This document shows positions 1 through 64,000 of a DNA stretch of 64,000 bases, piece after piece (the stretch's first letter is position 1; each line of letters starts with the position of its first letter). Under the pieces are notes generated by a model. It searched no databases. It was not told the origin of the DNA and saw only the letters and a program-made list of their open reading frames with translations. A program made the position numbers and the translations under genes. The stretch covers positions 1 to 64,000 of the forward strand of contig WIAL01000037.1 in assembly GCA_015519975.1 (NCBI GenBank), read 5' to 3'. Origin of the DNA: Hydrogenothermaceae bacterium (GTDB taxonomy: Bacteria > Aquificota > Aquificia > Aquificales > Hydrogenothermaceae).

Positions 1-704
1 ACTATAATTGGTATGTTAGATAATGTTTCTACGTTATTAACAACTGTAGGTCTTCCAAATAATCCAACCTGAGGAGGATATGGAGGTTTTAGTCTTGGAT
101 GTCCTCTTTTTCCTTCTAAACTCTCTATTAAAGCTGTCTCTTCACCGCATATATATGCTCCAGCTCCTCTGTAAACGTACAAATCAAAAGAAAAATCTGA
201 ACCAAGTATGTTTTTTCCTAAATAACCTCTTTCATAGGCTTCATTAATCGCGTTTTCAAGTATCATATATCCAGCAGGGTATTCTCCTCTTATGTAAATA
301 AATCCTTTTTCTGCCCCTATTGCATAGGCAGATATAATCATTCCTTCTATTAGAAGATGAGGATCTCTTTCTATTATTATTCTGTCTTTGAATGTTCCTG
401 GTTCAGATTCATCAGCATTACATATTAAATATCTTGGTTTTGGATTTGCTATAACAAATCTCCATTTTCTTCCAGTTGGGAAACCTGCACCGCCTCTTCC
501 TCTTAATGTACTTTCTTCCACTAAAGCTATAATGTCTTCTGGAGAAAATTTATTTAAGGCTTTCTTTAAAGCTGAATATCCTCCGGTTGTTTCATACTCT
601 TCAATATCTACTGTTCTGTTTTCTTTAGCTCTTTTTAAAAGCAAATTTATGTCGCTATCTACATAAATTTCTGGAAGATGTGGTATTTTATCTCTAATAT
701 TCAT
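1..704 (-). CDS. nuoF: NADH-quinone oxidoreductase subunit F (partial, 3' end outside window)
   Basis: N-terminal ~234 residues of the flavoprotein subunit of complex I, which carries FMN, the NADH site and one 4Fe-4S cluster. The glycine-rich NADH/FMN segment [13 protein letters not shown] is visible, followed by [14 protein letters not shown] and [13 protein letters not shown], all hallmarks of NuoF/HoxF. The C-terminal 4Fe-4S ligands lie beyond base 1. The ATG at 702-704 overlaps the nuoE stop codon (ATGA overlap), so the two subunits are translationally coupled as in most nuoEF operons. The family is certain; since only the N-terminal part is present, a HoxF or formate dehydrogenase beta paralogue is not fully excluded. 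Confidence 0.93.
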
Positions 705-1189
705 CAGTCATACCTTTCAAGGATTTTCTTTAAGTCTTCTTCTGATTTTATACTGCTTCCATCGTAAAGATCGTAGTTTATTAAAAATGACGGAGCAATG
801 GCACAACTTCCTATGCATTCAACAAGCTCTATATACCATTTTCCATCAGGACTGTGTCCTCCAGCTTCAGCACCTGTCAATTTTTCAAGCATTCTTAAAA
901 ATTTTCTGCTTCCTGCAAGGTGACAAGGAAGATTTCTGCATAATCTAATATGGTTCCTCGCTTTTTTTTCAAATCTGAACATATCATAAAATGTAACTAT
1001 ACCTTCAATCTCAGCTTCAGGTATTTTTAGATAGTCTGATAGTTCCCTTACAGCTTCGTGTGGGATGTCCCTGTAAATCTCCTGTATGGTATGGAGAGAT
1101 GGAATTATAGCCTGCTCTTTTGTTAGATACTTATTTTTAAAATATTCAATTTTTTCAATAACTTCTTTTGTAAGGTATTTATATTCCAT
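704..1189 (-). CDS. nuoE: NADH-quinone oxidoreductase subunit E (2Fe-2S, thioredoxin-like)
   Basis: A 161-residue thioredoxin-like ferredoxin subunit of the NADH-oxidising arm of complex I, of normal family length. The four 2Fe-2S ligands are visible in the classic arrangement: C84 and C89 (CRNLPC), then C125 and C129 (CIGSC). It sits directly upstream of nuoF with a 4-bp overlap. The rest of complex I in this window (nuoCD, nuoI) lies 24 kb away, so the operon is split, as is common in Aquificales. Confidence 0.95.
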
Positions 1190-1256
1190 TCAATTAGTCT
1201 CTTAGCCTTCTTTGTTTGCTCATAATTTTAATTTATTTTAATTTTAACTTCAAAGA

Positions 1257-3167
<1,911 letters not shown>

Positions 3168-3209
3168 CTATCTTATTTTTATTAGTTAATATTTTAACAA
3201 AAACATACA

Positions 3210-3237
3210 TTGCAAACTTTATAGAATATTCTATAAT
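3210..3237 (+). promoter_or_regulatory. Putative sigma-70-type promoter before the orphan small membrane ORF pair
   Basis: TTGCAA at 3210-3215 and TATAAT at 3232-3237 are separated by 16 bp, a near-consensus promoter. It lies between the divergently oriented metG start and the small plus-strand ORFs at 3246-3558. The predicted transcription start is only a few bases from the ATG at 3246. Confidence 0.5.
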
Positions 3238-3245
3238 TAGATTTT

Positions 3246-4313
<1,068 letters not shown>

Positions 4314-4321
<8 letters not shown>

Positions 4322-5015
4322 CAGCAGTTACTCTCCCAAATCTTCTTTCACGGTTTTGATAATCATATAAAGCTTTTAAAAACTCATTTTCATCAAAATC
4401 AGGCCATAGGACAGGTGTAAAATAAAACTCTGTATATGCCATCTGCCACAACATAAAGTTTGATATTCTTTGTTCACCGCTGGTTCTAATTAGTAAATCT
4501 GGGTCTGGTAAATCAGGTAAATAAAGGTAATTTTTGAAATCTTCTTCTGTTATTTCTTTTTTTCCTGATTTAATAATTTCATTTACAGCATCAACTATTT
4601 CAGCTCTTCCACTGTAGTTTAATGCCACAACCAGGTCCATACCACTGCAGTTTTTTGTTTTTTCTTCACCTTCCTGAACAGTTTTTAAGATCATCTCAGG
4701 AAGGTCTTTTCTTCTTCCCATAAATCTAAGTTTTATATTGTCTTCAATTAAGCTGGGGACTTTTGTGTTTATGTATTCAACCAGCAGAGACATTATTGCT
4801 TCAACTTCTTCTTTTGGTCTATTCCAGTTTTCTGTAGAAAATGCGTATAAAGTTAAATGTTTTATACCAATTTCATTTGCAAACTTTATTGTTTTTTCAA
4901 CTGTTTTTGCACCTTCCCTATGTCCAAAAACCCGTGGCAGTCCCCGTAGTTTTGCCCATCTGCCGTTGCCGTCCATTATAATGGCAACGTGCCTGGGAAG
5001 TTTATAAAGGTTCAT
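4314..5015 (-). CDS. uppS: Isoprenyl transferase (undecaprenyl diphosphate synthase family)
   Basis: Cis-prenyltransferase of 233 residues that builds the polyprenyl diphosphate carrier for cell-wall synthesis. The N-terminal signature HVAIIMDGNGRWA contains the Mg-binding catalytic Asp at residue 15. The C-terminal DLLIRTSGEQRISNF and TEFYFTPVLWPDF motifs are also present. The downstream overlap with cdsA and upstream 4-bp overlap with the CpoB-like gene place it in a cell-envelope operon (5910 to 3518). Confidence 0.97.
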
Positions 5016-5704
5016 TTACTTTCCTCTAGTTTTCTTTTAGCAATTTTAGCCTCTTCAGAATCAGGATATTTTTCTATTATTTTTTGAAAATAATGTTTTG
5101 CTTTCTCTTTTTCTCCGATTTTTAAGTAAGAGTAGGAAATTTTCAGGAGGGCATCAGGAAGTTTATTGCAGTCTTTTATTTGACCCGTTTCACACTTATT
5201 TATTAGATCTTGAAAAGTGTTGATAGCTTTTTCGTACTGCCCTTTTGTGTAATATATTTGTCCGATCCAGAAAAGAGCATTATCGTAAAGCTGGCTATCT
5301 TTATATTTTTTTACAAATTCTTGAAATTTTTTTTCTGCTTCGTCAAGTTTTCCTTGGTAATATAAATCTAATGCTTGATTATAGATGTCTTCAGGGTTTT
5401 TAGCTGTTTTTACTTGCTCTTCACCTTCTAAAGGAGGATTTTCAGGAGGTTTGTATCCTATTTTCAATTTTTGAATTTCTACTGAATTTTGGGTTGCTAT
5501 GCTTGATACTTCGTCTATCCTTTTTGCTAAGGTTTCCGTTTTCTGATTTAACTGCTGCTGTTGCAATTTTAATTCATTTACTTCTTGTTGAAGTTTTGCC
5601 ATTTGATTTTGAAGAGATGTAAAATCCTGCTGACTTACACAGGAAAGAGCAGTTATAGAAAAGATAGATGACAATATTATCATTTTTTTCATTTTTAACC
5701 TCAC
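5012..5704 (-). CDS. CpoB/YbgF-like TPR lipoprotein (Tol-Pal associated type)
   Basis: A 230-residue exported protein. A signal peptide ends in a lipobox-like TALSC, so lipid attachment is likely. Next comes a Gln/Leu/Lys-rich coiled coil (residues ~27-70), then about three TPR repeats (DIYNQALDLYYQGKLDEAE; NALFWIGQIYYTKGQYEKA; LKISYSYLKIGEKEKA). This domain order is that of CpoB (YbgF), which coordinates outer-membrane constriction with peptidoglycan synthesis. No tol genes are adjacent here. It overlaps uppS by 4 bp. BamD-like lipoproteins are an alternative, but the N-terminal coiled coil favours CpoB. Confidence 0.75.
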   Translation of the reverse strand: MRLKMKKMIILSSIFSITALSCVSQQDFTSLQNQMAKLQQEVNELKLQQQQLNQKTETLAKRIDEVSSIATQNSVEIQKLKIGYKPPENPPLEGEEQVKTAKNPEDIYNQALDLYYQGKLDEAEKKFQEFVKKYKDSQLYDNALFWIGQIYYTKGQYEKAINTFQDLINKCETGQIKDCNKLPDALLKISYSYLKIGEKEKAKHYFQKIIEKYPDSEEAKIAKRKLEESK

Positions 5705-5910
5705 TTTTTAGATTTTATGAATAAATATGCAAATATAAATCCTGAGCTTATAAAAATTATACCAGCTGTTATCTCAATATAAAAAAGGGCAGAATAACTG
5801 AGTTTAAGCAGTAACTTATCAAATAACAAAGCCACCATAGGTAGTAGTGATATAAGTGTAATTAAAACAATAAGTACAAAAGGGTCTTTTAATTTTTCTT
5901 TAATTTTCAT
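5701..5910 (-). CDS. Small two-helix membrane protein, unknown
   Basis: A 69-residue protein with a basic N-terminus (MKIKEKLKDP), two hydrophobic helices (residues ~11-30 and ~40-65) and a Lys-rich end, so both termini are probably cytoplasmic. It is the first gene of the envelope operon and overlaps the CpoB-like gene by 4 bp. No family recognised. Confidence 0.6.
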   Translation of the reverse strand: MKIKEKLKDPFVLIVLITLISLLPMVALLFDKLLLKLSYSALFYIEITAGIIFISSGFIFAYLFIKSKK

Positions 5911-5994
5911 CTTACTACCTTTTTTTTATAAGAAGATATACAATATTATTATCTCTTAATTAAGGTAAATTTACCAATACACAGGAGGATTTTA

Positions 5995-7008
5995 ATGAAA
6001 AAATATAATGTTGCTATTTTGGGAGCAACTGGCGCTGTGGGAGAAGTAATGAGGAAGGTGTTGGAAGAAAGGAATTTTCCTATAAATAATATAAAGTTTT
6101 TAGCTTCTGCCCGTTCAGCTGGTAAAAAAATACAGTTTTGCGGTGAAGAATATACAGTAGAAGAGGTAAAACCAGAAAGCTTTGAAGGAGTTGATATTGC
6201 TTTATTTTCAGCTGGAGGTTCTACAAGTAAACAGTGGGCCCCAATAGCAGTTGAAAAAGGTGCTGTTGTTGTTGATAACTCATCTGCTTGGAGAATGGAT
6301 GAAAATGTTCCTTTAGTTGTTCCAGAAGTAAATCCTGAAGATGTTAAATGGCATAAAGGAATTATAGCAAACCCTAACTGCTCTACAATACAGATGGTAG
6401 TTGCTTTATATCCTATTCATAAAGAAAAGAAGATAAAAAGAGTAATAGTTTCTACTTATCAGGCAGTATCAGGTGCTGGAGCAAGAGCTATAAAGGATTT
6501 AGAGGAAGAGACTAAGGCAAGACTTGAAGGAAGATTTTACACACCTGAAGCTCTTCCAAATCATATAGCCTTTAACGTTGTTCCACATATAGACGTATTT
6601 TTAGATAATCTGCATACAAAAGAAGAAATGAAAATGGTAAATGAAACAAGAAAAATTATGCATGCTCCTGATATTAAAGTTTCTCCAACCTGTGTAAGAG
6701 TGCCTGTTTTTAACGGTCACAGTGAAAATGTAGTTATTGAAACTGAAAAGCCTATTACTGTAGAGGAAGCAAGAGAAATTTTAAGAAACGCTCCTGGAGT
6801 TATAGTTGAGGATGATCCATTTAATAAGGTTTATCCTATGCCTATAGATGTTGATGGTAAAGATGATGTTTTTGTTGGAAGAATAAAGAAAGATTTAGCT
6901 TTTGATAACGGAATTTCAATGTGGGTCGTTGCAGATAATTTAAGAAAAGGAGCTGCTACAAACGCCGTTCAGATTGCTGAGCTTTTGATTAAATACGAAT
7001 TAGTATAA
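5995..7008 (+). CDS. asd: Aspartate-semialdehyde dehydrogenase
   Basis: NADPH-dependent enzyme of 337 residues that converts aspartyl phosphate to aspartate semialdehyde for Lys/Met/Thr/diaminopimelate synthesis. The Rossmann motif GATGAVG is at residues 10-16. The catalytic Cys129 lies in NPNCSTIQ, and the late HSENV and PMPIDV elements also fit the family. A good AGGAGG ribosome site precedes the ATG, and a strong hairpin terminator follows. It stands alone between divergent and convergent neighbours. Confidence 0.97.
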   Translation: MKKYNVAILGATGAVGEVMRKVLEERNFPINNIKFLASARSAGKKIQFCGEEYTVEEVKPESFEGVDIALFSAGGSTSKQWAPIAVEKGAVVVDNSSAWRMDENVPLVVPEVNPEDVKWHKGIIANPNCSTIQMVVALYPIHKEKKIKRVIVSTYQAVSGAGARAIKDLEEETKARLEGRFYTPEALPNHIAFNVVPHIDVFLDNLHTKEEMKMVNETRKIMHAPDIKVSPTCVRVPVFNGHSENVVIETEKPITVEEAREILRNAPGVIVEDDPFNKVYPMPIDVDGKDDVFVGRIKKDLAFDNGISMWVVADNLRKGAATNAVQIAELLIKYELV

Positions 7009-7011
7009 AAG

Positions 7012-7040
7012 AAAGAGGAGATTATTTCTCCTCTTTTTTG
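7012..7040. terminator. Hairpin terminator between convergent asd and DUF151 genes
   Basis: AAAGAGGAGA (7012-7021) pairs with TCTCCTCTTT (7027-7036) and runs into a T tract on the plus strand. The stem covers the last codons of the minus-strand gene. Confidence 0.8.
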
Positions 7041-7618
7041 TTTTCTTCAGGTTTTTTTGCAAAATCTTCAGGTCTCAAATTCTCAAGCATTTGTCTAAAT
7101 TTTTCAAGTTCTTCATCTGTTTCCGGCTCTGTTATTTTATTTAATTCTTCAACAGTTTTAATTTCTTCTGTTTCTTCTTCAACTTCTTCTTTAGTATCTT
7201 TTAGTTCCTCTTTGATATCTTTAATATTAACTTTTTTAACCACATTTTCATCAAGGAATATAGGCGCGCCAAATCTAAGAGCTATGTTTATGGCATCACT
7301 TGGTCTTGCATCTATAACAATTTCTTCTCCATTTTCTTTTCTTAAAATAAGTTCAGCAATGTATGCTCCATTTCTATAATCTACTATAGCCACTCTTTCT
7401 ACTGTTGCTCCTAAAGCTTCAATAATGTTTTTTATAAGGTCGTAAGTTAAAGGCCTTGGTGTTTCAACATCACTTTGAGCAAGTATAATTCCTTCTGCTT
7501 CAGCAACCCCAATCCAAATTGGGTATATGAAATCTTCATTATCAACTTCTGAAAGCATTAAAATTGGGCTTCCTGTAATTGAATCAAGTCCTATGTTTCT
7601 TACTTTTACTTCTTTCAT
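7022..7618 (-). CDS. Bifunctional nuclease-family protein (DUF151)
   Basis: A 198-residue protein. Residues 1-~135 are a DUF151/BFN domain: LPIWIGVAEAEGI-like segment, RPLTYDLI, and DARPSDAINIALRFGAPIF. The remaining ~60 residues are a highly acidic Glu-rich tail. Plant and bacterial homologues have been reported to have RNase/DNase activity, but the role is poorly defined. It is transcribed alone, with a small hairpin in its 5' leader next to the ribosome binding site. Some family members carry a UVR domain at the C-terminus; I do not see one here. Confidence 0.85.
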   Translation of the reverse strand: MKEVKVRNIGLDSITGSPILMLSEVDNEDFIYPIWIGVAEAEGIILAQSDVETPRPLTYDLIKNIIEALGATVERVAIVDYRNGAYIAELILRKENGEEIVIDARPSDAINIALRFGAPIFLDENVVKKVNIKDIKEELKDTKEEVEEETEEIKTVEELNKITEPETDEELEKFRQMLENLRPEDFAKKPEENKKEEK

Positions 7619-7634
7619 TATTTATTACCTCCAT

Positions 7635-7653
7635 TTTTGCCTTTTTGGCAAAA
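7635..7653 (-). promoter_or_regulatory. Hairpin in the 5' leader of the DUF151 gene
   Basis: TTTTGCC (7635-7641) and GGCAAAA (7647-7653) form a 7-bp stem with a 5-base loop. It ends three bases from the GGAGG ribosome site of the DUF151 gene, so it could influence initiation. Function is inferred only. Confidence 0.35.
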
Positions 7654-7800
7654 TTTAATACAACTTTGGAAATTTAATATGAATATAATCATATTATTTA
7701 ACTATAACTATATTAAATTATTTTGCATTGTCAAGTTTTATTGTTAAATACCTAAATTTTTATATAATTAAATATATGCAATTATTGGAGGATTTAAACT

Positions 7801-8211
7801 ATGAAATTTTTTACTTTAAAAGAAGCTAATAGTTTACTGCCTCAGATAAAGCTCTTAGTTGATGAAATAAAAGAAAAGAGAAAAAAGCTATACCAGGCAT
7901 TAGACAAATATGAAGATGAAATAGAAGGCAGAAATGATAAACTTGAGGTTATGTTTTATAAAACAGAAATAGATACATATAACAAGGAAATAAATGAGCT
8001 TATTGAGATAATTGAAAGTTTTGGTGTCATGGTTAAAGGATTAGATCCGTTTTTAGTTGACTTTCCATCAGAATACAACGGTGAAAAAATACTTCTATGC
8101 TGGAAAGAAGATGAAGAGAAGATAGAGTACTGGCACGGATTATATGAAGGATTTGCTGGCAGAAAACATGTTTCTGAAATTGAAGACCAGTTAAACAATG
8201 TTGAAATTTAA
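7801..8211 (+). CDS. DUF2203 family protein
   Basis: A 136-residue soluble protein beginning with the FFTLKEANSLLPQIK motif typical of DUF2203, followed by a helical Lys/Glu-rich stretch. The conserved C-terminal half is GVMVKGLDPFLVDFPSEY, ILLCWKEDEEKIEYWHGLYEGFAGR. The function of the family is unknown. It is preceded by TTGGAGG and followed by a promoter for the helicase gene. Confidence 0.85.
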   Translation: MKFFTLKEANSLLPQIKLLVDEIKEKRKKLYQALDKYEDEIEGRNDKLEVMFYKTEIDTYNKEINELIEIIESFGVMVKGLDPFLVDFPSEYNGEKILLCWKEDEEKIEYWHGLYEGFAGRKHVSEIEDQLNNVEI

Positions 8212-8228
8212 AAAATATAGCGTATAAT
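8201..8228 (+). promoter_or_regulatory. Promoter for the DEAD-box helicase gene with a long 5' leader
   Basis: TTGAAA (8201-8206, inside the end of the DUF2203 gene) and TATAAT (8223-8228) are separated by 16 bp. Transcription from here would give a leader of about 110 bases. The leader contains the inverted repeat GGAAGT (8259-8264) / ACTTCC (8285-8290). Long leaders are known for cold-inducible RNA helicase mRNAs; its role here is inference. Confidence 0.5.
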
Positions 8229-8346
8229 AACTAAAAGATTAAAAATAAAAAGTAAGCAGGAAGTATCAGCTTATCACTAAATTAACTTCCAAAAGTTCAA
8301 GTAAGTAGTAATCTGGTATTTCCTCTAAAAAAACAGGAGGACATTT

Positions 8347-9516
8347 ATGTCAAAATTCACAGATTTACCAATTTCTAAGGAAGTACTTCATTCTATCTCT
8401 AAAATGGGATATGAAAAACCTACTGAAGTACAGGAAAAAACTATCCCAGTCGTAGCTGAAGGAAACGACATCATTGCGCAGGCGCAAACTGGAACAGGAA
8501 AAACTGCTGCGTTTGGTATTCCTTTAATAGACAAAGTAGATACTAAATTTAGAAAGATTCAGGCACTTGTATTAGTTCCAACAAGAGAACTTGCAATTCA
8601 AGTAGCAAAAGAACTTAAAGACATAGGAAAAACAAAAAAGGTTTTCGTTTTATCAGTTTACGGTGGAAAATCAATTCAGCATCAAATTAATTTTTTAAGA
8701 AAAGGAAATGACGTAGTTGTTGTAGGAACGCCTGGAAGAGTAAAAGATTTAATAAACAGAGGTCATCTAAGGCTTAATAACGTTAAATATTTTGTCTTAG
8801 ACGAAGCAGATAGAATGCTTGATATGGGATTTATTGAAGATATTGAGTATATAATGTCTAAACTTCCAGAAAATAAGCAAACACTTTTATTTTCCGCGAC
8901 TATGCCTAATGAAATCAGAAGACTTGCAGAAGAATTTTTAGATGAAAATTATAAGACAGTAAAAATAGCACCTGAACAAGTTACTGTTGAAAGAATTAAA
9001 CAGGTAGCTTACAGAACAGATAATAAAAACAAATTTAACACTTTTGTAGATGTACTTCAGAAAACAATGGGTAAGAAATCTATTGTATTTACCCAAACTA
9101 AAGCAATGGCTGACGAAGTTGCTCAAAGACTTAGAGAAGAAGGATTCAATGCTGATGCAATCCATGGTGATTACTCACAGGCAAAAAGGGAAAGAGTTCT
9201 TAAAAACTTTAGAACTGGAAGGCTTGATATTTTAGTGGCAACAGACGTTGCAGCAAGAGGACTTGATATAAAAGGTGTTGAAACAGTATACAACTATGAC
9301 CTTCCACAAGATGTTGAAAGTTATGTCCACAGAATAGGAAGAACAGGTAGAGCTGGAAAGGAAGGACTTGCAGTATCTTTCTTCACACCTTCAGAAGATA
9401 TGCAGTTTCAAAGAATATTAAAAACAACTAAAGCAAATATACAGCTTGAAAACCTTTCAAATAAGCCTTTAAACAAACCACAAAGAAAACCAAGAAGAAG
9501 ATTTGCAAGAAGATAA
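8347..9516 (+). CDS. DEAD-box ATP-dependent RNA helicase
   Basis: RNA helicase of 389 residues with the full motif set: Q motif, Walker A AQTGTGKT (46-53), PTRELA, TPGR, DEAD, SAT, and in the second RecA domain ARGLDIKGV and HRIGRTGRAG. The C-terminus is short, basic and Arg-rich (KPQRKPRRRFARR), resembling RhlE/CshA-type helicases that act in ribosome assembly or mRNA decay. The DbpA-type C-terminal RNA-binding domain is absent. It stands alone with its own promoter and a strong terminator. Confidence 0.96.
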   Translation: MSKFTDLPISKEVLHSISKMGYEKPTEVQEKTIPVVAEGNDIIAQAQTGTGKTAAFGIPLIDKVDTKFRKIQALVLVPTRELAIQVAKELKDIGKTKKVFVLSVYGGKSIQHQINFLRKGNDVVVVGTPGRVKDLINRGHLRLNNVKYFVLDEADRMLDMGFIEDIEYIMSKLPENKQTLLFSATMPNEIRRLAEEFLDENYKTVKIAPEQVTVERIKQVAYRTDNKNKFNTFVDVLQKTMGKKSIVFTQTKAMADEVAQRLREEGFNADAIHGDYSQAKRERVLKNFRTGRLDILVATDVAARGLDIKGVETVYNYDLPQDVESYVHRIGRTGRAGKEGLAVSFFTPSEDMQFQRILKTTKANIQLENLSNKPLNKPQRKPRRRFARR

Positions 9517-9520
9517 AATT

Positions 9521-9540
9521 AGGGGCTTTTAGCCCCTTTT
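9521..9540. terminator. Bidirectional terminator between helicase gene and thiD
   Basis: AGGGGCT (9521-9527) pairs with AGCCCCT (9531-9537) over a TTT loop and is followed by TTTT. A-rich sequence on the other side allows it to work for the convergent thiD operon as well. Confidence 0.85.
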
Positions 9541-10312
9541 ACAATTTCATATAAAAGTAGCCACTTCCAAATTTAAAACTATCTTCAATCTTTTGCTGAA
9601 TATAAGATCGGGCAATTCTAACAGACTTTTCTAAACCTTTTCCCAAAGCTAAATTTGAAGCAATTGCAGAAGATAAAACACATCCAGTTCCGTGAACATT
9701 TTTAACTTTTACTTTAGGATAAATCAAGTGAATAAATTTTTTACCGTTGAAAAATATATCAACAACCTGCCCTTTAAAATCAAAATGTCCGCCTTTTAAG
9801 TAAACATTTTTAGCTCCAAGTTGATAAAGTTTTTCACAGGCTTTTTCCATATCCTCAATAGTTTTTATTTTTATTCCAGTTAACTCTTCTGCTTCCAATT
9901 TGTTTGGTGTAACTATGTTTGATAACGGTATTAGATTTTCTATAAACTCATTTATACCTGATTTTTCAAGTAAATATTTTCCACTCGAAGATTTTAAAAC
10001 AGTATCTAAAACAATATTTTTTAAATTAAATTCTTTTAGAGCCTTAGAAATAGCATTTACATTTTCTTTTGTTAAAATCATTCCAATTTTAACTGCATTT
10101 ATTTTGGTATCTTCAGCTAAAGATTTTATTTGATTATAAAGAAAGTCTGAATCTATAGGCTGTGTACGTTGAACACCTTTTGAATTTTGAACTGTTAGTG
10201 AAGTTACAGCAGAAAGCCCAAATAGACCAAATTCTTTAAAAACTTTTAGATCTGCTTGAATTCCGGCACCACTGCTGTTATCACTTCCGGCTATAGTTAA
10301 CGCTTTTTTCAT
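9539..10312 (-). CDS. thiD: Hydroxymethylpyrimidine (phosphate) kinase
   Basis: Ribokinase-fold enzyme of 257 residues in thiamine biosynthesis, phosphorylating HMP and HMP-P. Motifs seen are AGSDNSSGAGIQADLK at the N-terminus, LTVQNSKGV, VKIGM, and the C-terminal anion hole GTGCVLSSAIA. Its start overlaps the small membrane protein gene by 4 bp. No riboswitch is visible upstream, since the gene is internal to an operon starting at ftrB. Confidence 0.94.
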   Translation of the reverse strand: MKKALTIAGSDNSSGAGIQADLKVFKEFGLFGLSAVTSLTVQNSKGVQRTQPIDSDFLYNQIKSLAEDTKINAVKIGMILTKENVNAISKALKEFNLKNIVLDTVLKSSSGKYLLEKSGINEFIENLIPLSNIVTPNKLEAEELTGIKIKTIEDMEKACEKLYQLGAKNVYLKGGHFDFKGQVVDIFFNGKKFIHLIYPKVKVKNVHGTGCVLSSAIASNLALGKGLEKSVRIARSYIQQKIEDSFKFGSGYFYMKL

Positions 10313-10554
10313 GAAAGTCTAATTTGTCTTTTATGTATATACCTGATAATAATATGATTTATAAGCTTATTAGTCCATTTTGCCATTTTTTCATCTTTAA
10401 TTTTGAACTTTTTTAAACCTTTTATTAACTGCTTCTCAGAAATTATCCCAAATAGAAAAGCTGACACTACAAAAAAAGGAAGACCAGGGAGAATAGGTAA
10501 AATGATCCCTGCTATCCCAAGTAATAAAAATACAAATCCCCAAAATATTCTCAT
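10309..10554 (-). CDS. YbaN/DUF454-like small membrane protein
   Basis: About 81 residues from the ATG at 10552-10554. I chose this start because it overlaps the ftrB stop (TAATG) and has an AAGGAA ribosome site; a longer in-frame reading to 10584 is less likely. The sequence FWGFVFLLLGIAGIILPILPGLPFF is the typical DUF454/YbaN hydrophobic hairpin with a PxLPG turn. A basic C-terminal tail follows. The function of this family is not established. Confidence 0.75.
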   Translation of the reverse strand: MRIFWGFVFLLLGIAGIILPILPGLPFFVVSAFLFGIISEKQLIKGLKKFKIKDEKMAKWTNKLINHIIIRYIHKRQIRLS

Positions 10555-11042
10555 TATTTTTTCCTTGCCACTTTTTCTGCCCATGCTATTATCTCTTCTT
10601 CAGGAATGTCTAAATTATGTTCTTTTACATACTCTTTTAAATATTCAACAATTTTGTCAAATTTAGCTAAAGCTCTTCCCTTGTCTGGAGTTGGGTCTTT
10701 TACTAGACCATAAATTTGCCTTCCTTCGTGCCACTCTGGTAAGTATTCGGTAATTGGAAGTCCTTCCTGAGTTACAAATAACAAACAGTGACAGTATTTG
10801 AAAATCTGCATTTCATCGCATGCACATATCCATCTTCTTTTTTTAACTTCTTCTTCTTTGTTTGGATAGAAATTACACGGACATAAAGGTCTTCCTAAAG
10901 TTTGCAAGTGTTCAGCAAGACCAAGTATTACTGCCTCTGAAACTTCTTTATTAGGATTTACGACAGTTCCAGATTTTTCAGAAAAAGTTTCAGCAAACTT
11001 TTTCATTTTTTCAATATATTTTTCATCTACTTTTACTTCCAT
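10554..11042 (-). CDS. Ferredoxin-thioredoxin reductase catalytic (beta) subunit-like protein
   Basis: A 162-residue protein with the exact catalytic-subunit pattern CPC-x16-CAC-x8-CHC (C54/C56, C73/C75, C84/C86). The plant and cyanobacterial consensus is CPC-x16-CPC-x8-CHC. These residues hold a 4Fe-4S cluster beside a redox-active disulfide and pass ferredoxin electrons to thioredoxin-like partners. No variable (alpha) subunit is nearby, as usual for non-phototrophs. A ~40-residue C-terminal extension follows the last CHC. It is first in an operon with the YbaN-like gene and thiD. Confidence 0.88.
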   Translation of the reverse strand: MEVKVDEKYIEKMKKFAETFSEKSGTVVNPNKEVSEAVILGLAEHLQTLGRPLCPCNFYPNKEEEVKKRRWICACDEMQIFKYCHCLLFVTQEGLPITEYLPEWHEGRQIYGLVKDPTPDKGRALAKFDKIVEYLKEYVKEHNLDIPEEEIIAWAEKVARKK

Positions 11043-11124
11043 TTCGCAACCTCCATTCTTTTATATTATTAAAATATAATAATAATATATATCAAATTCC
11101 AATGATTATCCTCATTTTTATATG

Positions 11125-11153
11125 TTGACTATAGAAAATATAGTACTTATATT
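11125..11153 (+). promoter_or_regulatory. Promoter of the triheme cytochrome gene
   Basis: TTGACT (11125-11130) and TATATT (11148-11153) with a 17-bp spacer. An AGGAGG ribosome site sits just before the ATG at 11184. Confidence 0.6.
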
Positions 11154-11183
11154 CAAATAAAAACCTTTAGGAGGATTTTAAAA

Positions 11184-12005
11184 ATGATAAAAAAAATAAT
11201 GGTAGGTGTACTCGCGGTTTCATTTTTATCTTACGGTGGTGATTATGTAAAGCTCAAAAAACCACCTAAAGATTTAGATAAATATTACCCTCCTGCTTCA
11301 GAAAACCCTGTATTTCTTTACAACATGTATACTGCGTCTACTTCTTTTACTGGAATGTTTGCAAACATAAAAGAGGGAGACTGGAAAAATGCACAAAAAT
11401 GGGCTGAAAGTTTGAGGAAAGCTTATCTAAAGGTTGGGAAAATGGTGCCAAAGTGGGACAAGTTTTTAAGAAAAAATGAAATAAATAAATTAGTTGAAGC
11501 AGTAAAAAATAAAGATGTTAATAAAATTAAAAAATATTCACAGATAGTTGGACAAAGCTGTTCATCATGCCATAAAAAATACATGCTTCCTGTAAAAATA
11601 AAATATCACTATCCGTCTTATGATCTTGTTTCAATAGAAGATCCTGTGTCAGGTAATGAATATGGTATTGAAGATTATATGAAAAAAATAACAAATGATT
11701 ATAAATTGGTAAAAGTTTATTCATCAGATGGTAAGTTTAAAAAAGCTTTGAAAACTGCAGATAATTTTTCAAAAAGATTTAAAGCTTTGACCCAGATGTG
11801 CAGCGAGTGCCATACAAATAAAATTGTTGAGGATGTTTACTTTGGAGAAGAAACAGAAAATGCTTTAAAAGCTTTAAAAAAAGCTATAGTGGCTAAGAAT
11901 AATAAAAATATAAATAAACAGATGGGAGCTATAGGAGGTACCTGTTACAAATGCCATAATGTTCACGAGGTTCCAATAATGATGAAAGATAAGCTGTCAA
12001 AATAA
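11184..12005 (+). CDS. Periplasmic triheme c-type cytochrome
   Basis: A 273-residue protein with an N-terminal signal peptide (MIKKIMVGVLAVSFLSYGG) and three CxxCH heme c sites: CSSCH 126-130, CSECH 206-210 and CYKCH 254-258. The spacing and helical, Lys-rich segments suggest two or three cytochrome-c'-like four-helix units, with a heme near the end of each. An electron-transfer role in the periplasm is likely; the partner is unknown. A DsrE-like reading frame starts five bases downstream, hinting at a sulfur-related role. Confidence 0.85.
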   Translation: MIKKIMVGVLAVSFLSYGGDYVKLKKPPKDLDKYYPPASENPVFLYNMYTASTSFTGMFANIKEGDWKNAQKWAESLRKAYLKVGKMVPKWDKFLRKNEINKLVEAVKNKDVNKIKKYSQIVGQSCSSCHKKYMLPVKIKYHYPSYDLVSIEDPVSGNEYGIEDYMKKITNDYKLVKVYSSDGKFKKALKTADNFSKRFKALTQMCSECHTNKIVEDVYFGEETENALKALKKAIVAKNNKNINKQMGAIGGTCYKCHNVHEVPIMMKDKLSK

Positions 12006-12009
12006 AGTT

Positions 12010-12454
12010 ATGAAAAAGTTACTATATATTTTGCTTTTTATTTTTTCTGTTTCTTTTGCAAATGAATACAGGGCAGTTTTTGACTGTTTTTCTTCAAATG
12101 CAAAATTTGTGTTAAATAGACTCTTTTTAATTCAAAAAAACAGCTGAAGATTTCAAAGAAGACAATCTGAAATATAAATTTGAAATAACAATGCACGGTG
12201 GATGTGTGCTGTTTCTAAAGAAAAATAACTCTGATTTCTCATCGAAAGAAAGGTTAATAGTACAGGACATTAAAAATCAGCTGGAGATATTAAAGGAGCT
12301 TTACGGCATAAAAATAAAAGCCTGTAATATAGCTTTAACAAGGTATAATTTAACAAAGAAAGATATTGTTGATTTTGTGGATGTAGTAAAAAATAGCTGG
12401 CAGGAAATTATTATTTTGCAAAATAAAGGGTATGCTTTAGTTCCTTTTGAATAA
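12010..12454 (+). pseudogene. Secreted DsrE-like protein, split by a frameshift at an A7 tract
   Basis: The ATG at 12010 opens a frame with a signal peptide (MKKLLYILLFIFSVSFA) and then FDCFSSNAKFVLNRL. It stops at a TGA just after a run of seven A (12134-12140). Removing one A joins it to the frame that runs to 12454 without interruption (KTAEDFKEDNLKY..., MHGGCVLF..., KACNIALTRY...). The reconstructed ~147-residue protein resembles exported DsrE/DsrF-fold proteins, with Cys in the usual central position (IKACNIAL). It may be a true pseudogene, a sequencing error in the homopolymer, or a gene rescued by slippage. The downstream frame is well preserved, which argues against old decay. Confidence 0.7.
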
Positions 12455-12472
12455 AAATTGGAGGTAATAATT

Positions 12473-12661
12473 ATGGCAAGACTTGTTAAAATGACCGAGA
12501 AAAAACCATTAAAACTGGAAGGTAAAGAGGAAGACTACTACATATGTCAGTGTGGTCTTTCCAAAAAGTATCCATTTTGTGATGGGTCACACAAAAGAGC
12601 AAAAGATGAAGAAGAAGGCAAACTTTATATTTATGATGAAAATTCAAGGGTAGAAATATAA
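12473..12661 (+). CDS. CDGSH-type iron-sulfur domain protein
   Basis: A 62-residue protein carrying the CDGSH 2Fe-2S motif: CQCGLSKKYPFCDGSH, with three Cys and one His ligand. The start is the ATG at 12473, preceded by TTGGAGG; an in-frame TTG at 12458 overlaps that ribosome site and is rejected. MitoNEET-type clusters act in redox sensing or electron/cluster transfer; the partner is unknown. It lies between the DsrE-like and quinone reductase-like genes, probably in one transcript. Confidence 0.9.
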   Translation: MARLVKMTEKKPLKLEGKEEDYYICQCGLSKKYPFCDGSHKRAKDEEEGKLYIYDENSRVEI

Positions 12662-12673
12662 TTATAGGAGAAA

Positions 12674-13255
12674 ATGATGGATTACTTAATAATTTATGCA
12701 CATCCAAATCCAAAAAGTTTCAACCATGCTATTAAAGAAACAATAGAAAACAAATTAAAAGAAAAAGGAAAGTCTTTTGAAATAAGAGATTTATATGCAC
12801 TTGGCTTTGATCCTGTAATGAGGCCAGATGATTTTATAGCTATTCAACAAGGAACTCACTTACCGGATGTAAAAAAAGAGCAGGAATTAATATCAAAAGC
12901 TAAAAGATTGATAGTTATACATCCAATATGGTGGTACTCAATGCCGGCAATTTTAAAAGGTTATATTGATAGAGTTTTTTCTTACGGTTTTGCTTATACA
13001 CAAACTGAAGAAGGCATTAAACCTCTTTTGATAGGAAAAGAAGTAATTGTTTTCAACACGATGGGAGAAACAAAAGAGCAGTGCGAAAGTTCTAGCATTT
13101 GTCCCTGCTTGAAAAAAACAATAGGAGGAACATTTGAGTTTTGCGGTATAAGAGTTTTAGAGCATAAATTTTTCTTTGCCGTTCCTTATGTTAGGGATGA
13201 AGATAGAAAGCAAATGTTGCAAGAAGTAGAAAACATTATAGAAAAAATGGCTTAA
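12674..13255 (+). CDS. NAD(P)H:quinone oxidoreductase-like flavoprotein (flavodoxin-2 fold)
   Basis: A 193-residue protein of the NQO/KefF/MdaB family. It has an N-terminal YAHPNPKSFNHAI flavin-binding motif and the central PIWWYSMPAILKGYIDRVFSYGFAY motif. Such enzymes use FMN/FAD for two-electron quinone reduction or regulate KefC-type transport. A CxxxSSICPC cluster around residue 136-145 is not typical and may bind metal or form a disulfide. It is convergent with the LdhA-like gene (4-bp overlap). Confidence 0.85.
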   Translation: MMDYLIIYAHPNPKSFNHAIKETIENKLKEKGKSFEIRDLYALGFDPVMRPDDFIAIQQGTHLPDVKKEQELISKAKRLIVIHPIWWYSMPAILKGYIDRVFSYGFAYTQTEEGIKPLLIGKEVIVFNTMGETKEQCESSSICPCLKKTIGGTFEFCGIRVLEHKFFFAVPYVRDEDRKQMLQEVENIIEKMA

Positions 13256-14259
13256 TTACACTGGGGATAATACTTTAAAAATTTATCAATATTTTCAACA
13301 GTTAAATCAAGGATTCTTTCAAGTGCATCTTTTGTATAATAAGCACAATGAGGTGTAAGGATAACATTTTCTTCGTGTAAAACGTAAAAAGATTCCATAG
13401 CTTTTTTTAATTTTAGTGCTGGAATTTCTTCTTTTTTTAACAACTCTTCCTCAATTGCAGTTTCCTCTGCTTCTAATGTGTCAAGGGCTACTCCGCCGGC
13501 AAGTCTGCCTTCTTTTAATGCTTCAATAATAGCTTCAAGCTCTACAACTGCCCCTCTTGATGTATTTATTAACATTGCATCCATCTTCATTAATTTAATG
13601 TTAAATCTATTTATTAAATATCGGGTTGATTTTGTGTAAGGCATATGTACCGTAACTATATCAGATTTCATTAGAAGATCTTCAAGACCAACATATTCAA
13701 CATTGTACTTATCAATTAACTCCTGTTTTTTTGTCCTATCGTAAGCAAGAATTTTCATCCCAAACCCGTAAGCTATTCTTGCTACATAGCCTCCTATTCT
13801 ACCGGTTCCTATTATTCCTATTGTTTTACCCATAAGGTCTATGCCCATTAATCCTTGTCTTGAGAAGTCTCCGTTCTCTACTCTTAAAATCGTTGGTTTT
13901 AACTTCCTTGCAAGTGCGATTATAAGTCCGAAAGTATATTCAGCTACTGTGTTATTTCCGTATCCTGGAATATTAGCAACTATGATTCCTTTTTGTTTAG
14001 CATATTCAACATCTATGTGGTCATAACCGCTTGAACGGGTAATTATTAGTTTTAAATTTGGCATTTTATCTATAATATTTTTTGTAATTTTTGAGTATAT
14101 GAATATGCTGATTATTTCGCAGTTTTTATACTTTTCAACGTTATTTTCGTCAAGTTCCTCTTTTGTAAAAGTTATTTCTTCATTTATGTTATATTCTTTT
14201 AATTTTCTTTCTAAATGTATTTTTTCCCAATCTTCAACTTCAAAAAAAGCAATTTTCAT
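13252..14259 (-). CDS. D-isomer-specific 2-hydroxyacid dehydrogenase (D-lactate dehydrogenase-like)
   Basis: NAD-dependent enzyme of 335 residues. The Rossmann motif GIIGTGRIGGYVA is central. NTSRGAVVE and the C-terminal catalytic His in LTPHCAYYT match the LdhA branch rather than phosphoglycerate dehydrogenase. The likely reaction is pyruvate to D-lactate, but related 2-oxoacids are possible. The gene stands alone on its strand and diverges from leuD. Its 3' end overlaps the flavoprotein gene by 4 bp. Confidence 0.85.
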   Translation of the reverse strand: MKIAFFEVEDWEKIHLERKLKEYNINEEITFTKEELDENNVEKYKNCEIISIFIYSKITKNIIDKMPNLKLIITRSSGYDHIDVEYAKQKGIIVANIPGYGNNTVAEYTFGLIIALARKLKPTILRVENGDFSRQGLMGIDLMGKTIGIIGTGRIGGYVARIAYGFGMKILAYDRTKKQELIDKYNVEYVGLEDLLMKSDIVTVHMPYTKSTRYLINRFNIKLMKMDAMLINTSRGAVVELEAIIEALKEGRLAGGVALDTLEAEETAIEEELLKKEEIPALKLKKAMESFYVLHEENVILTPHCAYYTKDALERILDLTVENIDKFLKYYPQCN

Positions 14260-14323
14260 TAAAAAAACCTCTGTTTATTTTTGATATAATTAAGTTTACA
14301 ACTTGGAAAAGGAGGAAGCAACA

Positions 14324-14821
14324 TTGGCAATAAAAGGAAGAGTTTGGAAATTTGGAGATGATATTAATACAGATGAGATTATACCTGCAAGGTATTTAAT
14401 AACAACTGATCCAAAGGAACTTGCAAAGCATGTAATGGAAGATGCAGACCCTGAATTTCCTAAGAAAGTTCAGCCTGGAGATATTATAGTAGCAGGTAAA
14501 AACTTTGGATGTGGTTCTTCCAGGGAACACGCACCACTTGCAATAAAAGGTGCTGGGATTGCTGCGATAATAGCTGAAAGTTTTGCAAGAATATTTTATA
14601 GAAATGCAATTAATCTTGGAATGATTGTTATAGAATCACCAGAAATAGCTAAAGAAACTGATGAAGGTGATATTCTTGAAATAGATATTGAAAAAGGTAT
14701 AGTTAAAAATTTAACAAAAGGCAAAGAGTATAAAATAAAACCCCTTCCAGAAGATTTAAAGAAAATACAGGAAGCTGGCGGTCTTATGGAGTATGCAAAA
14801 GCTAAATTAGAGGGAAAATAA
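14324..14821 (+). CDS. leuD: 3-isopropylmalate dehydratase small subunit (TTG start)
   Basis: About 165 residues of the swivel-domain subunit that, with LeuC, isomerises isopropylmalate in leucine synthesis. Signature [31 protein letters not shown] and FARIFYRNA are present. I place the start at TTG 14324 because AAGGAGG (14309-14315) ends 8 bases upstream. The longer reading from TTG 14303 would contain that ribosome site. leuC is not in the window, so the subunits are unlinked. The stop codon touches the next gene's start (TAATG). Confidence 0.93.
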
Positions 14822-15708
14822 TGGATTTTAAAAATATACTTGTATGTGTTGATTTTTCTGATATTTCAGATGCAGTTGTAGATTCTGCATCTGTTTTTGC
14901 AAGTATATTTGATTCTAAGATTACATTGCTTACCATTGTAGAAAGACCTGTTCCTGTCATACACGAAGGATTTGAAGATTTAGTGGAACCAGAAGAAATT
15001 GAACTATTAATTGAGCTTGAAAGAGAGCTCCGTAAAGAAGCTGAAGAAAAACTGGTTAATTATGCTTCTAAGCTTTCAGAAAAAGGATTTAATGTTAAAA
15101 CAGTTATTGAAGTTTCCGATATTGTTGATGGAATACTTGATAATGCAGAGAAAGAAAATGCTGATTTAATAGTTCTAGGCAGTCATAAAAAAGGATTACT
15201 TGATAGGCTTTTACTTGGTAGTGTTTCAGAAAAGGTAATAAATAAATCACCTGTGTCTACTTTAGTTGTAAAAGGTCAGCCTATAGAAAAATTAAAAGAG
15301 CTTTTAGTAGGTTATGACTTTTTGCCTGCTTCTAAAGAGGCATTAAACACAGCCATATCAATTGCTGAAAAATGCCAGAGTGAAATATTTATAGTACATG
15401 CAGAAACAGAGCTAACAGTTCCTCATTTATCGTCTATAACAAAATCAGTTATTGAGAAAAAAATTAAACTTTTAAATGAGATTGTTCAGCAGTTAAAAAA
15501 GAAAAATATACCTGTAAAATATGAAATTTTAGAAGAAAAACCTGTTGATGCTATTTTAGAGGAGATAGAAAAATACCATCCTGACCTTACACTTGTAGGT
15601 AAAAGAAAAAGCTCTAAGTTAAAAAGGCTGTTTTTAGGTTCTACAGCAATGAAAATTGTTAAAAAATCTCCCACTTCTGTTTTAATTGTAAGGAAAAAAG
15701 ATGCTTAG
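14821..15708 (+). CDS. Tandem universal stress protein (two UspA domains)
   Basis: A 295-residue protein with two Usp domains in tandem (residues ~1-150 and ~155-293). Each ends with an ATP-type loop: GSHKKGLLDRLLLGSVSEKVI and GKRKSSKLKRLFLGSTAMKIV, followed by SPVSTLVV or SPTSVLIV. The first matches the G-x2-G-x9-G-S/T nucleotide-binding pattern well; the second is less regular (GKRKSS). Such proteins accumulate under stress; the target is unknown. It overlaps the leuD stop by one base and the TPR gene by 8 bp. Confidence 0.93.
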   Translation: MDFKNILVCVDFSDISDAVVDSASVFASIFDSKITLLTIVERPVPVIHEGFEDLVEPEEIELLIELERELRKEAEEKLVNYASKLSEKGFNVKTVIEVSDIVDGILDNAEKENADLIVLGSHKKGLLDRLLLGSVSEKVINKSPVSTLVVKGQPIEKLKELLVGYDFLPASKEALNTAISIAEKCQSEIFIVHAETELTVPHLSSITKSVIEKKIKLLNEIVQQLKKKNIPVKYEILEEKPVDAILEEIEKYHPDLTLVGKRKSSKLKRLFLGSTAMKIVKKSPTSVLIVRKKDA

Positions 15709-17374
15709 ACTCTTAATTGCTTTTTTAGTTTTCTTTAATTTCTCCTGCAGTGCCATTTCAAAAGAAGAAAATCCCTATTTTTATTATGTAATGTGCAAAT
15801 ATGCACAGTACAATAAAGATTATAAATCTGCAGAAGAACTTTGTGAAAAAGTTGTCTCACTACTTCCTGAAACACGAAAAGCATATCAAGATGTTATTAA
15901 TATTTTAATAAAAGAAGGAAAAAAAGAAAAAGCTGAAAAATATCTAAAAATTTATATTGAAAATTTTAAAAAACCTAAAGATTTTCTATTTGTAGCCAGG
16001 AAGTATGAGCAGTTAAATAAAATAAATACTGCTAAGCAGATTTTAAATCAAGCTATTAACATTTATCCAGATAATATCGAAATTCTTTCACTTTTAACAG
16101 ATATATATCTTCAAAGTGGAGAGTTAAAAAAGGCGGAAAATTTACTAAAAAAACTGATTAAAAATCCAAAATTTAAGAAAAAAGATAAGGCGTATTATCT
16201 ACTTGCAAGGATAGAATTAACAAAAGGAAATTTAGATAAAGCAAAAGATTACTTAGAAAAAGCTTTTAAGCTGAATAAAAAAAGCTCACAGATATATGTA
16301 TTACTTGGAGAAATTTACAAACAAAAAAAAGAATACGAAAAGGCAGAAAAAATTTATTTAGAAGTTTTAAAGAAAAATCCTAATAATTTTGAAGCCTTAA
16401 ATAGATTATTTCAGCTTTATGTAGATACAGACCAGTATGAAAAAGCAAAAGAAATTATAGATAAACTTGCAACTTTAAATCCGTCAGGAAAAGACGTTTT
16501 ATTAAAGCAGTTTTATCTTTACTTAAAGTTAAAAAAAGTAAACGAGCTTATACCAAAACTTGAAAAACTTGCAAAATCACATCCTAATGACCCTGAAGTT
16601 TTAATGATTTTAGGAATGGCTTATGAGTCTTTAAATAAATTTGAAAAAGCAGAAAAGATTTATGAAAAAGTTTTAAATCTAAATCCAGATAATCAGGAAG
16701 CGTTTGATAGATTAATGTCTGTTCTTATTAACCAGAAAAAATACAGAAAAGCTATAGATCTACTTAATAAAAAATATGCTGAAAATCCTAAAAATTATAA
16801 CGTACTTGTTATGATGGCAGAAATAGAAGACTTGAGAGGAAACACAGAGGAAGCTGTAAAGCTTATAAAGGAAGCTATAAGTATTAATCCAAAGGATGAA
16901 AAGCTTTATTTTTATCTTGGAATATACCTTGATAAGCTTGATAAATGGGAAGAAGCAGAAAAAGCATTGAAAAAAGCTATACAGCTAAGACCTGATTTTC
17001 ACGATGCATTAAATTATCTTGGATATTCTTACATTTTAAGGGATATAGATATTGATAAAGGTATAGAGCTTGTGAAAAAAGCGTTGAAGTACGCACCAAA
17101 CAACCCTGCATATCTTGATAGTTTAGCGTGGGGATATTACAAAAAAGGTAAATATAATGAAGCTCTAAATATAATGCTTAAGGTTGTAAATAAGATAAAT
17201 GATGATCCAGTTGTTTTTTACCACTACGGAGCTATACTTGAGGCTGTAGGAGAAAAGAAAAAAGCAAAGGAAATATATGAAAAGGCTTTAAAAATTTTAG
17301 AAAAAATGAAAGAAGAGCCAGAAAAAGGAATAAGAGAAAAAATAAAAAAAAGATTAAAAAATCTAAAATGGTAA
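15701..17374 (+). CDS. TPR-repeat lipoprotein
   Basis: A 557-residue protein. The signal peptide ends in a lipobox-like FNFSC, so it is probably anchored to a membrane facing the periplasm. The rest is an almost continuous solenoid of roughly a dozen or more tetratricopeptide repeats (for example YVLLGEIYKQKKEYEKAEKIY and YFYLGIYLDKLDKWEEAEKAL). It overlaps usp upstream and the LolB-like gene downstream by 7 bp. TPR protein followed by LolB-like lipoprotein is a recurrent bacterial arrangement, suggesting a scaffold in envelope assembly. Confidence 0.85.
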   Translation: MLRLLIAFLVFFNFSCSAISKEENPYFYYVMCKYAQYNKDYKSAEELCEKVVSLLPETRKAYQDVINILIKEGKKEKAEKYLKIYIENFKKPKDFLFVARKYEQLNKINTAKQILNQAINIYPDNIEILSLLTDIYLQSGELKKAENLLKKLIKNPKFKKKDKAYYLLARIELTKGNLDKAKDYLEKAFKLNKKSSQIYVLLGEIYKQKKEYEKAEKIYLEVLKKNPNNFEALNRLFQLYVDTDQYEKAKEIIDKLATLNPSGKDVLLKQFYLYLKLKKVNELIPKLEKLAKSHPNDPEVLMILGMAYESLNKFEKAEKIYEKVLNLNPDNQEAFDRLMSVLINQKKYRKAIDLLNKKYAENPKNYNVLVMMAEIEDLRGNTEEAVKLIKEAISINPKDEKLYFYLGIYLDKLDKWEEAEKALKKAIQLRPDFHDALNYLGYSYILRDIDIDKGIELVKKALKYAPNNPAYLDSLAWGYYKKGKYNEALNIMLKVVNKINDDPVVFYHYGAILEAVGEKKKAKEIYEKALKILEKMKEEPEKGIREKIKKRLKNLKW

Positions 17375-17949
17375 GAGTTTTATTAATAGCTTTAATTTTT
17401 ATTTCTTCTTGTGCAGTTAAAAAAAAGTCCTGTGATATTATTTATGAAGATACGCTAAAAAATCAACAAAAACTTCCTGAAAAATACGAAGCAAAAGGAC
17501 TTGTTTACATAAAAAATATTCCTGCTATATTCAAGGCAAATTTTTCTAATGAAGAGTATGTAAAACTTTACACTATTTTTGGTCAAAAATTAGGAGAAAT
17601 CAAAAAGGAAGATGATTTAATATGCATAAATTTTAAAGGATTAAATCAATGCGGAGATAAATCTCTATATTCAAAACTTTTAGGTGTTGATATTCCTCAA
17701 GAGTTAAAAAATATTTTAATAGGAAAAGTTTCTATCTCAAAAAATGCCAGATATTACTGCAGAGAAAATGATTTTGTTATTGAGGATAAAAACATTAAGT
17801 ATATCTTTAAAAATGGAAAATTAAGGGAAATTATTTATGACATTTATAAATTAAGCTATAAATATTATTCAGATAAGACAGTAATAGAAATTTTCGCAAA
17901 TGAAAAAGAAATAGGTAAAATAGAAATAAAAAAAGTTAAGGCACTTTAA
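17368..17949 (+). CDS. LolB-like outer-membrane lipoprotein (tentative)
   Basis: A 193-residue protein with a lipoprotein signal peptide (MVRVLLIALIFISSC). The body is beta-rich, with segments such as YEAKGLVYIKNIPAIFKANF and KYIFKNGKLREIIYD that suit the LolA/LolB half-barrel fold. Two internal Cys pairs may form disulfides. LolB inserts lipoproteins into the outer membrane; identity here rests on fold-like pattern and the TPR neighbour, so it is tentative. Confidence 0.45.
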   Translation: MVRVLLIALIFISSCAVKKKSCDIIYEDTLKNQQKLPEKYEAKGLVYIKNIPAIFKANFSNEEYVKLYTIFGQKLGEIKKEDDLICINFKGLNQCGDKSLYSKLLGVDIPQELKNILIGKVSISKNARYYCRENDFVIEDKNIKYIFKNGKLREIIYDIYKLSYKYYSDKTVIEIFANEKEIGKIEIKKVKAL

Positions 17950-17950
17950 A

Positions 17951-18589
17951 ATGGCATTTATAAAGGTTTGTGGAATTACAGATGAAAATCAGGCAAAAAA
18001 GATATCCAGTTTAGGAGTTTCTCATATTGGGGTAATTTATTTTCCTAAAAGCCCAAGACATATTAATTTGGAGCAGATAAAAAAGATTAAAAATAGTTTA
18101 CCTGAAAATGTAAAACTAGTTGCTGTTGTAGTAAATCCTAAAAAAGAAGATGTTGAAAAGCTTTTGGAAACTGCCGACATAATCCAGTTTCACGGCGATG
18201 AATCTTTAGAATTTGTAAAACATTTTCCAAAAGAAAAAGTAATAAAAGCATTTAGATTAAAAGATGAAAATTCCTTAAAGCAGATAAAGCCTTTTGTAGA
18301 TGAAGGATATCTAATTTTAATTGATGCGTATTCAGAAAAAGAATACGGCGGAACAGGAAAACAGATAAATAAGGAACTGGTAGAAAAAGTAAAAGGTATG
18401 ACAGATAAGTTTATTTTATCTGGCGGTTTGTCAGGTAAAAATGTTTATGATTTAATAAAGTTATATAAACCTTATGGTGTAGATGCTTCTTCAAAGCTTG
18501 AAATCAAAGCTGGCATTAAAAATTTGGATAAAGTAAAGAATTATATACAAAATGCGCAAAAAGCATTTGAGGAAATAAATATTGAGTGA
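17951..18589 (+). CDS. trpF: Phosphoribosylanthranilate isomerase
   Basis: TIM-barrel enzyme of 212 residues in tryptophan synthesis. IKVCGIT at the N-terminus carries the catalytic Cys, and FYFPKSPR-like IYFPKSPRHI, IQFHGDES (catalytic Asp) and LSGGLSGKNV follow. It is one base after the LolB-like gene and overlaps the CDP-alcohol transferase by 8 bp. No other trp gene is in the window, consistent with dispersed trp genes. Confidence 0.96.
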   Translation: MAFIKVCGITDENQAKKISSLGVSHIGVIYFPKSPRHINLEQIKKIKNSLPENVKLVAVVVNPKKEDVEKLLETADIIQFHGDESLEFVKHFPKEKVIKAFRLKDENSLKQIKPFVDEGYLILIDAYSEKEYGGTGKQINKELVEKVKGMTDKFILSGGLSGKNVYDLIKLYKPYGVDASSKLEIKAGIKNLDKVKNYIQNAQKAFEEINIE

Positions 18590-19172
18590 TTTTGTAAAAC
18601 AAATAAAACCTCATTTTGAAAAAGCAACTCTTCCTTTAATAAATCTGTTCTCAAAAATAAATATTTCTCCAAATGTTTTAACAATTTCAGGACTTTTGTT
18701 TACATCAGCTGCAGCATATTTTATTTATTTGCAAAACTTTTTTATAGGAGCTTTTCTTCTCACTATTGGAGCTTTATTTGATGCTTTAGATGGGCATCTT
18801 GCACGAAGGAGCGGGTTATCGTCCAAGTTTGGAGCATTTTTAGATTCTGTAGTTGATAGACTATCCGATTTTTTACCTTTAACGGCTTTAATTTTTGTTT
18901 TTAAAGAAAACAATCTTTTGATGTTTCTTCTTCTTTCTGCAATAGCTTTTTCATTTTTAACAAGTTACACAAGAGCAAGGGCAGAAGGGCTTGGACTTGA
19001 TTGTAAAGTTGGTATTTTTGAAAGACCAGAAAGATTAATTGTACTAATAATAAGTTTATTTTTAAATATTGTGGAAATTGGTATAGCACTACTTGCTGTA
19101 GGCTCGTTTATTACATTTTTACAAAGGGTTTATCATGTTTATAAAATTTCCAGTTTAGGTGAGAGAAAATGA
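18582..19172 (+). CDS. CDP-alcohol phosphatidyltransferase
   Basis: Membrane enzyme of 196 residues that joins a CDP-lipid to an alcohol phosphate. The signature D67-x2-D70-G-x2-A-R-x8-G-x3-D88-x3-D92 is complete. The TTG start overlaps trpF. Likely substrates are glycerol-3-phosphate (PgsA) or inositol phosphate. The order, near a GDPD and a Nudix gene, does not decide between them. Confidence 0.88.
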
Positions 19173-19579
19173 GTATAAAAACACCTTATCTTGCAGTTGA
19201 TGGAATAATCCAGCTTTATGATGAAAAGGAAAATTTTAAGGGTATTGTTCTAATAGAAAGAAAAAATCCTCCTATTGGTCTTGCTATCCCTGGAGGGTTT
19301 GTTGATATTGGAGAAACAGTTGAACAGGCAGTTATTAGAGAAATGAAAGAAGAAACATCACTAGACGTTGATATTTTAAGAATTTTAGGAGTTTACTCAG
19401 ATCCAAATAGAGACCCAAGATTTCATACTGCCTCAGTTGTATTTGTGTGTAAAGCCCATGGCCAGCCAGTAGCAAGTTCTGATGCAAAAGAGGCAAAAAT
19501 TTATAAACTTGAAGAAATTCCTTATGATAAACTTGTTTTTGACCATGCGAAAATACTTAAGGATTATATAGAAAGATGA
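19169..19579 (+). CDS. Nudix hydrolase (ADP-ribose pyrophosphatase-like)
   Basis: A 136-residue single Nudix domain. The box starts at G43 ([20 protein letters not shown]), with catalytic R57-E58 and E61/E62. The usual late Gly of the box is Ser here (EETSLDV). The YSDPNRDPR motif just after it is typical of ADP-ribose-type substrates in archaeal and thermophile homologues. It overlaps both neighbours by 4 bp. Confidence 0.9.
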
Positions 19580-20313
19580 AAATACTAGAGAAACTGTCAA
19601 AAAAGCCCTTTTCAATAGTTGGGCATAGGGGAGCAAAAGGAGTAAAGCCTGAAAATACACTTGCATCTTTATCTTATGCTGTTGAAAAAGGTGTTGACAT
19701 AGTTGAAGTTGATGTTAGGAGGACTAAAGATAACCATTTGATACTTCTTCATGACCCAGATTTTGAGAGATTAACCGGCAAAAAAATAAAACCTTCTGAT
19801 ATGGAACTTTCTTACATTAAAGAAAATATAAAAATAGATGGTCAGCCTGTTGCCACTTTAGATGAGGCACTTGAGCTTATAGATGGAAAAGTTGGCATGT
19901 TTATAGAAATAAAAGAACCTGAAACTATAGATGATGTTTTAGAAAGGGTTCTTCTTCATAATGCATTAGAATGGACAGCAATAATAAGTTTTTATGACAA
20001 GGCTTTGATACGTGCTAAAGAACTTCTCCCTTCTATTAAAACTGGTTTAATATACTTTAAACCGCCAGGGAGAATATTTGATGCAAAAAAACTAAATGCT
20101 GATTTTGTACTACCTTATTATAGAATTGCAACTGCAAAGGCAAATTATACTGCACACAAAGTTGGGCTTAAAGTAGTTGTATGGACTATAAATGATAAAA
20201 ATACGGCAAAAGAGATGTTAAAGAGAAAAGCAGATGCAATGGCTACAGATTATCCAGAAATTTTAGTAAAATTTAGAGAAAAAATTACAGGAGGAAAAAA
20301 TGGAAGTAATTAA
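19576..20313 (+). CDS. Glycerophosphodiester phosphodiesterase
   Basis: A 245-residue TIM-barrel enzyme that cleaves glycerophosphodiesters to glycerol-3-phosphate and an alcohol. The catalytic HRG (residues 18-20), [13 protein letters not shown] and HDP motifs are all seen. There is no signal peptide, so it is the cytoplasmic UgpQ type. It sits in the lipid-related run after the CDP-alcohol transferase. Confidence 0.94.
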
Positions 20314-20629
20314 ACATTGGGACATAGGACTTGATTTAGTGAAAACAAAAAAAGGTGCTCTTTTATACAAGATAACAATTGCCGAAAATCATTTTCTACT
20401 CGAACAAAACCCATTAAAAGACAGCAAGTACGGCGTGGCATACAGGGCTTTAAAAGAAAAGTATCCTGAGTTTTATATGTTCTGGGAAATTAAGGATAAT
20501 AAATACACAGGAAGACTACTTACTGGAGTATTTCTGGAAAAAGAAGACATTGATAAGTTTATAACTGACGTGCTTCAAAGTGAAGAATTTAAATCTTTTG
20601 AAGATATAAGAGAAGAGATAGAGGAATAA
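20300..20629 (+). CDS. Hypothetical protein, 109 aa
   Basis: A soluble, mixed-charge protein starting [15 protein letters not shown], with an acidic C-terminus (EDIREEIEE). A clear AGGAGGAAAAA ribosome site precedes the ATG, which overlaps the GDPD gene by 14 bp, so it is almost certainly translated as the last gene of the plus-strand run. No signal peptide, Cys or membrane segment. Family not recognised. Confidence 0.7.
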   Translation: MEVIKHWDIGLDLVKTKKGALLYKITIAENHFLLEQNPLKDSKYGVAYRALKEKYPEFYMFWEIKDNKYTGRLLTGVFLEKEDIDKFITDVLQSEEFKSFEDIREEIEE

Positions 20630-21061
20630 TTAAATTCCTAATATTTTTATAATGGCCCTTTTGGGTCTTTGCCCGTCAAACTCTGCATAAAATATTTCCT
20701 GCCAGGGACCTAAGTCCAGTTTTCCATCTGTAACTGGCAGTGTCACCTGTAGATGAACAAGTAAGTTTTTTAGGTGTGCATCACCGTTATCTTCACCTGT
20801 TAGATGATGTTTATAATCTGGTTTAAAAGGAGCAAGTTTTTCGAGCCACTGCCATATGTCCTCGTGAAGCCCTTCTTCATCGTCCTGGACAATTATAGAG
20901 CTTGTAAGATGCATTGAAGAAATAAGACAAAGACCTTCATTTATACCAGATTCTTTAACTGTCTGTTTTACAATATCTGTAATTCTTATTAAATCTCTTC
21001 TTTTTTCTGTTTTAAATGTCAAATATTTTGTATAAACCTTTGCTTTCCCTTCTTTTATCAT
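20630..21061 (-). CDS. YjbQ/UPF0047 family protein
   Basis: A 143-residue UPF0047 protein with the family motifs [35 protein letters not shown] and [19 protein letters not shown]. His and Asp residues form a conserved putative metal site. Members have been reported to have weak thiamin-phosphate synthase activity, but the physiological role is open. It overlaps mtnP by 4 bp in a four-gene operon (24991 to 20630) and is convergent with the hypothetical gene at zero distance. Confidence 0.92.
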
Positions 21062-21900
21062 ATTGCTGCTCCTTCTAAACTAAATGGACAGTCACAATCA
21101 TATCTATCTGGAAGATTCCCAGCAAAATCAAGGATTAACTTTTTAATATCCTCATTTTTCTTTTCCATCATTTCTATTACTTCTTCAGAAGTCAGTTTTT
21201 CTCCTTTTATTCCCGCTGCAAGGTTTGTCACTACACTTACAGAGGCAAAATGCATATTTATTTCTTTAGCCAGAACAACCTCTGGAACTAATGTCATTCC
21301 AACAATATCTGCTCCAAGCAGTGAAAGTGCTTTTATTTCTGCTGATGTTTCAAGTCTTGGACCTTCTGTTGCTGCATAAACTGCATTTTTATGGTATCTA
21401 AAGCCAAGAGTATTTAAACTATTTTCAAGCTGTTTTCTTAAAACAGGGCAGAATGGGTCAGAAACGTCTATGTGTACTACGCTTCCATTTTTCATGTAAA
21501 TACTTACAAGATCATCTATTTTGTCATTTATATCAACTTTTGTATTAATACCTTCAAAAAACGTTGATGGCCTTGTTTTCGTAAAATCTAAGAACTGTGA
21601 AGATATAACGAAATCTCCCGGATTGAGCAGTGGATTTATCCCACCAACTGCACTTATTGAAAGTATTTTATTTATTTTTAGTCTTCTAAATCCCCATATG
21701 TTAGCTCTATAATTTATCTGATGTGGAGGGTATAAATGTCCTTTACCGTGCCTTGGAAGAAAAACTATTTTTTTATTCTTATATTCTGTGATTATATATT
21801 TATCAGAAGGCTTACCCCAAGGCGTTTCTATTTCAACTTCATCTACAAGCTTTAGTCCTTCTATCTGATAAAGACCGCTGCCGCCTATAACCCCAAGCAT
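21058..21900 (-). CDS. mtnP: S-methyl-5'-thioadenosine phosphorylase
   Basis: A 280-residue purine nucleoside phosphorylase-family enzyme. It has [12 protein letters not shown] at the N-terminus, [20 protein letters not shown], and [15 protein letters not shown] with the MTA-binding region. It recycles MTA from polyamine synthesis to adenine and methylthioribose-1-phosphate. Two Cys pairs near the C-terminus (DCDCPF) resemble those that stabilise archaeal thermophilic MTAPs. The stop codon of the upstream aminotransferase overlaps its start. Confidence 0.93.
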
Positions 21901-23045
21901 TAAAATCCCTCCATTACAATCTCTTGAGCTTTTGCAACGCCTTTCCCAAGCTCTACTGGATATCCAATTTTTTTAAGAGCTATTTCAAGCCCGCCAATTA
22001 CCTGAACAACATCCATGAAATCAAAATATCCCATATGTGCAATCCTAAATATTTTTCCTTTTAGATGGTCCTGTCCCCCTGCTACTCTAAATCCAATTTT
22101 TAAAAGCTCTTTTCTCAAATCATCTGCATTAATTCCAGCTGGAGCGTAAACACCTGTTGCAGAGTTTGCTGGGCTTTCAGATAAAAGTTCAAGACCTATT
22201 TCTTTAACGGCCTGTCTTGTTGCTTTTGCCATTATTTCATGTCTTTTCGCAAGATTTTCAAGACCTTCATCTAAAATAAGTTTTAAACTTTCATTTAAAG
22301 CCATTATTAAACTTATTGCTGGAGTGTAAGCAGTTTGACCTTTTGACTGTTTTTTACTTTCAGCCTTTACATCAAAGTAGTATTTAGGAAGATTTGACGT
22401 TTCAAGTCTTTTTTCTGCCTTTTCACTGTAATATAAAACTGAAAGCCCCGGAGGAAGCATGAGAGCTTTTTGAGAACCTGTAACCAAAACATCTATTCCT
22501 ATTTCCTCAGGATAAACCTCATAAACTCCAACTGATGTTATGCCGTCAACAACTACAAGACAGTCATCAAGCATTTCATTTGCTTTTTCAGCTAAAAACT
22601 TAACATCATGGTAAGTTGTTGTGGATGTTTCAGACTGCTGAACTAATATTCCTTTTATTTCTGGATATTTACCTAAAATTTCAATTATTTTATCTTTGTC
22701 GTATGTTTTTCCCCAGGGAATTTCATAATCTATTACTTTTAGGTTGTATCTCTTTGCTATTTCTCTCCATCTTTGTCCAAATTTGCCTGCATTTATAACA
22801 AGTACTGTATCATCTTCTCTAAAAAAGTTAACAATGGAAGCCTCCATGGCACCGGTTCCAGAAGATGCAAACATTAAAACATCTCTTTGGGTTTTTAAAA
22901 GTTTTTGGAGTTTTTCTCTTGTTTCTAAAAATATTTTTGTAAATTCTGGTGTTCTGTGGTGAATTATTTGCTGTCCAAGTGCTTTAATAACCTGTGGTGG
23001 AAGTGGAACAGGTCCTGGCGTGAAAAGTCTTTCTTTTATAAGCAT
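21900..23045 (-). CDS. Class V aminotransferase (alanine/serine-glyoxylate type)
   Basis: PLP enzyme of 381 residues, long annotated in related genomes as 'soluble hydrogenase small subunit'. Motifs are TPGPVPLPP, the FASSGTGAMEA phosphate-binding loop, VDGITSVG, and the PLP Lys in GSQKALMLPPG. It likely transaminates alanine or serine with glyoxylate or pyruvate. Operon order is dxs, aminotransferase, mtnP, yjbQ. Confidence 0.9.
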   Translation of the reverse strand: MLIKERLFTPGPVPLPPQVIKALGQQIIHHRTPEFTKIFLETREKLQKLLKTQRDVLMFASSGTGAMEASIVNFFREDDTVLVINAGKFGQRWREIAKRYNLKVIDYEIPWGKTYDKDKIIEILGKYPEIKGILVQQSETSTTTYHDVKFLAEKANEMLDDCLVVVDGITSVGVYEVYPEEIGIDVLVTGSQKALMLPPGLSVLYYSEKAEKRLETSNLPKYYFDVKAESKKQSKGQTAYTPAISLIMALNESLKLILDEGLENLAKRHEIMAKATRQAVKEIGLELLSESPANSATGVYAPAGINADDLRKELLKIGFRVAGGQDHLKGKIFRIAHMGYFDFMDVVQVIGGLEIALKKIGYPVELGKGVAKAQEIVMEGF

Positions 23046-23089
23046 TAACTCCTCCGGATATTACAGATTTTTGAGAATATTTTATCAAA

Positions 23090-24991
23090 TTAACCTACAA
23101 CTTTATATGATTTAGAAAGATAAAACTGCTCAATTTTTTCTGCCATTTGCTCTGGAAGTAGTCCTAAATCTTTTTCAAGAAGGTTTACCTTTCCATGTTC
23201 TACAAATTTATCAGGAATACCAAATCTGAGGAGTTTATTTATATATCCGTTATCCATTATATATTCTGCAACTGCACTTCCAAAACCACCGTTTAAACAG
23301 CCGTCCTCTCCTGTAATAATAATCTCATTTTCTTTTAAAAGTTTATCTAAAAGCTTGTAATCCATAGGTTTTACAAATCTTGAGTTTACAACTGTTATTT
23401 TTATGCCTTTGCTTTCTAAAATTTTCCTAACTTCAAGGGCTTTATTTACATATCTCCCTACCGCTAAAAATACGATATTTTTCCCCTCTTCTAATACTTC
23501 CCAGCTTCCTATTTCTATTTTTTCAAAATTATCTTTAATCTTTCCAACTGCTTCACCTCTTGGATATCTTATAGCAAAAGGTTTTCCACTTTCTAAAGCG
23601 GTATATAGTAAATTTCTAAGTTCCTGAGCGTCTTTTGGAGCTGATATTATGATTTCTGGAACAGCTCTTAAAAATGATATGTCGTAAACCCCATGATGTG
23701 TAGGACCATCTTCTCCAACTAATCCAGCCCTATCTATAGCAAATACAACAGGCAGTTTTTGTAGCGCTATGTCATGGATAACTTGATCATAAGCCCTTTG
23801 CAAAAATGTTGAATAATAAGCAGCTACTGGTTTTAATCCTTCCACAGCAAGTCCGCCTGCAAATGTTGCTGCGTGTTGCTCAGCAATTCCCACATCAAAA
23901 AATCTTTCAGGAAATTTTTGTGAAAACTCGAAAAGACCTGAACCTTCTCTCATAGCTGGGGTTATTGCAACTATTTTTTCATCTTTTTCAGCAAGTTCAC
24001 ATAAAGCTCTGCCGAAAACTTTACTCCATGTTGGTTTTGAAGATGCTTTTTTTATAGGCGTTCCTGTTATTTTATCGAATGGAGATATTCCGTGAAATGG
24101 TGTCGGATTTTCTTCAGCAGGTTTATACCCCTTACCTTTTTGAGTTATAACGTGAATTAAAATGGGTCCTCTCATATTTTTTACGTTTTCAAGTGTCTTC
24201 TCAAGGTCAAATAGACTGTGTCCGTCTATTGTCCCAACATATGTAAATCCAAGTTCTTCAAATATAATGCCTGGAGCAAATAATCCTTTTACATACTCTT
24301 CAAGTTTTCTGGCCAGATTAGCTCCCCCTTCCCCAAATATTTTCTTAAGAATTTCTTTTAATTTTTGTCTGGGTTTTTGGAAAACCTGATTTGTAATGAT
24401 TTTGTTGAAGTATGTGTAAATTGCTCCAACATTGGGAGAAATTGACATTTGATTGTCGTTAAGTATGACAATAAATTTGTCAGGATCTAACCAGCCTGCA
24501 TTGTTAAGGCCTTCAAAAGCCTGACCTGCTGTCATAGCACCATCACCAATAACAGCTATTGTATAACCTTCTTCCTTTTTTAAATCTTTTCCGACCCTCA
24601 TCCCTAAAGCTGCTGAGATTGAGGTTGAGCTGTGTCCTGCTCCAAAATGATCGTAAGGACTTTCAGTTCTTTTTAAAAATCCAGATATTCCTTTATACTG
24701 TCTTAATGTTTTAAAACTTTCCTTTCTTCCGGTAAGTATTTTATAAGGATATGCCTGATGTCCAATGTCCCATACTATTCTATCTTTTTCAGGATCAAAT
24801 GCCATTAAAAGTGCTATTGTAAGCTCAACTACACCAAGTGAAGGTCCAATATGTCCCCCATTTTTTGATGTAACTTCAATAATATACTGTCTTATTTCTT
24901 CAGATAATTTTTTTATTTCTTCTTTAGAAAGTTTATGTAAATCTTTATAATCTTTTATTTTATTTAATACTTCAAAATTTTTTAACGGCAT
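23090..24991 (-). CDS. dxs: 1-deoxy-D-xylulose-5-phosphate synthase
   Basis: Thiamin-diphosphate enzyme of 633 residues, the first step of the MEP isoprenoid pathway. It has the GHIGPSLGVVELTIAL and WDIGHQAYPYKILTGR motifs, the TPP motif GDGAMTAGQAFEGLNNAG, and the transketolase C-terminal part (FDVGIAEQHA, DRAGLVGEDGPTHHG). Normal length. It leads the minus-strand operon ending at 20630. Confidence 0.97.
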   Translation of the reverse strand: MPLKNFEVLNKIKDYKDLHKLSKEEIKKLSEEIRQYIIEVTSKNGGHIGPSLGVVELTIALLMAFDPEKDRIVWDIGHQAYPYKILTGRKESFKTLRQYKGISGFLKRTESPYDHFGAGHSSTSISAALGMRVGKDLKKEEGYTIAVIGDGAMTAGQAFEGLNNAGWLDPDKFIVILNDNQMSISPNVGAIYTYFNKIITNQVFQKPRQKLKEILKKIFGEGGANLARKLEEYVKGLFAPGIIFEELGFTYVGTIDGHSLFDLEKTLENVKNMRGPILIHVITQKGKGYKPAEENPTPFHGISPFDKITGTPIKKASSKPTWSKVFGRALCELAEKDEKIVAITPAMREGSGLFEFSQKFPERFFDVGIAEQHAATFAGGLAVEGLKPVAAYYSTFLQRAYDQVIHDIALQKLPVVFAIDRAGLVGEDGPTHHGVYDISFLRAVPEIIISAPKDAQELRNLLYTALESGKPFAIRYPRGEAVGKIKDNFEKIEIGSWEVLEEGKNIVFLAVGRYVNKALEVRKILESKGIKITVVNSRFVKPMDYKLLDKLLKENEIIITGEDGCLNGGFGSAVAEYIMDNGYINKLLRFGIPDKFVEHGKVNLLEKDLGLLPEQMAEKIEQFYLSKSYKVVG

Positions 24992-25105
24992 TTTTAAACT
25001 CCGCAGGAATTATTAAGGTTTGATAATTAAATTTAATAACATTTTATAATAATTCCATATAAAAATAGATTTTAATCAAAAGGAATATATGATACTGTGA
25101 GAGAT

Positions 25106-25129
25106 GGGGCTAAAAAGCCCCTGTTTTTA
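25106..25129. terminator. Hairpin downstream of nuoI
   Basis: GGGGC (25106-25110) pairs with GCCCC (25117-25121) around TAAAAA, next to TGTTTTTAT. The T tract is on the plus strand, while the gene it follows (nuoI) is on the minus strand. It may act as a 3' end or processing hairpin rather than a perfect intrinsic terminator. Confidence 0.45.
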
Positions 25130-25858
25130 TTGCGATTCTGTAGAATTATTAGTTCCTTTCTGAGTATTTATATAATTAGGTGTATAAGAAGGCATCCATC
25201 CATCCCATGCTTTAGCTCTTGGAGTATCGTAATCAGGCCATATTTGCTGATCCTGTCTCCATTTTGATTTTTCGTCAAATTTTTCTTTTCCTCTTCTTGC
25301 AATAAAATCATCTGCAATTCTTGAAAGTTCTTCTTTATTTAACACCCAGCTTTTTCTAGTATAAGAAGATAAATCGTAAACATCTGTGTGAATAATACAG
25401 TCAGTTGGGCAAGCTTGAGTACAAAGCCCGCAGAACATACATTTTGATAAATCCATGTCAAAAACAGATAAAACTTTAAGACCGTGATGAGGATGGTCTT
25501 CAGGAACATTCAATTTTTCTGCCTTAATTGTAAATAGCTCAGGTACTGGACATGCTGCTTGACAGAATTTACAGGCAATACATCTTGTTTCTCCCATTTC
25601 AGGTGGTTTAATTTTAAGCTTTTTTATCCAACTGTTAAAATCGTCAGCTTCTGTTCCGTCTACATTTCTTAAACCGTGTACACCTCTAAATCTTATAGTT
25701 GGTGTAGAAACTTCATATGGAAAGTCAACAGTAATTGTTTTTCTGAAAAGATGTTTAATGGTAGTTTTTAAACCTTTCATAAAATCAAGGAAAAATATTT
25801 TCTCAACTAAACTTTGAGGTTTTACGTTTCTATTTAATCCAACTTTCTTTATGCCCAT
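25127..25858 (-). CDS. nuoI: NADH-quinone oxidoreductase subunit I (two 4Fe-4S clusters)
   Basis: A 243-residue peripheral-arm subunit of complex I. The two 4Fe-4S binding sets are C93/C96/C99/C103 (CIACKFCQAAC) and C140/C143/C146/C150 (CMFCGLCTQAC), each followed by Pro, the classic NuoI layout that passes electrons to the N2 cluster. The protein is longer than usual, with a ~60-residue C-terminal extension rich in Trp, Lys and Tyr. It follows two tiny membrane ORFs and nuoCD; nuoH, the usual upstream neighbour, is missing. Confidence 0.94.
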   Translation of the reverse strand: MGIKKVGLNRNVKPQSLVEKIFFLDFMKGLKTTIKHLFRKTITVDFPYEVSTPTIRFRGVHGLRNVDGTEADDFNSWIKKLKIKPPEMGETRCIACKFCQAACPVPELFTIKAEKLNVPEDHPHHGLKVLSVFDMDLSKCMFCGLCTQACPTDCIIHTDVYDLSSYTRKSWVLNKEELSRIADDFIARRGKEKFDEKSKWRQDQQIWPDYDTPRAKAWDGWMPSYTPNYINTQKGTNNSTESQ

Positions 25859-25873
25859 TCTTGTCCTCCAATT

Positions 25874-25984
25874 TTAAGTCTTCTTTTTGTCCTCTTTTTT
25901 TAAAAGCAAGAAAATTCCAAATCCAAGTATTATAGTAAGAGTAAGAACAATATTAAAATAATACATAATTTCATCACTTAACAT
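25874..25984 (-). CDS. Tiny single-helix membrane protein (36 aa) in the nuo cluster
   Basis: A 36-residue ORF beginning MLSDEIMYYFNIVL, with one hydrophobic helix and a Lys-rich tail (KKEDKKKT). It overlaps the preceding 65-residue ORF by 11 bp and ends 15 bp before nuoI, all on one strand. A similar-sized ORF pair with the same overlap occurs at 3246-3558. The conserved arrangement and position in the complex I operon suggest it is real and possibly an accessory membrane peptide. Family not recognised. Confidence 0.55.
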   Translation of the reverse strand: MLSDEIMYYFNIVLTLTIILGFGIFLLLKKEDKKKT

Positions 25985-26171
25985 TACTGCTGCCTGCCCT
26001 TTTTAACAAAAAATAAGCTATATACATAAACATAATTAAAAACCCAATTGCAATCAAGCCAGCCATTGGATTAAATTTATCAGCCATAAACGGTTGGATA
26101 AAAACAAAAACAACTATTGCTACACTAACATTCAGGAAAAATTTACCAAATTCCTCATAAACCTTATTCAT
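25974..26171 (-). CDS. Small two-helix membrane protein (65 aa) in the nuo cluster
   Basis: Begins MNKVYEEFGKFFLNVSVA, then two hydrophobic helices (residues ~14-30 and ~36-58) separated by QPFMADKFNP, and a basic end. It starts directly after the nuoCD stop codon. A paralogue without a good start codon is found at 3246-3455 with the same blocks (GK-x-FFN, VAIVVF, QPF). It occupies the place where nuoH would be expected but is far too short to be NuoH. Likely a lineage-specific accessory subunit; function unknown. Confidence 0.65.
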   Translation of the reverse strand: MNKVYEEFGKFFLNVSVAIVVFVFIQPFMADKFNPMAGLIAIGFLIMFMYIAYFLLKRAGSSNVK

Positions 26172-27911
26172 TTATCTATCTGTTTCACCCACTACAGGGT
26201 CTATTGTAGAAAGCAGTGTAATAGCATCTGCTATCGGTCTTCCTATTATTGCTTTTGTAAATACCTGCAGGTTGTAAAATGCCCCTGAGCGAATTCTAAC
26301 TCTATGAGGCTTTATTGCAGCCTTTTTGTTATATATATAAAACCCTAATTCTCCTCTTGGGTTATCTGTTGAAGCATAGACTTCTCCCTGAGGTAGTTTC
26401 AACCCTCTACCATCAATGGAAAGTTTTAATTTTTTAGGATCTTCCGGTTCTAAGAAGTAAGGGTCATCTGGTGTGAAGTCATTTCTTAGTTTTTCTATAC
26501 ACTGCTGGATTATTTTTGCACTTTGTCTCATTTCTTCCATTCTAACTAAATATCTGTCGTATGAGTCGCCAACTTCACCTACAGGTATATCAAAATCAAC
26601 TTCATCATACATGTCATAACTGTCTATTTTCCTAACATCGTAAGGGACACCTGAGGCTCTTGCTACTGCTCCTGTTAGCCCATAATCATAAACGTCTTCT
26701 TCAGTTAATACACATACATCTTTATTTCTTTTAAGCCAGATTCTATTTCTTGTAAGAAGATTTTCATAATCATTAATTCTTTCAGGAAAATCTTTTAAGA
26801 AATGCTCTATTGCTTCTAATGCTCCAGCAGGTAAATCTGCAAATACACCACCGATTCTAAAGTAGTTTATTGTAAATCTGGCACCGGTAATACCTTCTAA
26901 TATATCCATTATTTTTTCTCTTTCTCTAAATGTATAAAGGAACATTGTTAGAGCACCAAGGTCAAGGGCATATGTCCCAAGCCAGAGAAGGTGAGAATTT
27001 ATTCTTGAAAGCTCAGCCATCATAGTTCTAATCCATTTTGCTTTAGGAGGAACCTTATCATGGATACCGAGTAGTTTTTCAGCTGCCACAACATAGGCGT
27101 GATTTTCGTTTATTGAAGCAATATAGTCCATTCTATCTGTATAAGGTATAAACTGTTGATATCCTATATTCTCAGCTATTTTTTCAACGCCTCTGTGAAG
27201 CTGGCCTATAATAATATCGCACTGCTGTACATATTCTCCATCAAGGTCAAATAAAAACCATATAGTACCGTGAGTACCAGGGTGTAAAGGCCCCCAGTTT
27301 AATACTATTTGAGATTTTTTCTTAGGCATTCTTGCCTTTTGAGTTTTTTCTAAATCTTCAAGGGTTGGAAGTGCCGTGTGCATTCTTGAATAATTAAATA
27401 GACCTTCTAGCTGATCTCCTCTTTCAACTTCATTTAAAGAAGGAAGTTCTACGTCTTCTATACCTCTAATTGGGAAATCCTTTCTTAAAGGATGATATGG
27501 ATAACCTTCCCACATAAACATTCTTACGAGGTTATCGTGACCTTCAAATTTTATACCAAACATATCCCATGCTTCTCTTTCAGCCCATTTAGCACCTGAC
27601 CAAAGATTAGTTAATGTTGGCAGTGTTTCTTCTGTTGCCCAGCTTTTAACAATTATTCTTTCTTTATATTCTGGAGAGTAAAGGATGATTACTCCTTGAA
27701 ATCTTGGATTTTCTTTTTGTCCGTGGTCTATAACTGTTAAATCAATGAACATTTTAAAGGCATAATCAGGATCCTCTTTTAAAAACTGTAAAAAGGATAT
27801 AAGTTTATCTTTGGGAACCTCAACGGAAACATAGCCGTTAGATTCAGCTACATCTATATAATTAAACTTTTCTTTCAGTGCAGTTGCTTTTTCTAAACTT
27901 ATCCAGGACAT
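26172..27911 (-). CDS. nuoCD: Fused NADH-quinone oxidoreductase subunits C and D
   Basis: A 579-residue fusion of the 30-kDa (residues ~1-170) and 49-kDa (from ~190) subunits of complex I. The C part shows WREAWDMFGI-like WAEREAWDMFGIKFEGH and GYPYHPLRKDFP. The D part shows NWGPLHPGTHG, DIIIGQLHRGVEK, and ends with ADAITLLSTIDPVVGETDR. I start at ATG 27911, with GGAG 7 bases upstream; the in-frame TTG at 27938 lacks a ribosome site. It is followed without gap by the small membrane ORFs and nuoI. Confidence 0.95.
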   Translation of the reverse strand: MSWISLEKATALKEKFNYIDVAESNGYVSVEVPKDKLISFLQFLKEDPDYAFKMFIDLTVIDHGQKENPRFQGVIILYSPEYKERIIVKSWATEETLPTLTNLWSGAKWAEREAWDMFGIKFEGHDNLVRMFMWEGYPYHPLRKDFPIRGIEDVELPSLNEVERGDQLEGLFNYSRMHTALPTLEDLEKTQKARMPKKKSQIVLNWGPLHPGTHGTIWFLFDLDGEYVQQCDIIIGQLHRGVEKIAENIGYQQFIPYTDRMDYIASINENHAYVVAAEKLLGIHDKVPPKAKWIRTMMAELSRINSHLLWLGTYALDLGALTMFLYTFREREKIMDILEGITGARFTINYFRIGGVFADLPAGALEAIEHFLKDFPERINDYENLLTRNRIWLKRNKDVCVLTEEDVYDYGLTGAVARASGVPYDVRKIDSYDMYDEVDFDIPVGEVGDSYDRYLVRMEEMRQSAKIIQQCIEKLRNDFTPDDPYFLEPEDPKKLKLSIDGRGLKLPQGEVYASTDNPRGELGFYIYNKKAAIKPHRVRIRSGAFYNLQVFTKAIIGRPIADAITLLSTIDPVVGETDR

Positions 27912-27987
27912 ATCCTCTCTCCATTTCAAAAATTTCAAACGCTGTTATAAATTCTAACTTATTTTTAAAATCTTTATCAAGTTTGCT

Positions 27988-30243
27988 TTAATCAAGCAAC
28001 TCTTTTAATGTTTTTTCCCAGTTTTTTCTAAGTTCTTCCATGTTTTCTTCAATTTCTGCATTTCCTACTTTTAGAGTAAGTTTAGAATCATTATCTACCT
28101 TTCCAATAACTTTAAAACCAATTCCTATTTTTTTTGCTTCTTCTTCAAGTTTCGGCAGGTTATTTTTTGAAGTAGAAATCACAATTATGCTTCTTAATTC
28201 ATCAAAAAGCTCAAAATCTGGTCTATGTTTTGTTTCTATATTTATATTAAGTCCAAAAGTCTTTTCTTCTTGGAAAGCAGGCTCAAGTAATGCAGTTATT
28301 AAACCTCCGTCTGAAACGTCATGAGCAGATTTTATAAGTTTTTTATTTTCTCTTATAAAACTTGAAAGTTTTAACTCCATGTCTAAATCTATTGGTGGTA
28401 GATCTCCTGTCACTTTTCCGTGAACTTCTTTTAAATATTCACTACCATTTACTATAGGTTCTTTATCTACTTCTCCTATTATTACAATAACATCCCCTTC
28501 TTGCTGGTAAAAACTTGGGATTGCATCTTCTGGTTTATCTAAAACTCCAACAGCAACTACAACTGGAGTTGGGTAAACATTTATCCTTTTATCTGGTAAA
28601 ACTGTTTCATTGTATAAAGAAACATTACCACCTACTACGGGAGTGTTTAATTTTTTACAAGCATCAGCCATTCCTTTTGTAGCTTGTTCAAACTGCCACA
28701 TTATTTCTGGATTTTCTGGGTTTCCCCAGTTCAAACAGTCAGTAATAGCTAAAGGTTTTGCTCCAGTAACGTAAATATTCCTGACTGCTTCAGCAACTAC
28801 TCTTTTTCCACCTTCATATGGATTAAGATAAACCCATCTACCATTTCCATCTGAAGATATAGCTACTGCTCTTTCACTATTTATTTCAGGTTTAACAGCC
28901 CATTTAACCCTTAGGACTGCAGCATCGCTTCCAGGTTTTACAACTGTGTTTATACCAACTTCATGGTCGTATTGTCTGTAAACCCATTCTTTTTTTGCAA
29001 TTGTTGGAGAAGATAGAACTTTTTTTATTGCTTCTTTTAAATCAACTTCTGGAAGTTCATTTTGATCGAATTTTTGGGTTTCTTCTAAATATTCTGGTTT
29101 TTTTCTTGGTCTATCATATACTGGAGCATCATCAACTATAGCTGATATAGGAAGATCTGCTATTTTTTCTCCTTTATAAAATACTTCCATTCTTTTTGTA
29201 TCTGTTGTTTCTCCAATTACTGCTGCTTCTAGTCCGTACCATTTTGCTATTTTTAATACTTCATCAACTTTATCTTCATCAACAGCATAAAGCATTCTTT
29301 CCTGGGATTCAGATAAGAGTATTTCATAAGGAGTCATTCCTTCTTCTCTAAGAGGTACATTTTCAAGATACACCCTTACTCCCATTCCTGATTTTGAGCC
29401 AAACTCAGACGTAGAGCCTGCAAGCCCAGCAGCTCCAAAATCTTGACATCCTTCTATTAAGCTTTTCTGCATTACTTCTAAAGTACATTCAATAAGTCTT
29501 TTTCCAAAAAACGGGTCCCCAATTTGAACATTTGGTCTTTTATCTTCTGTTTCTTCTGAAAACTCTGCAGATGCCATTGTTGCCCCGTGAATGCCGTCTC
29601 TTCCAGTTGCTGAGCCAACCATTACCATTTTTTGTCCTATTTTTGTGGCTCTAGCTCTGTACATTTTATCTTTTTCAAGAATTCCTAAACAAAAGGCGTT
29701 AACCAGTGGATTACCTGCGTAAACTTCGTCAAAAACAACTTCACCGCCAATTGTTGGAACACCGATACAGTTCCCATAAAATCCTATTCCTTTTACAACA
29801 CCTTGAGCTATAGGCTTTGCATCTTTTATATTTTTTCTATTGCCGTCATTTCTTGGGTCTCCAAATCTTAAACTATCAAAAGCACAAACAGGTCTTGCTC
29901 CCATAGAAAGGATATCCCTGATTATTCCTCCTACGCCTGTAGCAGCACCGTGAAATGGTTCTATATAAGATGGGTGGTTGTGAGATTCAACTTTAAATGC
30001 TACAGCGTATTTATCATCTATCTCAACAACACCGGCATTTTCTCCAGGTCCTTGTATAACCCAAGGAGCATCAGTTGGAAAAACCTTTAAAAAAGGTTTT
30101 GAAGATTTATATGAACAATGTTCGCTCCATAAAGCTCCAAAAATACCAAGTTCAACTTCGTTAGGCTCTCTTCCAATAAGCTCTATGATTCTTTTATATT
30201 CTTCTAAAGTTAGTCCGTGAGCAGAAAGAATTTTTTCGTCCAT
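27988..30243 (-). CDS. purL: Phosphoribosylformylglycinamidine synthase subunit PurL
   Basis: ATP-dependent amidotransferase synthetase subunit of about 751 residues, the small form that works with PurQ and PurS. It has LWSEHCSYKSSK near the N-terminus, HNHPSYIEPFHGAATGVGGIIRD, and FGAAGLAGSTSEF; tandem AIRS-type domains follow. I use the ATG at 30243, since GGAG sits 6 bases upstream. A TTG four codons earlier is part of that ribosome site. It stands alone 76 bp upstream of nuoCD, on the same strand. Confidence 0.96.
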   Translation of the reverse strand: MDEKILSAHGLTLEEYKRIIELIGREPNEVELGIFGALWSEHCSYKSSKPFLKVFPTDAPWVIQGPGENAGVVEIDDKYAVAFKVESHNHPSYIEPFHGAATGVGGIIRDILSMGARPVCAFDSLRFGDPRNDGNRKNIKDAKPIAQGVVKGIGFYGNCIGVPTIGGEVVFDEVYAGNPLVNAFCLGILEKDKMYRARATKIGQKMVMVGSATGRDGIHGATMASAEFSEETEDKRPNVQIGDPFFGKRLIECTLEVMQKSLIEGCQDFGAAGLAGSTSEFGSKSGMGVRVYLENVPLREEGMTPYEILLSESQERMLYAVDEDKVDEVLKIAKWYGLEAAVIGETTDTKRMEVFYKGEKIADLPISAIVDDAPVYDRPRKKPEYLEETQKFDQNELPEVDLKEAIKKVLSSPTIAKKEWVYRQYDHEVGINTVVKPGSDAAVLRVKWAVKPEINSERAVAISSDGNGRWVYLNPYEGGKRVVAEAVRNIYVTGAKPLAITDCLNWGNPENPEIMWQFEQATKGMADACKKLNTPVVGGNVSLYNETVLPDKRINVYPTPVVVAVGVLDKPEDAIPSFYQQEGDVIVIIGEVDKEPIVNGSEYLKEVHGKVTGDLPPIDLDMELKLSSFIRENKKLIKSAHDVSDGGLITALLEPAFQEEKTFGLNINIETKHRPDFELFDELRSIIVISTSKNNLPKLEEEAKKIGIGFKVIGKVDNDSKLTLKVGNAEIEENMEELRKNWEKTLKELLD

Positions 30244-30285
30244 ATATTGCTCCAAAGAATTTATTTAGGAAAATTTATTTTATCA

Positions 30286-31548
30286 TTAAATTAAGATATA
30301 AATACCACAAACTATAGTTATAATTACAAATAAAATAAATACATCTTTTTTTAATTTGTTATTTCCAAACATGGCAGCATATATAAATTTGAAAAAGCTG
30401 TTTGAAACTGCTGCTAAGAGTATGCCGTTTACATAAACATCTGTTACTTTTGTAGATAAAGCCAGTTTTGATAAAGATATTGTTATAGCATCAACATCTA
30501 TAACGCCTGAAATGAAACTTGCTAAATAAATGCCTTTATTTCCAAGGTAATAATCTAAAGCTTTTACTGAAACCAAAACAACAGCATAAATAAATGCAAA
30601 CTGAAGTGCTGAAGATATTTCAAAAGGGTTACTTATTTTTAAAATATGTTCTTTTTCTTGTTTTGTAGAAAATTCATTTCTATATCTAATAAATATAAAA
30701 ATTCCATATAAAATAGAGACAATTACTAAAGGGATAGATAAACCTAATACTATATTAGGGTTTATTACGTAACTTAAGAAAATAACCCTAAAATTCATTA
30801 AAGTCCATGCTAAAGCAATTCCAAGAGCCGCAGACGGAGTTATTTGAGGATACTGCCGTGCTTTTTTTGAAAGCTCATAGGTTACAGCAGTGCTTGAAAC
30901 CAAACCTCCAATAAGACCATTTATCCATAAAACATTGCTACCTTTCCATTTTAAAAGTATGTAACCTATAAAATCTAAACTTGATACTATAATTACGACT
31001 TTCCATATATCTTTTATGTTTAAAGCGTTAAATGGACCAAACGTTTTATCAGGAAGTAAAGGATAAATTACTATAGTAATGAGGAAAAATTTTAATATAG
31101 CAAATATATCTTCCTGAGATAGTTTTTTAGCAAAGCTTTCTAAAATAGATTTTAAAGCAAGTAGTAAAGTTATAATTACAGATAAAAAGACAGCTATATA
31201 ATAATATTCGTAATAAACTAGCACTCCTATTAAAAAAGAAAGAATTAAAGAAACCTCTGTAGTTATTCCTATATCTTTTGGATATTCTAAATAAAAATTG
31301 ATTAAAGAAAAAAGTACAATTGCTCCAAGTATAATGAAAAAAATAGGTTGTCCATAATTTTCAGCCAAGAAAGCCGATATACATCCTAAAACAGAAACTA
31401 ATGGGAAAGTTCTTATGCCTGCAAATGCTTCTGATTTAGCTTTATGTTCTCTTTCAAGGCCTATAATTAAACCAAGTATTAAAGATAGAACTATCTTTAT
31501 TAAAAGTTTTAATGACTCATCATTTATATTTATATCATTAAATGTCAT
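30286..31548 (-). CDS. MgtC/SapB-DUF4010 family membrane protein
   Basis: A 420-residue polytopic membrane protein. The N-terminal ~130 residues are a MgtC-like domain (LGLIIGLEREHKAKSEAFAGIRTFPLVS). The rest is a DUF4010-type domain with about eight further helices, including NGLIGGLVSSTAVTYELSKKA and SGVIDVDAITISLSKLA. Roles in divalent cation homeostasis are proposed for MgtC; the fused family is uncharacterised. It overlaps the RusA-like gene upstream by 11 bp. Confidence 0.85.
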   Translation of the reverse strand: MTFNDININDESLKLLIKIVLSLILGLIIGLEREHKAKSEAFAGIRTFPLVSVLGCISAFLAENYGQPIFFIILGAIVLFSLINFYLEYPKDIGITTEVSLILSFLIGVLVYYEYYYIAVFLSVIITLLLALKSILESFAKKLSQEDIFAILKFFLITIVIYPLLPDKTFGPFNALNIKDIWKVVIIVSSLDFIGYILLKWKGSNVLWINGLIGGLVSSTAVTYELSKKARQYPQITPSAALGIALAWTLMNFRVIFLSYVINPNIVLGLSIPLVIVSILYGIFIFIRYRNEFSTKQEKEHILKISNPFEISSALQFAFIYAVVLVSVKALDYYLGNKGIYLASFISGVIDVDAITISLSKLALSTKVTDVYVNGILLAAVSNSFFKFIYAAMFGNNKLKKDVFILFVIITIVCGIYILI

Positions 31549-31960
31549 TTAAACTTTCCTTGTAGTTTTTTAAATCATTAATAATGTTATTAAAATTTTT
31601 TATACTTCTGTATTTTTTTATATCAATAATTATACCTTCCTCTTTAGGAATTATAATTTTTTCCAGATGCTGTTTAAATATTAAATTATCATCTTCAATA
31701 ATGTCTGCATATACTAAACAGTCACCTAATGTTTTCATTATATTATCTAAATCTCTTCTTCTTTTATTTGGAAGAATAAAGAGTATCTTTACTTCCACAG
31801 GTTCCTTAAATGTATATCTTTTCTCTTTTTGCTGAAGCTGAAGTTCCCAAATTGCCCTGTTAATTTTTAGACTTACATCGTTAGGAATTACATATCTTTT
31901 TGATTTTATTTTTACCCTATTTGCTTTAGATGGTGGAATAAAGGATAAAAAAAACTTCAA
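31538..31960 (-). CDS. RusA-like Holliday junction resolvase family protein
   Basis: A 140-residue protein with the RusA core: VEVKILFILPNKRRRDLDNIMKTL, then CLVYADIIEDDNLI. The DLDN and DD acidic residues match the metal-binding set of RusA. The family is often phage-borne, but no phage gene is near, so it may be a resident or domesticated copy. It is transcribed with the MgtC/DUF4010 gene. Confidence 0.75.
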   Translation of the reverse strand: MKFFLSFIPPSKANRVKIKSKRYVIPNDVSLKINRAIWELQLQQKEKRYTFKEPVEVKILFILPNKRRRDLDNIMKTLGDCLVYADIIEDDNLIFKQHLEKIIIPKEEGIIIDIKKYRSIKNFNNIINDLKNYKESLNDI

Positions 31961-32035
31961 TTAAACCTCTTGCTTTTTAAAATTTTTTGTGTCTATAAAT
32001 GTTAATACAGTTTTAATAAACATTAAAGTTAGTTG

Positions 32036-32064
32036 TTGTTAACTGGATTTTAATATTGTATATT
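32036..32064 (+). promoter_or_regulatory. Putative promoter of the sulfur-gene run
   Basis: TTGTTA (32036-32041) and TATATT (32059-32064) with a 17-bp spacer, giving a ~150-base leader before the secreted rhodanese gene. The intergenic stretch 31961-32217 otherwise holds only AT-rich sequence and a weak upstream reading frame (32085-32231) that I do not call as a gene. Confidence 0.4.
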
Positions 32065-32217
32065 TAAAAAATTAGGATATTGTTATGAACTTATTTAGCT
32101 ATCAAAACAACTTTATATATAAGGAAAACAAAAAAGGATTTCTTTTTTACAAACAAACTAAACAAACAAAGTCTATCTATCTAAACTTAAATAAAAATTC
32201 TTCAAGGAGGTATTTCT

Positions 32218-33213
32218 ATGAGAACATTTAAAAAAGTTTCTCTTGCAGCAGCAGGTCTTTTAGCACTTACTGGAGCAGCTTTAGCTAAAAATGCTCCGGC
32301 AAATCCAGATATGCTTATATGGGTAGATGATGCAAAAAAAGTTTTTGATGCAAAAGGTGCAATTTTCGTAAGCGGTGATTCTGATAAAAAATTTAAAGAA
32401 GGACATATTCCTGGATCTGCTCATGCATTTGGACACGACCTTCACCTTTTAAAAGATATTAAAGAATGTAAAGGTCTTCCTATGTGTATTCCAAGAGCTG
32501 AAAAGTTCATTGGAAGCTTAGGAATAGACAACAATACTAAAGTAATTGCTTATGATGATGGTAGAGGACCTAACGCATCAGCTGTTTGGTATTTCCTATG
32601 GCTTTATGGAATTGATGGTTTAAATGGTCAAAACAGAATGTTAGATGGTGGATTTGTAACTTGGCAGAAAAAAGGGTACCCAGTAGAAACAGGGGAAGGA
32701 AGCAAACCTGCACCAAAAACATTTAAAGCAAAAGTTAACTGGGATATCTTAGCTACAAAAGATGAAGTTTTAAAAGCTGTAGAAGATATCAAGAAAAATG
32801 GTAAAGATTCTAAATACTTTATTCTCGATGCAAGAAGATTCCAAGAGTATGTTGGAAAAACTTTACTTGAGGCTTTATATGAACCTGGAAAACACGAACA
32901 GGTTAAAAGAGGTGGTCACATACCAGGTGCGGTATTCTTCGAATGGAAAAAAGTAGCAGGAAACCCAAATGGAAAACCAGGAAAACACATATTCAAATCA
33001 GTTAAAAAGTTAAAGAAAGTGTTCTACAAAAAACTCAAGAAAAAAGGATTTAATCCAGATACAGATACACTTATCACATACTGTCACGTAGGTACAGGAA
33101 GAGGTTCATTTATTTTTGCTGCAGCTAAATACATAGGAATTCCTAAAGCAAAAGTTTATATTGGTTCTTGGGATGAATGGGGTAACGACCCATCTTTACC
33201 AGTTGCAAAATAA
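32218..33213 (+). CDS. Secreted tandem-rhodanese sulfurtransferase
   Basis: A 331-residue protein with a signal peptide (cleavage near ALA-K24) and two rhodanese domains. The C-terminal domain has the active-site loop TYCHVGTGRGSF with catalytic C289. The N-terminal domain has YDDGRGPNAS in the same position and no Cys, so it is structural, as in thiosulfate:cyanide sulfurtransferases. A second unusual feature is the paired C84/C90 region in the first domain. It acts in the periplasm, moving sulfane sulfur from thiosulfate or polysulfide. An AAGGAGG site and strong terminator frame it. Confidence 0.92.
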   Translation: MRTFKKVSLAAAGLLALTGAALAKNAPANPDMLIWVDDAKKVFDAKGAIFVSGDSDKKFKEGHIPGSAHAFGHDLHLLKDIKECKGLPMCIPRAEKFIGSLGIDNNTKVIAYDDGRGPNASAVWYFLWLYGIDGLNGQNRMLDGGFVTWQKKGYPVETGEGSKPAPKTFKAKVNWDILATKDEVLKAVEDIKKNGKDSKYFILDARRFQEYVGKTLLEALYEPGKHEQVKRGGHIPGAVFFEWKKVAGNPNGKPGKHIFKSVKKLKKVFYKKLKKKGFNPDTDTLITYCHVGTGRGSFIFAAAKYIGIPKAKVYIGSWDEWGNDPSLPVAK

Positions 33214-33220
33214 TTTAGCA

Positions 33221-33247
33221 AAGGGACTTTAAAAGTCCCTTTTTTAA
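33221..33247 (+). terminator. Terminator after the secreted rhodanese gene
   Basis: AAGGGACTTT (33221-33230) pairs with AAAGTCCCTT (33232-33241), followed by TTTTT. The YeeE gene starts 22 bp beyond, so this may be partial read-through attenuation. Confidence 0.75.
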
Positions 33248-33268
33248 TTTTATAGGAGGTTTATAGCT

Positions 33269-34387
33269 ATGGAAAATATGAGTCACCTTATTATGGGATT
33301 AATTACAGGTGCTCTTTTTGGTATAGTTCTTCATAAAGTTGGTGCTATCAGATACTCTAGAGTTGAAGGGATGCTTCTCCTCAGAGATTTAAAAATTATG
33401 AAGTTTGCATTTACTGGAATTGCTACAGCTTCTATTATTTACGGACTTGTGGATATTTTTGGGCTTCAAGAATCTACAAATATAATTCCTAGAATAATGC
33501 CATTTATGGGAATAGCCCACCTTGTTGGTGGATTTTTATTTGGTATTTCTATGGGCGCAGCTGGTTTTTGTCCTGGTACTTGTGTTGCAAGGGTTGGAGC
33601 TGGAAAATTTGTAGCTATTGGTGGAGTGATTGGTTTAATTTTAGGAATTCTTTTATACAGTGCAACTAAACCTGCACTTGTTGAAGCTGGCATTCTTGGA
33701 ATGAAAGAAAAGTTAACTTTATATGGAGTTTTAGGACTTCCTTACGGCGTGGTTGCTGTAGCTTGGGGAGTATTATTTATGATTTTTGCCTTGGTTGCTG
33801 ACTGGTTAGACCCTGCTAAAAAATACGAAGAAGGAAAACCTTTCTTATCAATAAAAGAAGAATGGCACTGGCTTCCTTCAGGAGTTGCTGCAGGACTTAT
33901 TATTACGTGGGCCACAGCTCAAGGAGAATACTTAGGATTTTCAGGGGCAACTTTAGCACTTGTAGGATGGATAGCAAATGCTTTAGGTCATCCTCTTGAT
34001 GTTGTTCCAAGAATTACAGAAGGAATCATATGGCATGCAGGTTTAATACTTGGTGTGCTTCCAGGTGCATTTTTAAGTGCTATTATTTCAAGAACATTTA
34101 AATTTGATGTTGTTCCACCACCATTTGCTGAAGTTGTTACTTCAGTTCCTTGGGTAAGAATTATACTTGTCTTCTTTGCTGGTATCGGGCTTGCATATGG
34201 AGCAATGGTTGGCGGAGGATGTACAACAGGTGCATTTATTTCTGCATATCCGACACTGTCTATAGGTTCTATGGCACAGTCAGGTACATATTTTATAGTT
34301 GGGGTACTTACTGCAAATCTTATTTACTTTGGTAGATGGAGTAGATTTATGGAAACTAAAGCTAAAGCTGATGAAGTTTATGACTAA
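33269..34387 (+). CDS. YeeE/YedE family thiosulfate/sulfur-compound transporter
   Basis: A 372-residue polytopic membrane protein with two homologous halves. Each half carries a family Cys motif: GFCPGTCVARVGAGK in the first and VGGGCTTGAFISA in the second. These Cys-Gly loops line the pathway in TsuA-type thiosulfate importers. Position between two rhodanese-type genes supports sulfane-sulfur transport. It may feed cytoplasmic sulfurtransferases; substrate not proven. Confidence 0.85.
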   Translation: MENMSHLIMGLITGALFGIVLHKVGAIRYSRVEGMLLLRDLKIMKFAFTGIATASIIYGLVDIFGLQESTNIIPRIMPFMGIAHLVGGFLFGISMGAAGFCPGTCVARVGAGKFVAIGGVIGLILGILLYSATKPALVEAGILGMKEKLTLYGVLGLPYGVVAVAWGVLFMIFALVADWLDPAKKYEEGKPFLSIKEEWHWLPSGVAAGLIITWATAQGEYLGFSGATLALVGWIANALGHPLDVVPRITEGIIWHAGLILGVLPGAFLSAIISRTFKFDVVPPPFAEVVTSVPWVRIILVFFAGIGLAYGAMVGGGCTTGAFISAYPTLSIGSMAQSGTYFIVGVLTANLIYFGRWSRFMETKAKADEVYD

Positions 34388-34400
34388 GGGGGTTAGATAA

Positions 34401-34532
34401 ATGAGTATGATTGAAAGATTTTTATACTGGACAGCAATTGTAGTTTTAATTATTGCTTTAGTAGGTATAAAAGGAAATATTTCAAAACTTGAACAGCAGG
34501 TATCACAAGCATCAGCACAGGTGGAGGAATAA
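34401..34532 (+). CDS. Small single-helix membrane protein (43 aa)
   Basis: Starts MSMIERFLYWTAIVVL, with one transmembrane helix and then a short coiled tail (GNISKLEQQVSQASAQVEE). A GGGGGTT ribosome site precedes the ATG, and the gene lies between the YeeE and rhodanese-like genes with 13 and 3 bp gaps, so it belongs to the operon. The size and shape suggest an accessory or anchoring peptide. No known family recognised. Confidence 0.6.
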   Translation: MSMIERFLYWTAIVVLIIALVGIKGNISKLEQQVSQASAQVEE

Positions 34533-34535
34533 ACA

Positions 34536-35036
34536 ATGAATCCAAAAATAGAAAGAGCTATTTATATTGGTATTATTTTAGTACTTGCAGTACTTGTTTT
34601 AAGTTTTGGTAAAAAACAAATAGAACTTCAAGAAAGTTTACCTCTAACAGTAGATCAGCTTTACAAAAAATTACAAAATCCTAAAATTAACTTACAAATA
34701 ATTGATGTACGACCTTATGAACCTACCGAAGAAGAAGAGGACGAAGCAGAAGATTACGACTTTTATACACTTGCTCATATTCCAGGTGCAATACCTATGC
34801 CTGATTGTGATGAGTCTAAAACACCTAAAGAAGCGCTGGATCATATTAACTACTATTTACCAACAGTGATAATCTCTAAACATGGTGATCCTAAGATTTT
34901 CCAAAAATGTGCTAAAAAATTTAAAATTGTTCAGAATGTAAAAGGTGGAATGGAAGCATGGCTTGATGCAGGCTATCCTACTGAAGAAGATGAGTATACT
35001 CCTCCAGCAGCTGGTGGAGGCGGCGGATGTCTATAA
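34536..35036 (+). CDS. Membrane-anchored rhodanese-like protein with a C-terminal Gly5-Cys-Leu tail
   Basis: A 166-residue protein: an N-terminal membrane anchor (residues ~8-24), then a rhodanese fold (LQIIDVRPYEP; LAHIPGAIPMP; VKGGMEAWLDAGYP). The place of the catalytic Cys loop reads VIISKHGDP, with no Cys, so it should not be a normal sulfurtransferase. The protein ends TPPAAGGGGGCL with C165 second from last, recalling the Cys swinging arm (GGCGG) of the sulfur carrier SoxY. I infer it may carry a sulfur atom. The acidic insert EEEEDEAEDYD is also unusual. Confidence 0.8.
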   Translation: MNPKIERAIYIGIILVLAVLVLSFGKKQIELQESLPLTVDQLYKKLQNPKINLQIIDVRPYEPTEEEEDEAEDYDFYTLAHIPGAIPMPDCDESKTPKEALDHINYYLPTVIISKHGDPKIFQKCAKKFKIVQNVKGGMEAWLDAGYPTEEDEYTPPAAGGGGGCL

Positions 35037-35044
35037 TAAAAAAT

Positions 35045-35062
35045 GGGGCTCTATGCCCCTTG
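35045..35062 (+). terminator. Hairpin between the rhodanese-like and molybdoenzyme genes
   Basis: GGGGC (35045-35049) and GCCCC (35055-35059) around TCTAT, followed by a weak TTGCTTT tract. It probably gives partial termination. Confidence 0.55.
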
Positions 35063-35124
35063 CTTTCATGCTTATTGTATGATAAGAATATCTTAATAAA
35101 TGCAATTTATAAGGAGGTAAAATA

Positions 35125-38064
35125 ATGGCCTTATCAAGAAGGAATTTCTTAAAAGCTCTAAGTGTTACAGGAGCAGGCCTTACTGTTGGTGGGAATGCTG
35201 CTTTTGCAAAGGATAAAGCCCTTATAGTAGAAGATCCAAGGGCATCATATCCAAACAGCTCTTATACAGAAAATATGTATAGAAAAGAATTTGCTTATAC
35301 GTACGGTCCAAGAAAGGATGATCACGGTACTGCATATCACTGTGTAAACTGTCAGGGTAACTGTGCGTGGGATGTATGGGTAGATAACGGAATTGTTACG
35401 AGGGAAAATCAGGTTGCAAACTATCCGCAAATTAATGCAAAAATACCTGACTTCAACCCAAGAGGATGTAATAAGGGTGTTCAACACTCTCAAGTAATGT
35501 ACGAAAAAGACAGAATACTTTATCCACTCAAAAGAGTTGGAAAAAGAGGGGAAGGAAAGTGGAAAAGAATTACATGGGATGAAGCTATTACTGAAATAGC
35601 TGAAAACATTTATAAAACAATGCTTGAAAAAGGGCCTGAAGGTCTTTACGTACACGTTGGTGCAGGTATGCTTACTGAAGCAAGAGCTGCATCAGGTAAA
35701 AGACTTGGTACTCAGCTTGGAGCACAAAGACCATACATAGCATCTTATGTTGGTGATATGTTCGCAGGTGTTACTGCAGTTTATGGTGAAGGTAACGTAG
35801 GATGTACATGGGATTATTACTATACTGTTAACACACAGGTTTGGTGGGGTATGAACCCTAATACATCAAGGATCCCAGATGCTCACTTTGTATGGGAAGG
35901 AAGATACAATGGTGCAAAGGTTATAGTTATAGCTCCAGAGTTTAACTCTACAGCTATACACGCAGATCTTTGGATACCTATAAAAGCTGGTTATGATGGT
36001 CATCTTGCTATGGCTGTTATTGATGAAATTATCCAGAAAAAAATGTACAAACCAGAATTTGTAAAACACTTTACTGACCTTCCATTCCTTGTAAGACTTG
36101 ACAACAAGAAACTTTTAAGACTTGAAGATATTGATGAAGAGAATCTTCCTGAAGAAATTGATGAAAAAGTTTTTGAGGCATTAAAAGCTAAAGCTGAAGA
36201 AGAAGGTGGTGAGTTTGAACCTGATGCATGTTTCTTTGCATTCAACACAAAATCTAATAAAATTGCTTTAATGCCTGGAACAGAAGGAAACCCTGTAAAA
36301 ACATTAAGACTTCACGATGTAACATGGGACATTGACCCAGCACTAGAGGGTACTTGGGAAGTAACTCTTAAAGATGGTTCAAAAGTTAAAGTTACTACTG
36401 TGTTTGAACTTTTAAAACAAGAAGCAAGAAAGTTCAGGAAGGAAAAAACATGGAAATTAACTGGCGTTCATCCTAAATTAGTTGAAGAACTTGCTAAAGA
36501 TATAGCCCTTCCAAAAGTTGTTCAGCTAACTGTTGGTTTCTCAATTGGTAAGTATTTCAATGGTGTGTTAAACCACAGAGCTATAGCATCAATTCCTGGT
36601 TTAACAGGTAGGCTTGGACCATTTGGTGGTCTTTCAACAGAAAACGAAATGGCTATTTCTGGAATGGGTAAACTTTCTGGATTTGCCGGAAAATACAAAC
36701 AAAGATTTGCATCAGGTTTTGTGAGTGAATTTGTTTACGGAAATCTTCTTGAAGATGCTGAAAAACTTTATGATGATGAAGATGTAAAAAGAGCAACAGG
36801 ACTTTCAAAAGAAGAGTACTTCAAAAGAGTTAAAGAAATACTTGCAAATTTTGGAAACGACGAAAAATGGAAAGAAAACTTACATAAAAAAGATGGTAAA
36901 CCTTATTGGGATACTTTTGAAACAGTACTACTTTTTGCTGACTCAAGATTTAGAAGAAACAAAGGTGCTACATATAAAAAGGCATTCCTCGAAAGAGCTA
37001 AGTTTTTTGCATATGTAGACTTTAGAATGAACTCAACTGCACAGTACGCAGATATAGTTTTACCAGCTAAATCTCACTACGAAGTTTGGGACTTAAGAAC
37101 AAACCCTGGATATCACAGATTTGCAAACCTTGCTCAGCCTCCAGCAAACTTAAAACCAGTTGGGGAATCCAAGTCTGAATGGGAAATCTGTACTTTGATT
37201 GCTGAAAAACTTCAAGAAATAGCACTTAAACATTTTGAAGAGGCTAAGAAAAAAGGTGATCCAAATCCAGAAAGATTTGTTAAAATACCTGATCCAACAC
37301 ACTCAAAAACTGGATACAGAGATCTTGCAAACTTTGTAAAAGAATTTACACAAGACGGAAAAGTGAGAACAGATAAAGATGCTGTTGAATTTGCTCTTGA
37401 ACATGTTGACCAGTTTAAACCAAATACTATTGAATCTATGAGAAAAAGAGGTGGATTCTTAGTACTTAATGAAAAAGCAGGAAAATCATCTCCACTTTAT
37501 CCAGATAAACCTTACAACTCATTTGAAAATAACCTTTACTTATTTGAAAGATTTGAAACCCTTTCAGGAAGACTCACATATTACATAGACCATCCGGTAT
37601 GGATAGAACTTGGGGCAGCAGTACCTACTGCTAAAGATGTAATTAGACCTAAGAGATTCCCATTTGTACTTATGACTCCTCACGCAAGATGGTCAATTCA
37701 CTCAACTTATAAAACTTCTACACTGCTCTTAAGACTTCAAAGAGGAAAACCATACGTAATGATTAATCCTGAAATTGCAGAGAAAAAGGGTATTAAAGAT
37801 GGTGATGAAGTAAGAGTATTTAATGACCTTGGCGACTTCTATGCAATGGCTAAAATCTATCCTTCTGCTCCAAAAGATGCTATTGTTATGGAACACGGAT
37901 GGGAACCTTTAATGTTTAAATTTAACAGAAACCACAACACAGTTGTAGGTGACCTTCTCAACCTCCTAGAGCTTTCAGATGGTTGGGGACATTTAAAATT
38001 CGGCGGTAACTGGGATGGTAACCAGCACGCTTATACAACATCAGTAGATATTGAAAAAGCTTAA
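35125..38064 (+). CDS. Molybdopterin oxidoreductase catalytic subunit, type II DMSO reductase family
   Basis: A 979-residue exported bis-MGD enzyme. The twin-arginine signal SRRNFLKAL is at the N-terminus. The proximal 4Fe-4S ligands follow the type II pattern HxxxCxxxC (H72, C76, C80) plus C115. A probable Mo ligand is D211 in YVGDMFAG; in type II enzymes (NarG, SerA, DdhA, EbdA) an Asp does this. The family motif SRIPDAHF is seen. It is followed by matching beta and gamma subunits. Periplasmic relatives act on nitrate, selenate, chlorate, dimethyl sulfide or ethylbenzene; the substrate is unknown here, and sulfur genes surround it. Confidence 0.9.
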   Translation: MALSRRNFLKALSVTGAGLTVGGNAAFAKDKALIVEDPRASYPNSSYTENMYRKEFAYTYGPRKDDHGTAYHCVNCQGNCAWDVWVDNGIVTRENQVANYPQINAKIPDFNPRGCNKGVQHSQVMYEKDRILYPLKRVGKRGEGKWKRITWDEAITEIAENIYKTMLEKGPEGLYVHVGAGMLTEARAASGKRLGTQLGAQRPYIASYVGDMFAGVTAVYGEGNVGCTWDYYYTVNTQVWWGMNPNTSRIPDAHFVWEGRYNGAKVIVIAPEFNSTAIHADLWIPIKAGYDGHLAMAVIDEIIQKKMYKPEFVKHFTDLPFLVRLDNKKLLRLEDIDEENLPEEIDEKVFEALKAKAEEEGGEFEPDACFFAFNTKSNKIALMPGTEGNPVKTLRLHDVTWDIDPALEGTWEVTLKDGSKVKVTTVFELLKQEARKFRKEKTWKLTGVHPKLVEELAKDIALPKVVQLTVGFSIGKYFNGVLNHRAIASIPGLTGRLGPFGGLSTENEMAISGMGKLSGFAGKYKQRFASGFVSEFVYGNLLEDAEKLYDDEDVKRATGLSKEEYFKRVKEILANFGNDEKWKENLHKKDGKPYWDTFETVLLFADSRFRRNKGATYKKAFLERAKFFAYVDFRMNSTAQYADIVLPAKSHYEVWDLRTNPGYHRFANLAQPPANLKPVGESKSEWEICTLIAEKLQEIALKHFEEAKKKGDPNPERFVKIPDPTHSKTGYRDLANFVKEFTQDGKVRTDKDAVEFALEHVDQFKPNTIESMRKRGGFLVLNEKAGKSSPLYPDKPYNSFENNLYLFERFETLSGRLTYYIDHPVWIELGAAVPTAKDVIRPKRFPFVLMTPHARWSIHSTYKTSTLLLRLQRGKPYVMINPEIAEKKGIKDGDEVRVFNDLGDFYAMAKIYPSAPKDAIVMEHGWEPLMFKFNRNHNTVVGDLLNLLELSDGWGHLKFGGNWDGNQHAYTTSVDIEKA

Positions 38065-38081
38065 TTTAAGGAGGTATTAAA

Positions 38082-39215
38082 ATGTCAAAAAGACAATTAG
38101 CAATGGTAATGGATTTAAATAAATGTATAGGTTGTCAGACATGTACAGTAGCATGTAAAACCCAATGGACAAACAGAAATGGAAGAGAATATATGTACTG
38201 GAATAACGTTGAGACACAGCCAGGAGCTGGATATCCAAGAAACTGGATGGAAGCTGGTGGTGGATTCGATGAAAATGGGAATCTCCAAGACGGTATTATT
38301 CCAGATATGGTTTTAGACTATGGAGTGCCATGGGATTACAATCATGATGAGCTTTTTGGAAATGCCGATACAAACATATTAAGCCCAGATTCAGACCCTG
38401 TTTGGGGTCCTAACTGGGATGAAGACGTTGGTGCTGGAGATTGGCCGAACTCTTACTACTTCTATCTTCCAAGAATTTGTAACCACTGTTCAAATCCAGG
38501 ATGTTTAGCTGCATGTCCAAGAGAAGCTATTTTCAAAAGAGAACAAGACGGTATAGTTCTCGTTGATCTTGATAGATGTCAAGGTTATAGATACTGTATA
38601 GCTGGCTGTCCTTATAAAAAGATATACTTTAACCCTAAACTTTCTAAATCAGAAAAATGTATTTTCTGTTTCCCAAGAATTGAAAGAGGACTTCCACCAG
38701 CATGTGCTCACCAGTGTGTAGGAAGAATTAGATTTGTTGGATTCTTAGACGATGAAGAAGGACAAGTTTATAAACTTGTTCATAAATATAAAGTTGCGTT
38801 ACCTTTAAGACCAGATATGGGAACTCAACCAAACGTTTACTATGTTCCTCCTGTATTATCTCCTCCAACATTTGATGAAAGCGGTGCCCCTGTTGAAGGT
38901 AGTGAAAGAATTCCTATGGAATTTTTAGAGAAGTTATTTGGACCAGAAGTTCACCAAGCTGCAAAAACACTTAAAGAAGAAATGGAAAAGAGAAAGAGAG
39001 GAGAAGAATCGGAATTAATGGATATTCTTATTGCTTACAGCCATAAAGATATGTTCAGACTTGATGAGAACTACTATCAGCAAATAGCAGAGCAGCAAGG
39101 ACTTAAAGGTTCTGAATTCTTTAAAATCGTTGATTACAGATATGTTCAAGGTCCTAATACTGAGAAAGTTAAAGTTGAATCTTATTTTGATGTTAAAGAA
39201 AGCAAAGAGGGGTAA
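38082..39215 (+). CDS. Molybdoenzyme beta subunit, four-cluster ferredoxin (type II family)
   Basis: A 377-residue electron-transfer subunit. Cluster motifs are CIGCQTCTVAC (C15 on), CNHCSNPGCLAAC, CQGYRYCIAGCPYKK and CIFCFPRIERGLPPACAHQC. In the third set the middle Cys is replaced by Tyr, as Trp replaces it in NarH, pointing to one 3Fe-4S and three 4Fe-4S clusters. The VETQPGAGYPRNW stretch matches DdhB, SerB and EbdB. No signal peptide, so it should be co-exported with the alpha subunit. Confidence 0.93.
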   Translation: MSKRQLAMVMDLNKCIGCQTCTVACKTQWTNRNGREYMYWNNVETQPGAGYPRNWMEAGGGFDENGNLQDGIIPDMVLDYGVPWDYNHDELFGNADTNILSPDSDPVWGPNWDEDVGAGDWPNSYYFYLPRICNHCSNPGCLAACPREAIFKREQDGIVLVDLDRCQGYRYCIAGCPYKKIYFNPKLSKSEKCIFCFPRIERGLPPACAHQCVGRIRFVGFLDDEEGQVYKLVHKYKVALPLRPDMGTQPNVYYVPPVLSPPTFDESGAPVEGSERIPMEFLEKLFGPEVHQAAKTLKEEMEKRKRGEESELMDILIAYSHKDMFRLDENYYQQIAEQQGLKGSEFFKIVDYRYVQGPNTEKVKVESYFDVKESKEG

Positions 39216-39223
39216 TGCCCCTC
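39207..39223 (+). promoter_or_regulatory. Intercistronic hairpin over the beta subunit stop codon
   Basis: GAGGGG (39207-39212) pairs with CCCCTC (39218-39223) around the stop codon TAA. No T tract follows, so it looks like an mRNA stability or processing element between beta and gamma subunit genes rather than a terminator. Confidence 0.45.
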
Positions 39224-39261
39224 CTTACCATTTACAAAGACTATAAAAGGAGGAATAGATA

Positions 39262-40446
39262 ATGAAAACTGCTTTTAAAGCTACACTTGCAGCACTCACA
39301 GCTTTTTCAATAAGTGCAAGTGCTTCTGAGTTTTCTGATTTTTACAAATATGAAGTTTTAAATGCTAAAAAGGTATCTAAAGAATTAACTGCAAATGTAA
39401 ATGATTCTGTATGGAAAACAGTTCCTGGAAAGTATGTTTATCTTTATCCACAAATTTCTGTAAGACTAAATGATAAAAAAGCAAATTCATTAATTCCTAA
39501 AAAGAAACTACAAAGAGCTCTCGTAAAAGTTGCTTACAATGATGAAGTTATAGCTGTATATGTTAGCTGGAAAGATGATACGCCTTCTATACAGGCAAAA
39601 TATGACACTGACAGCTATGCTGATGGAGTAAGTATTGAAGTTCCAAACAAGTTTGGGAAAGGAATAACTCTTCCATATATTGGAATGGGAGATGAAAACC
39701 ATCCTGTGACTGTTTACTTACAAAAAACTGTTGCTGGTAGAGATTATCAAAAAGTTTTTGTTTCTGAAGGTTTTGGTTCTTTAACTGAAATTAAAGAAAA
39801 AGGCGCAGATATTTCCATGAAGTACAATAAACAAACTCACCTCTGGACAGCAGTTTTTGTAAGACCATTAAAAACTGAAAATTCTAATTTAAAGGCAGGG
39901 CTTGTTCCTATTGCTTTTGCAATATGGGATGGAAAATTCCAGGAGAGAGATGGAAATAAATCTTTATCAAGATGGAAATTTATTAGATTAAAGGATTACA
40001 ATGTTGATAAAGATTACCTTTCGTACGTTGCATGGGGAGTTCCTTATAAAAAACTTGGAGACCCTGCAAGAGGTAAACAGCTTACTATTCAAAACGGCTG
40101 TAATGGATGCCATAGATATGACGACCAAAAAGTGGCAATGCCTGGTCTTGCTCCAAACCTCTCTGACATCGGTGGAATTGCAAATGCTCCTTACTTAAAA
40201 GAGTCTATTGTTAATCCTGACGATGTGATTATTAGAAATTTAAATCCAAACAGACACTACAATAAATATGCTAAACCTGATAAATTTAAAGCATATCCTA
40301 ACAATGATATGTATAAATGGTATACAGTAGGTTCTGACGGCAAAAAGCATTCCAAAATGCCTCCTTTTGCACATCTCTCAGAAAAAGATATTAATGACAT
40401 AGTTGCATACTTGAAAACTTTAAGAAATTGGAAAGATTTTAAGTAA
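39262..40446 (+). CDS. Molybdoenzyme gamma subunit: heme b domain fused to cytochrome c
   Basis: A 394-residue exported protein (signal peptide to ~A21). Residues ~40-250 resemble the ethylbenzene-dehydrogenase-type heme b subunit of Ddh/Ser/Ebd enzymes. The C-terminal ~130 residues are a class I cytochrome c: CNGCH at 280-284, the usual GLAPNLSDIGG, and likely distal Met366 in SKMPPFAHLS. In most characterised enzymes of this class the gamma subunit holds only heme b. The fusion would pass electrons directly to a soluble c-type carrier. Confidence 0.85.
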   Translation: MKTAFKATLAALTAFSISASASEFSDFYKYEVLNAKKVSKELTANVNDSVWKTVPGKYVYLYPQISVRLNDKKANSLIPKKKLQRALVKVAYNDEVIAVYVSWKDDTPSIQAKYDTDSYADGVSIEVPNKFGKGITLPYIGMGDENHPVTVYLQKTVAGRDYQKVFVSEGFGSLTEIKEKGADISMKYNKQTHLWTAVFVRPLKTENSNLKAGLVPIAFAIWDGKFQERDGNKSLSRWKFIRLKDYNVDKDYLSYVAWGVPYKKLGDPARGKQLTIQNGCNGCHRYDDQKVAMPGLAPNLSDIGGIANAPYLKESIVNPDDVIIRNLNPNRHYNKYAKPDKFKAYPNNDMYKWYTVGSDGKKHSKMPPFAHLSEKDINDIVAYLKTLRNWKDFK

Positions 40447-40471
40447 GGATAAAAATTGGAGGTGATATAAG

Positions 40472-40927
40472 ATGAAATTAAAAAGGTTATTGCTTTTAGC
40501 TCTAAGCTTAATGCTCGTAGTTAATCTATCTGTAATAGCAGCAGAAGAAGATGAAGAAGATAATGAAGTAGATTTAACTTCTGCAGTAATAACAGCTTTA
40601 TCTTGTGCAAAGCAGGCTGAAGAAAGTGGTGAATTTGAAGTTTTATCATCTTGCCCACCACATGCTGCTTTTGAAGGTATACCTGCTGACAAAATTTATA
40701 CTGCTGCTCCAAAAGTTGTAATATTTGATGTTACAGAGGGAGAATTTTATTTTGTTCAACCTAATGAATATTTAACTTATTCTGATTTACTTGAAGGGTT
40801 TGGTGGTAGTTTGGACGGTACTGGTGTTGTAGTTGGAGAAAAAGACGGAATTCCTGTTTTGAAATTTGAAGAAGAGGTGTCAATTACTCCAAAACCAAAA
40901 CCTGGATTCTTTAAAGGTTGTTTATAA
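40472..40927 (+). CDS. Secreted small protein ending in Gly-Cys-Leu, last gene of the first molybdoenzyme operon
   Basis: A 151-residue protein with a signal peptide ending near IAA-E25, followed by an acidic run (EEDEEDNEVD). It has a Cys pair region (C45, C61) and ends KPGFFKGCL, with C150 second from last. No family recognised. It lies 25 bp after the gamma subunit with a GGAGG site, in place of the usual chaperone gene. The shared GCL terminus with the rhodanese-like protein at 34536 suggests a periplasmic carrier role, which is inference. Confidence 0.75.
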   Translation: MKLKRLLLLALSLMLVVNLSVIAAEEDEEDNEVDLTSAVITALSCAKQAEESGEFEVLSSCPPHAAFEGIPADKIYTAAPKVVIFDVTEGEFYFVQPNEYLTYSDLLEGFGGSLDGTGVVVGEKDGIPVLKFEEEVSITPKPKPGFFKGCL

Positions 40928-40982
40928 TATACAGCATATAATAATTAACGAAATCGGTTGTTAATTAGGTAGGTTTTTATGG

Positions 40983-41017
40983 GGGAATACTTGACAGAGT
41001 ATTCCCTTATTTTTATT
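40983..41017 (+). terminator. Terminator after the first molybdoenzyme operon
   Basis: GGGAATAC (40983-40990) and GTATTCCC (40999-41006) form an 8-bp stem with an 8-base loop, followed by TTATTTTTATT. Confidence 0.85.
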
Positions 41018-41072
41018 ATTAGGTAAAATATGTTAAATATAGTAACTATAAAAACCTTTAGGAGGATGGCCT

Positions 41073-41708
41073 ATGAGATTAGGATTTCTTGTCGACTTAA
41101 GTCGATGTATGGGATGTATGGCCTGTGCCGTTTCATGTAAGGCCGAGAATAATGTTCCACTTCACAGCTGGAGGCTTAGGGTCAAATATATTGACCAGGG
41201 AGAATTTCCAGATACAAAAAGGCATTTTGTACCGTTAAGATGTAACCACTGTGAAAATGCTCCGTGTGAAAGAATTTGTCCAGTATCAGCCCTTCATTAC
41301 CTTCCAAATGGGATCGTAAACGTTGATCACGATAGATGTATTGGATGTGCTTCGTGTATGATGGCATGTCCTTATAATGCTATTTATCTTGACCCTCTTA
41401 CAAACTCGGCTGACAAATGTACCTACTGTGCTCATAGAATTGAAGTTGGAATGATGCCTGCATGTGTTGTTGCATGTCCTACCCATGCAAATATTTTTGG
41501 TGATCTTGATGACCCTGAGTCTGAAATTTCTAAGTATTTACAGGAACACAGAGATGTTATGGTTAGAAAACCAGAGCTTAATACAAAACCAAAACATTTC
41601 TATGTAAGAGGTTCTACTGTTGCTCTTGATCCACTTGCTTCTGAAAGACCTGAAGGATATACATTATTTACAGAAGTTAAATTCTTAGACCATATAGGAG
41701 GGCATTAA
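41073..41708 (+). CDS. Iron-sulfur subunit of a membrane molybdoenzyme (PsrB/DmsB type)
   Basis: A 211-residue four-cluster ferredoxin with CMGCMACAVSC, CNHCENAPCERIC, CIGCASCMMAC and CTYCAHRIEVGMMPACVVAC, all four sets complete. It begins MRLGFLVDLSRC, with no signal peptide. Homologues pass electrons between a quinone-linked NrfD-type membrane subunit and a molybdopterin subunit in polysulfide, sulfur, tetrathionate or DMSO reductases. It is the first gene of an operon in the order FeS, NrfD, catalytic subunit. Confidence 0.93.
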   Translation: MRLGFLVDLSRCMGCMACAVSCKAENNVPLHSWRLRVKYIDQGEFPDTKRHFVPLRCNHCENAPCERICPVSALHYLPNGIVNVDHDRCIGCASCMMACPYNAIYLDPLTNSADKCTYCAHRIEVGMMPACVVACPTHANIFGDLDDPESEISKYLQEHRDVMVRKPELNTKPKHFYVRGSTVALDPLASERPEGYTLFTEVKFLDHIGGH

Positions 41709-41710
41709 TC

Positions 41711-42595
41711 ATGTTAGGAGCAGAAGTAACTTTTGATGTAGCTTTACCAAAAGTTGTTTGGGGATGGCTCGTTTCTACAAATATGTGGGCTAAAAGTATT
41801 GCAACAGGAACATTTCTGCTAGGACTTTATTTCATAAAAAAATATCCAGAGCAGGATAGCTTTTTTAGAAAATGGGTTCCAATTCTTGGAATAATCTTCA
41901 TAGGTATTACTCTTTTAGTTACCGTTCTTGACCTTCATCACATGTTTAGATTCTGGAAAATATTTGCATTTGCCCATTTCACATCTGCAGTTACACTTGG
42001 AGCTTGGGTAGTTTCTGCTTTTGTAATAGTACTTTTAATATCTTTCTGGTCGTGGGTTACAGGAAATAAAAAGCTGTTTGACAGAATAATGATTCCGGGA
42101 TTTATACTTGCATTTTTCTCAACCATTTATACAGCTGGAATTATGGGAGAAGCTACAGGAAGAGAAGTGTGGGTTTTTCCTTCCGAAATGATATCAATGC
42201 TCTTAAGTGCAATGATAGCCGGTTCTGCAGCGTATTTGATTGTTGATGCTGTTTACGGCGGAGTTTTAAAAGAAAATGTAAAAAGAGAACTTGGATATAT
42301 CCTTTTTGGAAGTGCTGGTCTTGCAGCAGCTATGTTCATAGGAGAGCTTTTCTTTGCAAAAATACACAGTGAATTTGCCCATAGAGTAGTTGAAGTTCTA
42401 GCGTTTGGAGAAGTTGCTCCATTTTTCTGGGGTGGTATGTTCTTAACATTTATCATTCCTATGGTACTGGTAGGAATTGCTAACGAAAATAGAAAATATC
42501 AATATGCGTTTTTAGGTGCGTTAAGTGCTATTGTTGGTCTTTGGCTTATAAAACATGCATGGTTAATTGCTCCACAAACATTACCATTAAGTTAA
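41711..42595 (+). CDS. NrfD/PsrC-type membrane quinone-interacting subunit
   Basis: A 294-residue polytopic membrane protein with about eight hydrophobic helices, starting FDVALPKVVWGWLVSTNMW. The early acidic and Trp positions and the LDLHHMFRFWKIF loop fit the NrfD superfamily that oxidises or reduces menaquinone next to the FeS subunit. Starts 2 bp after the FeS subunit gene. Length is close to typical PsrC/DmsC. Confidence 0.87.
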   Translation: MLGAEVTFDVALPKVVWGWLVSTNMWAKSIATGTFLLGLYFIKKYPEQDSFFRKWVPILGIIFIGITLLVTVLDLHHMFRFWKIFAFAHFTSAVTLGAWVVSAFVIVLLISFWSWVTGNKKLFDRIMIPGFILAFFSTIYTAGIMGEATGREVWVFPSEMISMLLSAMIAGSAAYLIVDAVYGGVLKENVKRELGYILFGSAGLAAAMFIGELFFAKIHSEFAHRVVEVLAFGEVAPFFWGGMFLTFIIPMVLVGIANENRKYQYAFLGALSAIVGLWLIKHAWLIAPQTLPLS

Positions 42596-42612
42596 TTAGG
42601 AGGGTAGCATAA

Positions 42613-45600
42613 ATGAGAACAACAAGAAGAAACTTTTTAAAAACAGTTGCTGCTGCAGTTGGTGGTGCTGCTCTTGTTAAAGGAGCAGTTGAAAAAACTA
42701 CAAATCAAGCAGTAGCCGAAGAAGCAAATTTAACATTTACACCTCAACATTTAGATTATTATCCACCATTTGATAAATGGAATGACTGGAAAGAACCTTC
42801 TGGAGATTACTGGAAAAAACACGGAGGAGCTTTAAGAAACGGAGTAAAGCTCATTAATTATATGATCGTTCCAACAGTATGTAGTAACTGTGAAGCTGCA
42901 TGCGGTCTTACTGCATGGGTAGATAAAGATGAAATGGTAGTTAGAAAATTCATGGGTAACCCTTTCCACACAGGTTCAAGAGGTAGAAACTGTGCTAAAG
43001 GTTATGCTGCTTTATCTCAAATGTACGATCCAGATAGAATTCCTTTCCCATTAAAAAGAGCACCAGGTTCAAAAAGAGGAGAAGGAAAATGGGTTAGAAC
43101 TACCTGGGATGAAGCGCTAAAGACCATTGGCGAAAGAATGAGAGAAGTCATTAAAAAAGCTAAAAATGGTGATGAATACGCTAAAAAAATGATAATGTAC
43201 CACGTTGGAAGACCAAACTATAATGGTTTCCAGCCAAGAGTAGTATGGACCTGGGGTGGTGATTATCACAACTCACATACAAACTTCTGTTCATCTGGTG
43301 GTAGACTTGGTTCTATCACATGGTCTGGTGATGACAGAACTTCTCCAGACTTTGCAAACTCAAGATTAATATTCTTATCTTCTTCTCACGCAGCAGATGC
43401 AGGTCACTACTTCCAGCAGCACGCAGGATACATTGCAGATGCAAGAGCTAAAGGTGCAAAACTTGTAGTAATGGATCCAAGACTTTCAAACTCTGCAGGT
43501 ATGGCTGATTTATGGCTTCCTACATGGCCTGGAACTGAGGCTGCTATATTCTTAGCAATGGCAAGTAGATTACTTCAGGAAGATAAATACAACAGAAAGT
43601 TTGTAGAAAGATGGTTCAACTGGAAAACTTTAATGAAAGATAAGGATTATCTAAATTATCTTAAAAAAGAAGGAATTATTTCTAAAGTCCCTGAAGGTGA
43701 AACTTTTGATGACTTTATTTCTGTTTTAAAAGAAATTTATGCTCCATATACTTTTGAGTGGGCAGCAGAAGAAACAAAAGTTCCTATAGACAGACTTGAA
43801 AAGCTTTATGAAATGATACTCTGGGCTGGAGATAGAATTACTTCTTACTTCTGGAGAGCTCAGGCTGCAGGAAACCGTGGTGGTTGGATGTCTGCAGGTA
43901 GAACAGGAAACTTCTTACTTGCCTTAACAGGTTCTATTGGTGGAGTTGGTGGAACAGGATGGCATCACTGGCATGCACTTGGAGTTGGAAATAATGGTGG
44001 TGCATCTACATTAAAAGATAAACCTAAACCAGTAGATGCCTGGAGTGAATTACTCTGGCCTCCAGAATGGCCAATTGCAGCTTATGAGCTAAGTATAATC
44101 CTACCACACCTACTTTCTGATGATGAATGGAGAAAGAAATGGGAGAAAAGAGGTCTTAAAATCCCTGATAAAGTAGAAGTATGGTTTGGTAGAATGTATA
44201 ACCCTGTATGGACTAACCCAGATGGGTTCAGATGGATAGAAACTTTGACAGATGAAAATAAATTTGGGTTAACTATACATATGTCTCCAACTTGGTCAGA
44301 AACAAGCTGGTATGTTGATTACATACTTCCTGTTGGTCTGGCAGGTGAAAGACACGACAACCAGACTGCTGAAACAAAACCCGAAAGATGGACTGCATTT
44401 AGACAACCTGTATTAAGAGTAGCTCTCAAAAAAATGGGATGGAAACCTGAAAATCCTGCAAGGGCTACACTTGAGGCTCACAAAAAGGTTGGACTTGGTG
44501 AAGTTTGGGAAGATGATGAATTCTGGATTAACCTTGCATGGGCTATAGATCCAGACGGCTCTCTTGGTATAAGACAGTACTGGGAATCTAAGAAAAATCC
44601 AGGACAACCTGTTACAGTTGAGGAATGGTACAATGCATGTTTCTCTACAATACCAGGACTTAAGAAAATATGTGAAAAGATGGGAATTACCCCTTATGAA
44701 TACATGAGAGATAGGGGAGCATGGACAGAGGAAACTAACGTTTACAATGTGATGGAAAGGGAAGTTCCTTATGACCCTGTTAAAAAGGCAATAAAAGTAA
44801 AAGGAAAATGGATACCTCTTTCTGAATGTGATATAGATGAAAATGGAGCAGTATTCTTAAAGCATCACAATGCAAAAAAATACCACTCAGAAAGACATAT
44901 ACTTGCAGTTAAGAAAGACGGTAAATTCTTAAAAGGATTCCATACGCCTACAGGGCACCTTGAATACTACTCAAAAACTCTTGTAGAATTTGGCTGGCCT
45001 GAATATGCTATTCCAATTTATCCAAGAACTGATGATCAAAGAAAGAAATGGATACACATCTTATCTCACGTTCACCACTCTTACATGAATGAAGAAAACG
45101 CATTTGTGTTAAACCCAATATTCAGACTTGTTTACAACATTCACACACGTTCTGTAAACGCTAAATGGCTTATGGAAATTTCTCAAAACCACAACCCTGT
45201 ATGGATACATGAAAGTGATGCTAAGAGACTGGGAATTAAGAGAGGAGAACCTGTTAAATTAAGAGTTATTGATACACTAACAGGTATAGAAACAGGATAT
45301 TTTGTTGGTATGGCAATGCCAACACAGGCTATAAGACCAGGTGTTGTTGCATGTTCTCACCATCAAGGTAGATGGAGAGTTAGAGATTTTGTTAAAGTAG
45401 AGGGATTTGATCAAGGACTTGGAGTAATGACATTTGGATCAACAAGAGTCAATATTGAAAGAGATGGTAATACATGGAAAATGAGAACTGTTGAAGGAAC
45501 TATTCCAAGAGAAGTAAAAGCTAAGCATCATGAAAAATGGTTAAAATGGCCGTATCCTGAATTTAATGAAGATATTAAAGAAGTATGGTGGAAAGCAACT

Positions 45601-45900
45601 ACAGGAGTATGGCAAAACGCTGTATTCCCACCAAACCCTGATCCACTTTCCGGTATGCAGTGCTGGCATAAGAAAGTATTAATAGAAAAAGGCGGTCCAG
45701 ATGATAAAATTGGTGATGTTGTTGTAAATACTGATGCAACATTTAAAGTATATCAGGCATGGAGAGACAAGCTTACTAGACCAGCTCCAGGACCTAACGG
45801 CTTAAGAAGACCAAAATGGATGCCAAGACCATGGTATCCACATACAGACAGTGCATACAGAATGCCAGGGACAGCTGGACATTCTTCACACGAAGAATAA
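42613..45900 (+). CDS. Molybdopterin oxidoreductase catalytic subunit (polysulfide/tetrathionate/sulfur reductase-like)
   Basis: A large, 1095-residue exported bis-MGD enzyme. The twin-arginine signal TTRRNFLKTV leads. The 4Fe-4S ligands are C90, C93, C97 (CSNCEAAC) and C127, with Cys rather than His first, unlike the other molybdoenzyme here. The likely Mo ligand is C226 in SHTNFCSSGG. The operon order FeS-NrfD-catalytic is the same as ttrBCA for tetrathionate reductase; PsrA, SreA and SoeA types are alternatives. The size suits tetrathionate or sulfur reductases. A GC-rich hairpin follows. Confidence 0.88.
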   Translation: MRTTRRNFLKTVAAAVGGAALVKGAVEKTTNQAVAEEANLTFTPQHLDYYPPFDKWNDWKEPSGDYWKKHGGALRNGVKLINYMIVPTVCSNCEAACGLTAWVDKDEMVVRKFMGNPFHTGSRGRNCAKGYAALSQMYDPDRIPFPLKRAPGSKRGEGKWVRTTWDEALKTIGERMREVIKKAKNGDEYAKKMIMYHVGRPNYNGFQPRVVWTWGGDYHNSHTNFCSSGGRLGSITWSGDDRTSPDFANSRLIFLSSSHAADAGHYFQQHAGYIADARAKGAKLVVMDPRLSNSAGMADLWLPTWPGTEAAIFLAMASRLLQEDKYNRKFVERWFNWKTLMKDKDYLNYLKKEGIISKVPEGETFDDFISVLKEIYAPYTFEWAAEETKVPIDRLEKLYEMILWAGDRITSYFWRAQAAGNRGGWMSAGRTGNFLLALTGSIGGVGGTGWHHWHALGVGNNGGASTLKDKPKPVDAWSELLWPPEWPIAAYELSIILPHLLSDDEWRKKWEKRGLKIPDKVEVWFGRMYNPVWTNPDGFRWIETLTDENKFGLTIHMSPTWSETSWYVDYILPVGLAGERHDNQTAETKPERWTAFRQPVLRVALKKMGWKPENPARATLEAHKKVGLGEVWEDDEFWINLAWAIDPDGSLGIRQYWESKKNPGQPVTVEEWYNACFSTIPGLKKICEKMGITPYEYMRDRGAWTEETNVYNVMEREVPYDPVKKAIKVKGKWIPLSECDIDENGAVFLKHHNAKKYHSERHILAVKKDGKFLKGFHTPTGHLEYYSKTLVEFGWPEYAIPIYPRTDDQRKKWIHILSHVHHSYMNEENAFVLNPIFRLVYNIHTRSVNAKWLMEISQNHNPVWIHESDAKRLGIKRGEPVKLRVIDTLTGIETGYFVGMAMPTQAIRPGVVACSHHQGRWRVRDFVKVEGFDQGLGVMTFGSTRVNIERDGNTWKMRTVEGTIPREVKAKHHEKWLKWPYPEFNEDIKEVWWKATTGVWQNAVFPPNPDPLSGMQCWHKKVLIEKGGPDDKIGDVVVNTDATFKVYQAWRDKLTRPAPGPNGLRRPKWMPRPWYPHTDSAYRMPGTAGHSSHEE

Positions 45901-45909
45901 TTTATAAAT

Positions 45910-45930
45910 GGGGGCTTTGCCCCCTATTTG
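45910..45930 (+). terminator. Hairpin after the second molybdoenzyme catalytic gene
   Basis: GGGGGC (45910-45915) and GCCCCC (45919-45924) around TTT, followed by TATTTG. The TorD gene starts 56 bp beyond, so it may reduce expression of the chaperone. Confidence 0.65.
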
Positions 45931-45979
45931 TTAAATCCATTTAATGTGGATTTAGCAAATAAAGTTAGAGAGGTTTTGA

Positions 45980-46615
45980 ATGGAAAATATTATTGAAATG
46001 ACACAGGCCAGAATAAACATGTATGGTTTTTTATCAAGACTTTTAATTGAAGAAGTTGATCCATTTACTTTAAATAAAATCAAAGAAAATGAAGATCTTC
46101 TTGAATTATTTCCAAATACAAAAGAATGGGAAGATTTTTGGGAAAAGGACACTATGAAACTTGTTGAAGAAGATTTAAATGTAGACTTTACCACTATTTT
46201 TATTTTAAATGTTTACCCTTATGAGTCTGTATTTGTTAATGATGAAGGGCATATAAATCCAACAATTACCAATCCAACCCTTATCTTTTATAGAGAACAT
46301 GGATACTCAATTGATTTAAATAAGACAAGGGCTTTATCTCCAGATCATATAGGAGTAGAACTTGAATTTATGATGAATTTAGTTCAAGAAGAGTTAAATG
46401 CTTTAGCTAGAGAAGATGAAAATGAAGTAAAAAGATTAAGGGAAATACAGAAAAAGTTTCTTGAAGAACATATAGGAAATTGGACTGTTCCATATTTACT
46501 TGCTGTTAAAGATATAGCAGAAACACCGTTTTACTATGATGTTGCAGATGCAACGCTGGAATTTTTAATGTCAGACCTTGAATATCTTTACAATTTAGAA
46601 GAACAACCTGCTTAA
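45980..46615 (+). CDS. TorD/NarJ-type molybdoenzyme chaperone
   Basis: A 211-residue all-helical protein. It has MTQARINMYGFLSRLL near the N-terminus, a central YPYESVFVN stretch and SPDHIGVELEFMMNLV, which are typical of TorD/DmsD-family redox enzyme maturation proteins. It would bind the Tat signal of one or both exported molybdoenzymes until cofactor insertion. It is the only chaperone seen in the island, so it may serve both. Confidence 0.88.
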   Translation: MENIIEMTQARINMYGFLSRLLIEEVDPFTLNKIKENEDLLELFPNTKEWEDFWEKDTMKLVEEDLNVDFTTIFILNVYPYESVFVNDEGHINPTITNPTLIFYREHGYSIDLNKTRALSPDHIGVELEFMMNLVQEELNALAREDENEVKRLREIQKKFLEEHIGNWTVPYLLAVKDIAETPFYYDVADATLEFLMSDLEYLYNLEEQPA

Positions 46616-46629
46616 AGAGGTGATTTATT

Positions 46630-47712
46630 TTGAGTAAATTAAATTTTGACATATATGCGTGTGTTCGTACATATTATAGATACTCATCTTGTCAAAAGTG
46701 TATAGATGTCTGTCCTATTGAGGATACCCTTTACATAGAAAATGACAAGATTCAAATAAATGAGAATAAATGTATTTCCTGTGGAGCCTGCGTAGGAGTT
46801 TGTCCAACAGAAGCTTTTTCTTTAAATGGTTTTAATCCGCCAGATTTATATCAAAAAATGGTTGAAGAAAATCAAAACCTTATAAGCTGTAAATTAAATG
46901 TCCCATGTGCATCTTCTTTTGACAGCCAATATTTGGTAGCTTTGGCTTTAGACATTAAAAATGATGTTGTTGTTGATGTAGGGTACTGCCAGTCCTGTGA
47001 AATTGGAAGTTTAAAAGAAAGAATTGAGGATATAGCAAAAGAAGCAAATTATGTTCTCGAGCAGTTAGGTGTTAATTACAGAGTAAAACTTGAAGATATA
47101 AAATATGAAGTACCTAAAGAAACAGAAAAAAAACTACAAAGAAGAAATTTCTTGAAAAGATTCTCAAAACAAGCAGCAGGACTTGCATTTTGGGCTTTAA
47201 TGCCTGATATTCCTGTAGAAGAAAAAGAAACTCCTGAATATAAAAATTTAGTAGAAGAAAAGGTTATACCGGAAAAAAGAAAAGTTTTTGTAAAAGCTTT
47301 AAAAAATTCTGACATAGATTTGTCCGACAAATATTTAGAAGTAGATAAAATATCTTTCACGTCTGAGAAGTGGATCGATAATAAAAAATGTACAAACTGT
47401 TATGTTTGCTATCATATGTGTCCTACAGGTGCTTTAAAAGAGGGGAATCAAAAACTTTCAATTCTTTTTGAACCGTCTTTATGTGTAAAATGTAGAATTT
47501 GCCATGAAATGTGTCCAGAAGATTGTTTACATTTAGCAGATAAATTAAATTTAAATACCTTTGCAAATGAAATTGAAGTATTAGCAGAACATGTAATGAT
47601 ACCTTGTGAAGAATGTATGATACCTTTTTCATATAAAGGAGATTCAACTATTTGTCCAAGATGCCGAAAATTAGAAGATGAAATAAAAGATTTACTACGA
47701 ATAGGCGATTAA
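46630..47712 (+). CDS. Polyferredoxin with an internal twin-arginine-like motif
   Basis: A 360-residue protein with a TTG start preceded by GAGGTGATT. The N-terminal part holds 4Fe-4S motifs (CQKCIDVC; CISCGACVGVC, C48 on). Near the middle, residues 171-176 read RRNFLK followed by a hydrophobic stretch (AAGLAFWALMP), just like a Tat signal but internal. The C-terminal half has two more 4Fe-4S motifs (CTNCYVCYHMC; CVKCRICHEMC) and a zinc-ribbon-like CEEC...CPRC. The layout looks like two proteins joined. It is coupled to the TorD gene; likely an electron-transfer or maturation partner. Confidence 0.82.
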   Translation: MSKLNFDIYACVRTYYRYSSCQKCIDVCPIEDTLYIENDKIQINENKCISCGACVGVCPTEAFSLNGFNPPDLYQKMVEENQNLISCKLNVPCASSFDSQYLVALALDIKNDVVVDVGYCQSCEIGSLKERIEDIAKEANYVLEQLGVNYRVKLEDIKYEVPKETEKKLQRRNFLKRFSKQAAGLAFWALMPDIPVEEKETPEYKNLVEEKVIPEKRKVFVKALKNSDIDLSDKYLEVDKISFTSEKWIDNKKCTNCYVCYHMCPTGALKEGNQKLSILFEPSLCVKCRICHEMCPEDCLHLADKLNLNTFANEIEVLAEHVMIPCEECMIPFSYKGDSTICPRCRKLEDEIKDLLRIGD

Positions 47713-47752
47713 TATATAAGAAAAATATATTTATAACAATGTTTTAAAGTAT

Positions 47753-47781
47753 TTGACAAAAAATAAAAATATATTTAACAT
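47753..47781 (+). promoter_or_regulatory. Promoter of the FadL-type porin gene
   Basis: TTGACA (47753-47758) and TAACAT (47776-47781) with a 17-bp spacer. The porin ATG with GGAGG lies 44 bp downstream at 47825. Confidence 0.55.
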
Positions 47782-47824
47782 AAAAAGTTATAAAAATATT
47801 TTAATAACTTTAGGAGGTAGAAAC

Positions 47825-49012
47825 ATGCGTAAATTGGTAGGTTCGGCAGTACTTGCATCGGCTGTATTATCTACGGCTGCTTTTGCAACAAATGGGGTTA
47901 ATTTAATAGGAGTATCCCAGTCTTCAAGGGCTATGGGAGGTATTGGTGTTGGGACTCAAGTTGGTGCTACCGATGCATTGTTTAGAAACCCTGCTTGGAT
48001 GAATTCTGAAAAAGGTTTCAATGTAAGTTTCGGCGGGATTCTTTTTATGCCAAATGTTAAAGCAAAAGGTAAAGTAGCTACACCAGCTGGACTTGTAAAT
48101 GTAGATGAGAAATCTGATGCAGATACTTTTACTATTCCAGAAGTTGCCATAGTTAATCAGATAAACGATCAGCTGACATTTGGAATTGGTGCTTTTGGTG
48201 TGTCTGGAATGGGAGTAGATTACAGAGGAAAAAATCCTGTACTTCAAAATCTATATACTAATTTTCAATTTATGAGAATAATTCCTGCTCTATCTTATGA
48301 AATTATGCCAGGTTTCTCTATAGGTGGAGCATTACATATTGCATGGGGTTCTTTAGATTTAAGAGGAGGTGCATCTCAAGATTATGGCTTAGGAGCTCAA
48401 GTTGGGGTTGCTTATGATCTTGGAATGATAAGTGTAGGAGCTGAATATACGTCTGAAATTTCAATGACATATAAAAATGTTTCAGATTTAGATGGTGATG
48501 GAAATTTAGATGATTTTGATTTAACACAACCTCAAGAGTTTGCATTTGGGCTCGGTGTTAAACCTTTAGATAATTTAAAACTTGGTCTTGATATAAGATG
48601 GATAAACTGGTCAGATGCCAAAGGATATAAAGATTTTGGTTGGGACGACCAATGGGTATTTGCCATAGGTGGAGAATATAAAATAGATAAACTTGCTTTG
48701 AGAGCAGGATATAATTACGGAAAAAATCCTTTGAGTGATATAACTGTTAATTTTGGAAATCCAGCAGCACCAACTGCTGCAGAACAAATGTATTTTAGAA
48801 GTGCATTTTTTAATGTTATCGGTTTCCCAGCAGTGGCAGAACAACATATTTCGTTAGGGGCAGGATATCAGTTTACTAAAAACTTTACTTTAAATGTATC
48901 TTATGTTTATTCTCCAAAATCAGATGTTAAATTAACTTCAAATAATGGAACAGACATAAAATCAGAAATGACTCAGCAATCTATTGGTATAGGTTTAGAT
49001 TGGAACTTTTAA
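47825..49012 (+). CDS. FadL/OmpP1/TodX-family outer membrane transport protein
   Basis: A 395-residue outer-membrane beta-barrel of the family that imports hydrophobic molecules. I start at ATG 47825, where TAGGAGG precedes it; an in-frame TTG at 47753 is the promoter -35 box. Signal peptide cleavage is near AFA-T22. The NGVNLIGVSQSSRAMGGIGVG plug sequence and C-terminal Phe (GLDWNF) are classic. It follows two sulfur-linked molybdoenzymes; import of elemental sulfur or another apolar substrate is inference. Confidence 0.9.
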   Translation: MRKLVGSAVLASAVLSTAAFATNGVNLIGVSQSSRAMGGIGVGTQVGATDALFRNPAWMNSEKGFNVSFGGILFMPNVKAKGKVATPAGLVNVDEKSDADTFTIPEVAIVNQINDQLTFGIGAFGVSGMGVDYRGKNPVLQNLYTNFQFMRIIPALSYEIMPGFSIGGALHIAWGSLDLRGGASQDYGLGAQVGVAYDLGMISVGAEYTSEISMTYKNVSDLDGDGNLDDFDLTQPQEFAFGLGVKPLDNLKLGLDIRWINWSDAKGYKDFGWDDQWVFAIGGEYKIDKLALRAGYNYGKNPLSDITVNFGNPAAPTAAEQMYFRSAFFNVIGFPAVAEQHISLGAGYQFTKNFTLNVSYVYSPKSDVKLTSNNGTDIKSEMTQQSIGIGLDWNF

Positions 49013-49025
49013 TTTCTCATGATGG

Positions 49026-49043
49026 GGGGCTTATGCCCCTTCT
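49026..49043 (+). terminator. Terminator after the porin gene
   Basis: GGGGC (49026-49030) and GCCCC (49035-49039) around TTAT, followed by TTCTATAATTC. Confidence 0.65.
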
Positions 49044-49065
49044 ATAATTCTAACGGAGGGATGAA

Positions 49066-49560
49066 ATGAAAAAAATACAGGCTTTAATACTTTCTTTAAT
49101 TGGGTTTTTTGCCGTATCTTATGCACAACCACCTTTTATGTCTCCTGAATATGCTAAAGAATTTTGTGATCTTTGGAATAAAACAGAAGATTTAACAGAA
49201 GGCCTTGCAGACTGGGCTAAAAATATAAAACAAGGAAAAGAGTATAGAAGCATAGCTTTTTATAGAAGTGACTGTGGTGGACCAGAAAAGGCTGTGGAGG
49301 TTCATATAGTAAATAAAGACGGAAAAGCTATATGTATTTACGGCGGAAAGGCTGTTGATCCAAACCCTGACTTTTTAATGTACACAACTACAGAAAAATG
49401 GAAAGAACTTGCAAATGGTGAGTTTGGATTTATGGGAATGGGAATTATGACAAAAATGACATTTAAAGGCTCAAAAATGGAAGCAATGAGAAATATGGGG
49501 CCTTTTAAAGCATTTTTATTAAATCTTGGAAAAGTTCCTCACACAGATCAGTGTCCGTAA
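49066..49560 (+). CDS. Secreted hypothetical protein, 164 aa
   Basis: A signal peptide ends near SYA-Q21. The mature part is about 144 residues with three Cys (C34 in KEFCDLW, one in SDCGGPEK, one near the end in HTDQCP) and one in AICIYGG. The CIYGGKAVDPNPDFLMYTT segment suggests a sterol-carrier (SCP2)-like lipid-binding fold, but I am not confident. It is placed between the porin and YeiH genes and has its own ribosome site and terminator. Confidence 0.55.
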   Translation: MKKIQALILSLIGFFAVSYAQPPFMSPEYAKEFCDLWNKTEDLTEGLADWAKNIKQGKEYRSIAFYRSDCGGPEKAVEVHIVNKDGKAICIYGGKAVDPNPDFLMYTTTEKWKELANGEFGFMGMGIMTKMTFKGSKMEAMRNMGPFKAFLLNLGKVPHTDQCP

Positions 49561-49573
49561 TAATTAATAACAT

Positions 49574-49594
49574 GGGGCTTTACGCCCCTTATTC
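49574..49594 (+). terminator. Terminator after the secreted protein gene
   Basis: GGGGC (49574-49578) and GCCCC (49584-49588) around TTTAC, followed by TTATTC. Confidence 0.65.
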
Positions 49595-49688
49595 AAACTA
49601 TCAATACATCTATTAAAATTTTTCAAAAAATAAATTTTCAAATATAGTTATAATATTTTTTTAATTATTTTATAATGGAGGCTTTTTT

Positions 49689-50711
49689 ATGCTTAAATAT
49701 CTTCCTGGTATAGCTGTTTCTGTATCTGTTGCTTTACTTGCAATGTTTTTAGCAAGTTTAGATTTTGTAAAGAATACACTTCATTTTAGTTCCTTAATTT
49801 TAGCTATTTTAATCGGTGTAGTAGTTGGAAATACAATAAAATTTTCAGATACATTTAAACCAGGTATAACTTTTTCTTTGAAGAAAATACTTAGAATTGC
49901 TATTGTATTTTTAGGTTTTAGACTTACGTTTCAAAACGTAATGGAAGTAGGTCTTATTGGATTAATAGTAGACACTATAATGCTGAGTTCTACTTTTATA
50001 ATAGGAGTATGGGTTTCGCGAAAATGGTTTGGCCTTGAAGATAAAATGGCTTATTTAGTTTCTTCTGGAAGTTCTATTTGCGGGGCATCGGCTGTTCTTG
50101 CTACTGCACCAGTTGTAAAAGCTGAGATGCACCATGCTGCTATGGCTGTAGCGACAGTAACCATTTTCGGTACTACTGCAATGTTTGTTTATCCTGTAGT
50201 TTATAAAATGTTTGGAGTTACACTTGGATTTGATGACATTTTATACGGAATATGGACTGGAGCTACAGTTCACGAAGTTGCCCAGGTTGTTGCTGCTGGA
50301 TTTGCTATCTCAGAACCTGCAGGAAATACAGCAACGATAGCAAAACTAACCAGGGTTATGATGCTTGCTCCTCTTCTTATAATTTTAAGTATTTATCTCG
50401 CTAAAAAGCACAAAACACACGGTGCAGGAACTACGTTAAGAGACATTCCTATTCCTTATTTTGTCTTTGGTTTTATAGCAATGGTTGGAGTAAACTCTAC
50501 ACATATAGTCCCTCAAAATATAGTATCTGCCATAAATTATGTAGATGGATTTTTGCTTACTATAGCAATGGCAGCTATGGGAATAGAAACAAATGTTAAT
50601 AAGATAAAAGGTGTAGGAATGAAACCTATATATGCTGCTGCTGTTATATTTTTGTTCTTATTCTTTGGCGGTATTATTGCTGTAAAATTTATACATTCGA
50701 TACTTGCATAA
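49689..50711 (+). CDS. YeiH/UPF0324-family putative sulfur-oxyanion exporter
   Basis: A 340-residue membrane protein with about ten helices, including the family signature SSGSSICGASAVLATAPVVKA and a WTGATVHEVAQVVAAGF repeat half. Members (PSE family) are proposed sulfate/sulfite exporters, chiefly on context. Here it closes a run of sulfur genes and may remove oxidation products. A TATAAT box lies at 49649-49654, without a clear -35. Confidence 0.87.
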   Translation: MLKYLPGIAVSVSVALLAMFLASLDFVKNTLHFSSLILAILIGVVVGNTIKFSDTFKPGITFSLKKILRIAIVFLGFRLTFQNVMEVGLIGLIVDTIMLSSTFIIGVWVSRKWFGLEDKMAYLVSSGSSICGASAVLATAPVVKAEMHHAAMAVATVTIFGTTAMFVYPVVYKMFGVTLGFDDILYGIWTGATVHEVAQVVAAGFAISEPAGNTATIAKLTRVMMLAPLLIILSIYLAKKHKTHGAGTTLRDIPIPYFVFGFIAMVGVNSTHIVPQNIVSAINYVDGFLLTIAMAAMGIETNVNKIKGVGMKPIYAAAVIFLFLFFGGIIAVKFIHSILA

Positions 50712-50731
50712 TTTAAAAATTGGTATATATT
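50704..50731 (+). promoter_or_regulatory. Promoter of the tmRNA gene
   Basis: TTGCAT (50704-50709, at the end of the YeiH gene) and TATATT (50726-50731) with a 16-bp spacer, giving a start about 35 bases before mature tmRNA. Confidence 0.45.
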
Positions 50732-50772
50732 ACTGCTACAACTGAATAGGGAATAAAAAAGACCTTTAATAA

Positions 50773-51121
50773 GGGGTCGATTCGGGTTCGACGGGAACGG
50801 TTACGCCAGGTGTGCAGGCCGGAGAAGGTTACTCCGGAAAAAACCAAACAACAACAATTCCCGAACGCGAAATCGCTATCGCTGCTTAATTAACGCAGCG
50901 ACGTCCTCCTGAGCTTGCCCGTGGGCTTAGGAAGGGCGACAGATACACGGGATAGGAAAATGCTGACTGCCCTGTAGGCATTTTCCGAAATTTTACAGGG
51001 CTAGCCTGCAGAAACCCTGCCTGTGGGGTCGCTGTAGGTGAAATTTTAAACACAGGCTAAGCCTGTAGAAAGCCTGAGCAACGGCCGTTCTCGGACGGGG
51101 GTTCGATTCCCCCCGACTCCA
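50773..51121 (+). ncRNA. ssrA: Transfer-messenger RNA
   Basis: One-piece tmRNA of about 349 nt. The 5' GGGGTCG (50773-50779) pairs with 3' CGACTCC (51114-51120), forming the acceptor stem of the tRNA-like domain. The conserved TTCGGGTTCGACGGGAACGG follows the 5' end, and the T-arm GGGGGTTCGATTCCCCC is near the 3' end. The discriminator base is A51121; CCA is not encoded. The likely tag frame ends ...PEREIAIAA followed by TAATTAA, although the resume codon is uncertain. It rescues stalled ribosomes. The high GC content against the AT-rich genome fits a thermophile. Confidence 0.93.
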
Positions 51122-51139
51122 TTTAAACAAGTTTCATAT

Positions 51140-52324
51140 TCACCTAAAAAATCTTGATATAACTTTAGCTCCTATTAAGTCTCCCCACACGTTAGTCATA
51201 GTTCTAAACATATCTAAAAATCTATCTACAGCTATAATTATTGCTATTCCTTCAAGAGGAATTCCTACAGATGTAAATACTAAAGTCATTGTTATTAAAC
51301 CGGCACTTGGTATAGCAGCAGCACCTATAGAGGCAAAAGTAGCTGTTATAAATATTAAAAACTGCTGGAATATTGTTAAATCTATGCCGTATAAACTTGC
51401 TATGAAGTTAGCTGCAACTGCCTCGTACAAAGCAGTCCCGTCCATATTTATTGTAGCTCCAAGAGGCAGAATAAAACCAGCTACTTTTTTAGGAAGTTTT
51501 ACAACTTTTTCTGCTATTTCTATTGAAACTGGAAGTGTTGCAGAGCTTGAGCATGTTGAAAAAGCTATTAGTAATGCTTCTCTAACTTGTTTAAAGTATT
51601 TAACTGGATTTATTTTTCCTAAAATATAAGCAATAAGTCCTAGGTTCACTGCAAAATGCCACAGTATTCCAATTAAAACAACTAAAACGTACTGCCAAAG
51701 CGAAAGTATTACGCTAAAGCCTTTATCAGCGACAGTATAGGAAATTAAAGCAAAAACTCCAATTGGAGAAAGGTAAATTATCCACTTTGCAATATTTAAA
51801 AGAGCATCATTTAATCCGTCAAAAAATTTAAATACAATATCTTTTTTTTCTTGTTTTATGTAAAGTACAGCTACAGCAAGTAAAATAGAAAAAAGTATTA
51901 CATGGATTGATTTACCGCTGGCAAAACTTTGGAATATATTAGAAGGAATAAGATTTTGAATAAATGTATCTATCGTCAGGTGGTTTATGTTTGGTTTTTC
52001 TGTAGATAGCTTAATGTTTTCCGTAGAAAATGGAAAGACATTAACCAATATAATCCCAGTTAAAACAGCTAAAGATGTAGTAAACAAATAATATGCAAAG
52101 GCTTTTAAGCCTAAATCTTTAAACTCTGAAGCAGAGGATAAACTTGCTATACTTACAAATATTGATACAAAAATTAACGGAATAACTATCATTTTTAAGA
52201 GATTTAAGAATATATCTCCTATTATTTTTAGATTTACCATTATATCTGGTAAATAAATCCCTGTAAGAATTCCGCATACAACAGCAATTAAAGTTAAATT
52301 CTCAATGGAAAGTATATTTTTCAA
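51140..52324 (-). CDS. Dicarboxylate/amino acid:cation symporter (DAACS family)
   Basis: A 394-residue membrane protein of the glutamate/C4-dicarboxylate symporter family. The HP1 SSSATLPVSIEIAEK motif and TM7 GATINMDGTALYEAVAA motif carry the Na+ and substrate sites. About eight helices plus two re-entrant loops. The substrate could be glutamate, aspartate or succinate/malate. It is convergent with tmRNA. Confidence 0.93.
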   Translation of the reverse strand: MKNILSIENLTLIAVVCGILTGIYLPDIMVNLKIIGDIFLNLLKMIVIPLIFVSIFVSIASLSSASEFKDLGLKAFAYYLFTTSLAVLTGIILVNVFPFSTENIKLSTEKPNINHLTIDTFIQNLIPSNIFQSFASGKSIHVILFSILLAVAVLYIKQEKKDIVFKFFDGLNDALLNIAKWIIYLSPIGVFALISYTVADKGFSVILSLWQYVLVVLIGILWHFAVNLGLIAYILGKINPVKYFKQVREALLIAFSTCSSSATLPVSIEIAEKVVKLPKKVAGFILPLGATINMDGTALYEAVAANFIASLYGIDLTIFQQFLIFITATFASIGAAAIPSAGLITMTLVFTSVGIPLEGIAIIIAVDRFLDMFRTMTNVWGDLIGAKVISRFFR

Positions 52325-52405
52325 AGTAAAACCCTGTAAATTTGATTTTTCTTTATTATAATATAAGGACTGTAAATTTAGGAATGGGCTGCTTTAGGAG
52401 AAACT

Positions 52406-52690
52406 ATGGAAAATATTTTAAAAAAAGTTAAAGATTTAATTATAAATAATAATTTTGATTATCTGTTTCATGAAAAAACTAAGGAACTTTGGTTTACTGG
52501 ATATAGAGATGGGGTTAAATTTGATGTTTACATAAGACCTCAAAGGGATGGTAAGTATAAATTTATATTTGAAATTCCATCAGAAAAGAAGGTTTGCTTA
52601 TTTTTAAATGAAGATGATGTCGTAAAGAGACTGGATAAAATATTTAACGAAGGATACTATTTTCCTAAAAAAGAAACAGAAGTTGTTTGA
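52406..52690 (+). CDS. Hypothetical protein, 94 aa
   Basis: A small soluble protein starting MENILKKVKDLIINNN, predicted alpha-beta from its pattern (FDVYIRPQRDGKYKFIFEIP), with one Cys. AGGAGA precedes the ATG. It is followed 54 bp later by ychF on the same strand. Family not recognised. Confidence 0.65.
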   Translation: MENILKKVKDLIINNNFDYLFHEKTKELWFTGYRDGVKFDVYIRPQRDGKYKFIFEIPSEKKVCLFLNEDDVVKRLDKIFNEGYYFPKKETEVV

Positions 52691-52744
52691 AATAAAATTT
52701 TTTTGATATAAATTTTCACAGCAAAATAAAAATCTGGAGGAAAA

Positions 52745-53857
52745 ATGAAGTTAAACGTAGGTATTGTAGGACTTCCAAACGTTGGAAAATCTACAATTTT
52801 TAATGCACTTACTGAAACAGCCAAAGCTGGAGTTGCAAATTATCCATTTTGTACAATAGACCCGAATGTTGGTGTTGTTGATGTTCCTGATGAAAGATTA
52901 AATAAACTTTCTCAGATGTCAGGTTCTCAAAAGATTATCCCTGCGACAATTGAGTTTGTTGATATAGCAGGGCTTGTTAAAGGTGCATCTAAAGGTGAAG
53001 GACTTGGTAATCAGTTTTTATCCAATATAAGAAATGTATCAGCAATAGCACATGTTGTTAGATGTTTTGAAGATAGCGACGTTGTACACGTTGAAGGTTC
53101 TGTTAATCCTGTTAGGGATGCTGAAATAATAGAAACTGAACTTATACTTTCAGATCTTCAAACTGTTGAAAAAAGGCTTGAGAAGGTAATAAAACCTGCC
53201 AAAAGCGGAAATAAAGAGGCAAAGTTTGAAGTGCAGGTTTTAGAAAAAGCTAAAGATATTCTTGAAAATTTACAGCCTCTTAGAACAAATTTAGACAAGT
53301 TTTCTGAAGATGAGATTGAATATATGAAAAAAACAATTTTCCCTCTTACTTTAAAACCAATTATGTACGTTGCAAATATAGGTGAAGAAGACCTTCCTGA
53401 AGGTGAAAATAATAAGTATGTAAAACAGATAAAAGAAAAGGCACAAAAAGAAGGAGCACCTGTAGTTGTACTATCAGGAAAAGTGGAGCAGGAGCTCATT
53501 GAGATACCAAAGGAAGAAAGAGGAGAACTTTTAGAAGCTTACGGTCTTAAAGAACCTGGATTAAACAAAATGATTAGAACAGGATATAACCTTCTCGATC
53601 TTATAACATACTTTACATCTGGAGAAAAAGAAACAAGAGCCTGGACTATAAAAAGAGGAACTAAAGCTCCTCAAGCTGCAGGTGAGATACATTCAGATTT
53701 TGAGAGAGGGTTTATAGCAGCAGAAGTTATAAATTATGATGAACTTGTAAAACATGGATCTATGCAAAAGGCTAAAGAAGCTGGAGCCGTTAGGATAGAA
53801 GGGAAAGATTATGTTGTTCAGGACGGGGACGTAATGCTATTTAGATTTAATGTTTAA
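52745..53857 (+). CDS. ychF: Ribosome-binding ATPase/GTPase YchF
   Basis: A 370-residue P-loop protein of the Obg family. It has G1 GLPNVGKST at residues 7-15, the G3 region DIAGLVKGASKGEGLGN, and the C-terminal TGS domain (TYFTSGEKETRAWTIKRGTKAPQAAGEIHSDFERGFI). YchF prefers ATP and binds ribosomes. It overlaps the 3' end of convergent pilB/gspE-type gene by 4 bp. Confidence 0.97.
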   Translation: MKLNVGIVGLPNVGKSTIFNALTETAKAGVANYPFCTIDPNVGVVDVPDERLNKLSQMSGSQKIIPATIEFVDIAGLVKGASKGEGLGNQFLSNIRNVSAIAHVVRCFEDSDVVHVEGSVNPVRDAEIIETELILSDLQTVEKRLEKVIKPAKSGNKEAKFEVQVLEKAKDILENLQPLRTNLDKFSEDEIEYMKKTIFPLTLKPIMYVANIGEEDLPEGENNKYVKQIKEKAQKEGAPVVVLSGKVEQELIEIPKEERGELLEAYGLKEPGLNKMIRTGYNLLDLITYFTSGEKETRAWTIKRGTKAPQAAGEIHSDFERGFIAAEVINYDELVKHGSMQKAKEAGAVRIEGKDYVVQDGDVMLFRFNV

Positions 53858-55587
53858 TCTATGGTTACCCTTTCTACTTCCTCTATGGTGGTAATTCCTT
53901 GAAGAGCTTTGTAAACAGCATCCTGACGGAGGGTTTTCATACCCTCTTTTAAAGCCTCTTTTTTAATATCTTCAGTACTTGCATTTTCAATTAGCATTTC
54001 TCTTATTTTTTCAGTGATATGTAAAAGTTCATGTATTCCAATTCTTCCTTTATAGCCTGTAAAATTACAAATTTTACATCCGGCTCCTTTGTATAAAACT
54101 GTGTTTTCATTTACTTCAAATCCAGCTTGAGTGATTATCACTATTTCTTTTTTTGAAGGTACGTACGAAGTTTTACAGTTACTGCAGATTTTTTTTGCAA
54201 GTCTTTGAGCAACTACTAATAATAATGAATCACCTATTAAATAACTTTCAATTCCCATTTCTTTAAGTCTTGTAACTGTACTTACAGCATCATTTGTATG
54301 AAGGGTTGAAAAGACTAAATGACCTGTTAAAGAAGCTTCAACAGCAATTTTAGCAGTTTCTATATCTCTAATTTCACCAACTAATATGATGTCTGGATCA
54401 TGTCTTAAAAATGCTTTTAAGGCTTTTGCAAATGTATATCCAGCGTCAACATTAACACTTGTTTGAACAATACTTCCTCCAAGTGTATACTCTACAGGGT
54501 CTTCAACGGTAACTATCTTAACATCAGGTGTATTAACTTCTTTTAGTGCTGCATAAAGGGTTGTTGTTTTACCGGAGCCTGTGGGACCCGTATGAAGTAT
54601 CATTCCATATGGTTTTTTTATAGTTTTTCTATAAAGTTTTAAATTTTCTTCAGTAAACCCAAGTTTATCTAGGTCTAAAAGCTGAGATTTTTTAGCAAGT
54701 ATTCTCATAACAACATCTTCACCGTAAATAGTTGGAACAGTTGAAACCCTTAAATCTATTAGGATGGAAGGATTATATTTTGTAAAATCTATTCTTCCGT
54801 CTTGAGGTACTCTTTTTTCATCAATTTTCAAATTTGCCATTATTTTAAATCTTGTTATAAGAGCATCCTGTATATATTTAGGAAGTTCTAAAACTGTATG
54901 AAGGGTTCCGTCTATTCTGTATCTAACAATAACTTTATTTTCAAGTGGCTGAACATGAATATCACTTGCTTTTTTAAAGTAAGCTTCTTCAATTATTTTA
55001 TTTGCAAGTATTATAATAGGAGAGCTTTTTTCAGAAATTTTCTCTTCTTTTTTTACCTCCTCAACTTCAAGGCCTTTAAAAGAACTTTTTAAAATGTCTA
55101 AAACTTCTTCTAATTTTTTACCTTCTTCGAAAAAAGATTCTATTTTCTCTTCAATTTGAGATTTTGTCGAAACAATAATGTTTATTTCTGAAACTTCGTA
55201 GCCGTGTTTTTTGAATGTTTCTACTACTTGATTAATTGTTAAAACATCAGTAGGTTCATACATTGCTATTGTAAGAACATTGTTTTCATAAATCACAGGC
55301 ATTGCAAGCCTGCTTTTTAAAAACTCTTTACTAAACAGATCTCTTATAAACTCTGGAGGGTTATAATTTGTTAATTTATCAAATTTAAAGCCAAAATAAT
55401 CTGCTTTTATTTTTGCTATTTCTTCTTCTGAGTATCCTTTCTCTAAAAGAAGCTTAAGAACACTTTTTTTCTGCTTTAATGCTTCATCTTGCAGTTTTCT
55501 AAGTTCATCTTCTGATATTCCAAGTCTTTCTACTATAAGTTCTTCAAAACTTTTTTTAGAAGGTGTTTTAACAATTTTAATACTCAT
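53854..55587 (-). CDS. Type IV pilus / type II secretion assembly ATPase (PilB/GspE family)
   Basis: A 577-residue secretion ATPase. An N-terminal MshEN-type domain (residues ~10-150) is followed by the ATPase core: Walker A GPTGSGKTTT (334-343), Asp box DGRIDFTKYNPSI, and Walker B DPDIILVGEIRD. A four-Cys zinc site (CSNC...CKIC) sits near the C-terminus. It powers pilus or pseudopilus assembly at the inner membrane. No other pil or gsp gene is in the window. It is transcribed with the GAF/PAS protein and proS. Confidence 0.92.
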   Translation of the reverse strand: MSIKIVKTPSKKSFEELIVERLGISEDELRKLQDEALKQKKSVLKLLLEKGYSEEEIAKIKADYFGFKFDKLTNYNPPEFIRDLFSKEFLKSRLAMPVIYENNVLTIAMYEPTDVLTINQVVETFKKHGYEVSEINIIVSTKSQIEEKIESFFEEGKKLEEVLDILKSSFKGLEVEEVKKEEKISEKSSPIIILANKIIEEAYFKKASDIHVQPLENKVIVRYRIDGTLHTVLELPKYIQDALITRFKIMANLKIDEKRVPQDGRIDFTKYNPSILIDLRVSTVPTIYGEDVVMRILAKKSQLLDLDKLGFTEENLKLYRKTIKKPYGMILHTGPTGSGKTTTLYAALKEVNTPDVKIVTVEDPVEYTLGGSIVQTSVNVDAGYTFAKALKAFLRHDPDIILVGEIRDIETAKIAVEASLTGHLVFSTLHTNDAVSTVTRLKEMGIESYLIGDSLLLVVAQRLAKKICSNCKTSYVPSKKEIVIITQAGFEVNENTVLYKGAGCKICNFTGYKGRIGIHELLHITEKIREMLIENASTEDIKKEALKEGMKTLRQDAVYKALQGITTIEEVERVTID

Positions 55588-55589
55588 AA

Positions 55590-56438
55590 TTATCCTTTTG
55601 GATATTTAAAAATAAACACTAATTTTTTTAGTTTTTCTTCTCCAAACTCACTTACTATTACAGGTGTAATTTTTATTTTAATAAGCTCCAGATTTATTTC
55701 TGTTGGGATGTATTTTTCCTTTACGATCCTTGCTTTTTCTTCAAGGGTGTCTTTAAATTCTTCTAAAATATAGCTGAGGCTGTAATTTTTTATTTCATCT
55801 AAACTATATCTATAGCCTATCATTTCCATAAATGATGCGTTTATTTCTATAAGATTTAGGTTTAAATCAGTTATTGCCACAGCTTCTGCTATATTTTCAA
55901 TTATTACTTTTTCTTCTTTTTGTTTTTGCATTATTTTAGAAATATTTAGCGCATTTTCTATTGCTATTGCTATAAATTTTGAAACTTCTTTAAGCTTTTC
56001 TTCATCCTCTTTTGTAAAATAAGGTTCTTTATTAATTAGTTCTAAAACTCCAAGTTTTTGAGATCCTCTTTTTATTGGGATTGCTAAAATACTTTTTGTT
56101 TTGTAACCTGTTTTTACATCCCAGGATTTATCGTGTTTCAATTGAGGGTCAATACTTTTAAGTTCATTATCATTATAAGCATCTTTTATATTTATAATTT
56201 TATCTTTCAAAAAAGTGTATCCTGCAATGCTTGATTTATTAATTGGAAGTTTAATTTTTGTAATATTTTCACCTGTTATAATTATAGATTCTAAAATATT
56301 TTCTTCTGGGTTATAAATAAAAAGTGTAGTCCTGTCAGCTTTAATTATGTCCTTAATATGAAAAATTATATTTTTTAAAACTTTTTCAATATCTGTTTCT
56401 GAAAATAAAATTTCTAAAAAGGAAAGCATATTATCCAT
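55590..56438 (-). CDS. GAF-PAS sensory protein without output domain
   Basis: A 282-residue soluble protein. A GAF domain spans residues ~10-160 (RTTLFIYNPEENILES; GYKTKSILAIPIKRGSQKLGVLELINK), and a PAS domain follows (IAEAVAITDLNLNLIEINASFMEMIGY). There is no kinase, GGDEF or DNA-binding output. It lies 2 bp upstream of the pilus/secretion ATPase gene and shares one base with proS, which suggests a sensor controlling pilus ATPase activity. That link is inference. Confidence 0.85.
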   Translation of the reverse strand: MDNMLSFLEILFSETDIEKVLKNIIFHIKDIIKADRTTLFIYNPEENILESIIITGENITKIKLPINKSSIAGYTFLKDKIINIKDAYNDNELKSIDPQLKHDKSWDVKTGYKTKSILAIPIKRGSQKLGVLELINKEPYFTKEDEEKLKEVSKFIAIAIENALNISKIMQKQKEEKVIIENIAEAVAITDLNLNLIEINASFMEMIGYRYSLDEIKNYSLSYILEEFKDTLEEKARIVKEKYIPTEINLELIKIKITPVIVSEFGEEKLKKLVFIFKYPKG

Positions 56439-58129
56439 TATAAACTTCCTAAAAGCTCGTCTATATTTTCTATTTCAACTTCTTTTTTATCTTTAGACTT
56501 TCTATACTGATATTCTACTTTTCCTTCCTTAACTTTTTTACCAACAACTATTCTATGTGGAATACCTATAAGATCAGCATCTTTAAATTTCGCACCTGCC
56601 GACATATCTCTGTCATCATATAAGACTTCTATTCCTTTTTCTTTTGCTTTTTTATATATATTTTCGGCAGTTTGTCTTATTTGTTCATCTTTTATATTTA
56701 ATGCAAGTATGTGAAGTTTAAAAGGTGCTATATTTTCAGGCCAAATTATTCCATTTTCATCATGATTTTGCTCTACAGCAGCAGCTATAAGCCTGCTTAC
56801 TCCAATTCCGTAACATCCCATAATTATTGGTTTCTCTTTTCCATCTTTATCAACAAAATATGCTTTCATTGCCTCAGAATATTTAGTTCCAAGTAAGAAT
56901 ATATGACCTACTTCAAGTCCTGTTGTTTCTTTTAATGGAGATTTACAGTTTGGACAAGGGTCTCCTTCTCTTGCTGTTGAAAAATCTACAAATTCTATAG
57001 GTTCAAAATCCCTTGGAATGTTAACATTTATATAATGATAATCTTTATCATTTGCCCCGACTACAAAGTTATGTAAATCCTTGACGGAAATATCTGCATA
57101 AACAGGAATGTCAAGCCCTATTGGTCCAACAAAACCTTCAACTATTCCCATTTTTTCAAGTTCTTCTGAAGTTGCAAGTCTTGCGTCTAGAACATTAAAG
57201 TAGTTTATCAGTTTTGTTTCATTTAACTCCCTGTCTCCTCTTATAACTACAGCTACTGCCGTTCCATCTGACAGTATATATACAAGTGTTTTAACAATTT
57301 TTTTAGTATCAACTCCTAAAAACTTGGCAACCTCTTCAACAGAAAATACATTAGGAGTATAAACTTTTTCTAAAGGTTTTTCTTCTTCAGGAGGAAGTTT
57401 ATCAAGCTCAAATTCATACTTGGCAGCTTCCACATTTGCAGCATATCCACAATTTTCACAGTAAACTATATGGGCTTCTCCATTTGCAGCCTTTACTACA
57501 AATTCATGGGAAAATTTTCCACCAATTGCTCCTGTGTCAGCTTCTACCATTAAATAATCAAGCCCTAGCTCATCAAATATTTTTTTATAAGTTTCTTTCA
57601 TTATTTCATAAGATTTGACTGCCATTTCTTCAGAAACATCAAAAGAGTAAGCATCTTTCATTAAAAATTCTCTTCCTCTTATAAGTCCATATCTTGGACG
57701 TGCTTCATCTCTAAATTTTGTCTGTATCTGGTAGAAATTTTTAGGCAAATCTTTATATGAGCGTATATTTTTTCTAACTAGATCTGTAATTGTTTCTTCG
57801 TGGGTTGGTCCAAGGGCAAAAAGTCTTCCTTTTCTATCTTCTAGTCTAAAAAGTTCTTTTCCGTAAACGTCCCATCTTCCTGTCTCTTGCCAAAGCTCGG
57901 CTGGGGTTAGTATGGGAAGTAAAACTTCCAAAGCTCCTGCTTCATCCATATGTTTTCTTATTATATTTTCTATTTTTTTTAAAACTCTAAAACCAAGTGG
58001 TAAATACTCATAAAGCCCAGCAGCCAGCTGTCTAATAAATCCACCTCTAACTAAATATATATGACTTGGAACTTCTGCTTCTGAAGGTGCTTCTTTTAAT
58101 GTGGGAATAAAGTAATTTGATGCTTTCAA
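56438..58129 (-). CDS. proS: Prolyl-tRNA synthetase (bacterial type)
   Basis: Class II synthetase of 563 residues. The start reads FIPTLKEAPSEAEVPSHIYLVRGGFIRQLAAGLYEYLPLG, followed by motif 2 around PRYGLIRGREFLMKDAYSF. The editing (INS) domain lies in the middle (VEEVAKFLGVDTKKIVKTL), and motif 3 GIGVSRLIAA is at the end, with a C-terminal anticodon domain. Length and layout match the bacterial editing type. Confidence 0.97.
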   Translation of the reverse strand: MKASNYFIPTLKEAPSEAEVPSHIYLVRGGFIRQLAAGLYEYLPLGFRVLKKIENIIRKHMDEAGALEVLLPILTPAELWQETGRWDVYGKELFRLEDRKGRLFALGPTHEETITDLVRKNIRSYKDLPKNFYQIQTKFRDEARPRYGLIRGREFLMKDAYSFDVSEEMAVKSYEIMKETYKKIFDELGLDYLMVEADTGAIGGKFSHEFVVKAANGEAHIVYCENCGYAANVEAAKYEFELDKLPPEEEKPLEKVYTPNVFSVEEVAKFLGVDTKKIVKTLVYILSDGTAVAVVIRGDRELNETKLINYFNVLDARLATSEELEKMGIVEGFVGPIGLDIPVYADISVKDLHNFVVGANDKDYHYINVNIPRDFEPIEFVDFSTAREGDPCPNCKSPLKETTGLEVGHIFLLGTKYSEAMKAYFVDKDGKEKPIIMGCYGIGVSRLIAAAVEQNHDENGIIWPENIAPFKLHILALNIKDEQIRQTAENIYKKAKEKGIEVLYDDRDMSAGAKFKDADLIGIPHRIVVGKKVKEGKVEYQYRKSKDKKEVEIENIDELLGSL

Positions 58130-58239
58130 AATTTATCCTCCATTTGTAAGTAACATATAAATATTTTAACCTATGTGGATGATAGATTGATTTTTATATG
58201 AAATTTGAAAAGGATTAGAAAAAACTAAAATGATAAATA

Positions 58240-58267
58240 AATAAAAAAAGGGGCTATAAAGCCCCTT
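58240..58267 (-). terminator. Terminator of aclA
   Basis: AAGGGGC (58248-58254) pairs with GCCCCTT (58261-58267) across TATAAA. On the minus strand it is followed by TTTTTTTATTTATTT, a good intrinsic terminator. Confidence 0.85.
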
Positions 58268-58273
58268 GATAAA

Positions 58274-60121
58274 TTATTCAACGTCACATTTAACGTCGTA
58301 AAGAATATCATCCCAAGGATGTCTGTATAAAGGCATATCAAGTCTTTTCTCATCAAGGTAGTGACCAATAAATCCGATAGTTCTACCAAGTACAAAGAAT
58401 GCGTTAAATGCACCGGCATTAATAAGCTCATCAATTTCTTTGTCAGAGTATCCAAGCTCTTTAAACATATCAACAAGTAGTACACCTATTGTTCCATCAA
58501 CGTTAAGTATGAGGTTTTCTTTCTTAGATGTAGTTAATTTTTCAACTTCAAGAGCATAGTCTAAAAGCTCTGTTTTAGGGAAGTTGTTTTTAGCAAACTC
58601 TTTTAAAAGCTCAACCCTTTTATCTGGATTTTTAGTTGATTTAATTCTGTGTCCGATACCAGGTATAGGGATCTTTTCAACATTTTTCATGTATGCAACA
58701 AACTCATCAGGAGACATGCCTTTCTCTTTTGCCATTTTAAAGTACTTAGCAGCTCCGTCTATAGCACCGCCAAATCTTGGTCCTATTGTAAGGATACCTG
58801 TAACGATAGAAGACATTAAATCTTTTCCTGCTCTTGCAGTAACTTTAGTGTTATGTGCACCTGAAACTGCCGGACCGTGATCTGCAACAATTTTAATCAC
58901 CATGTCTATAAATTTAGAAGACCACTCTGGGAATTTCTTTTTAAACCATAAAAGTCCAATAACATCTGCAATTGAGTATCCTCTTTCAACCACCTGAGAA
59001 ATTGGTACTCCACAGTAAGTAGCCTCTTCTCCTCTGTCATCTGAAATTGTACATATGAAGTTAGTTGGTTTTCTAACTTTTCCTTCTTTGAGAAGTTTTG
59101 CATAATCTGCTGGAATTGGTGGAACTTCAGGTTCTTTAATTTCAGGAATTTTACCTTCAGCTTTTAACTCTTCATATACACCGTTTATTAATTCTGGAAG
59201 TTCGTTAAATGATTTTGGAACGTGTGCACCTGCTTCTTTTAATGCAGCATTTTTAGCATCTGCAGTTTCTCTCTCTGCCCCAGCTTTTGCACCTGCGTGT
59301 CCAAACTGAACTTCTCCACCAAAATATTTAGAAATTGTACCGATACACCATGCTATAACAGGCTTTGTAATCCTGCCGTCTTTAATAGCCTCAGCAACTC
59401 TGTATTCAAGCTCTCCACCAACTTCTCCAAGGAGAACCATAAATTTAACTTGAGGATTTTTCTCATATCTGAGCATATGGTCTAAAAAGTCTGTTCCTGG
59501 ATATCTGTCACCACCAATTGCGATCCCTTCAGCAAGACCGTCAGCGTTTCTTGCTATCACATTAGAAAGCTCGTTAAAAAGCCCTCCGGATCTTGTAACA
59601 AGACCTACAGACCCAGGTCTGTGAAGTTTTGAATTTATTATATTTTCAATTGTTCCACCTGTATTTGCTATTCTAAATGCTCCCGGAGCAATCCCACCAA
59701 CAGTTGCAGGTCCAATTATCCATTTTCCAAGTTCTTTAGCTTTAACTCTCATTATTCTTGCAAATCTTTCAGGTATACCTTCAGCAGTAATTGCAATTGT
59801 TCTTATTGTAGGGATTTCAAGAGCTTCCATTGTTACATTGTAAGCTGTTCTAAATGAGGCAAAGTTTAATAAAACATCAGCTTCTGGAAAGTCTTTTGCT
59901 GCGTCGGTAGTTGATTTATAAAGAGGAATCATTATTTCTTTGGTTCCGTAGAAAAACTTTTCAAACTTTCTTCCTGTAGTTGGAGCAACTATTGCAGTTA
60001 CAGAAGGCTCTCTTCCTACTACATAATCATAATCAAGCATTCTTTGTATTGCATTTCTGTTTAAGTTCCAAAAAATTGCTTTGGTATTTCTGTCAAATAA
60101 TAAGTAATCAGGCTTGCTCAT
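58274..60121 (-). CDS. aclA: ATP-citrate lyase alpha (large) subunit
   Basis: A 615-residue subunit of the enzyme that cleaves citrate to acetyl-CoA and oxaloacetate, the key step of the reductive TCA cycle. The N-terminal CoA-ligase part contains GPATVGGIAPGAFRIANTGG and the phosphohistidine loop FGHAGAKAGAE. The C-terminal ~260 residues are a citrate-synthase-like citryl-CoA lyase domain (ADHGPAVSGAHNT; PIPGIGHRIKSTKNPDKR). It lies 26 bp after aclB with AAGGAGG. Its presence argues against the two-enzyme citryl-CoA route of Hydrogenobacter. Confidence 0.95.
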   Translation of the reverse strand: MSKPDYLLFDRNTKAIFWNLNRNAIQRMLDYDYVVGREPSVTAIVAPTTGRKFEKFFYGTKEIMIPLYKSTTDAAKDFPEADVLLNFASFRTAYNVTMEALEIPTIRTIAITAEGIPERFARIMRVKAKELGKWIIGPATVGGIAPGAFRIANTGGTIENIINSKLHRPGSVGLVTRSGGLFNELSNVIARNADGLAEGIAIGGDRYPGTDFLDHMLRYEKNPQVKFMVLLGEVGGELEYRVAEAIKDGRITKPVIAWCIGTISKYFGGEVQFGHAGAKAGAERETADAKNAALKEAGAHVPKSFNELPELINGVYEELKAEGKIPEIKEPEVPPIPADYAKLLKEGKVRKPTNFICTISDDRGEEATYCGVPISQVVERGYSIADVIGLLWFKKKFPEWSSKFIDMVIKIVADHGPAVSGAHNTKVTARAGKDLMSSIVTGILTIGPRFGGAIDGAAKYFKMAKEKGMSPDEFVAYMKNVEKIPIPGIGHRIKSTKNPDKRVELLKEFAKNNFPKTELLDYALEVEKLTTSKKENLILNVDGTIGVLLVDMFKELGYSDKEIDELINAGAFNAFFVLGRTIGFIGHYLDEKRLDMPLYRHPWDDILYDVKCDVE

Positions 60122-60147
60122 TTAATTAACCTCCTTAATTTCCTTTA

Positions 60148-61455
60148 TTAAGCTACTACTTTATTTTCTTCAAGAGCTTTTCTTACTATTTCAGTCATAT
60201 GAGTTTCTGGACCGTAAACTTCTATAGGAATACCAAGTTCCTCTGCAGCTTCTTTAATTTTCTTTAATCCTATTTCATAGTTAGGTCCACCACGTCTTAC
60301 ATATATTTTTACGCCAACTTCTCTTAATTTATCTGCATACTCTTTCATTGCGTCGATAATACCTTCAAACGTTTTTGCAACGTCTGTAAAGTTAGCAATT
60401 GCACCACCAATAATTAAAATTTTAGGTCCTGCAGGATGTTTTTCTCTTGTCATTAAATCAAATACAGTTTTTACATATTCTCTTGTTTCAGCCCTTGAAG
60501 GGTTACCAGAGTATTCTCCATAGTTTGCAAGTTCTTTAACTGCACCAAGGTCTGCCACTGTATCAGCATAAACAACAGATGCACCACCACCTGCAACAAG
60601 AGTCCATATTCTTCCTTTTGGATTTAAAATTGTGAGTTTTAAAGATGCACCTGATTTTTCATCCATTTCTTTAATATATTTTTCCTCCGGACTTAACTCT
60701 CCTCCAAATCCTGCAGGGAATTCAAGTTCACCCCATTTTTTACCTACAACAAATTGAGCTGTATCATCAACTCTTCCAACAAAGTCAAGTGGATAAACTT
60801 TATTTCCGACCATAACAAGTGGGTTTATTTCAAGGTATGTAAAGTGTAAATCTCTAAATAATTTGTAAAGTCTGTAAACAAAGTCAGCAAATTTTTCTTT
60901 ATCTTTTATTTCAGCTGGTACATTTTCTTCAATTAGTTTTTTAATTTCTTCATCTGATGCTGTTATAGGAATTTTTACCTCTACAACTTTGTCCCAATTT
61001 TCTTCTACTTCTATTCCACCAAATGCTGACATGTAAATTATGTCTTCATCTTCACCTGTAGTCATAGCTACATAGTATTCTTCTTCCGGTTTATGAGGTA
61101 CGAAAGGCTCAACTAAAAAGTGAGTTAATTTACCTTTAACTCCATTAATTTCAACTTCTTCAGACATTTTTTGTTTTATCCACTCTTTAGCGTCTTCCCA
61201 GGTAACATCTCCAGGTTTTTCTTTCTTAAAGAATATAAGCCCAAGCTTTCCTCTTTTCCCAAAAAGCATATCAGGTTTTGCAACAAGAGGTGTTTCTTTT
61301 ACCCAAGGATACTGCTCTGGTATTTTGTCAAGATCTGTTTCTGGTGTGATTAAAATTGACTTGAAATCATACTCAAAATCACCGTTAAAATATTCTTCCC
61401 AGTTTTGGGCTAAAATTCTTTTTCCGTCATACTCTCTGATTCCTCTCTGAGCCAT
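60148..61455 (-). CDS. aclB: ATP-citrate lyase beta (small) subunit
   Basis: A 435-residue ATP-grasp/CoA-ligase-type subunit that phosphorylates the AclA histidine. It starts MAQRGIREYDGKRILAQNW, has LHFTYLEINPLVM for the ATP-grasp, and VAGGGASVVYADTVADLGA in the ligase part. It is the first gene of the aclBA operon. An AGGAGG site precedes the ATG, and a promoter with a palindromic element lies upstream. Confidence 0.94.
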   Translation of the reverse strand: MAQRGIREYDGKRILAQNWEEYFNGDFEYDFKSILITPETDLDKIPEQYPWVKETPLVAKPDMLFGKRGKLGLIFFKKEKPGDVTWEDAKEWIKQKMSEEVEINGVKGKLTHFLVEPFVPHKPEEEYYVAMTTGEDEDIIYMSAFGGIEVEENWDKVVEVKIPITASDEEIKKLIEENVPAEIKDKEKFADFVYRLYKLFRDLHFTYLEINPLVMVGNKVYPLDFVGRVDDTAQFVVGKKWGELEFPAGFGGELSPEEKYIKEMDEKSGASLKLTILNPKGRIWTLVAGGGASVVYADTVADLGAVKELANYGEYSGNPSRAETREYVKTVFDLMTREKHPAGPKILIIGGAIANFTDVAKTFEGIIDAMKEYADKLREVGVKIYVRRGGPNYEIGLKKIKEAAEELGIPIEVYGPETHMTEIVRKALEENKVVA

Positions 61456-61510
61456 TTAAATCCTCCTATTTCTTTATGAATAAAAGAGAAAATTTTGATT
61501 ATTAAAAAAT

Positions 61511-61549
61511 ATTATATCAGAATAACATAAAGAATAAAACAGTGTTTGA
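61511..61549 (-). promoter_or_regulatory. aclB promoter with 15-bp palindromic operator
   Basis: On the minus strand, a TATAAT -10 box (61511-61516) lies downstream of TCAAACACTGTTTTA (61535-61549), which covers the -35 region. The 15-bp element is an imperfect inverted repeat (TCAAACA / TGTTTTA about a central C). The identical 15-mer occurs in the icd promoter, 19 bp from its -10 box there and 18 bp here. The element-based regulation is inferred. Confidence 0.6.
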
Positions 61550-61598
61550 TTTAGTTTGAAAGGAGGTTTTAAAGATAATTTTAAGTGTTGAAAATAAA

Positions 61599-61614
61599 GC
61601 CCCCCAGAGGGGGC
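61599..61614 (-). terminator. Terminator of icd
   Basis: GCCCCC (61599-61604) pairs with GGGGGC (61609-61614) across CAGA. On the minus strand it runs into TTTATTTTC, just after the icd stop codon at 61622. Confidence 0.85.
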
Positions 61615-61621
61615 GAGTGTA

Positions 61622-63859
61622 TTATATTGAATCTATTATTCTGTTAAATGTTTCACTTGGTCTCATTGCTTTTTCAGCTTTTTCATCATCAGGATGATAC
61701 CATCCACCAATATCTGCTGGTTTACCTTCAGTAGCTCTTATTTCTTCCAGTATTTTTTGTTCATTTTCTTTAAGATCTGCGTAAACCTTAGAGAATATTT
61801 CAGCAAGTTCTTTATCTTCAGTTTGATTTGCGAGTTCTTCAGCCCAGTATAGAGCAAGGTAGAAGTGAGAACCTCTTGTATCTAATTCTCCAACTTTTCT
61901 TTTTGGAGTTTTATCGTATTCAAGATATTTTCCAACTGCTTTATCAAGGGTATCAGCAAGGAGTAAAAGTCTTTTATTTTCTTCATTGTGTAGAGCTTTT
62001 ACTTGTTTGTAAGCATGTCTTAAGGATTCAACAAATGCAAGGAATTCTCCTAAAGAGTCCCATCTTAAATGTCCTTCTTTTAAGAACTGCTCAACGTGTT
62101 TAGGAGCTGAACCTCCAGCACCTGTTTCAAAAAGTCCACCACCAGCTATAAGAGGAACTATTGATAGTGATCTAGCAGAAGTACCAACTTCAATAATTGG
62201 GAAAAGGTCTGTTAAATAATCCCTTAAAACGTTTCCTGTTACAGAAATCGTGTCTTCTCCGTTTCTAAATCTTGCAAGTGTGAATTTCATAGCATCTTCA
62301 GGAGCTTTTATGTACCACTCAACATCTGATAGATCATATTTTGGAAGTTCTTCTTTTACTATTTCAATTAAGTTTCTGTCGTGAGCTCTGTATTCATCAA
62401 GCCAGAACACTATAGGAAGTCCGGAATCCTTGGCTCTGTTAACAGCTAATTTAATCCAGTCTCTTATTGCTAGATCTTTTGTTATACAGCTTCTCCAGAT
62501 GTCTCCTTCATTTACACAATGTTCAATTAAAACATTTCCTTCTTCATCAACAACTTTCATTTTTCCATCAGCAGGAGGGAAAAATGTTTTATCGTGAGAA
62601 CCATACTCTTCTGCTTTCATTGCCATTAAACCAACGTTTTGAACAGTTCCAATCTTAGTTGGGTCAAACTGTCCTCTTGCTTTTATATCTTCAACGATTT
62701 CTTTATACATAGTTGCATAAGATCTATCCGGTATAGAAAGAACAACATCATCAACTTCTCCAGATGGTCCCCATCCTTTTAATCCATTTTTTATTACTGC
62801 AGGTACAGAAGCATCAATAATAACATCGTTTGGCATGTGAAGGTTTGTAATTCCTTTATCAGAGTCAACCATGTACATTCTTGGTCTTTCTTGATATATT
62901 TCTTCTATTGTTTTCTGTATGGCATTTCTTTCTTCTTCAGGAAGTGTTTCTAATTTTTTCTCGAGTTCAGCAAGTCCTGATTCAGGTTTCCATCCTAATT
63001 TTTCTAAAGTATCTCCATGTTTTTCAAAAAGTTTTGCGTAATAAACTCTTATTGCATCTCCAAAAATAACAGGATCAGAAACTCTCATCATTGTAGCTTT
63101 AACGTGAAGTGAGAAAAGAATATCTTCATCTTTAGCAGTTTGAATCACTTCTTCAAAATATTTTCTTAATTTGCTTCTGTCCATATAAGTTCCATCTACT
63201 ACATCACCCTGCCCAACTTCTACTTCTTTTAATACTGTTTGATTTCCATTTTCATCTTCAAAAATATATTTAATTTTTGTATCTTTTTTGATGATTACAG
63301 ATTTTTCGTGCTCATAGAAATCACCAGTTTTCATATGTGCAACATGAGATTTTGATGCAGGTGAAACATCTCTTAATTTGTGAGGATGTTTTTTCGCATA
63401 TTCTTTAACAGATTTTGCAAGTCTTCTATCTGAGTTACCTTGTCTTAAAACAGGGTTAACTACAGAACCTACACATCTGTCATATCTTTCTTTAATTTGT
63501 TTTTCTTCTTCTGTTTGAGGATTATCCGGATAATCAGGAAGTGGATAACCTTGCTCCTGAAGTTCTTTTATAGCTTCTTTTAACTGAGGTAAAGAAGCTG
63601 AAATGTTAGGAAGTTTCATTATATTTGCTTCTGGTTTCCAAACAAGCTCTCCAAGATAAGCAAGTTCATCAGGAACCCTTTTATCTTCTGGAAGTAAATC
63701 TGGAAATTGAGCTAAGATTCTCCCTGCCAAAGAAATGTCCCTTAATTCAATGTCTACATCTGCAAATTTTGTGTAAGCTCTGAAAATAGGCAGCTCCGAG
63801 TAGGTTGCTAAAGCTGGAGCCTCATCGATTTTTGTCCACACTATTTTTGCTTTTGCCAT
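61622..63859 (-). CDS. icd: Monomeric NADP-dependent isocitrate dehydrogenase
   Basis: A 745-residue enzyme of the monomeric IDH (IDH-II) family, recognised by PNISASLPQLKEAIKEL, NPVLRQGNSDRR, VSPASKSHVAHMKTG, FLAFVESLRH and the Mg/isocitrate-binding acidic and Arg residues. In the reductive cycle it would carboxylate 2-oxoglutarate to isocitrate using NADPH. Its length matches the family. It is transcribed separately from aclBA, just upstream of it. Its promoter carries two copies of the same 15-bp element as aclB. Confidence 0.94.
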   Translation of the reverse strand: MAKAKIVWTKIDEAPALATYSELPIFRAYTKFADVDIELRDISLAGRILAQFPDLLPEDKRVPDELAYLGELVWKPEANIMKLPNISASLPQLKEAIKELQEQGYPLPDYPDNPQTEEEKQIKERYDRCVGSVVNPVLRQGNSDRRLAKSVKEYAKKHPHKLRDVSPASKSHVAHMKTGDFYEHEKSVIIKKDTKIKYIFEDENGNQTVLKEVEVGQGDVVDGTYMDRSKLRKYFEEVIQTAKDEDILFSLHVKATMMRVSDPVIFGDAIRVYYAKLFEKHGDTLEKLGWKPESGLAELEKKLETLPEEERNAIQKTIEEIYQERPRMYMVDSDKGITNLHMPNDVIIDASVPAVIKNGLKGWGPSGEVDDVVLSIPDRSYATMYKEIVEDIKARGQFDPTKIGTVQNVGLMAMKAEEYGSHDKTFFPPADGKMKVVDEEGNVLIEHCVNEGDIWRSCITKDLAIRDWIKLAVNRAKDSGLPIVFWLDEYRAHDRNLIEIVKEELPKYDLSDVEWYIKAPEDAMKFTLARFRNGEDTISVTGNVLRDYLTDLFPIIEVGTSARSLSIVPLIAGGGLFETGAGGSAPKHVEQFLKEGHLRWDSLGEFLAFVESLRHAYKQVKALHNEENKRLLLLADTLDKAVGKYLEYDKTPKRKVGELDTRGSHFYLALYWAEELANQTEDKELAEIFSKVYADLKENEQKILEEIRATEGKPADIGGWYHPDDEKAEKAMRPSETFNRIIDSI

Positions 63860-63899
63860 AAAAATGACCTCCTTAGTTTATAGTTTTACATTAATAAAA

Positions 63900-63966
63900 A
63901 TTATAAATTAATAAAATTAAAAAATCAAACACTGTTTTAAAAAAATCAAAATCAAACACTGTTTGA
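63900..63966 (-). promoter_or_regulatory. icd promoter with two palindromic operator copies
   Basis: On the minus strand, -10 TATAAT (63900-63905) and a -35-like TTGATT (63923-63928) have a 17-bp spacer. Site 1, TCAAACACTGTTTTA, is at 63925-63939 and overlaps the -35 box. Site 2, TCAAACACTGTTTGA at 63952-63966, is a perfect 7-1-7 palindrome. The sites are 27 bp apart, about 2.5 helical turns. The regulator is unknown. Confidence 0.65.
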
Positions 63967-64000
63967 ATATCTAAATTATTTATATTTGATCAAAAATTTA

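What the first reader, a model, noticed from the sequence alone, without database searches (positions are those of the whole stretch)
32218..50711. An 18-kb island pairing two exported molybdoenzymes with rhodaneses, sulfur transporters and a FadL porin
All genes point one way: secreted rhodanese, YeeE-type importer, one-TM peptide, rhodanese-like protein, type II molybdoenzyme (alpha, beta, gamma), GCL-tailed protein, FeS-NrfD-molybdoenzyme with TorD, polyferredoxin, FadL porin, secreted protein and YeiH exporter. Each family alone is known, but I know of no described system with this combination. It looks like import of an apolar or sulfane-sulfur substrate, periplasmic oxidation or reduction, and export of product.
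Basis: partly seen in the sequence, partly recalled or inferred. Interest (0 to 1): 0.75.

Follow-up and report, generated by a model that had tools for sequence, protein, structure and literature searches.

The report
A second molybdenum route for sulfur oxidation
The island carries a conserved set of molybdenum-enzyme genes with its own small cysteine-tailed sulfur-carrier protein, and in vent bacteria of another phylum the same set sits exactly where close relatives keep the known SoxCD sulfur-oxidation genes, so it probably does the same job with unrelated parts.

Summary
An 18-kb, one-direction block is conserved in gene order across the family Hydrogenothermaceae (14 of 14 loci). It is composite. 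Module 1 (rhdA, alpha1-beta1-gamma1 type II molybdoenzyme, an exported protein ending FFKGCL) also occurs in Campylobacterota as rhdA-alpha1-beta1-gamma1-FFKGCL-TorD-polyferredoxin. Module 2 (FeS-NrfD-alpha2) is a Psr/Ttr-like, quinone-linked enzyme that stands alone there. YeeE, the 1-TM peptide and a rhodanese-like protein ending GGGGGCL are additions seen only in this family; FadL-SCP2-YeiH are variable.

New functional evidence: of 249 Campylobacterota genomes, the 37 with module 2 all have exactly one of module 1 (18) or true SoxC (19), switching about 8 times on the alpha2 tree. In near relatives the module-1 operon and soxCDYZ occupy the same chromosomal slot, with shared flanking genes on both sides in the best pair. 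A SoxXYZAB operon without SoxCD lies near module 1 in both phyla, and Hydrogenothermaceae lack true SoxC.

Best reading: module 1 is a SoxCD-replacing sulfane dehydrogenase. RhdA loads sulfur on a flexible penultimate-cysteine arm, and alpha1-beta1-gamma1 oxidises it with electrons passing to cytochrome c. Replacement is strongly supported; the chemistry is inferred and untested.

The parts
32218..33213 (+). rhdA: exported tandem rhodanese; C-terminal loop YC[HQM]VGxGR (CX5R) invariant in two phyla; N-terminal domain without catalytic Cys
   Evidence: first gene of module 1 in both phyla
33220..33242 (+). terminator-like hairpin after rhdA
33269..34387 (+). YeeE/TsuA-like sulfur-compound transporter (PF04143), addition seen in the Hydrogenothermaceae loci only
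34401..34535 (+). 43-aa one-TM peptide
34536..35036 (+). rhdB: membrane-anchored rhodanese-like domain lacking the catalytic Cys, with disordered invariant tail EYxPPxxGGGGGCL
   Evidence: tail 153-166 pLDDT < 50
35045..35059 (+). terminator-like hairpin after rhdB
35125..38064 (+). alpha1: Tat-exported type II DMSO-reductase-family catalytic subunit; Asp211 aligns with the Mo ligand of PcrA/EbdA/NarG; H-x3-C-x3-C cluster motif
38082..39215 (+). beta1: four-cluster FeS subunit (TIGR03478, above cut-off)
39262..40446 (+). gamma1: EB_dh heme-b domain fused to a c-type cytochrome (CxxCH)
40472..40927 (+). GCLp: exported small protein with compact core and proline-rich disordered arm ending FFKGCL (penultimate Cys); proposed sulfur carrier
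40979..41010 (+). terminator-like hairpin (14 pairs) closing module 1 after GCLp
41073..41708 (+). FeS2: ferredoxin-like subunit of module 2 (93-96% identical across the family)
41711..42595 (+). NrfD2: quinone-interacting membrane subunit (PF03916)
42613..45900 (+). alpha2: 1095-aa Tat-exported molybdoenzyme, Cys226 aligns with the PsrA/ArrA Mo-ligand Cys; own clade with Campylobacterota sequences
45910..45924 (+). terminator-like hairpin after alpha2
45980..46615 (+). TorD-family molybdoenzyme chaperone
   Evidence: member of both modules in Campylobacterota
46630..47712 (+). polyferredoxin, partner of TorD in both modules
47753..49012 (+). FadL/OmpP1-family outer-membrane protein (true start probably an internal ATG; optional)
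49066..49560 (+). secreted SCP2-like protein (weak match), ends ..QCP; optional
49689..50711 (+). YeiH-family putative anion exporter (TIGR00698); optional

Best explanation
The core of the island (rhdA, alpha1-beta1-gamma1, GCLp, with TorD/polyferredoxin for maturation) is a periplasmic sulfane dehydrogenase that does the job of SoxCD(YZ) with unrelated parts. Proposed steps: (1) secreted RhdA takes sulfane sulfur from thiosulfate, polysulfide or Sox intermediates; (2) it passes it as a persulfide to the penultimate cysteine of the flexible, proline-hinged FFKGCL arm of GCLp; (3) the arm enters the active site of alpha1 (Mo, Asp-ligated), where the outer sulfur is oxidised with oxygen from water; (4) electrons leave through beta1 FeS clusters, heme b and heme c of gamma1 to soluble cytochrome c and a terminal reductase; (5) the oxidised sulfur leaves as sulfite or sulfate. 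Module 2 (FeS2-NrfD2-alpha2) is a separate periplasmic, quinone-linked enzyme of the Psr/Ttr kind acting on the same pool (polysulfide or carrier-bound sulfur). In this family YeeE plus the membrane-anchored GGGGGCL arm protein would divert sulfane sulfur into the cytoplasm. Shown: gene content, conservation, exclusivity and same-slot replacement with soxCDYZ. Inferred: steps 1-5, direction and product.
For: Same operon in two phyla: alpha1 at about 60% identity in 29/249 Campylobacterota genomes, with rhdA upstream and a 128-199 aa ORF ending FFKGCL straight after gamma1 in all 20 loci read. The Hydrogenothermaceae and Campylobacterota carriers match over their length (hhalign E 9.5e-17). The GCLp core is predicted at pLDDT > 90 with a low-confidence tail. 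Phyletic exclusion: of 249 genomes, SoxC 38, alpha1 29, both 2; all 37 alpha2+ genomes have exactly one (18 vs 19), and none of the 184 genomes with neither has alpha2. The partner changes 8 times on the alpha2 tree, at least 6 forced. Same slot: G269 (module 1) and G312 (soxCDYZ), sisters on the alpha2 tree, share one flanking gene on the left and five on the right with nothing homologous between; G375 vs G265 share seven flanking genes on one side. The layout is parallel: Mo enzyme, cytochrome, C-terminal-Cys carrier (SoxY ends GGCEG there). soxXYZAB without soxCD lies near module 1 in G165 and G149 (roughly 6-15 kb) and about 7 kb from the island in G002. No true SoxC in any of 22 Hydrogenothermaceae genomes searched although SoxB is common; literature states Aquificae appear to lack soxCD (PMC3367023) and that SoxCD oxidises SoxYZ-bound sulfane (PMC4584964).
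Against: No biochemistry or expression data. The nearest characterised relatives of alpha1 (ClrA, and the SerA/DdhA group from my own knowledge) include reductases, so direction cannot be read from sequence. Two genomes (G245, G384) carry both alpha1 and SoxC. Most module-1 Campylobacterota lack SoxB, so the sulfate-releasing step is unknown there. The shared slot lies next to MoaC and MobA, so both operons could be drawn to a molybdenum locus. Genome samples are unnamed, so lifestyle could not be checked, and the gene tree of alpha2 stands in for a species tree.
Confidence: 0.62

Rival explanations
1. Module 1 is a terminal reductase: electrons come from cytochrome c through gamma1 to alpha1, which reduces selenate, chlorate, tetrathionate or polysulfide, as in SerABC/ClrABC.
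For: ClrA is the nearest reference in the tree (39%, 99/98 support). rhdA and rhdB have weak hits to selenium-linked rhodanese models. Some Sulfurihydrogenibium species reduce selenate (own knowledge).
Against: Replacement slot for slot by soxCDYZ and nearness to soxXYZAB; a dedicated Cys-arm protein and rhodanese are not parts of the chlorate reductase operon (ClrABDC neighbourhood in L096).
Confidence: 0.18
2. The exclusivity and shared slot reflect a molybdenum-cofactor neighbourhood and lineage history, not shared function; module 1 and SoxCD are unrelated in role.
For: The flanks include MoaC and MobA (assigned from sequence by eye). Labels are clustered on the tree more than shuffled.
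Against: About eight switches, each time one system in and the other out; all 37 alpha2+ genomes have exactly one. SoxB, tested the same way, is not exclusive with module 1 (7 of 18 alpha2+ module-1 genomes have it).
Confidence: 0.12
3. The whole island is a sulfur-disproportionation or sulfur-cycling unit: module 1 oxidises and module 2 reduces the same zero-valent sulfur. (Compatible with the best explanation for module 1.)
For: Both modules are joined in one block in Hydrogenothermaceae and co-occur in Campylobacterota (18 of 249, 4.3 expected, p 2e-10); alpha2 resembles Psr.
Against: Many module-1 genomes lack module 2 (11 of 29), and module 2 goes equally with SoxCD. A 2026 survey of disproportionation genes (PMC12998232) describes no such cluster in the passages read. 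Members of this family are not known as disproportionators (own knowledge).
Confidence: 0.2
4. One reading: one integrated system importing an apolar sulfur substrate (FadL), converting it and exporting product (YeiH).
For: FadL and the SCP2-like gene follow the core in six relatives, with YeiH seen in five of them.
Against: The trio is absent after the core in several relatives (L032, L033, L034, L036 and also L023, L024) and from the Campylobacterota operons.
Confidence: 0.1

Closest known systems
SoxCD-SoxYZ sulfane dehydrogenase of the Sox pathway
   Same: Periplasmic Mo enzyme + c-type cytochrome + small exported carrier with a cysteine near its C-terminus; same chromosomal slot and mutually exclusive occurrence in Campylobacterota
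   Different: SoxC is a sulfite-oxidase-fold enzyme (PF00174); alpha1 is a DMSO-reductase-family enzyme with FeS clusters and a heme-b partner; GCLp gives no SoxY match
Type II DMSO-reductase enzymes ClrABC, PcrAB, EbdABC, NarGHI (SerABC, DdhABC by own knowledge)
   Same: Asp Mo ligand, His/Cys cluster motif, four-cluster beta, heme-b gamma
   Different: Own clade with 37-39% identity to ClrA; gamma carries a fused cytochrome c; constant rhodanese and FFKGCL neighbours; alpha and gamma below the curated subfamily cut-offs
Polysulfide/thiosulfate/tetrathionate/arsenate reductases (Psr, Phs, Ttr, Arr)
   Same: alpha2 with Cys ligand, ferredoxin-like FeS and NrfD subunits
   Different: 1095 aa, about 25-34% to PsrA/ArrA over the matched N-terminal part, far below all equivalog cut-offs; forms its own clade with Campylobacterota, then Thermomicrobium, Rhodococcus and haloarchaeal enzymes
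DsrC / SoxY / TusA sulfur carriers
   Same: Flexible C-terminal arm with a conserved cysteine
   Different: No sequence match in Pfam or NCBIfam and no significant fold match

Membership tests
Type II DMSO-reductase family (alpha1) | Asp ligand of Mo and H-x3-C-x3-C cluster motif | tested here: met
   D211 in column with PcrA, EbdA, NarG, ClrA; HCVNCQGNC
Type II DMSO-reductase family (alpha1) | curated NCBIfam subfamily score | tested here: inconclusive
   TIGR03479 is by far the best model (827 bits) but below its cut-off of 984.75; beta above (541 vs 480.7); gamma below (111.8 vs 169.85)
EbdA, NarG, YnfE equivalogs | curated cut-off | tested here: not met
   all far below; own clade, sister to ClrA
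SoxCD | SoxC homology (sulfite-oxidase fold, TIGR04555) | tested here: not met
   searches show a different superfamily; hence functional analogue at most
SoxCD | oxidises carrier-bound sulfane with cytochrome c as acceptor | not testable with these tools
   inferred from displacement and exclusivity
SoxY / DsrC carriers | sequence family membership | tested here: not met
   no match for GCLp
SoxY / DsrC carriers | flexible C-terminal arm with conserved cysteine | tested here: met
   FFKGCL invariant in all copies read, tail predicted disordered
Psr/Phs/Ttr/Arr (alpha2) | Cys Mo ligand with FeS + NrfD partners | tested here: met
Psr/Phs/Ttr/Arr (alpha2) | equivalog cut-offs | tested here: not met
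   PhsA 150 vs 694, TtrA 63 vs 1750, ArrA 76 vs 1600 bits
Rhodanese sulfurtransferase (rhdA) | catalytic Cys loop | tested here: met
   YCxVGxGR in all 33 sequences
Rhodanese sulfurtransferase (rhdB) | catalytic Cys loop | tested here: not met
   loop Cys absent in all 15 sequences; arm Cys invariant

The most novel reading that the evidence does not exclude
A second, evolutionarily independent sulfane dehydrogenase exists: a type II DMSO-reductase-family complex with its own FFKGCL-armed carrier, which has repeatedly replaced, or been replaced by, SoxCD-YZ at the same locus in Campylobacterota and completes sulfur oxidation in Hydrogenothermaceae that lack SoxCD.
Probability: 0.55. Interest if true: 0.87.

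Novelty: new variant of a known kind. Interest (0 to 1): 0.78.

Why it matters
Aquificota, and many vent Campylobacterota, carry Sox genes without SoxCD, or no Sox at all, so how they oxidise the sulfane sulfur atom (6 of the 8 electrons of thiosulfate) has been open. A non-homologous replacement with a defined carrier would explain it for Hydrogenothermaceae and these Campylobacterota, give a marker for sulfur oxidation that current gene lists miss, and add oxidation of protein-bound sulfur to the chemistry of the type II molybdoenzymes. It is directly testable by complementing a soxCD deletion.

Tried and rejected
Idea that the block is confined to one genus: rejected, it spans the family. 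Idea that module 2 is the sulfur-linked core and module 1 an accessory: module 1 turned out to be the part with its own rhodanese and carrier in both phyla. Module 2 homologues on plasmids (Thermomicrobium, Rhodococcus, Natrinema) looked like a route to function (DsrE, TusA, rhodanese and TauE neighbours), but they lack Tat signals and are only 43-49% identical. GCLp fold search in the PDB: nothing significant, weak OB-fold-type hits only. Desulfobacterota: only remote type II relatives (2 of 345, 34-38%). Upstream 430-aa gene of module 2 in Campylobacterota suspected to be a porin: it is histidinol dehydrogenase in one locus and a sensor kinase in another. First alpha2 tree had one row in a wrong frame; rebuilt without that error, with G275 left out because no frame passed the motif filter. 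Dependence of module 1 on Sox: rejected, most module-1 Campylobacterota genomes have no SoxB. A selenium role was considered from weak model hits and kept only as a rival. Counts in phyla beyond the three searched could not be made.
Full report
WHAT IS THERE. Family searches give: tandem rhodanese (rhdA); a Sulf_transp/YeeE protein; a 43-aa one-TM peptide; a rhodanese-like protein (rhdB); type II molybdoenzyme alpha1/beta1/gamma1; an unassigned secreted protein (here GCLp); FeS2, NrfD2 and alpha2; a TorD-like chaperone; a polyferredoxin; FadL; a weak SCP2 match; and YeiH. Terminator-like hairpins after rhdA, rhdB, GCLp and alpha2 divide it into units (22 such sites found against 11.2 in shuffles).

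CONSERVATION. alpha1 and alpha2 are present across Hydrogenothermaceae and absent from the other Aquificota families searched. In 14 of 14 loci the order rhdA-yeeE-1TM-rhdB-alpha1-beta1-gamma1-GCLp-FeS2-NrfD2-alpha2-TorD-polyferredoxin is kept, apart from contig or stretch ends and single undetected genes; one genome has three yeeE copies upstream of the 1-TM gene in the stretch read. FadL-SCP2-YeiH follows in some only. The titles of the matching records name Hydrogenothermus, Persephonella and Sulfurihydrogenibium.

TWO CYSTEINE ARMS. rhdB ends GGGGGCL and GCLp ends FFKGCL in every copy read to its end. rhdB lacks the rhodanese catalytic cysteine, so its most obvious reactive group is on the arm. 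AlphaFold models give well-ordered domains with low-confidence tails (GCLp: core above 90, last 11 residues about 48-62; rhdB: residues 153-166 below 50). Both resemble the swinging arms of SoxY (GGCGG-type end) and DsrC (penultimate Cys; own knowledge), without sequence relation. GCLp has no significant PDB fold match.

THE SAME CORE IN ANOTHER PHYLUM. GCLp's profile found a hit in a Campylobacteraceae genome that proved to lie directly downstream of a gamma1 homologue. In Campylobacterota, alpha1 (about 60% identity, full length) occurs in 29 of 249 sampled genomes. The operon there is rhdA-alpha1-beta1-gamma1-GCLp-TorD-polyferredoxin, with the tail (A)PPPPKKSFFKGCL. Carriers of the two phyla match over their length. 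Divergent genes upstream of rhdA encode an Mrp/NBP35 ATPase, an unknown small protein and an LRV-repeat protein. I call this core module 1. Module 2 (FeS2-NrfD2-alpha2-TorD-polyferredoxin) stands elsewhere on those chromosomes. In Hydrogenothermaceae FeS2-NrfD2-alpha2 sits between GCLp and TorD.

CATALYTIC SUBUNITS. alpha1 has the Asp Mo ligand and the His/Cys cluster motif of type II enzymes and forms one clade (100/100) with the Campylobacterota sequences, nearest to ClrA (39%) among the references used. alpha2 has the Cys ligand of the Psr/Arr group (Cys226). Its clade joins Campylobacterota sequences (54-59%) and, further off, Thermomicrobium, Rhodococcus and Natrinema enzymes (43-49%), some of which lie beside DsrE, TusA or rhodanese genes. 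Reference sequences of PcrA, EbdA, PsrA, ArrA and acetylene hydratase were fragments taken from the printed alignments, and SerA, DdhA, TtrA, SoeA and SreA were not available, so the trees place these enzymes only coarsely.

THE KEY RESULT: MODULE 1 STANDS IN FOR SoxCD. Hydrogenothermaceae have SoxB in most genomes but none of 22 searched has a SoxC above the curated cut-off, in line with a published statement that Aquificae appear to lack soxCD (PMC3367023). In 249 Campylobacterota genomes SoxC occurs in 38, alpha1 in 29, both in two. alpha2 occurs in 37, of which 18 have alpha1, 19 have SoxC, none has both and none has neither (Fisher p 1e-26 for alpha2 against 'either', 6e-11 for the exclusion; these p values ignore kinship). 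On the alpha2 tree the partner changes 8 times, at least 6 forced by well-supported branches. SoxB, tested the same way, is not exclusive with module 1. In G269 (module 1) and its sister on that tree G312 (soxCDYZ), the two operons lie in the same slot: a shared lipoprotein-like gene on the left, then a DUF6781-like gene, MoaC, MobA and further shared genes on the right, and nothing homologous between. G375 and G265 share seven genes on one side of the slot. G265's contig length of 2,153,198 bp equals, from memory, that of Sulfurimonas autotrophica. The order inside is parallel: molybdoenzyme, cytochrome-bearing subunit, then a small exported carrier with a C-terminal cysteine (SoxY there ends GGCEG). 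In G165 and G149 a soxXYZAB operon without soxCD lies near module 1 (about 6 and 13 kb from rhdA), and in G002, of the window's genus, about 7 kb from the island. The window's own genome has the same soxXYZAB operon on another contig (L242).

MECHANISM. Best reading: RhdA loads sulfane sulfur on the GCLp arm, the arm delivers it to alpha1, and electrons go through beta1 and gamma1 to cytochrome c. This is what SoxCD does for SoxYZ-bound sulfane (PMC4584964). In Sulfurovum indicum the soxCDY2Z2 cluster is proposed to oxidise zero-valent sulfur alone (PMC10045233), which fits module-1 genomes without SoxB. Shown here: content, conservation, exclusion, same-slot replacement. Inferred: substrate, direction, product, the roles of module 2, YeeE and rhdB. 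FadL and the SCP2-like protein might handle apolar sulfur; this is speculation.

LIMITS. The paper library is open-access only, so an earlier description in a subscription journal cannot be excluded.

Noticed in passing
window 50773-51124 (+): tmRNA gene (RF00023, 179.9 bits) directly downstream of yeiH; ARAGORN reported no tmRNA in the window.
   Followed up: partly
L025 12168-15500 (G009): Three tandem yeeE copies upstream of the block in one relative.
   Followed up: no
G106 contig C31 19137-22382: alpha2 apparently broken by several in-frame stops, a decaying copy or poor assembly.
   Followed up: no
L122, L120, L130: alpha1 split into two reading frames in G167, G172 and G281; could be sequencing errors or real frameshifts.
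   Followed up: no
L092 7624-13980 (Rhodococcus jostii RHA1 pRHL3), L091, L093, L094: alpha2 relatives without Tat signal, with FeS-NrfD fusion-sized partners and often Mrp/NBP35, next to DsrE/TusA/rhodanese genes: a probably cytoplasmic branch of the family with no described function that I could find.
   Followed up: partly
Campylobacterota loci L120-L138, upstream of rhdA: Divergent trio Mrp/NBP35, unknown ~120 aa protein, LRV-repeat protein in most module-1 loci; probable FeS or molybdoenzyme maturation genes.
   Followed up: partly
window 49066-49560: The secreted SCP2-like protein also ends with a conserved penultimate cysteine (..CP).
   Followed up: no
L242 130-5119 (G000 contig C29): The window's genome carries soxX-like, a thioredoxin, soxY (GGCG end), soxZ, soxA and soxB as one operon, without soxCD.
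   Followed up: yes
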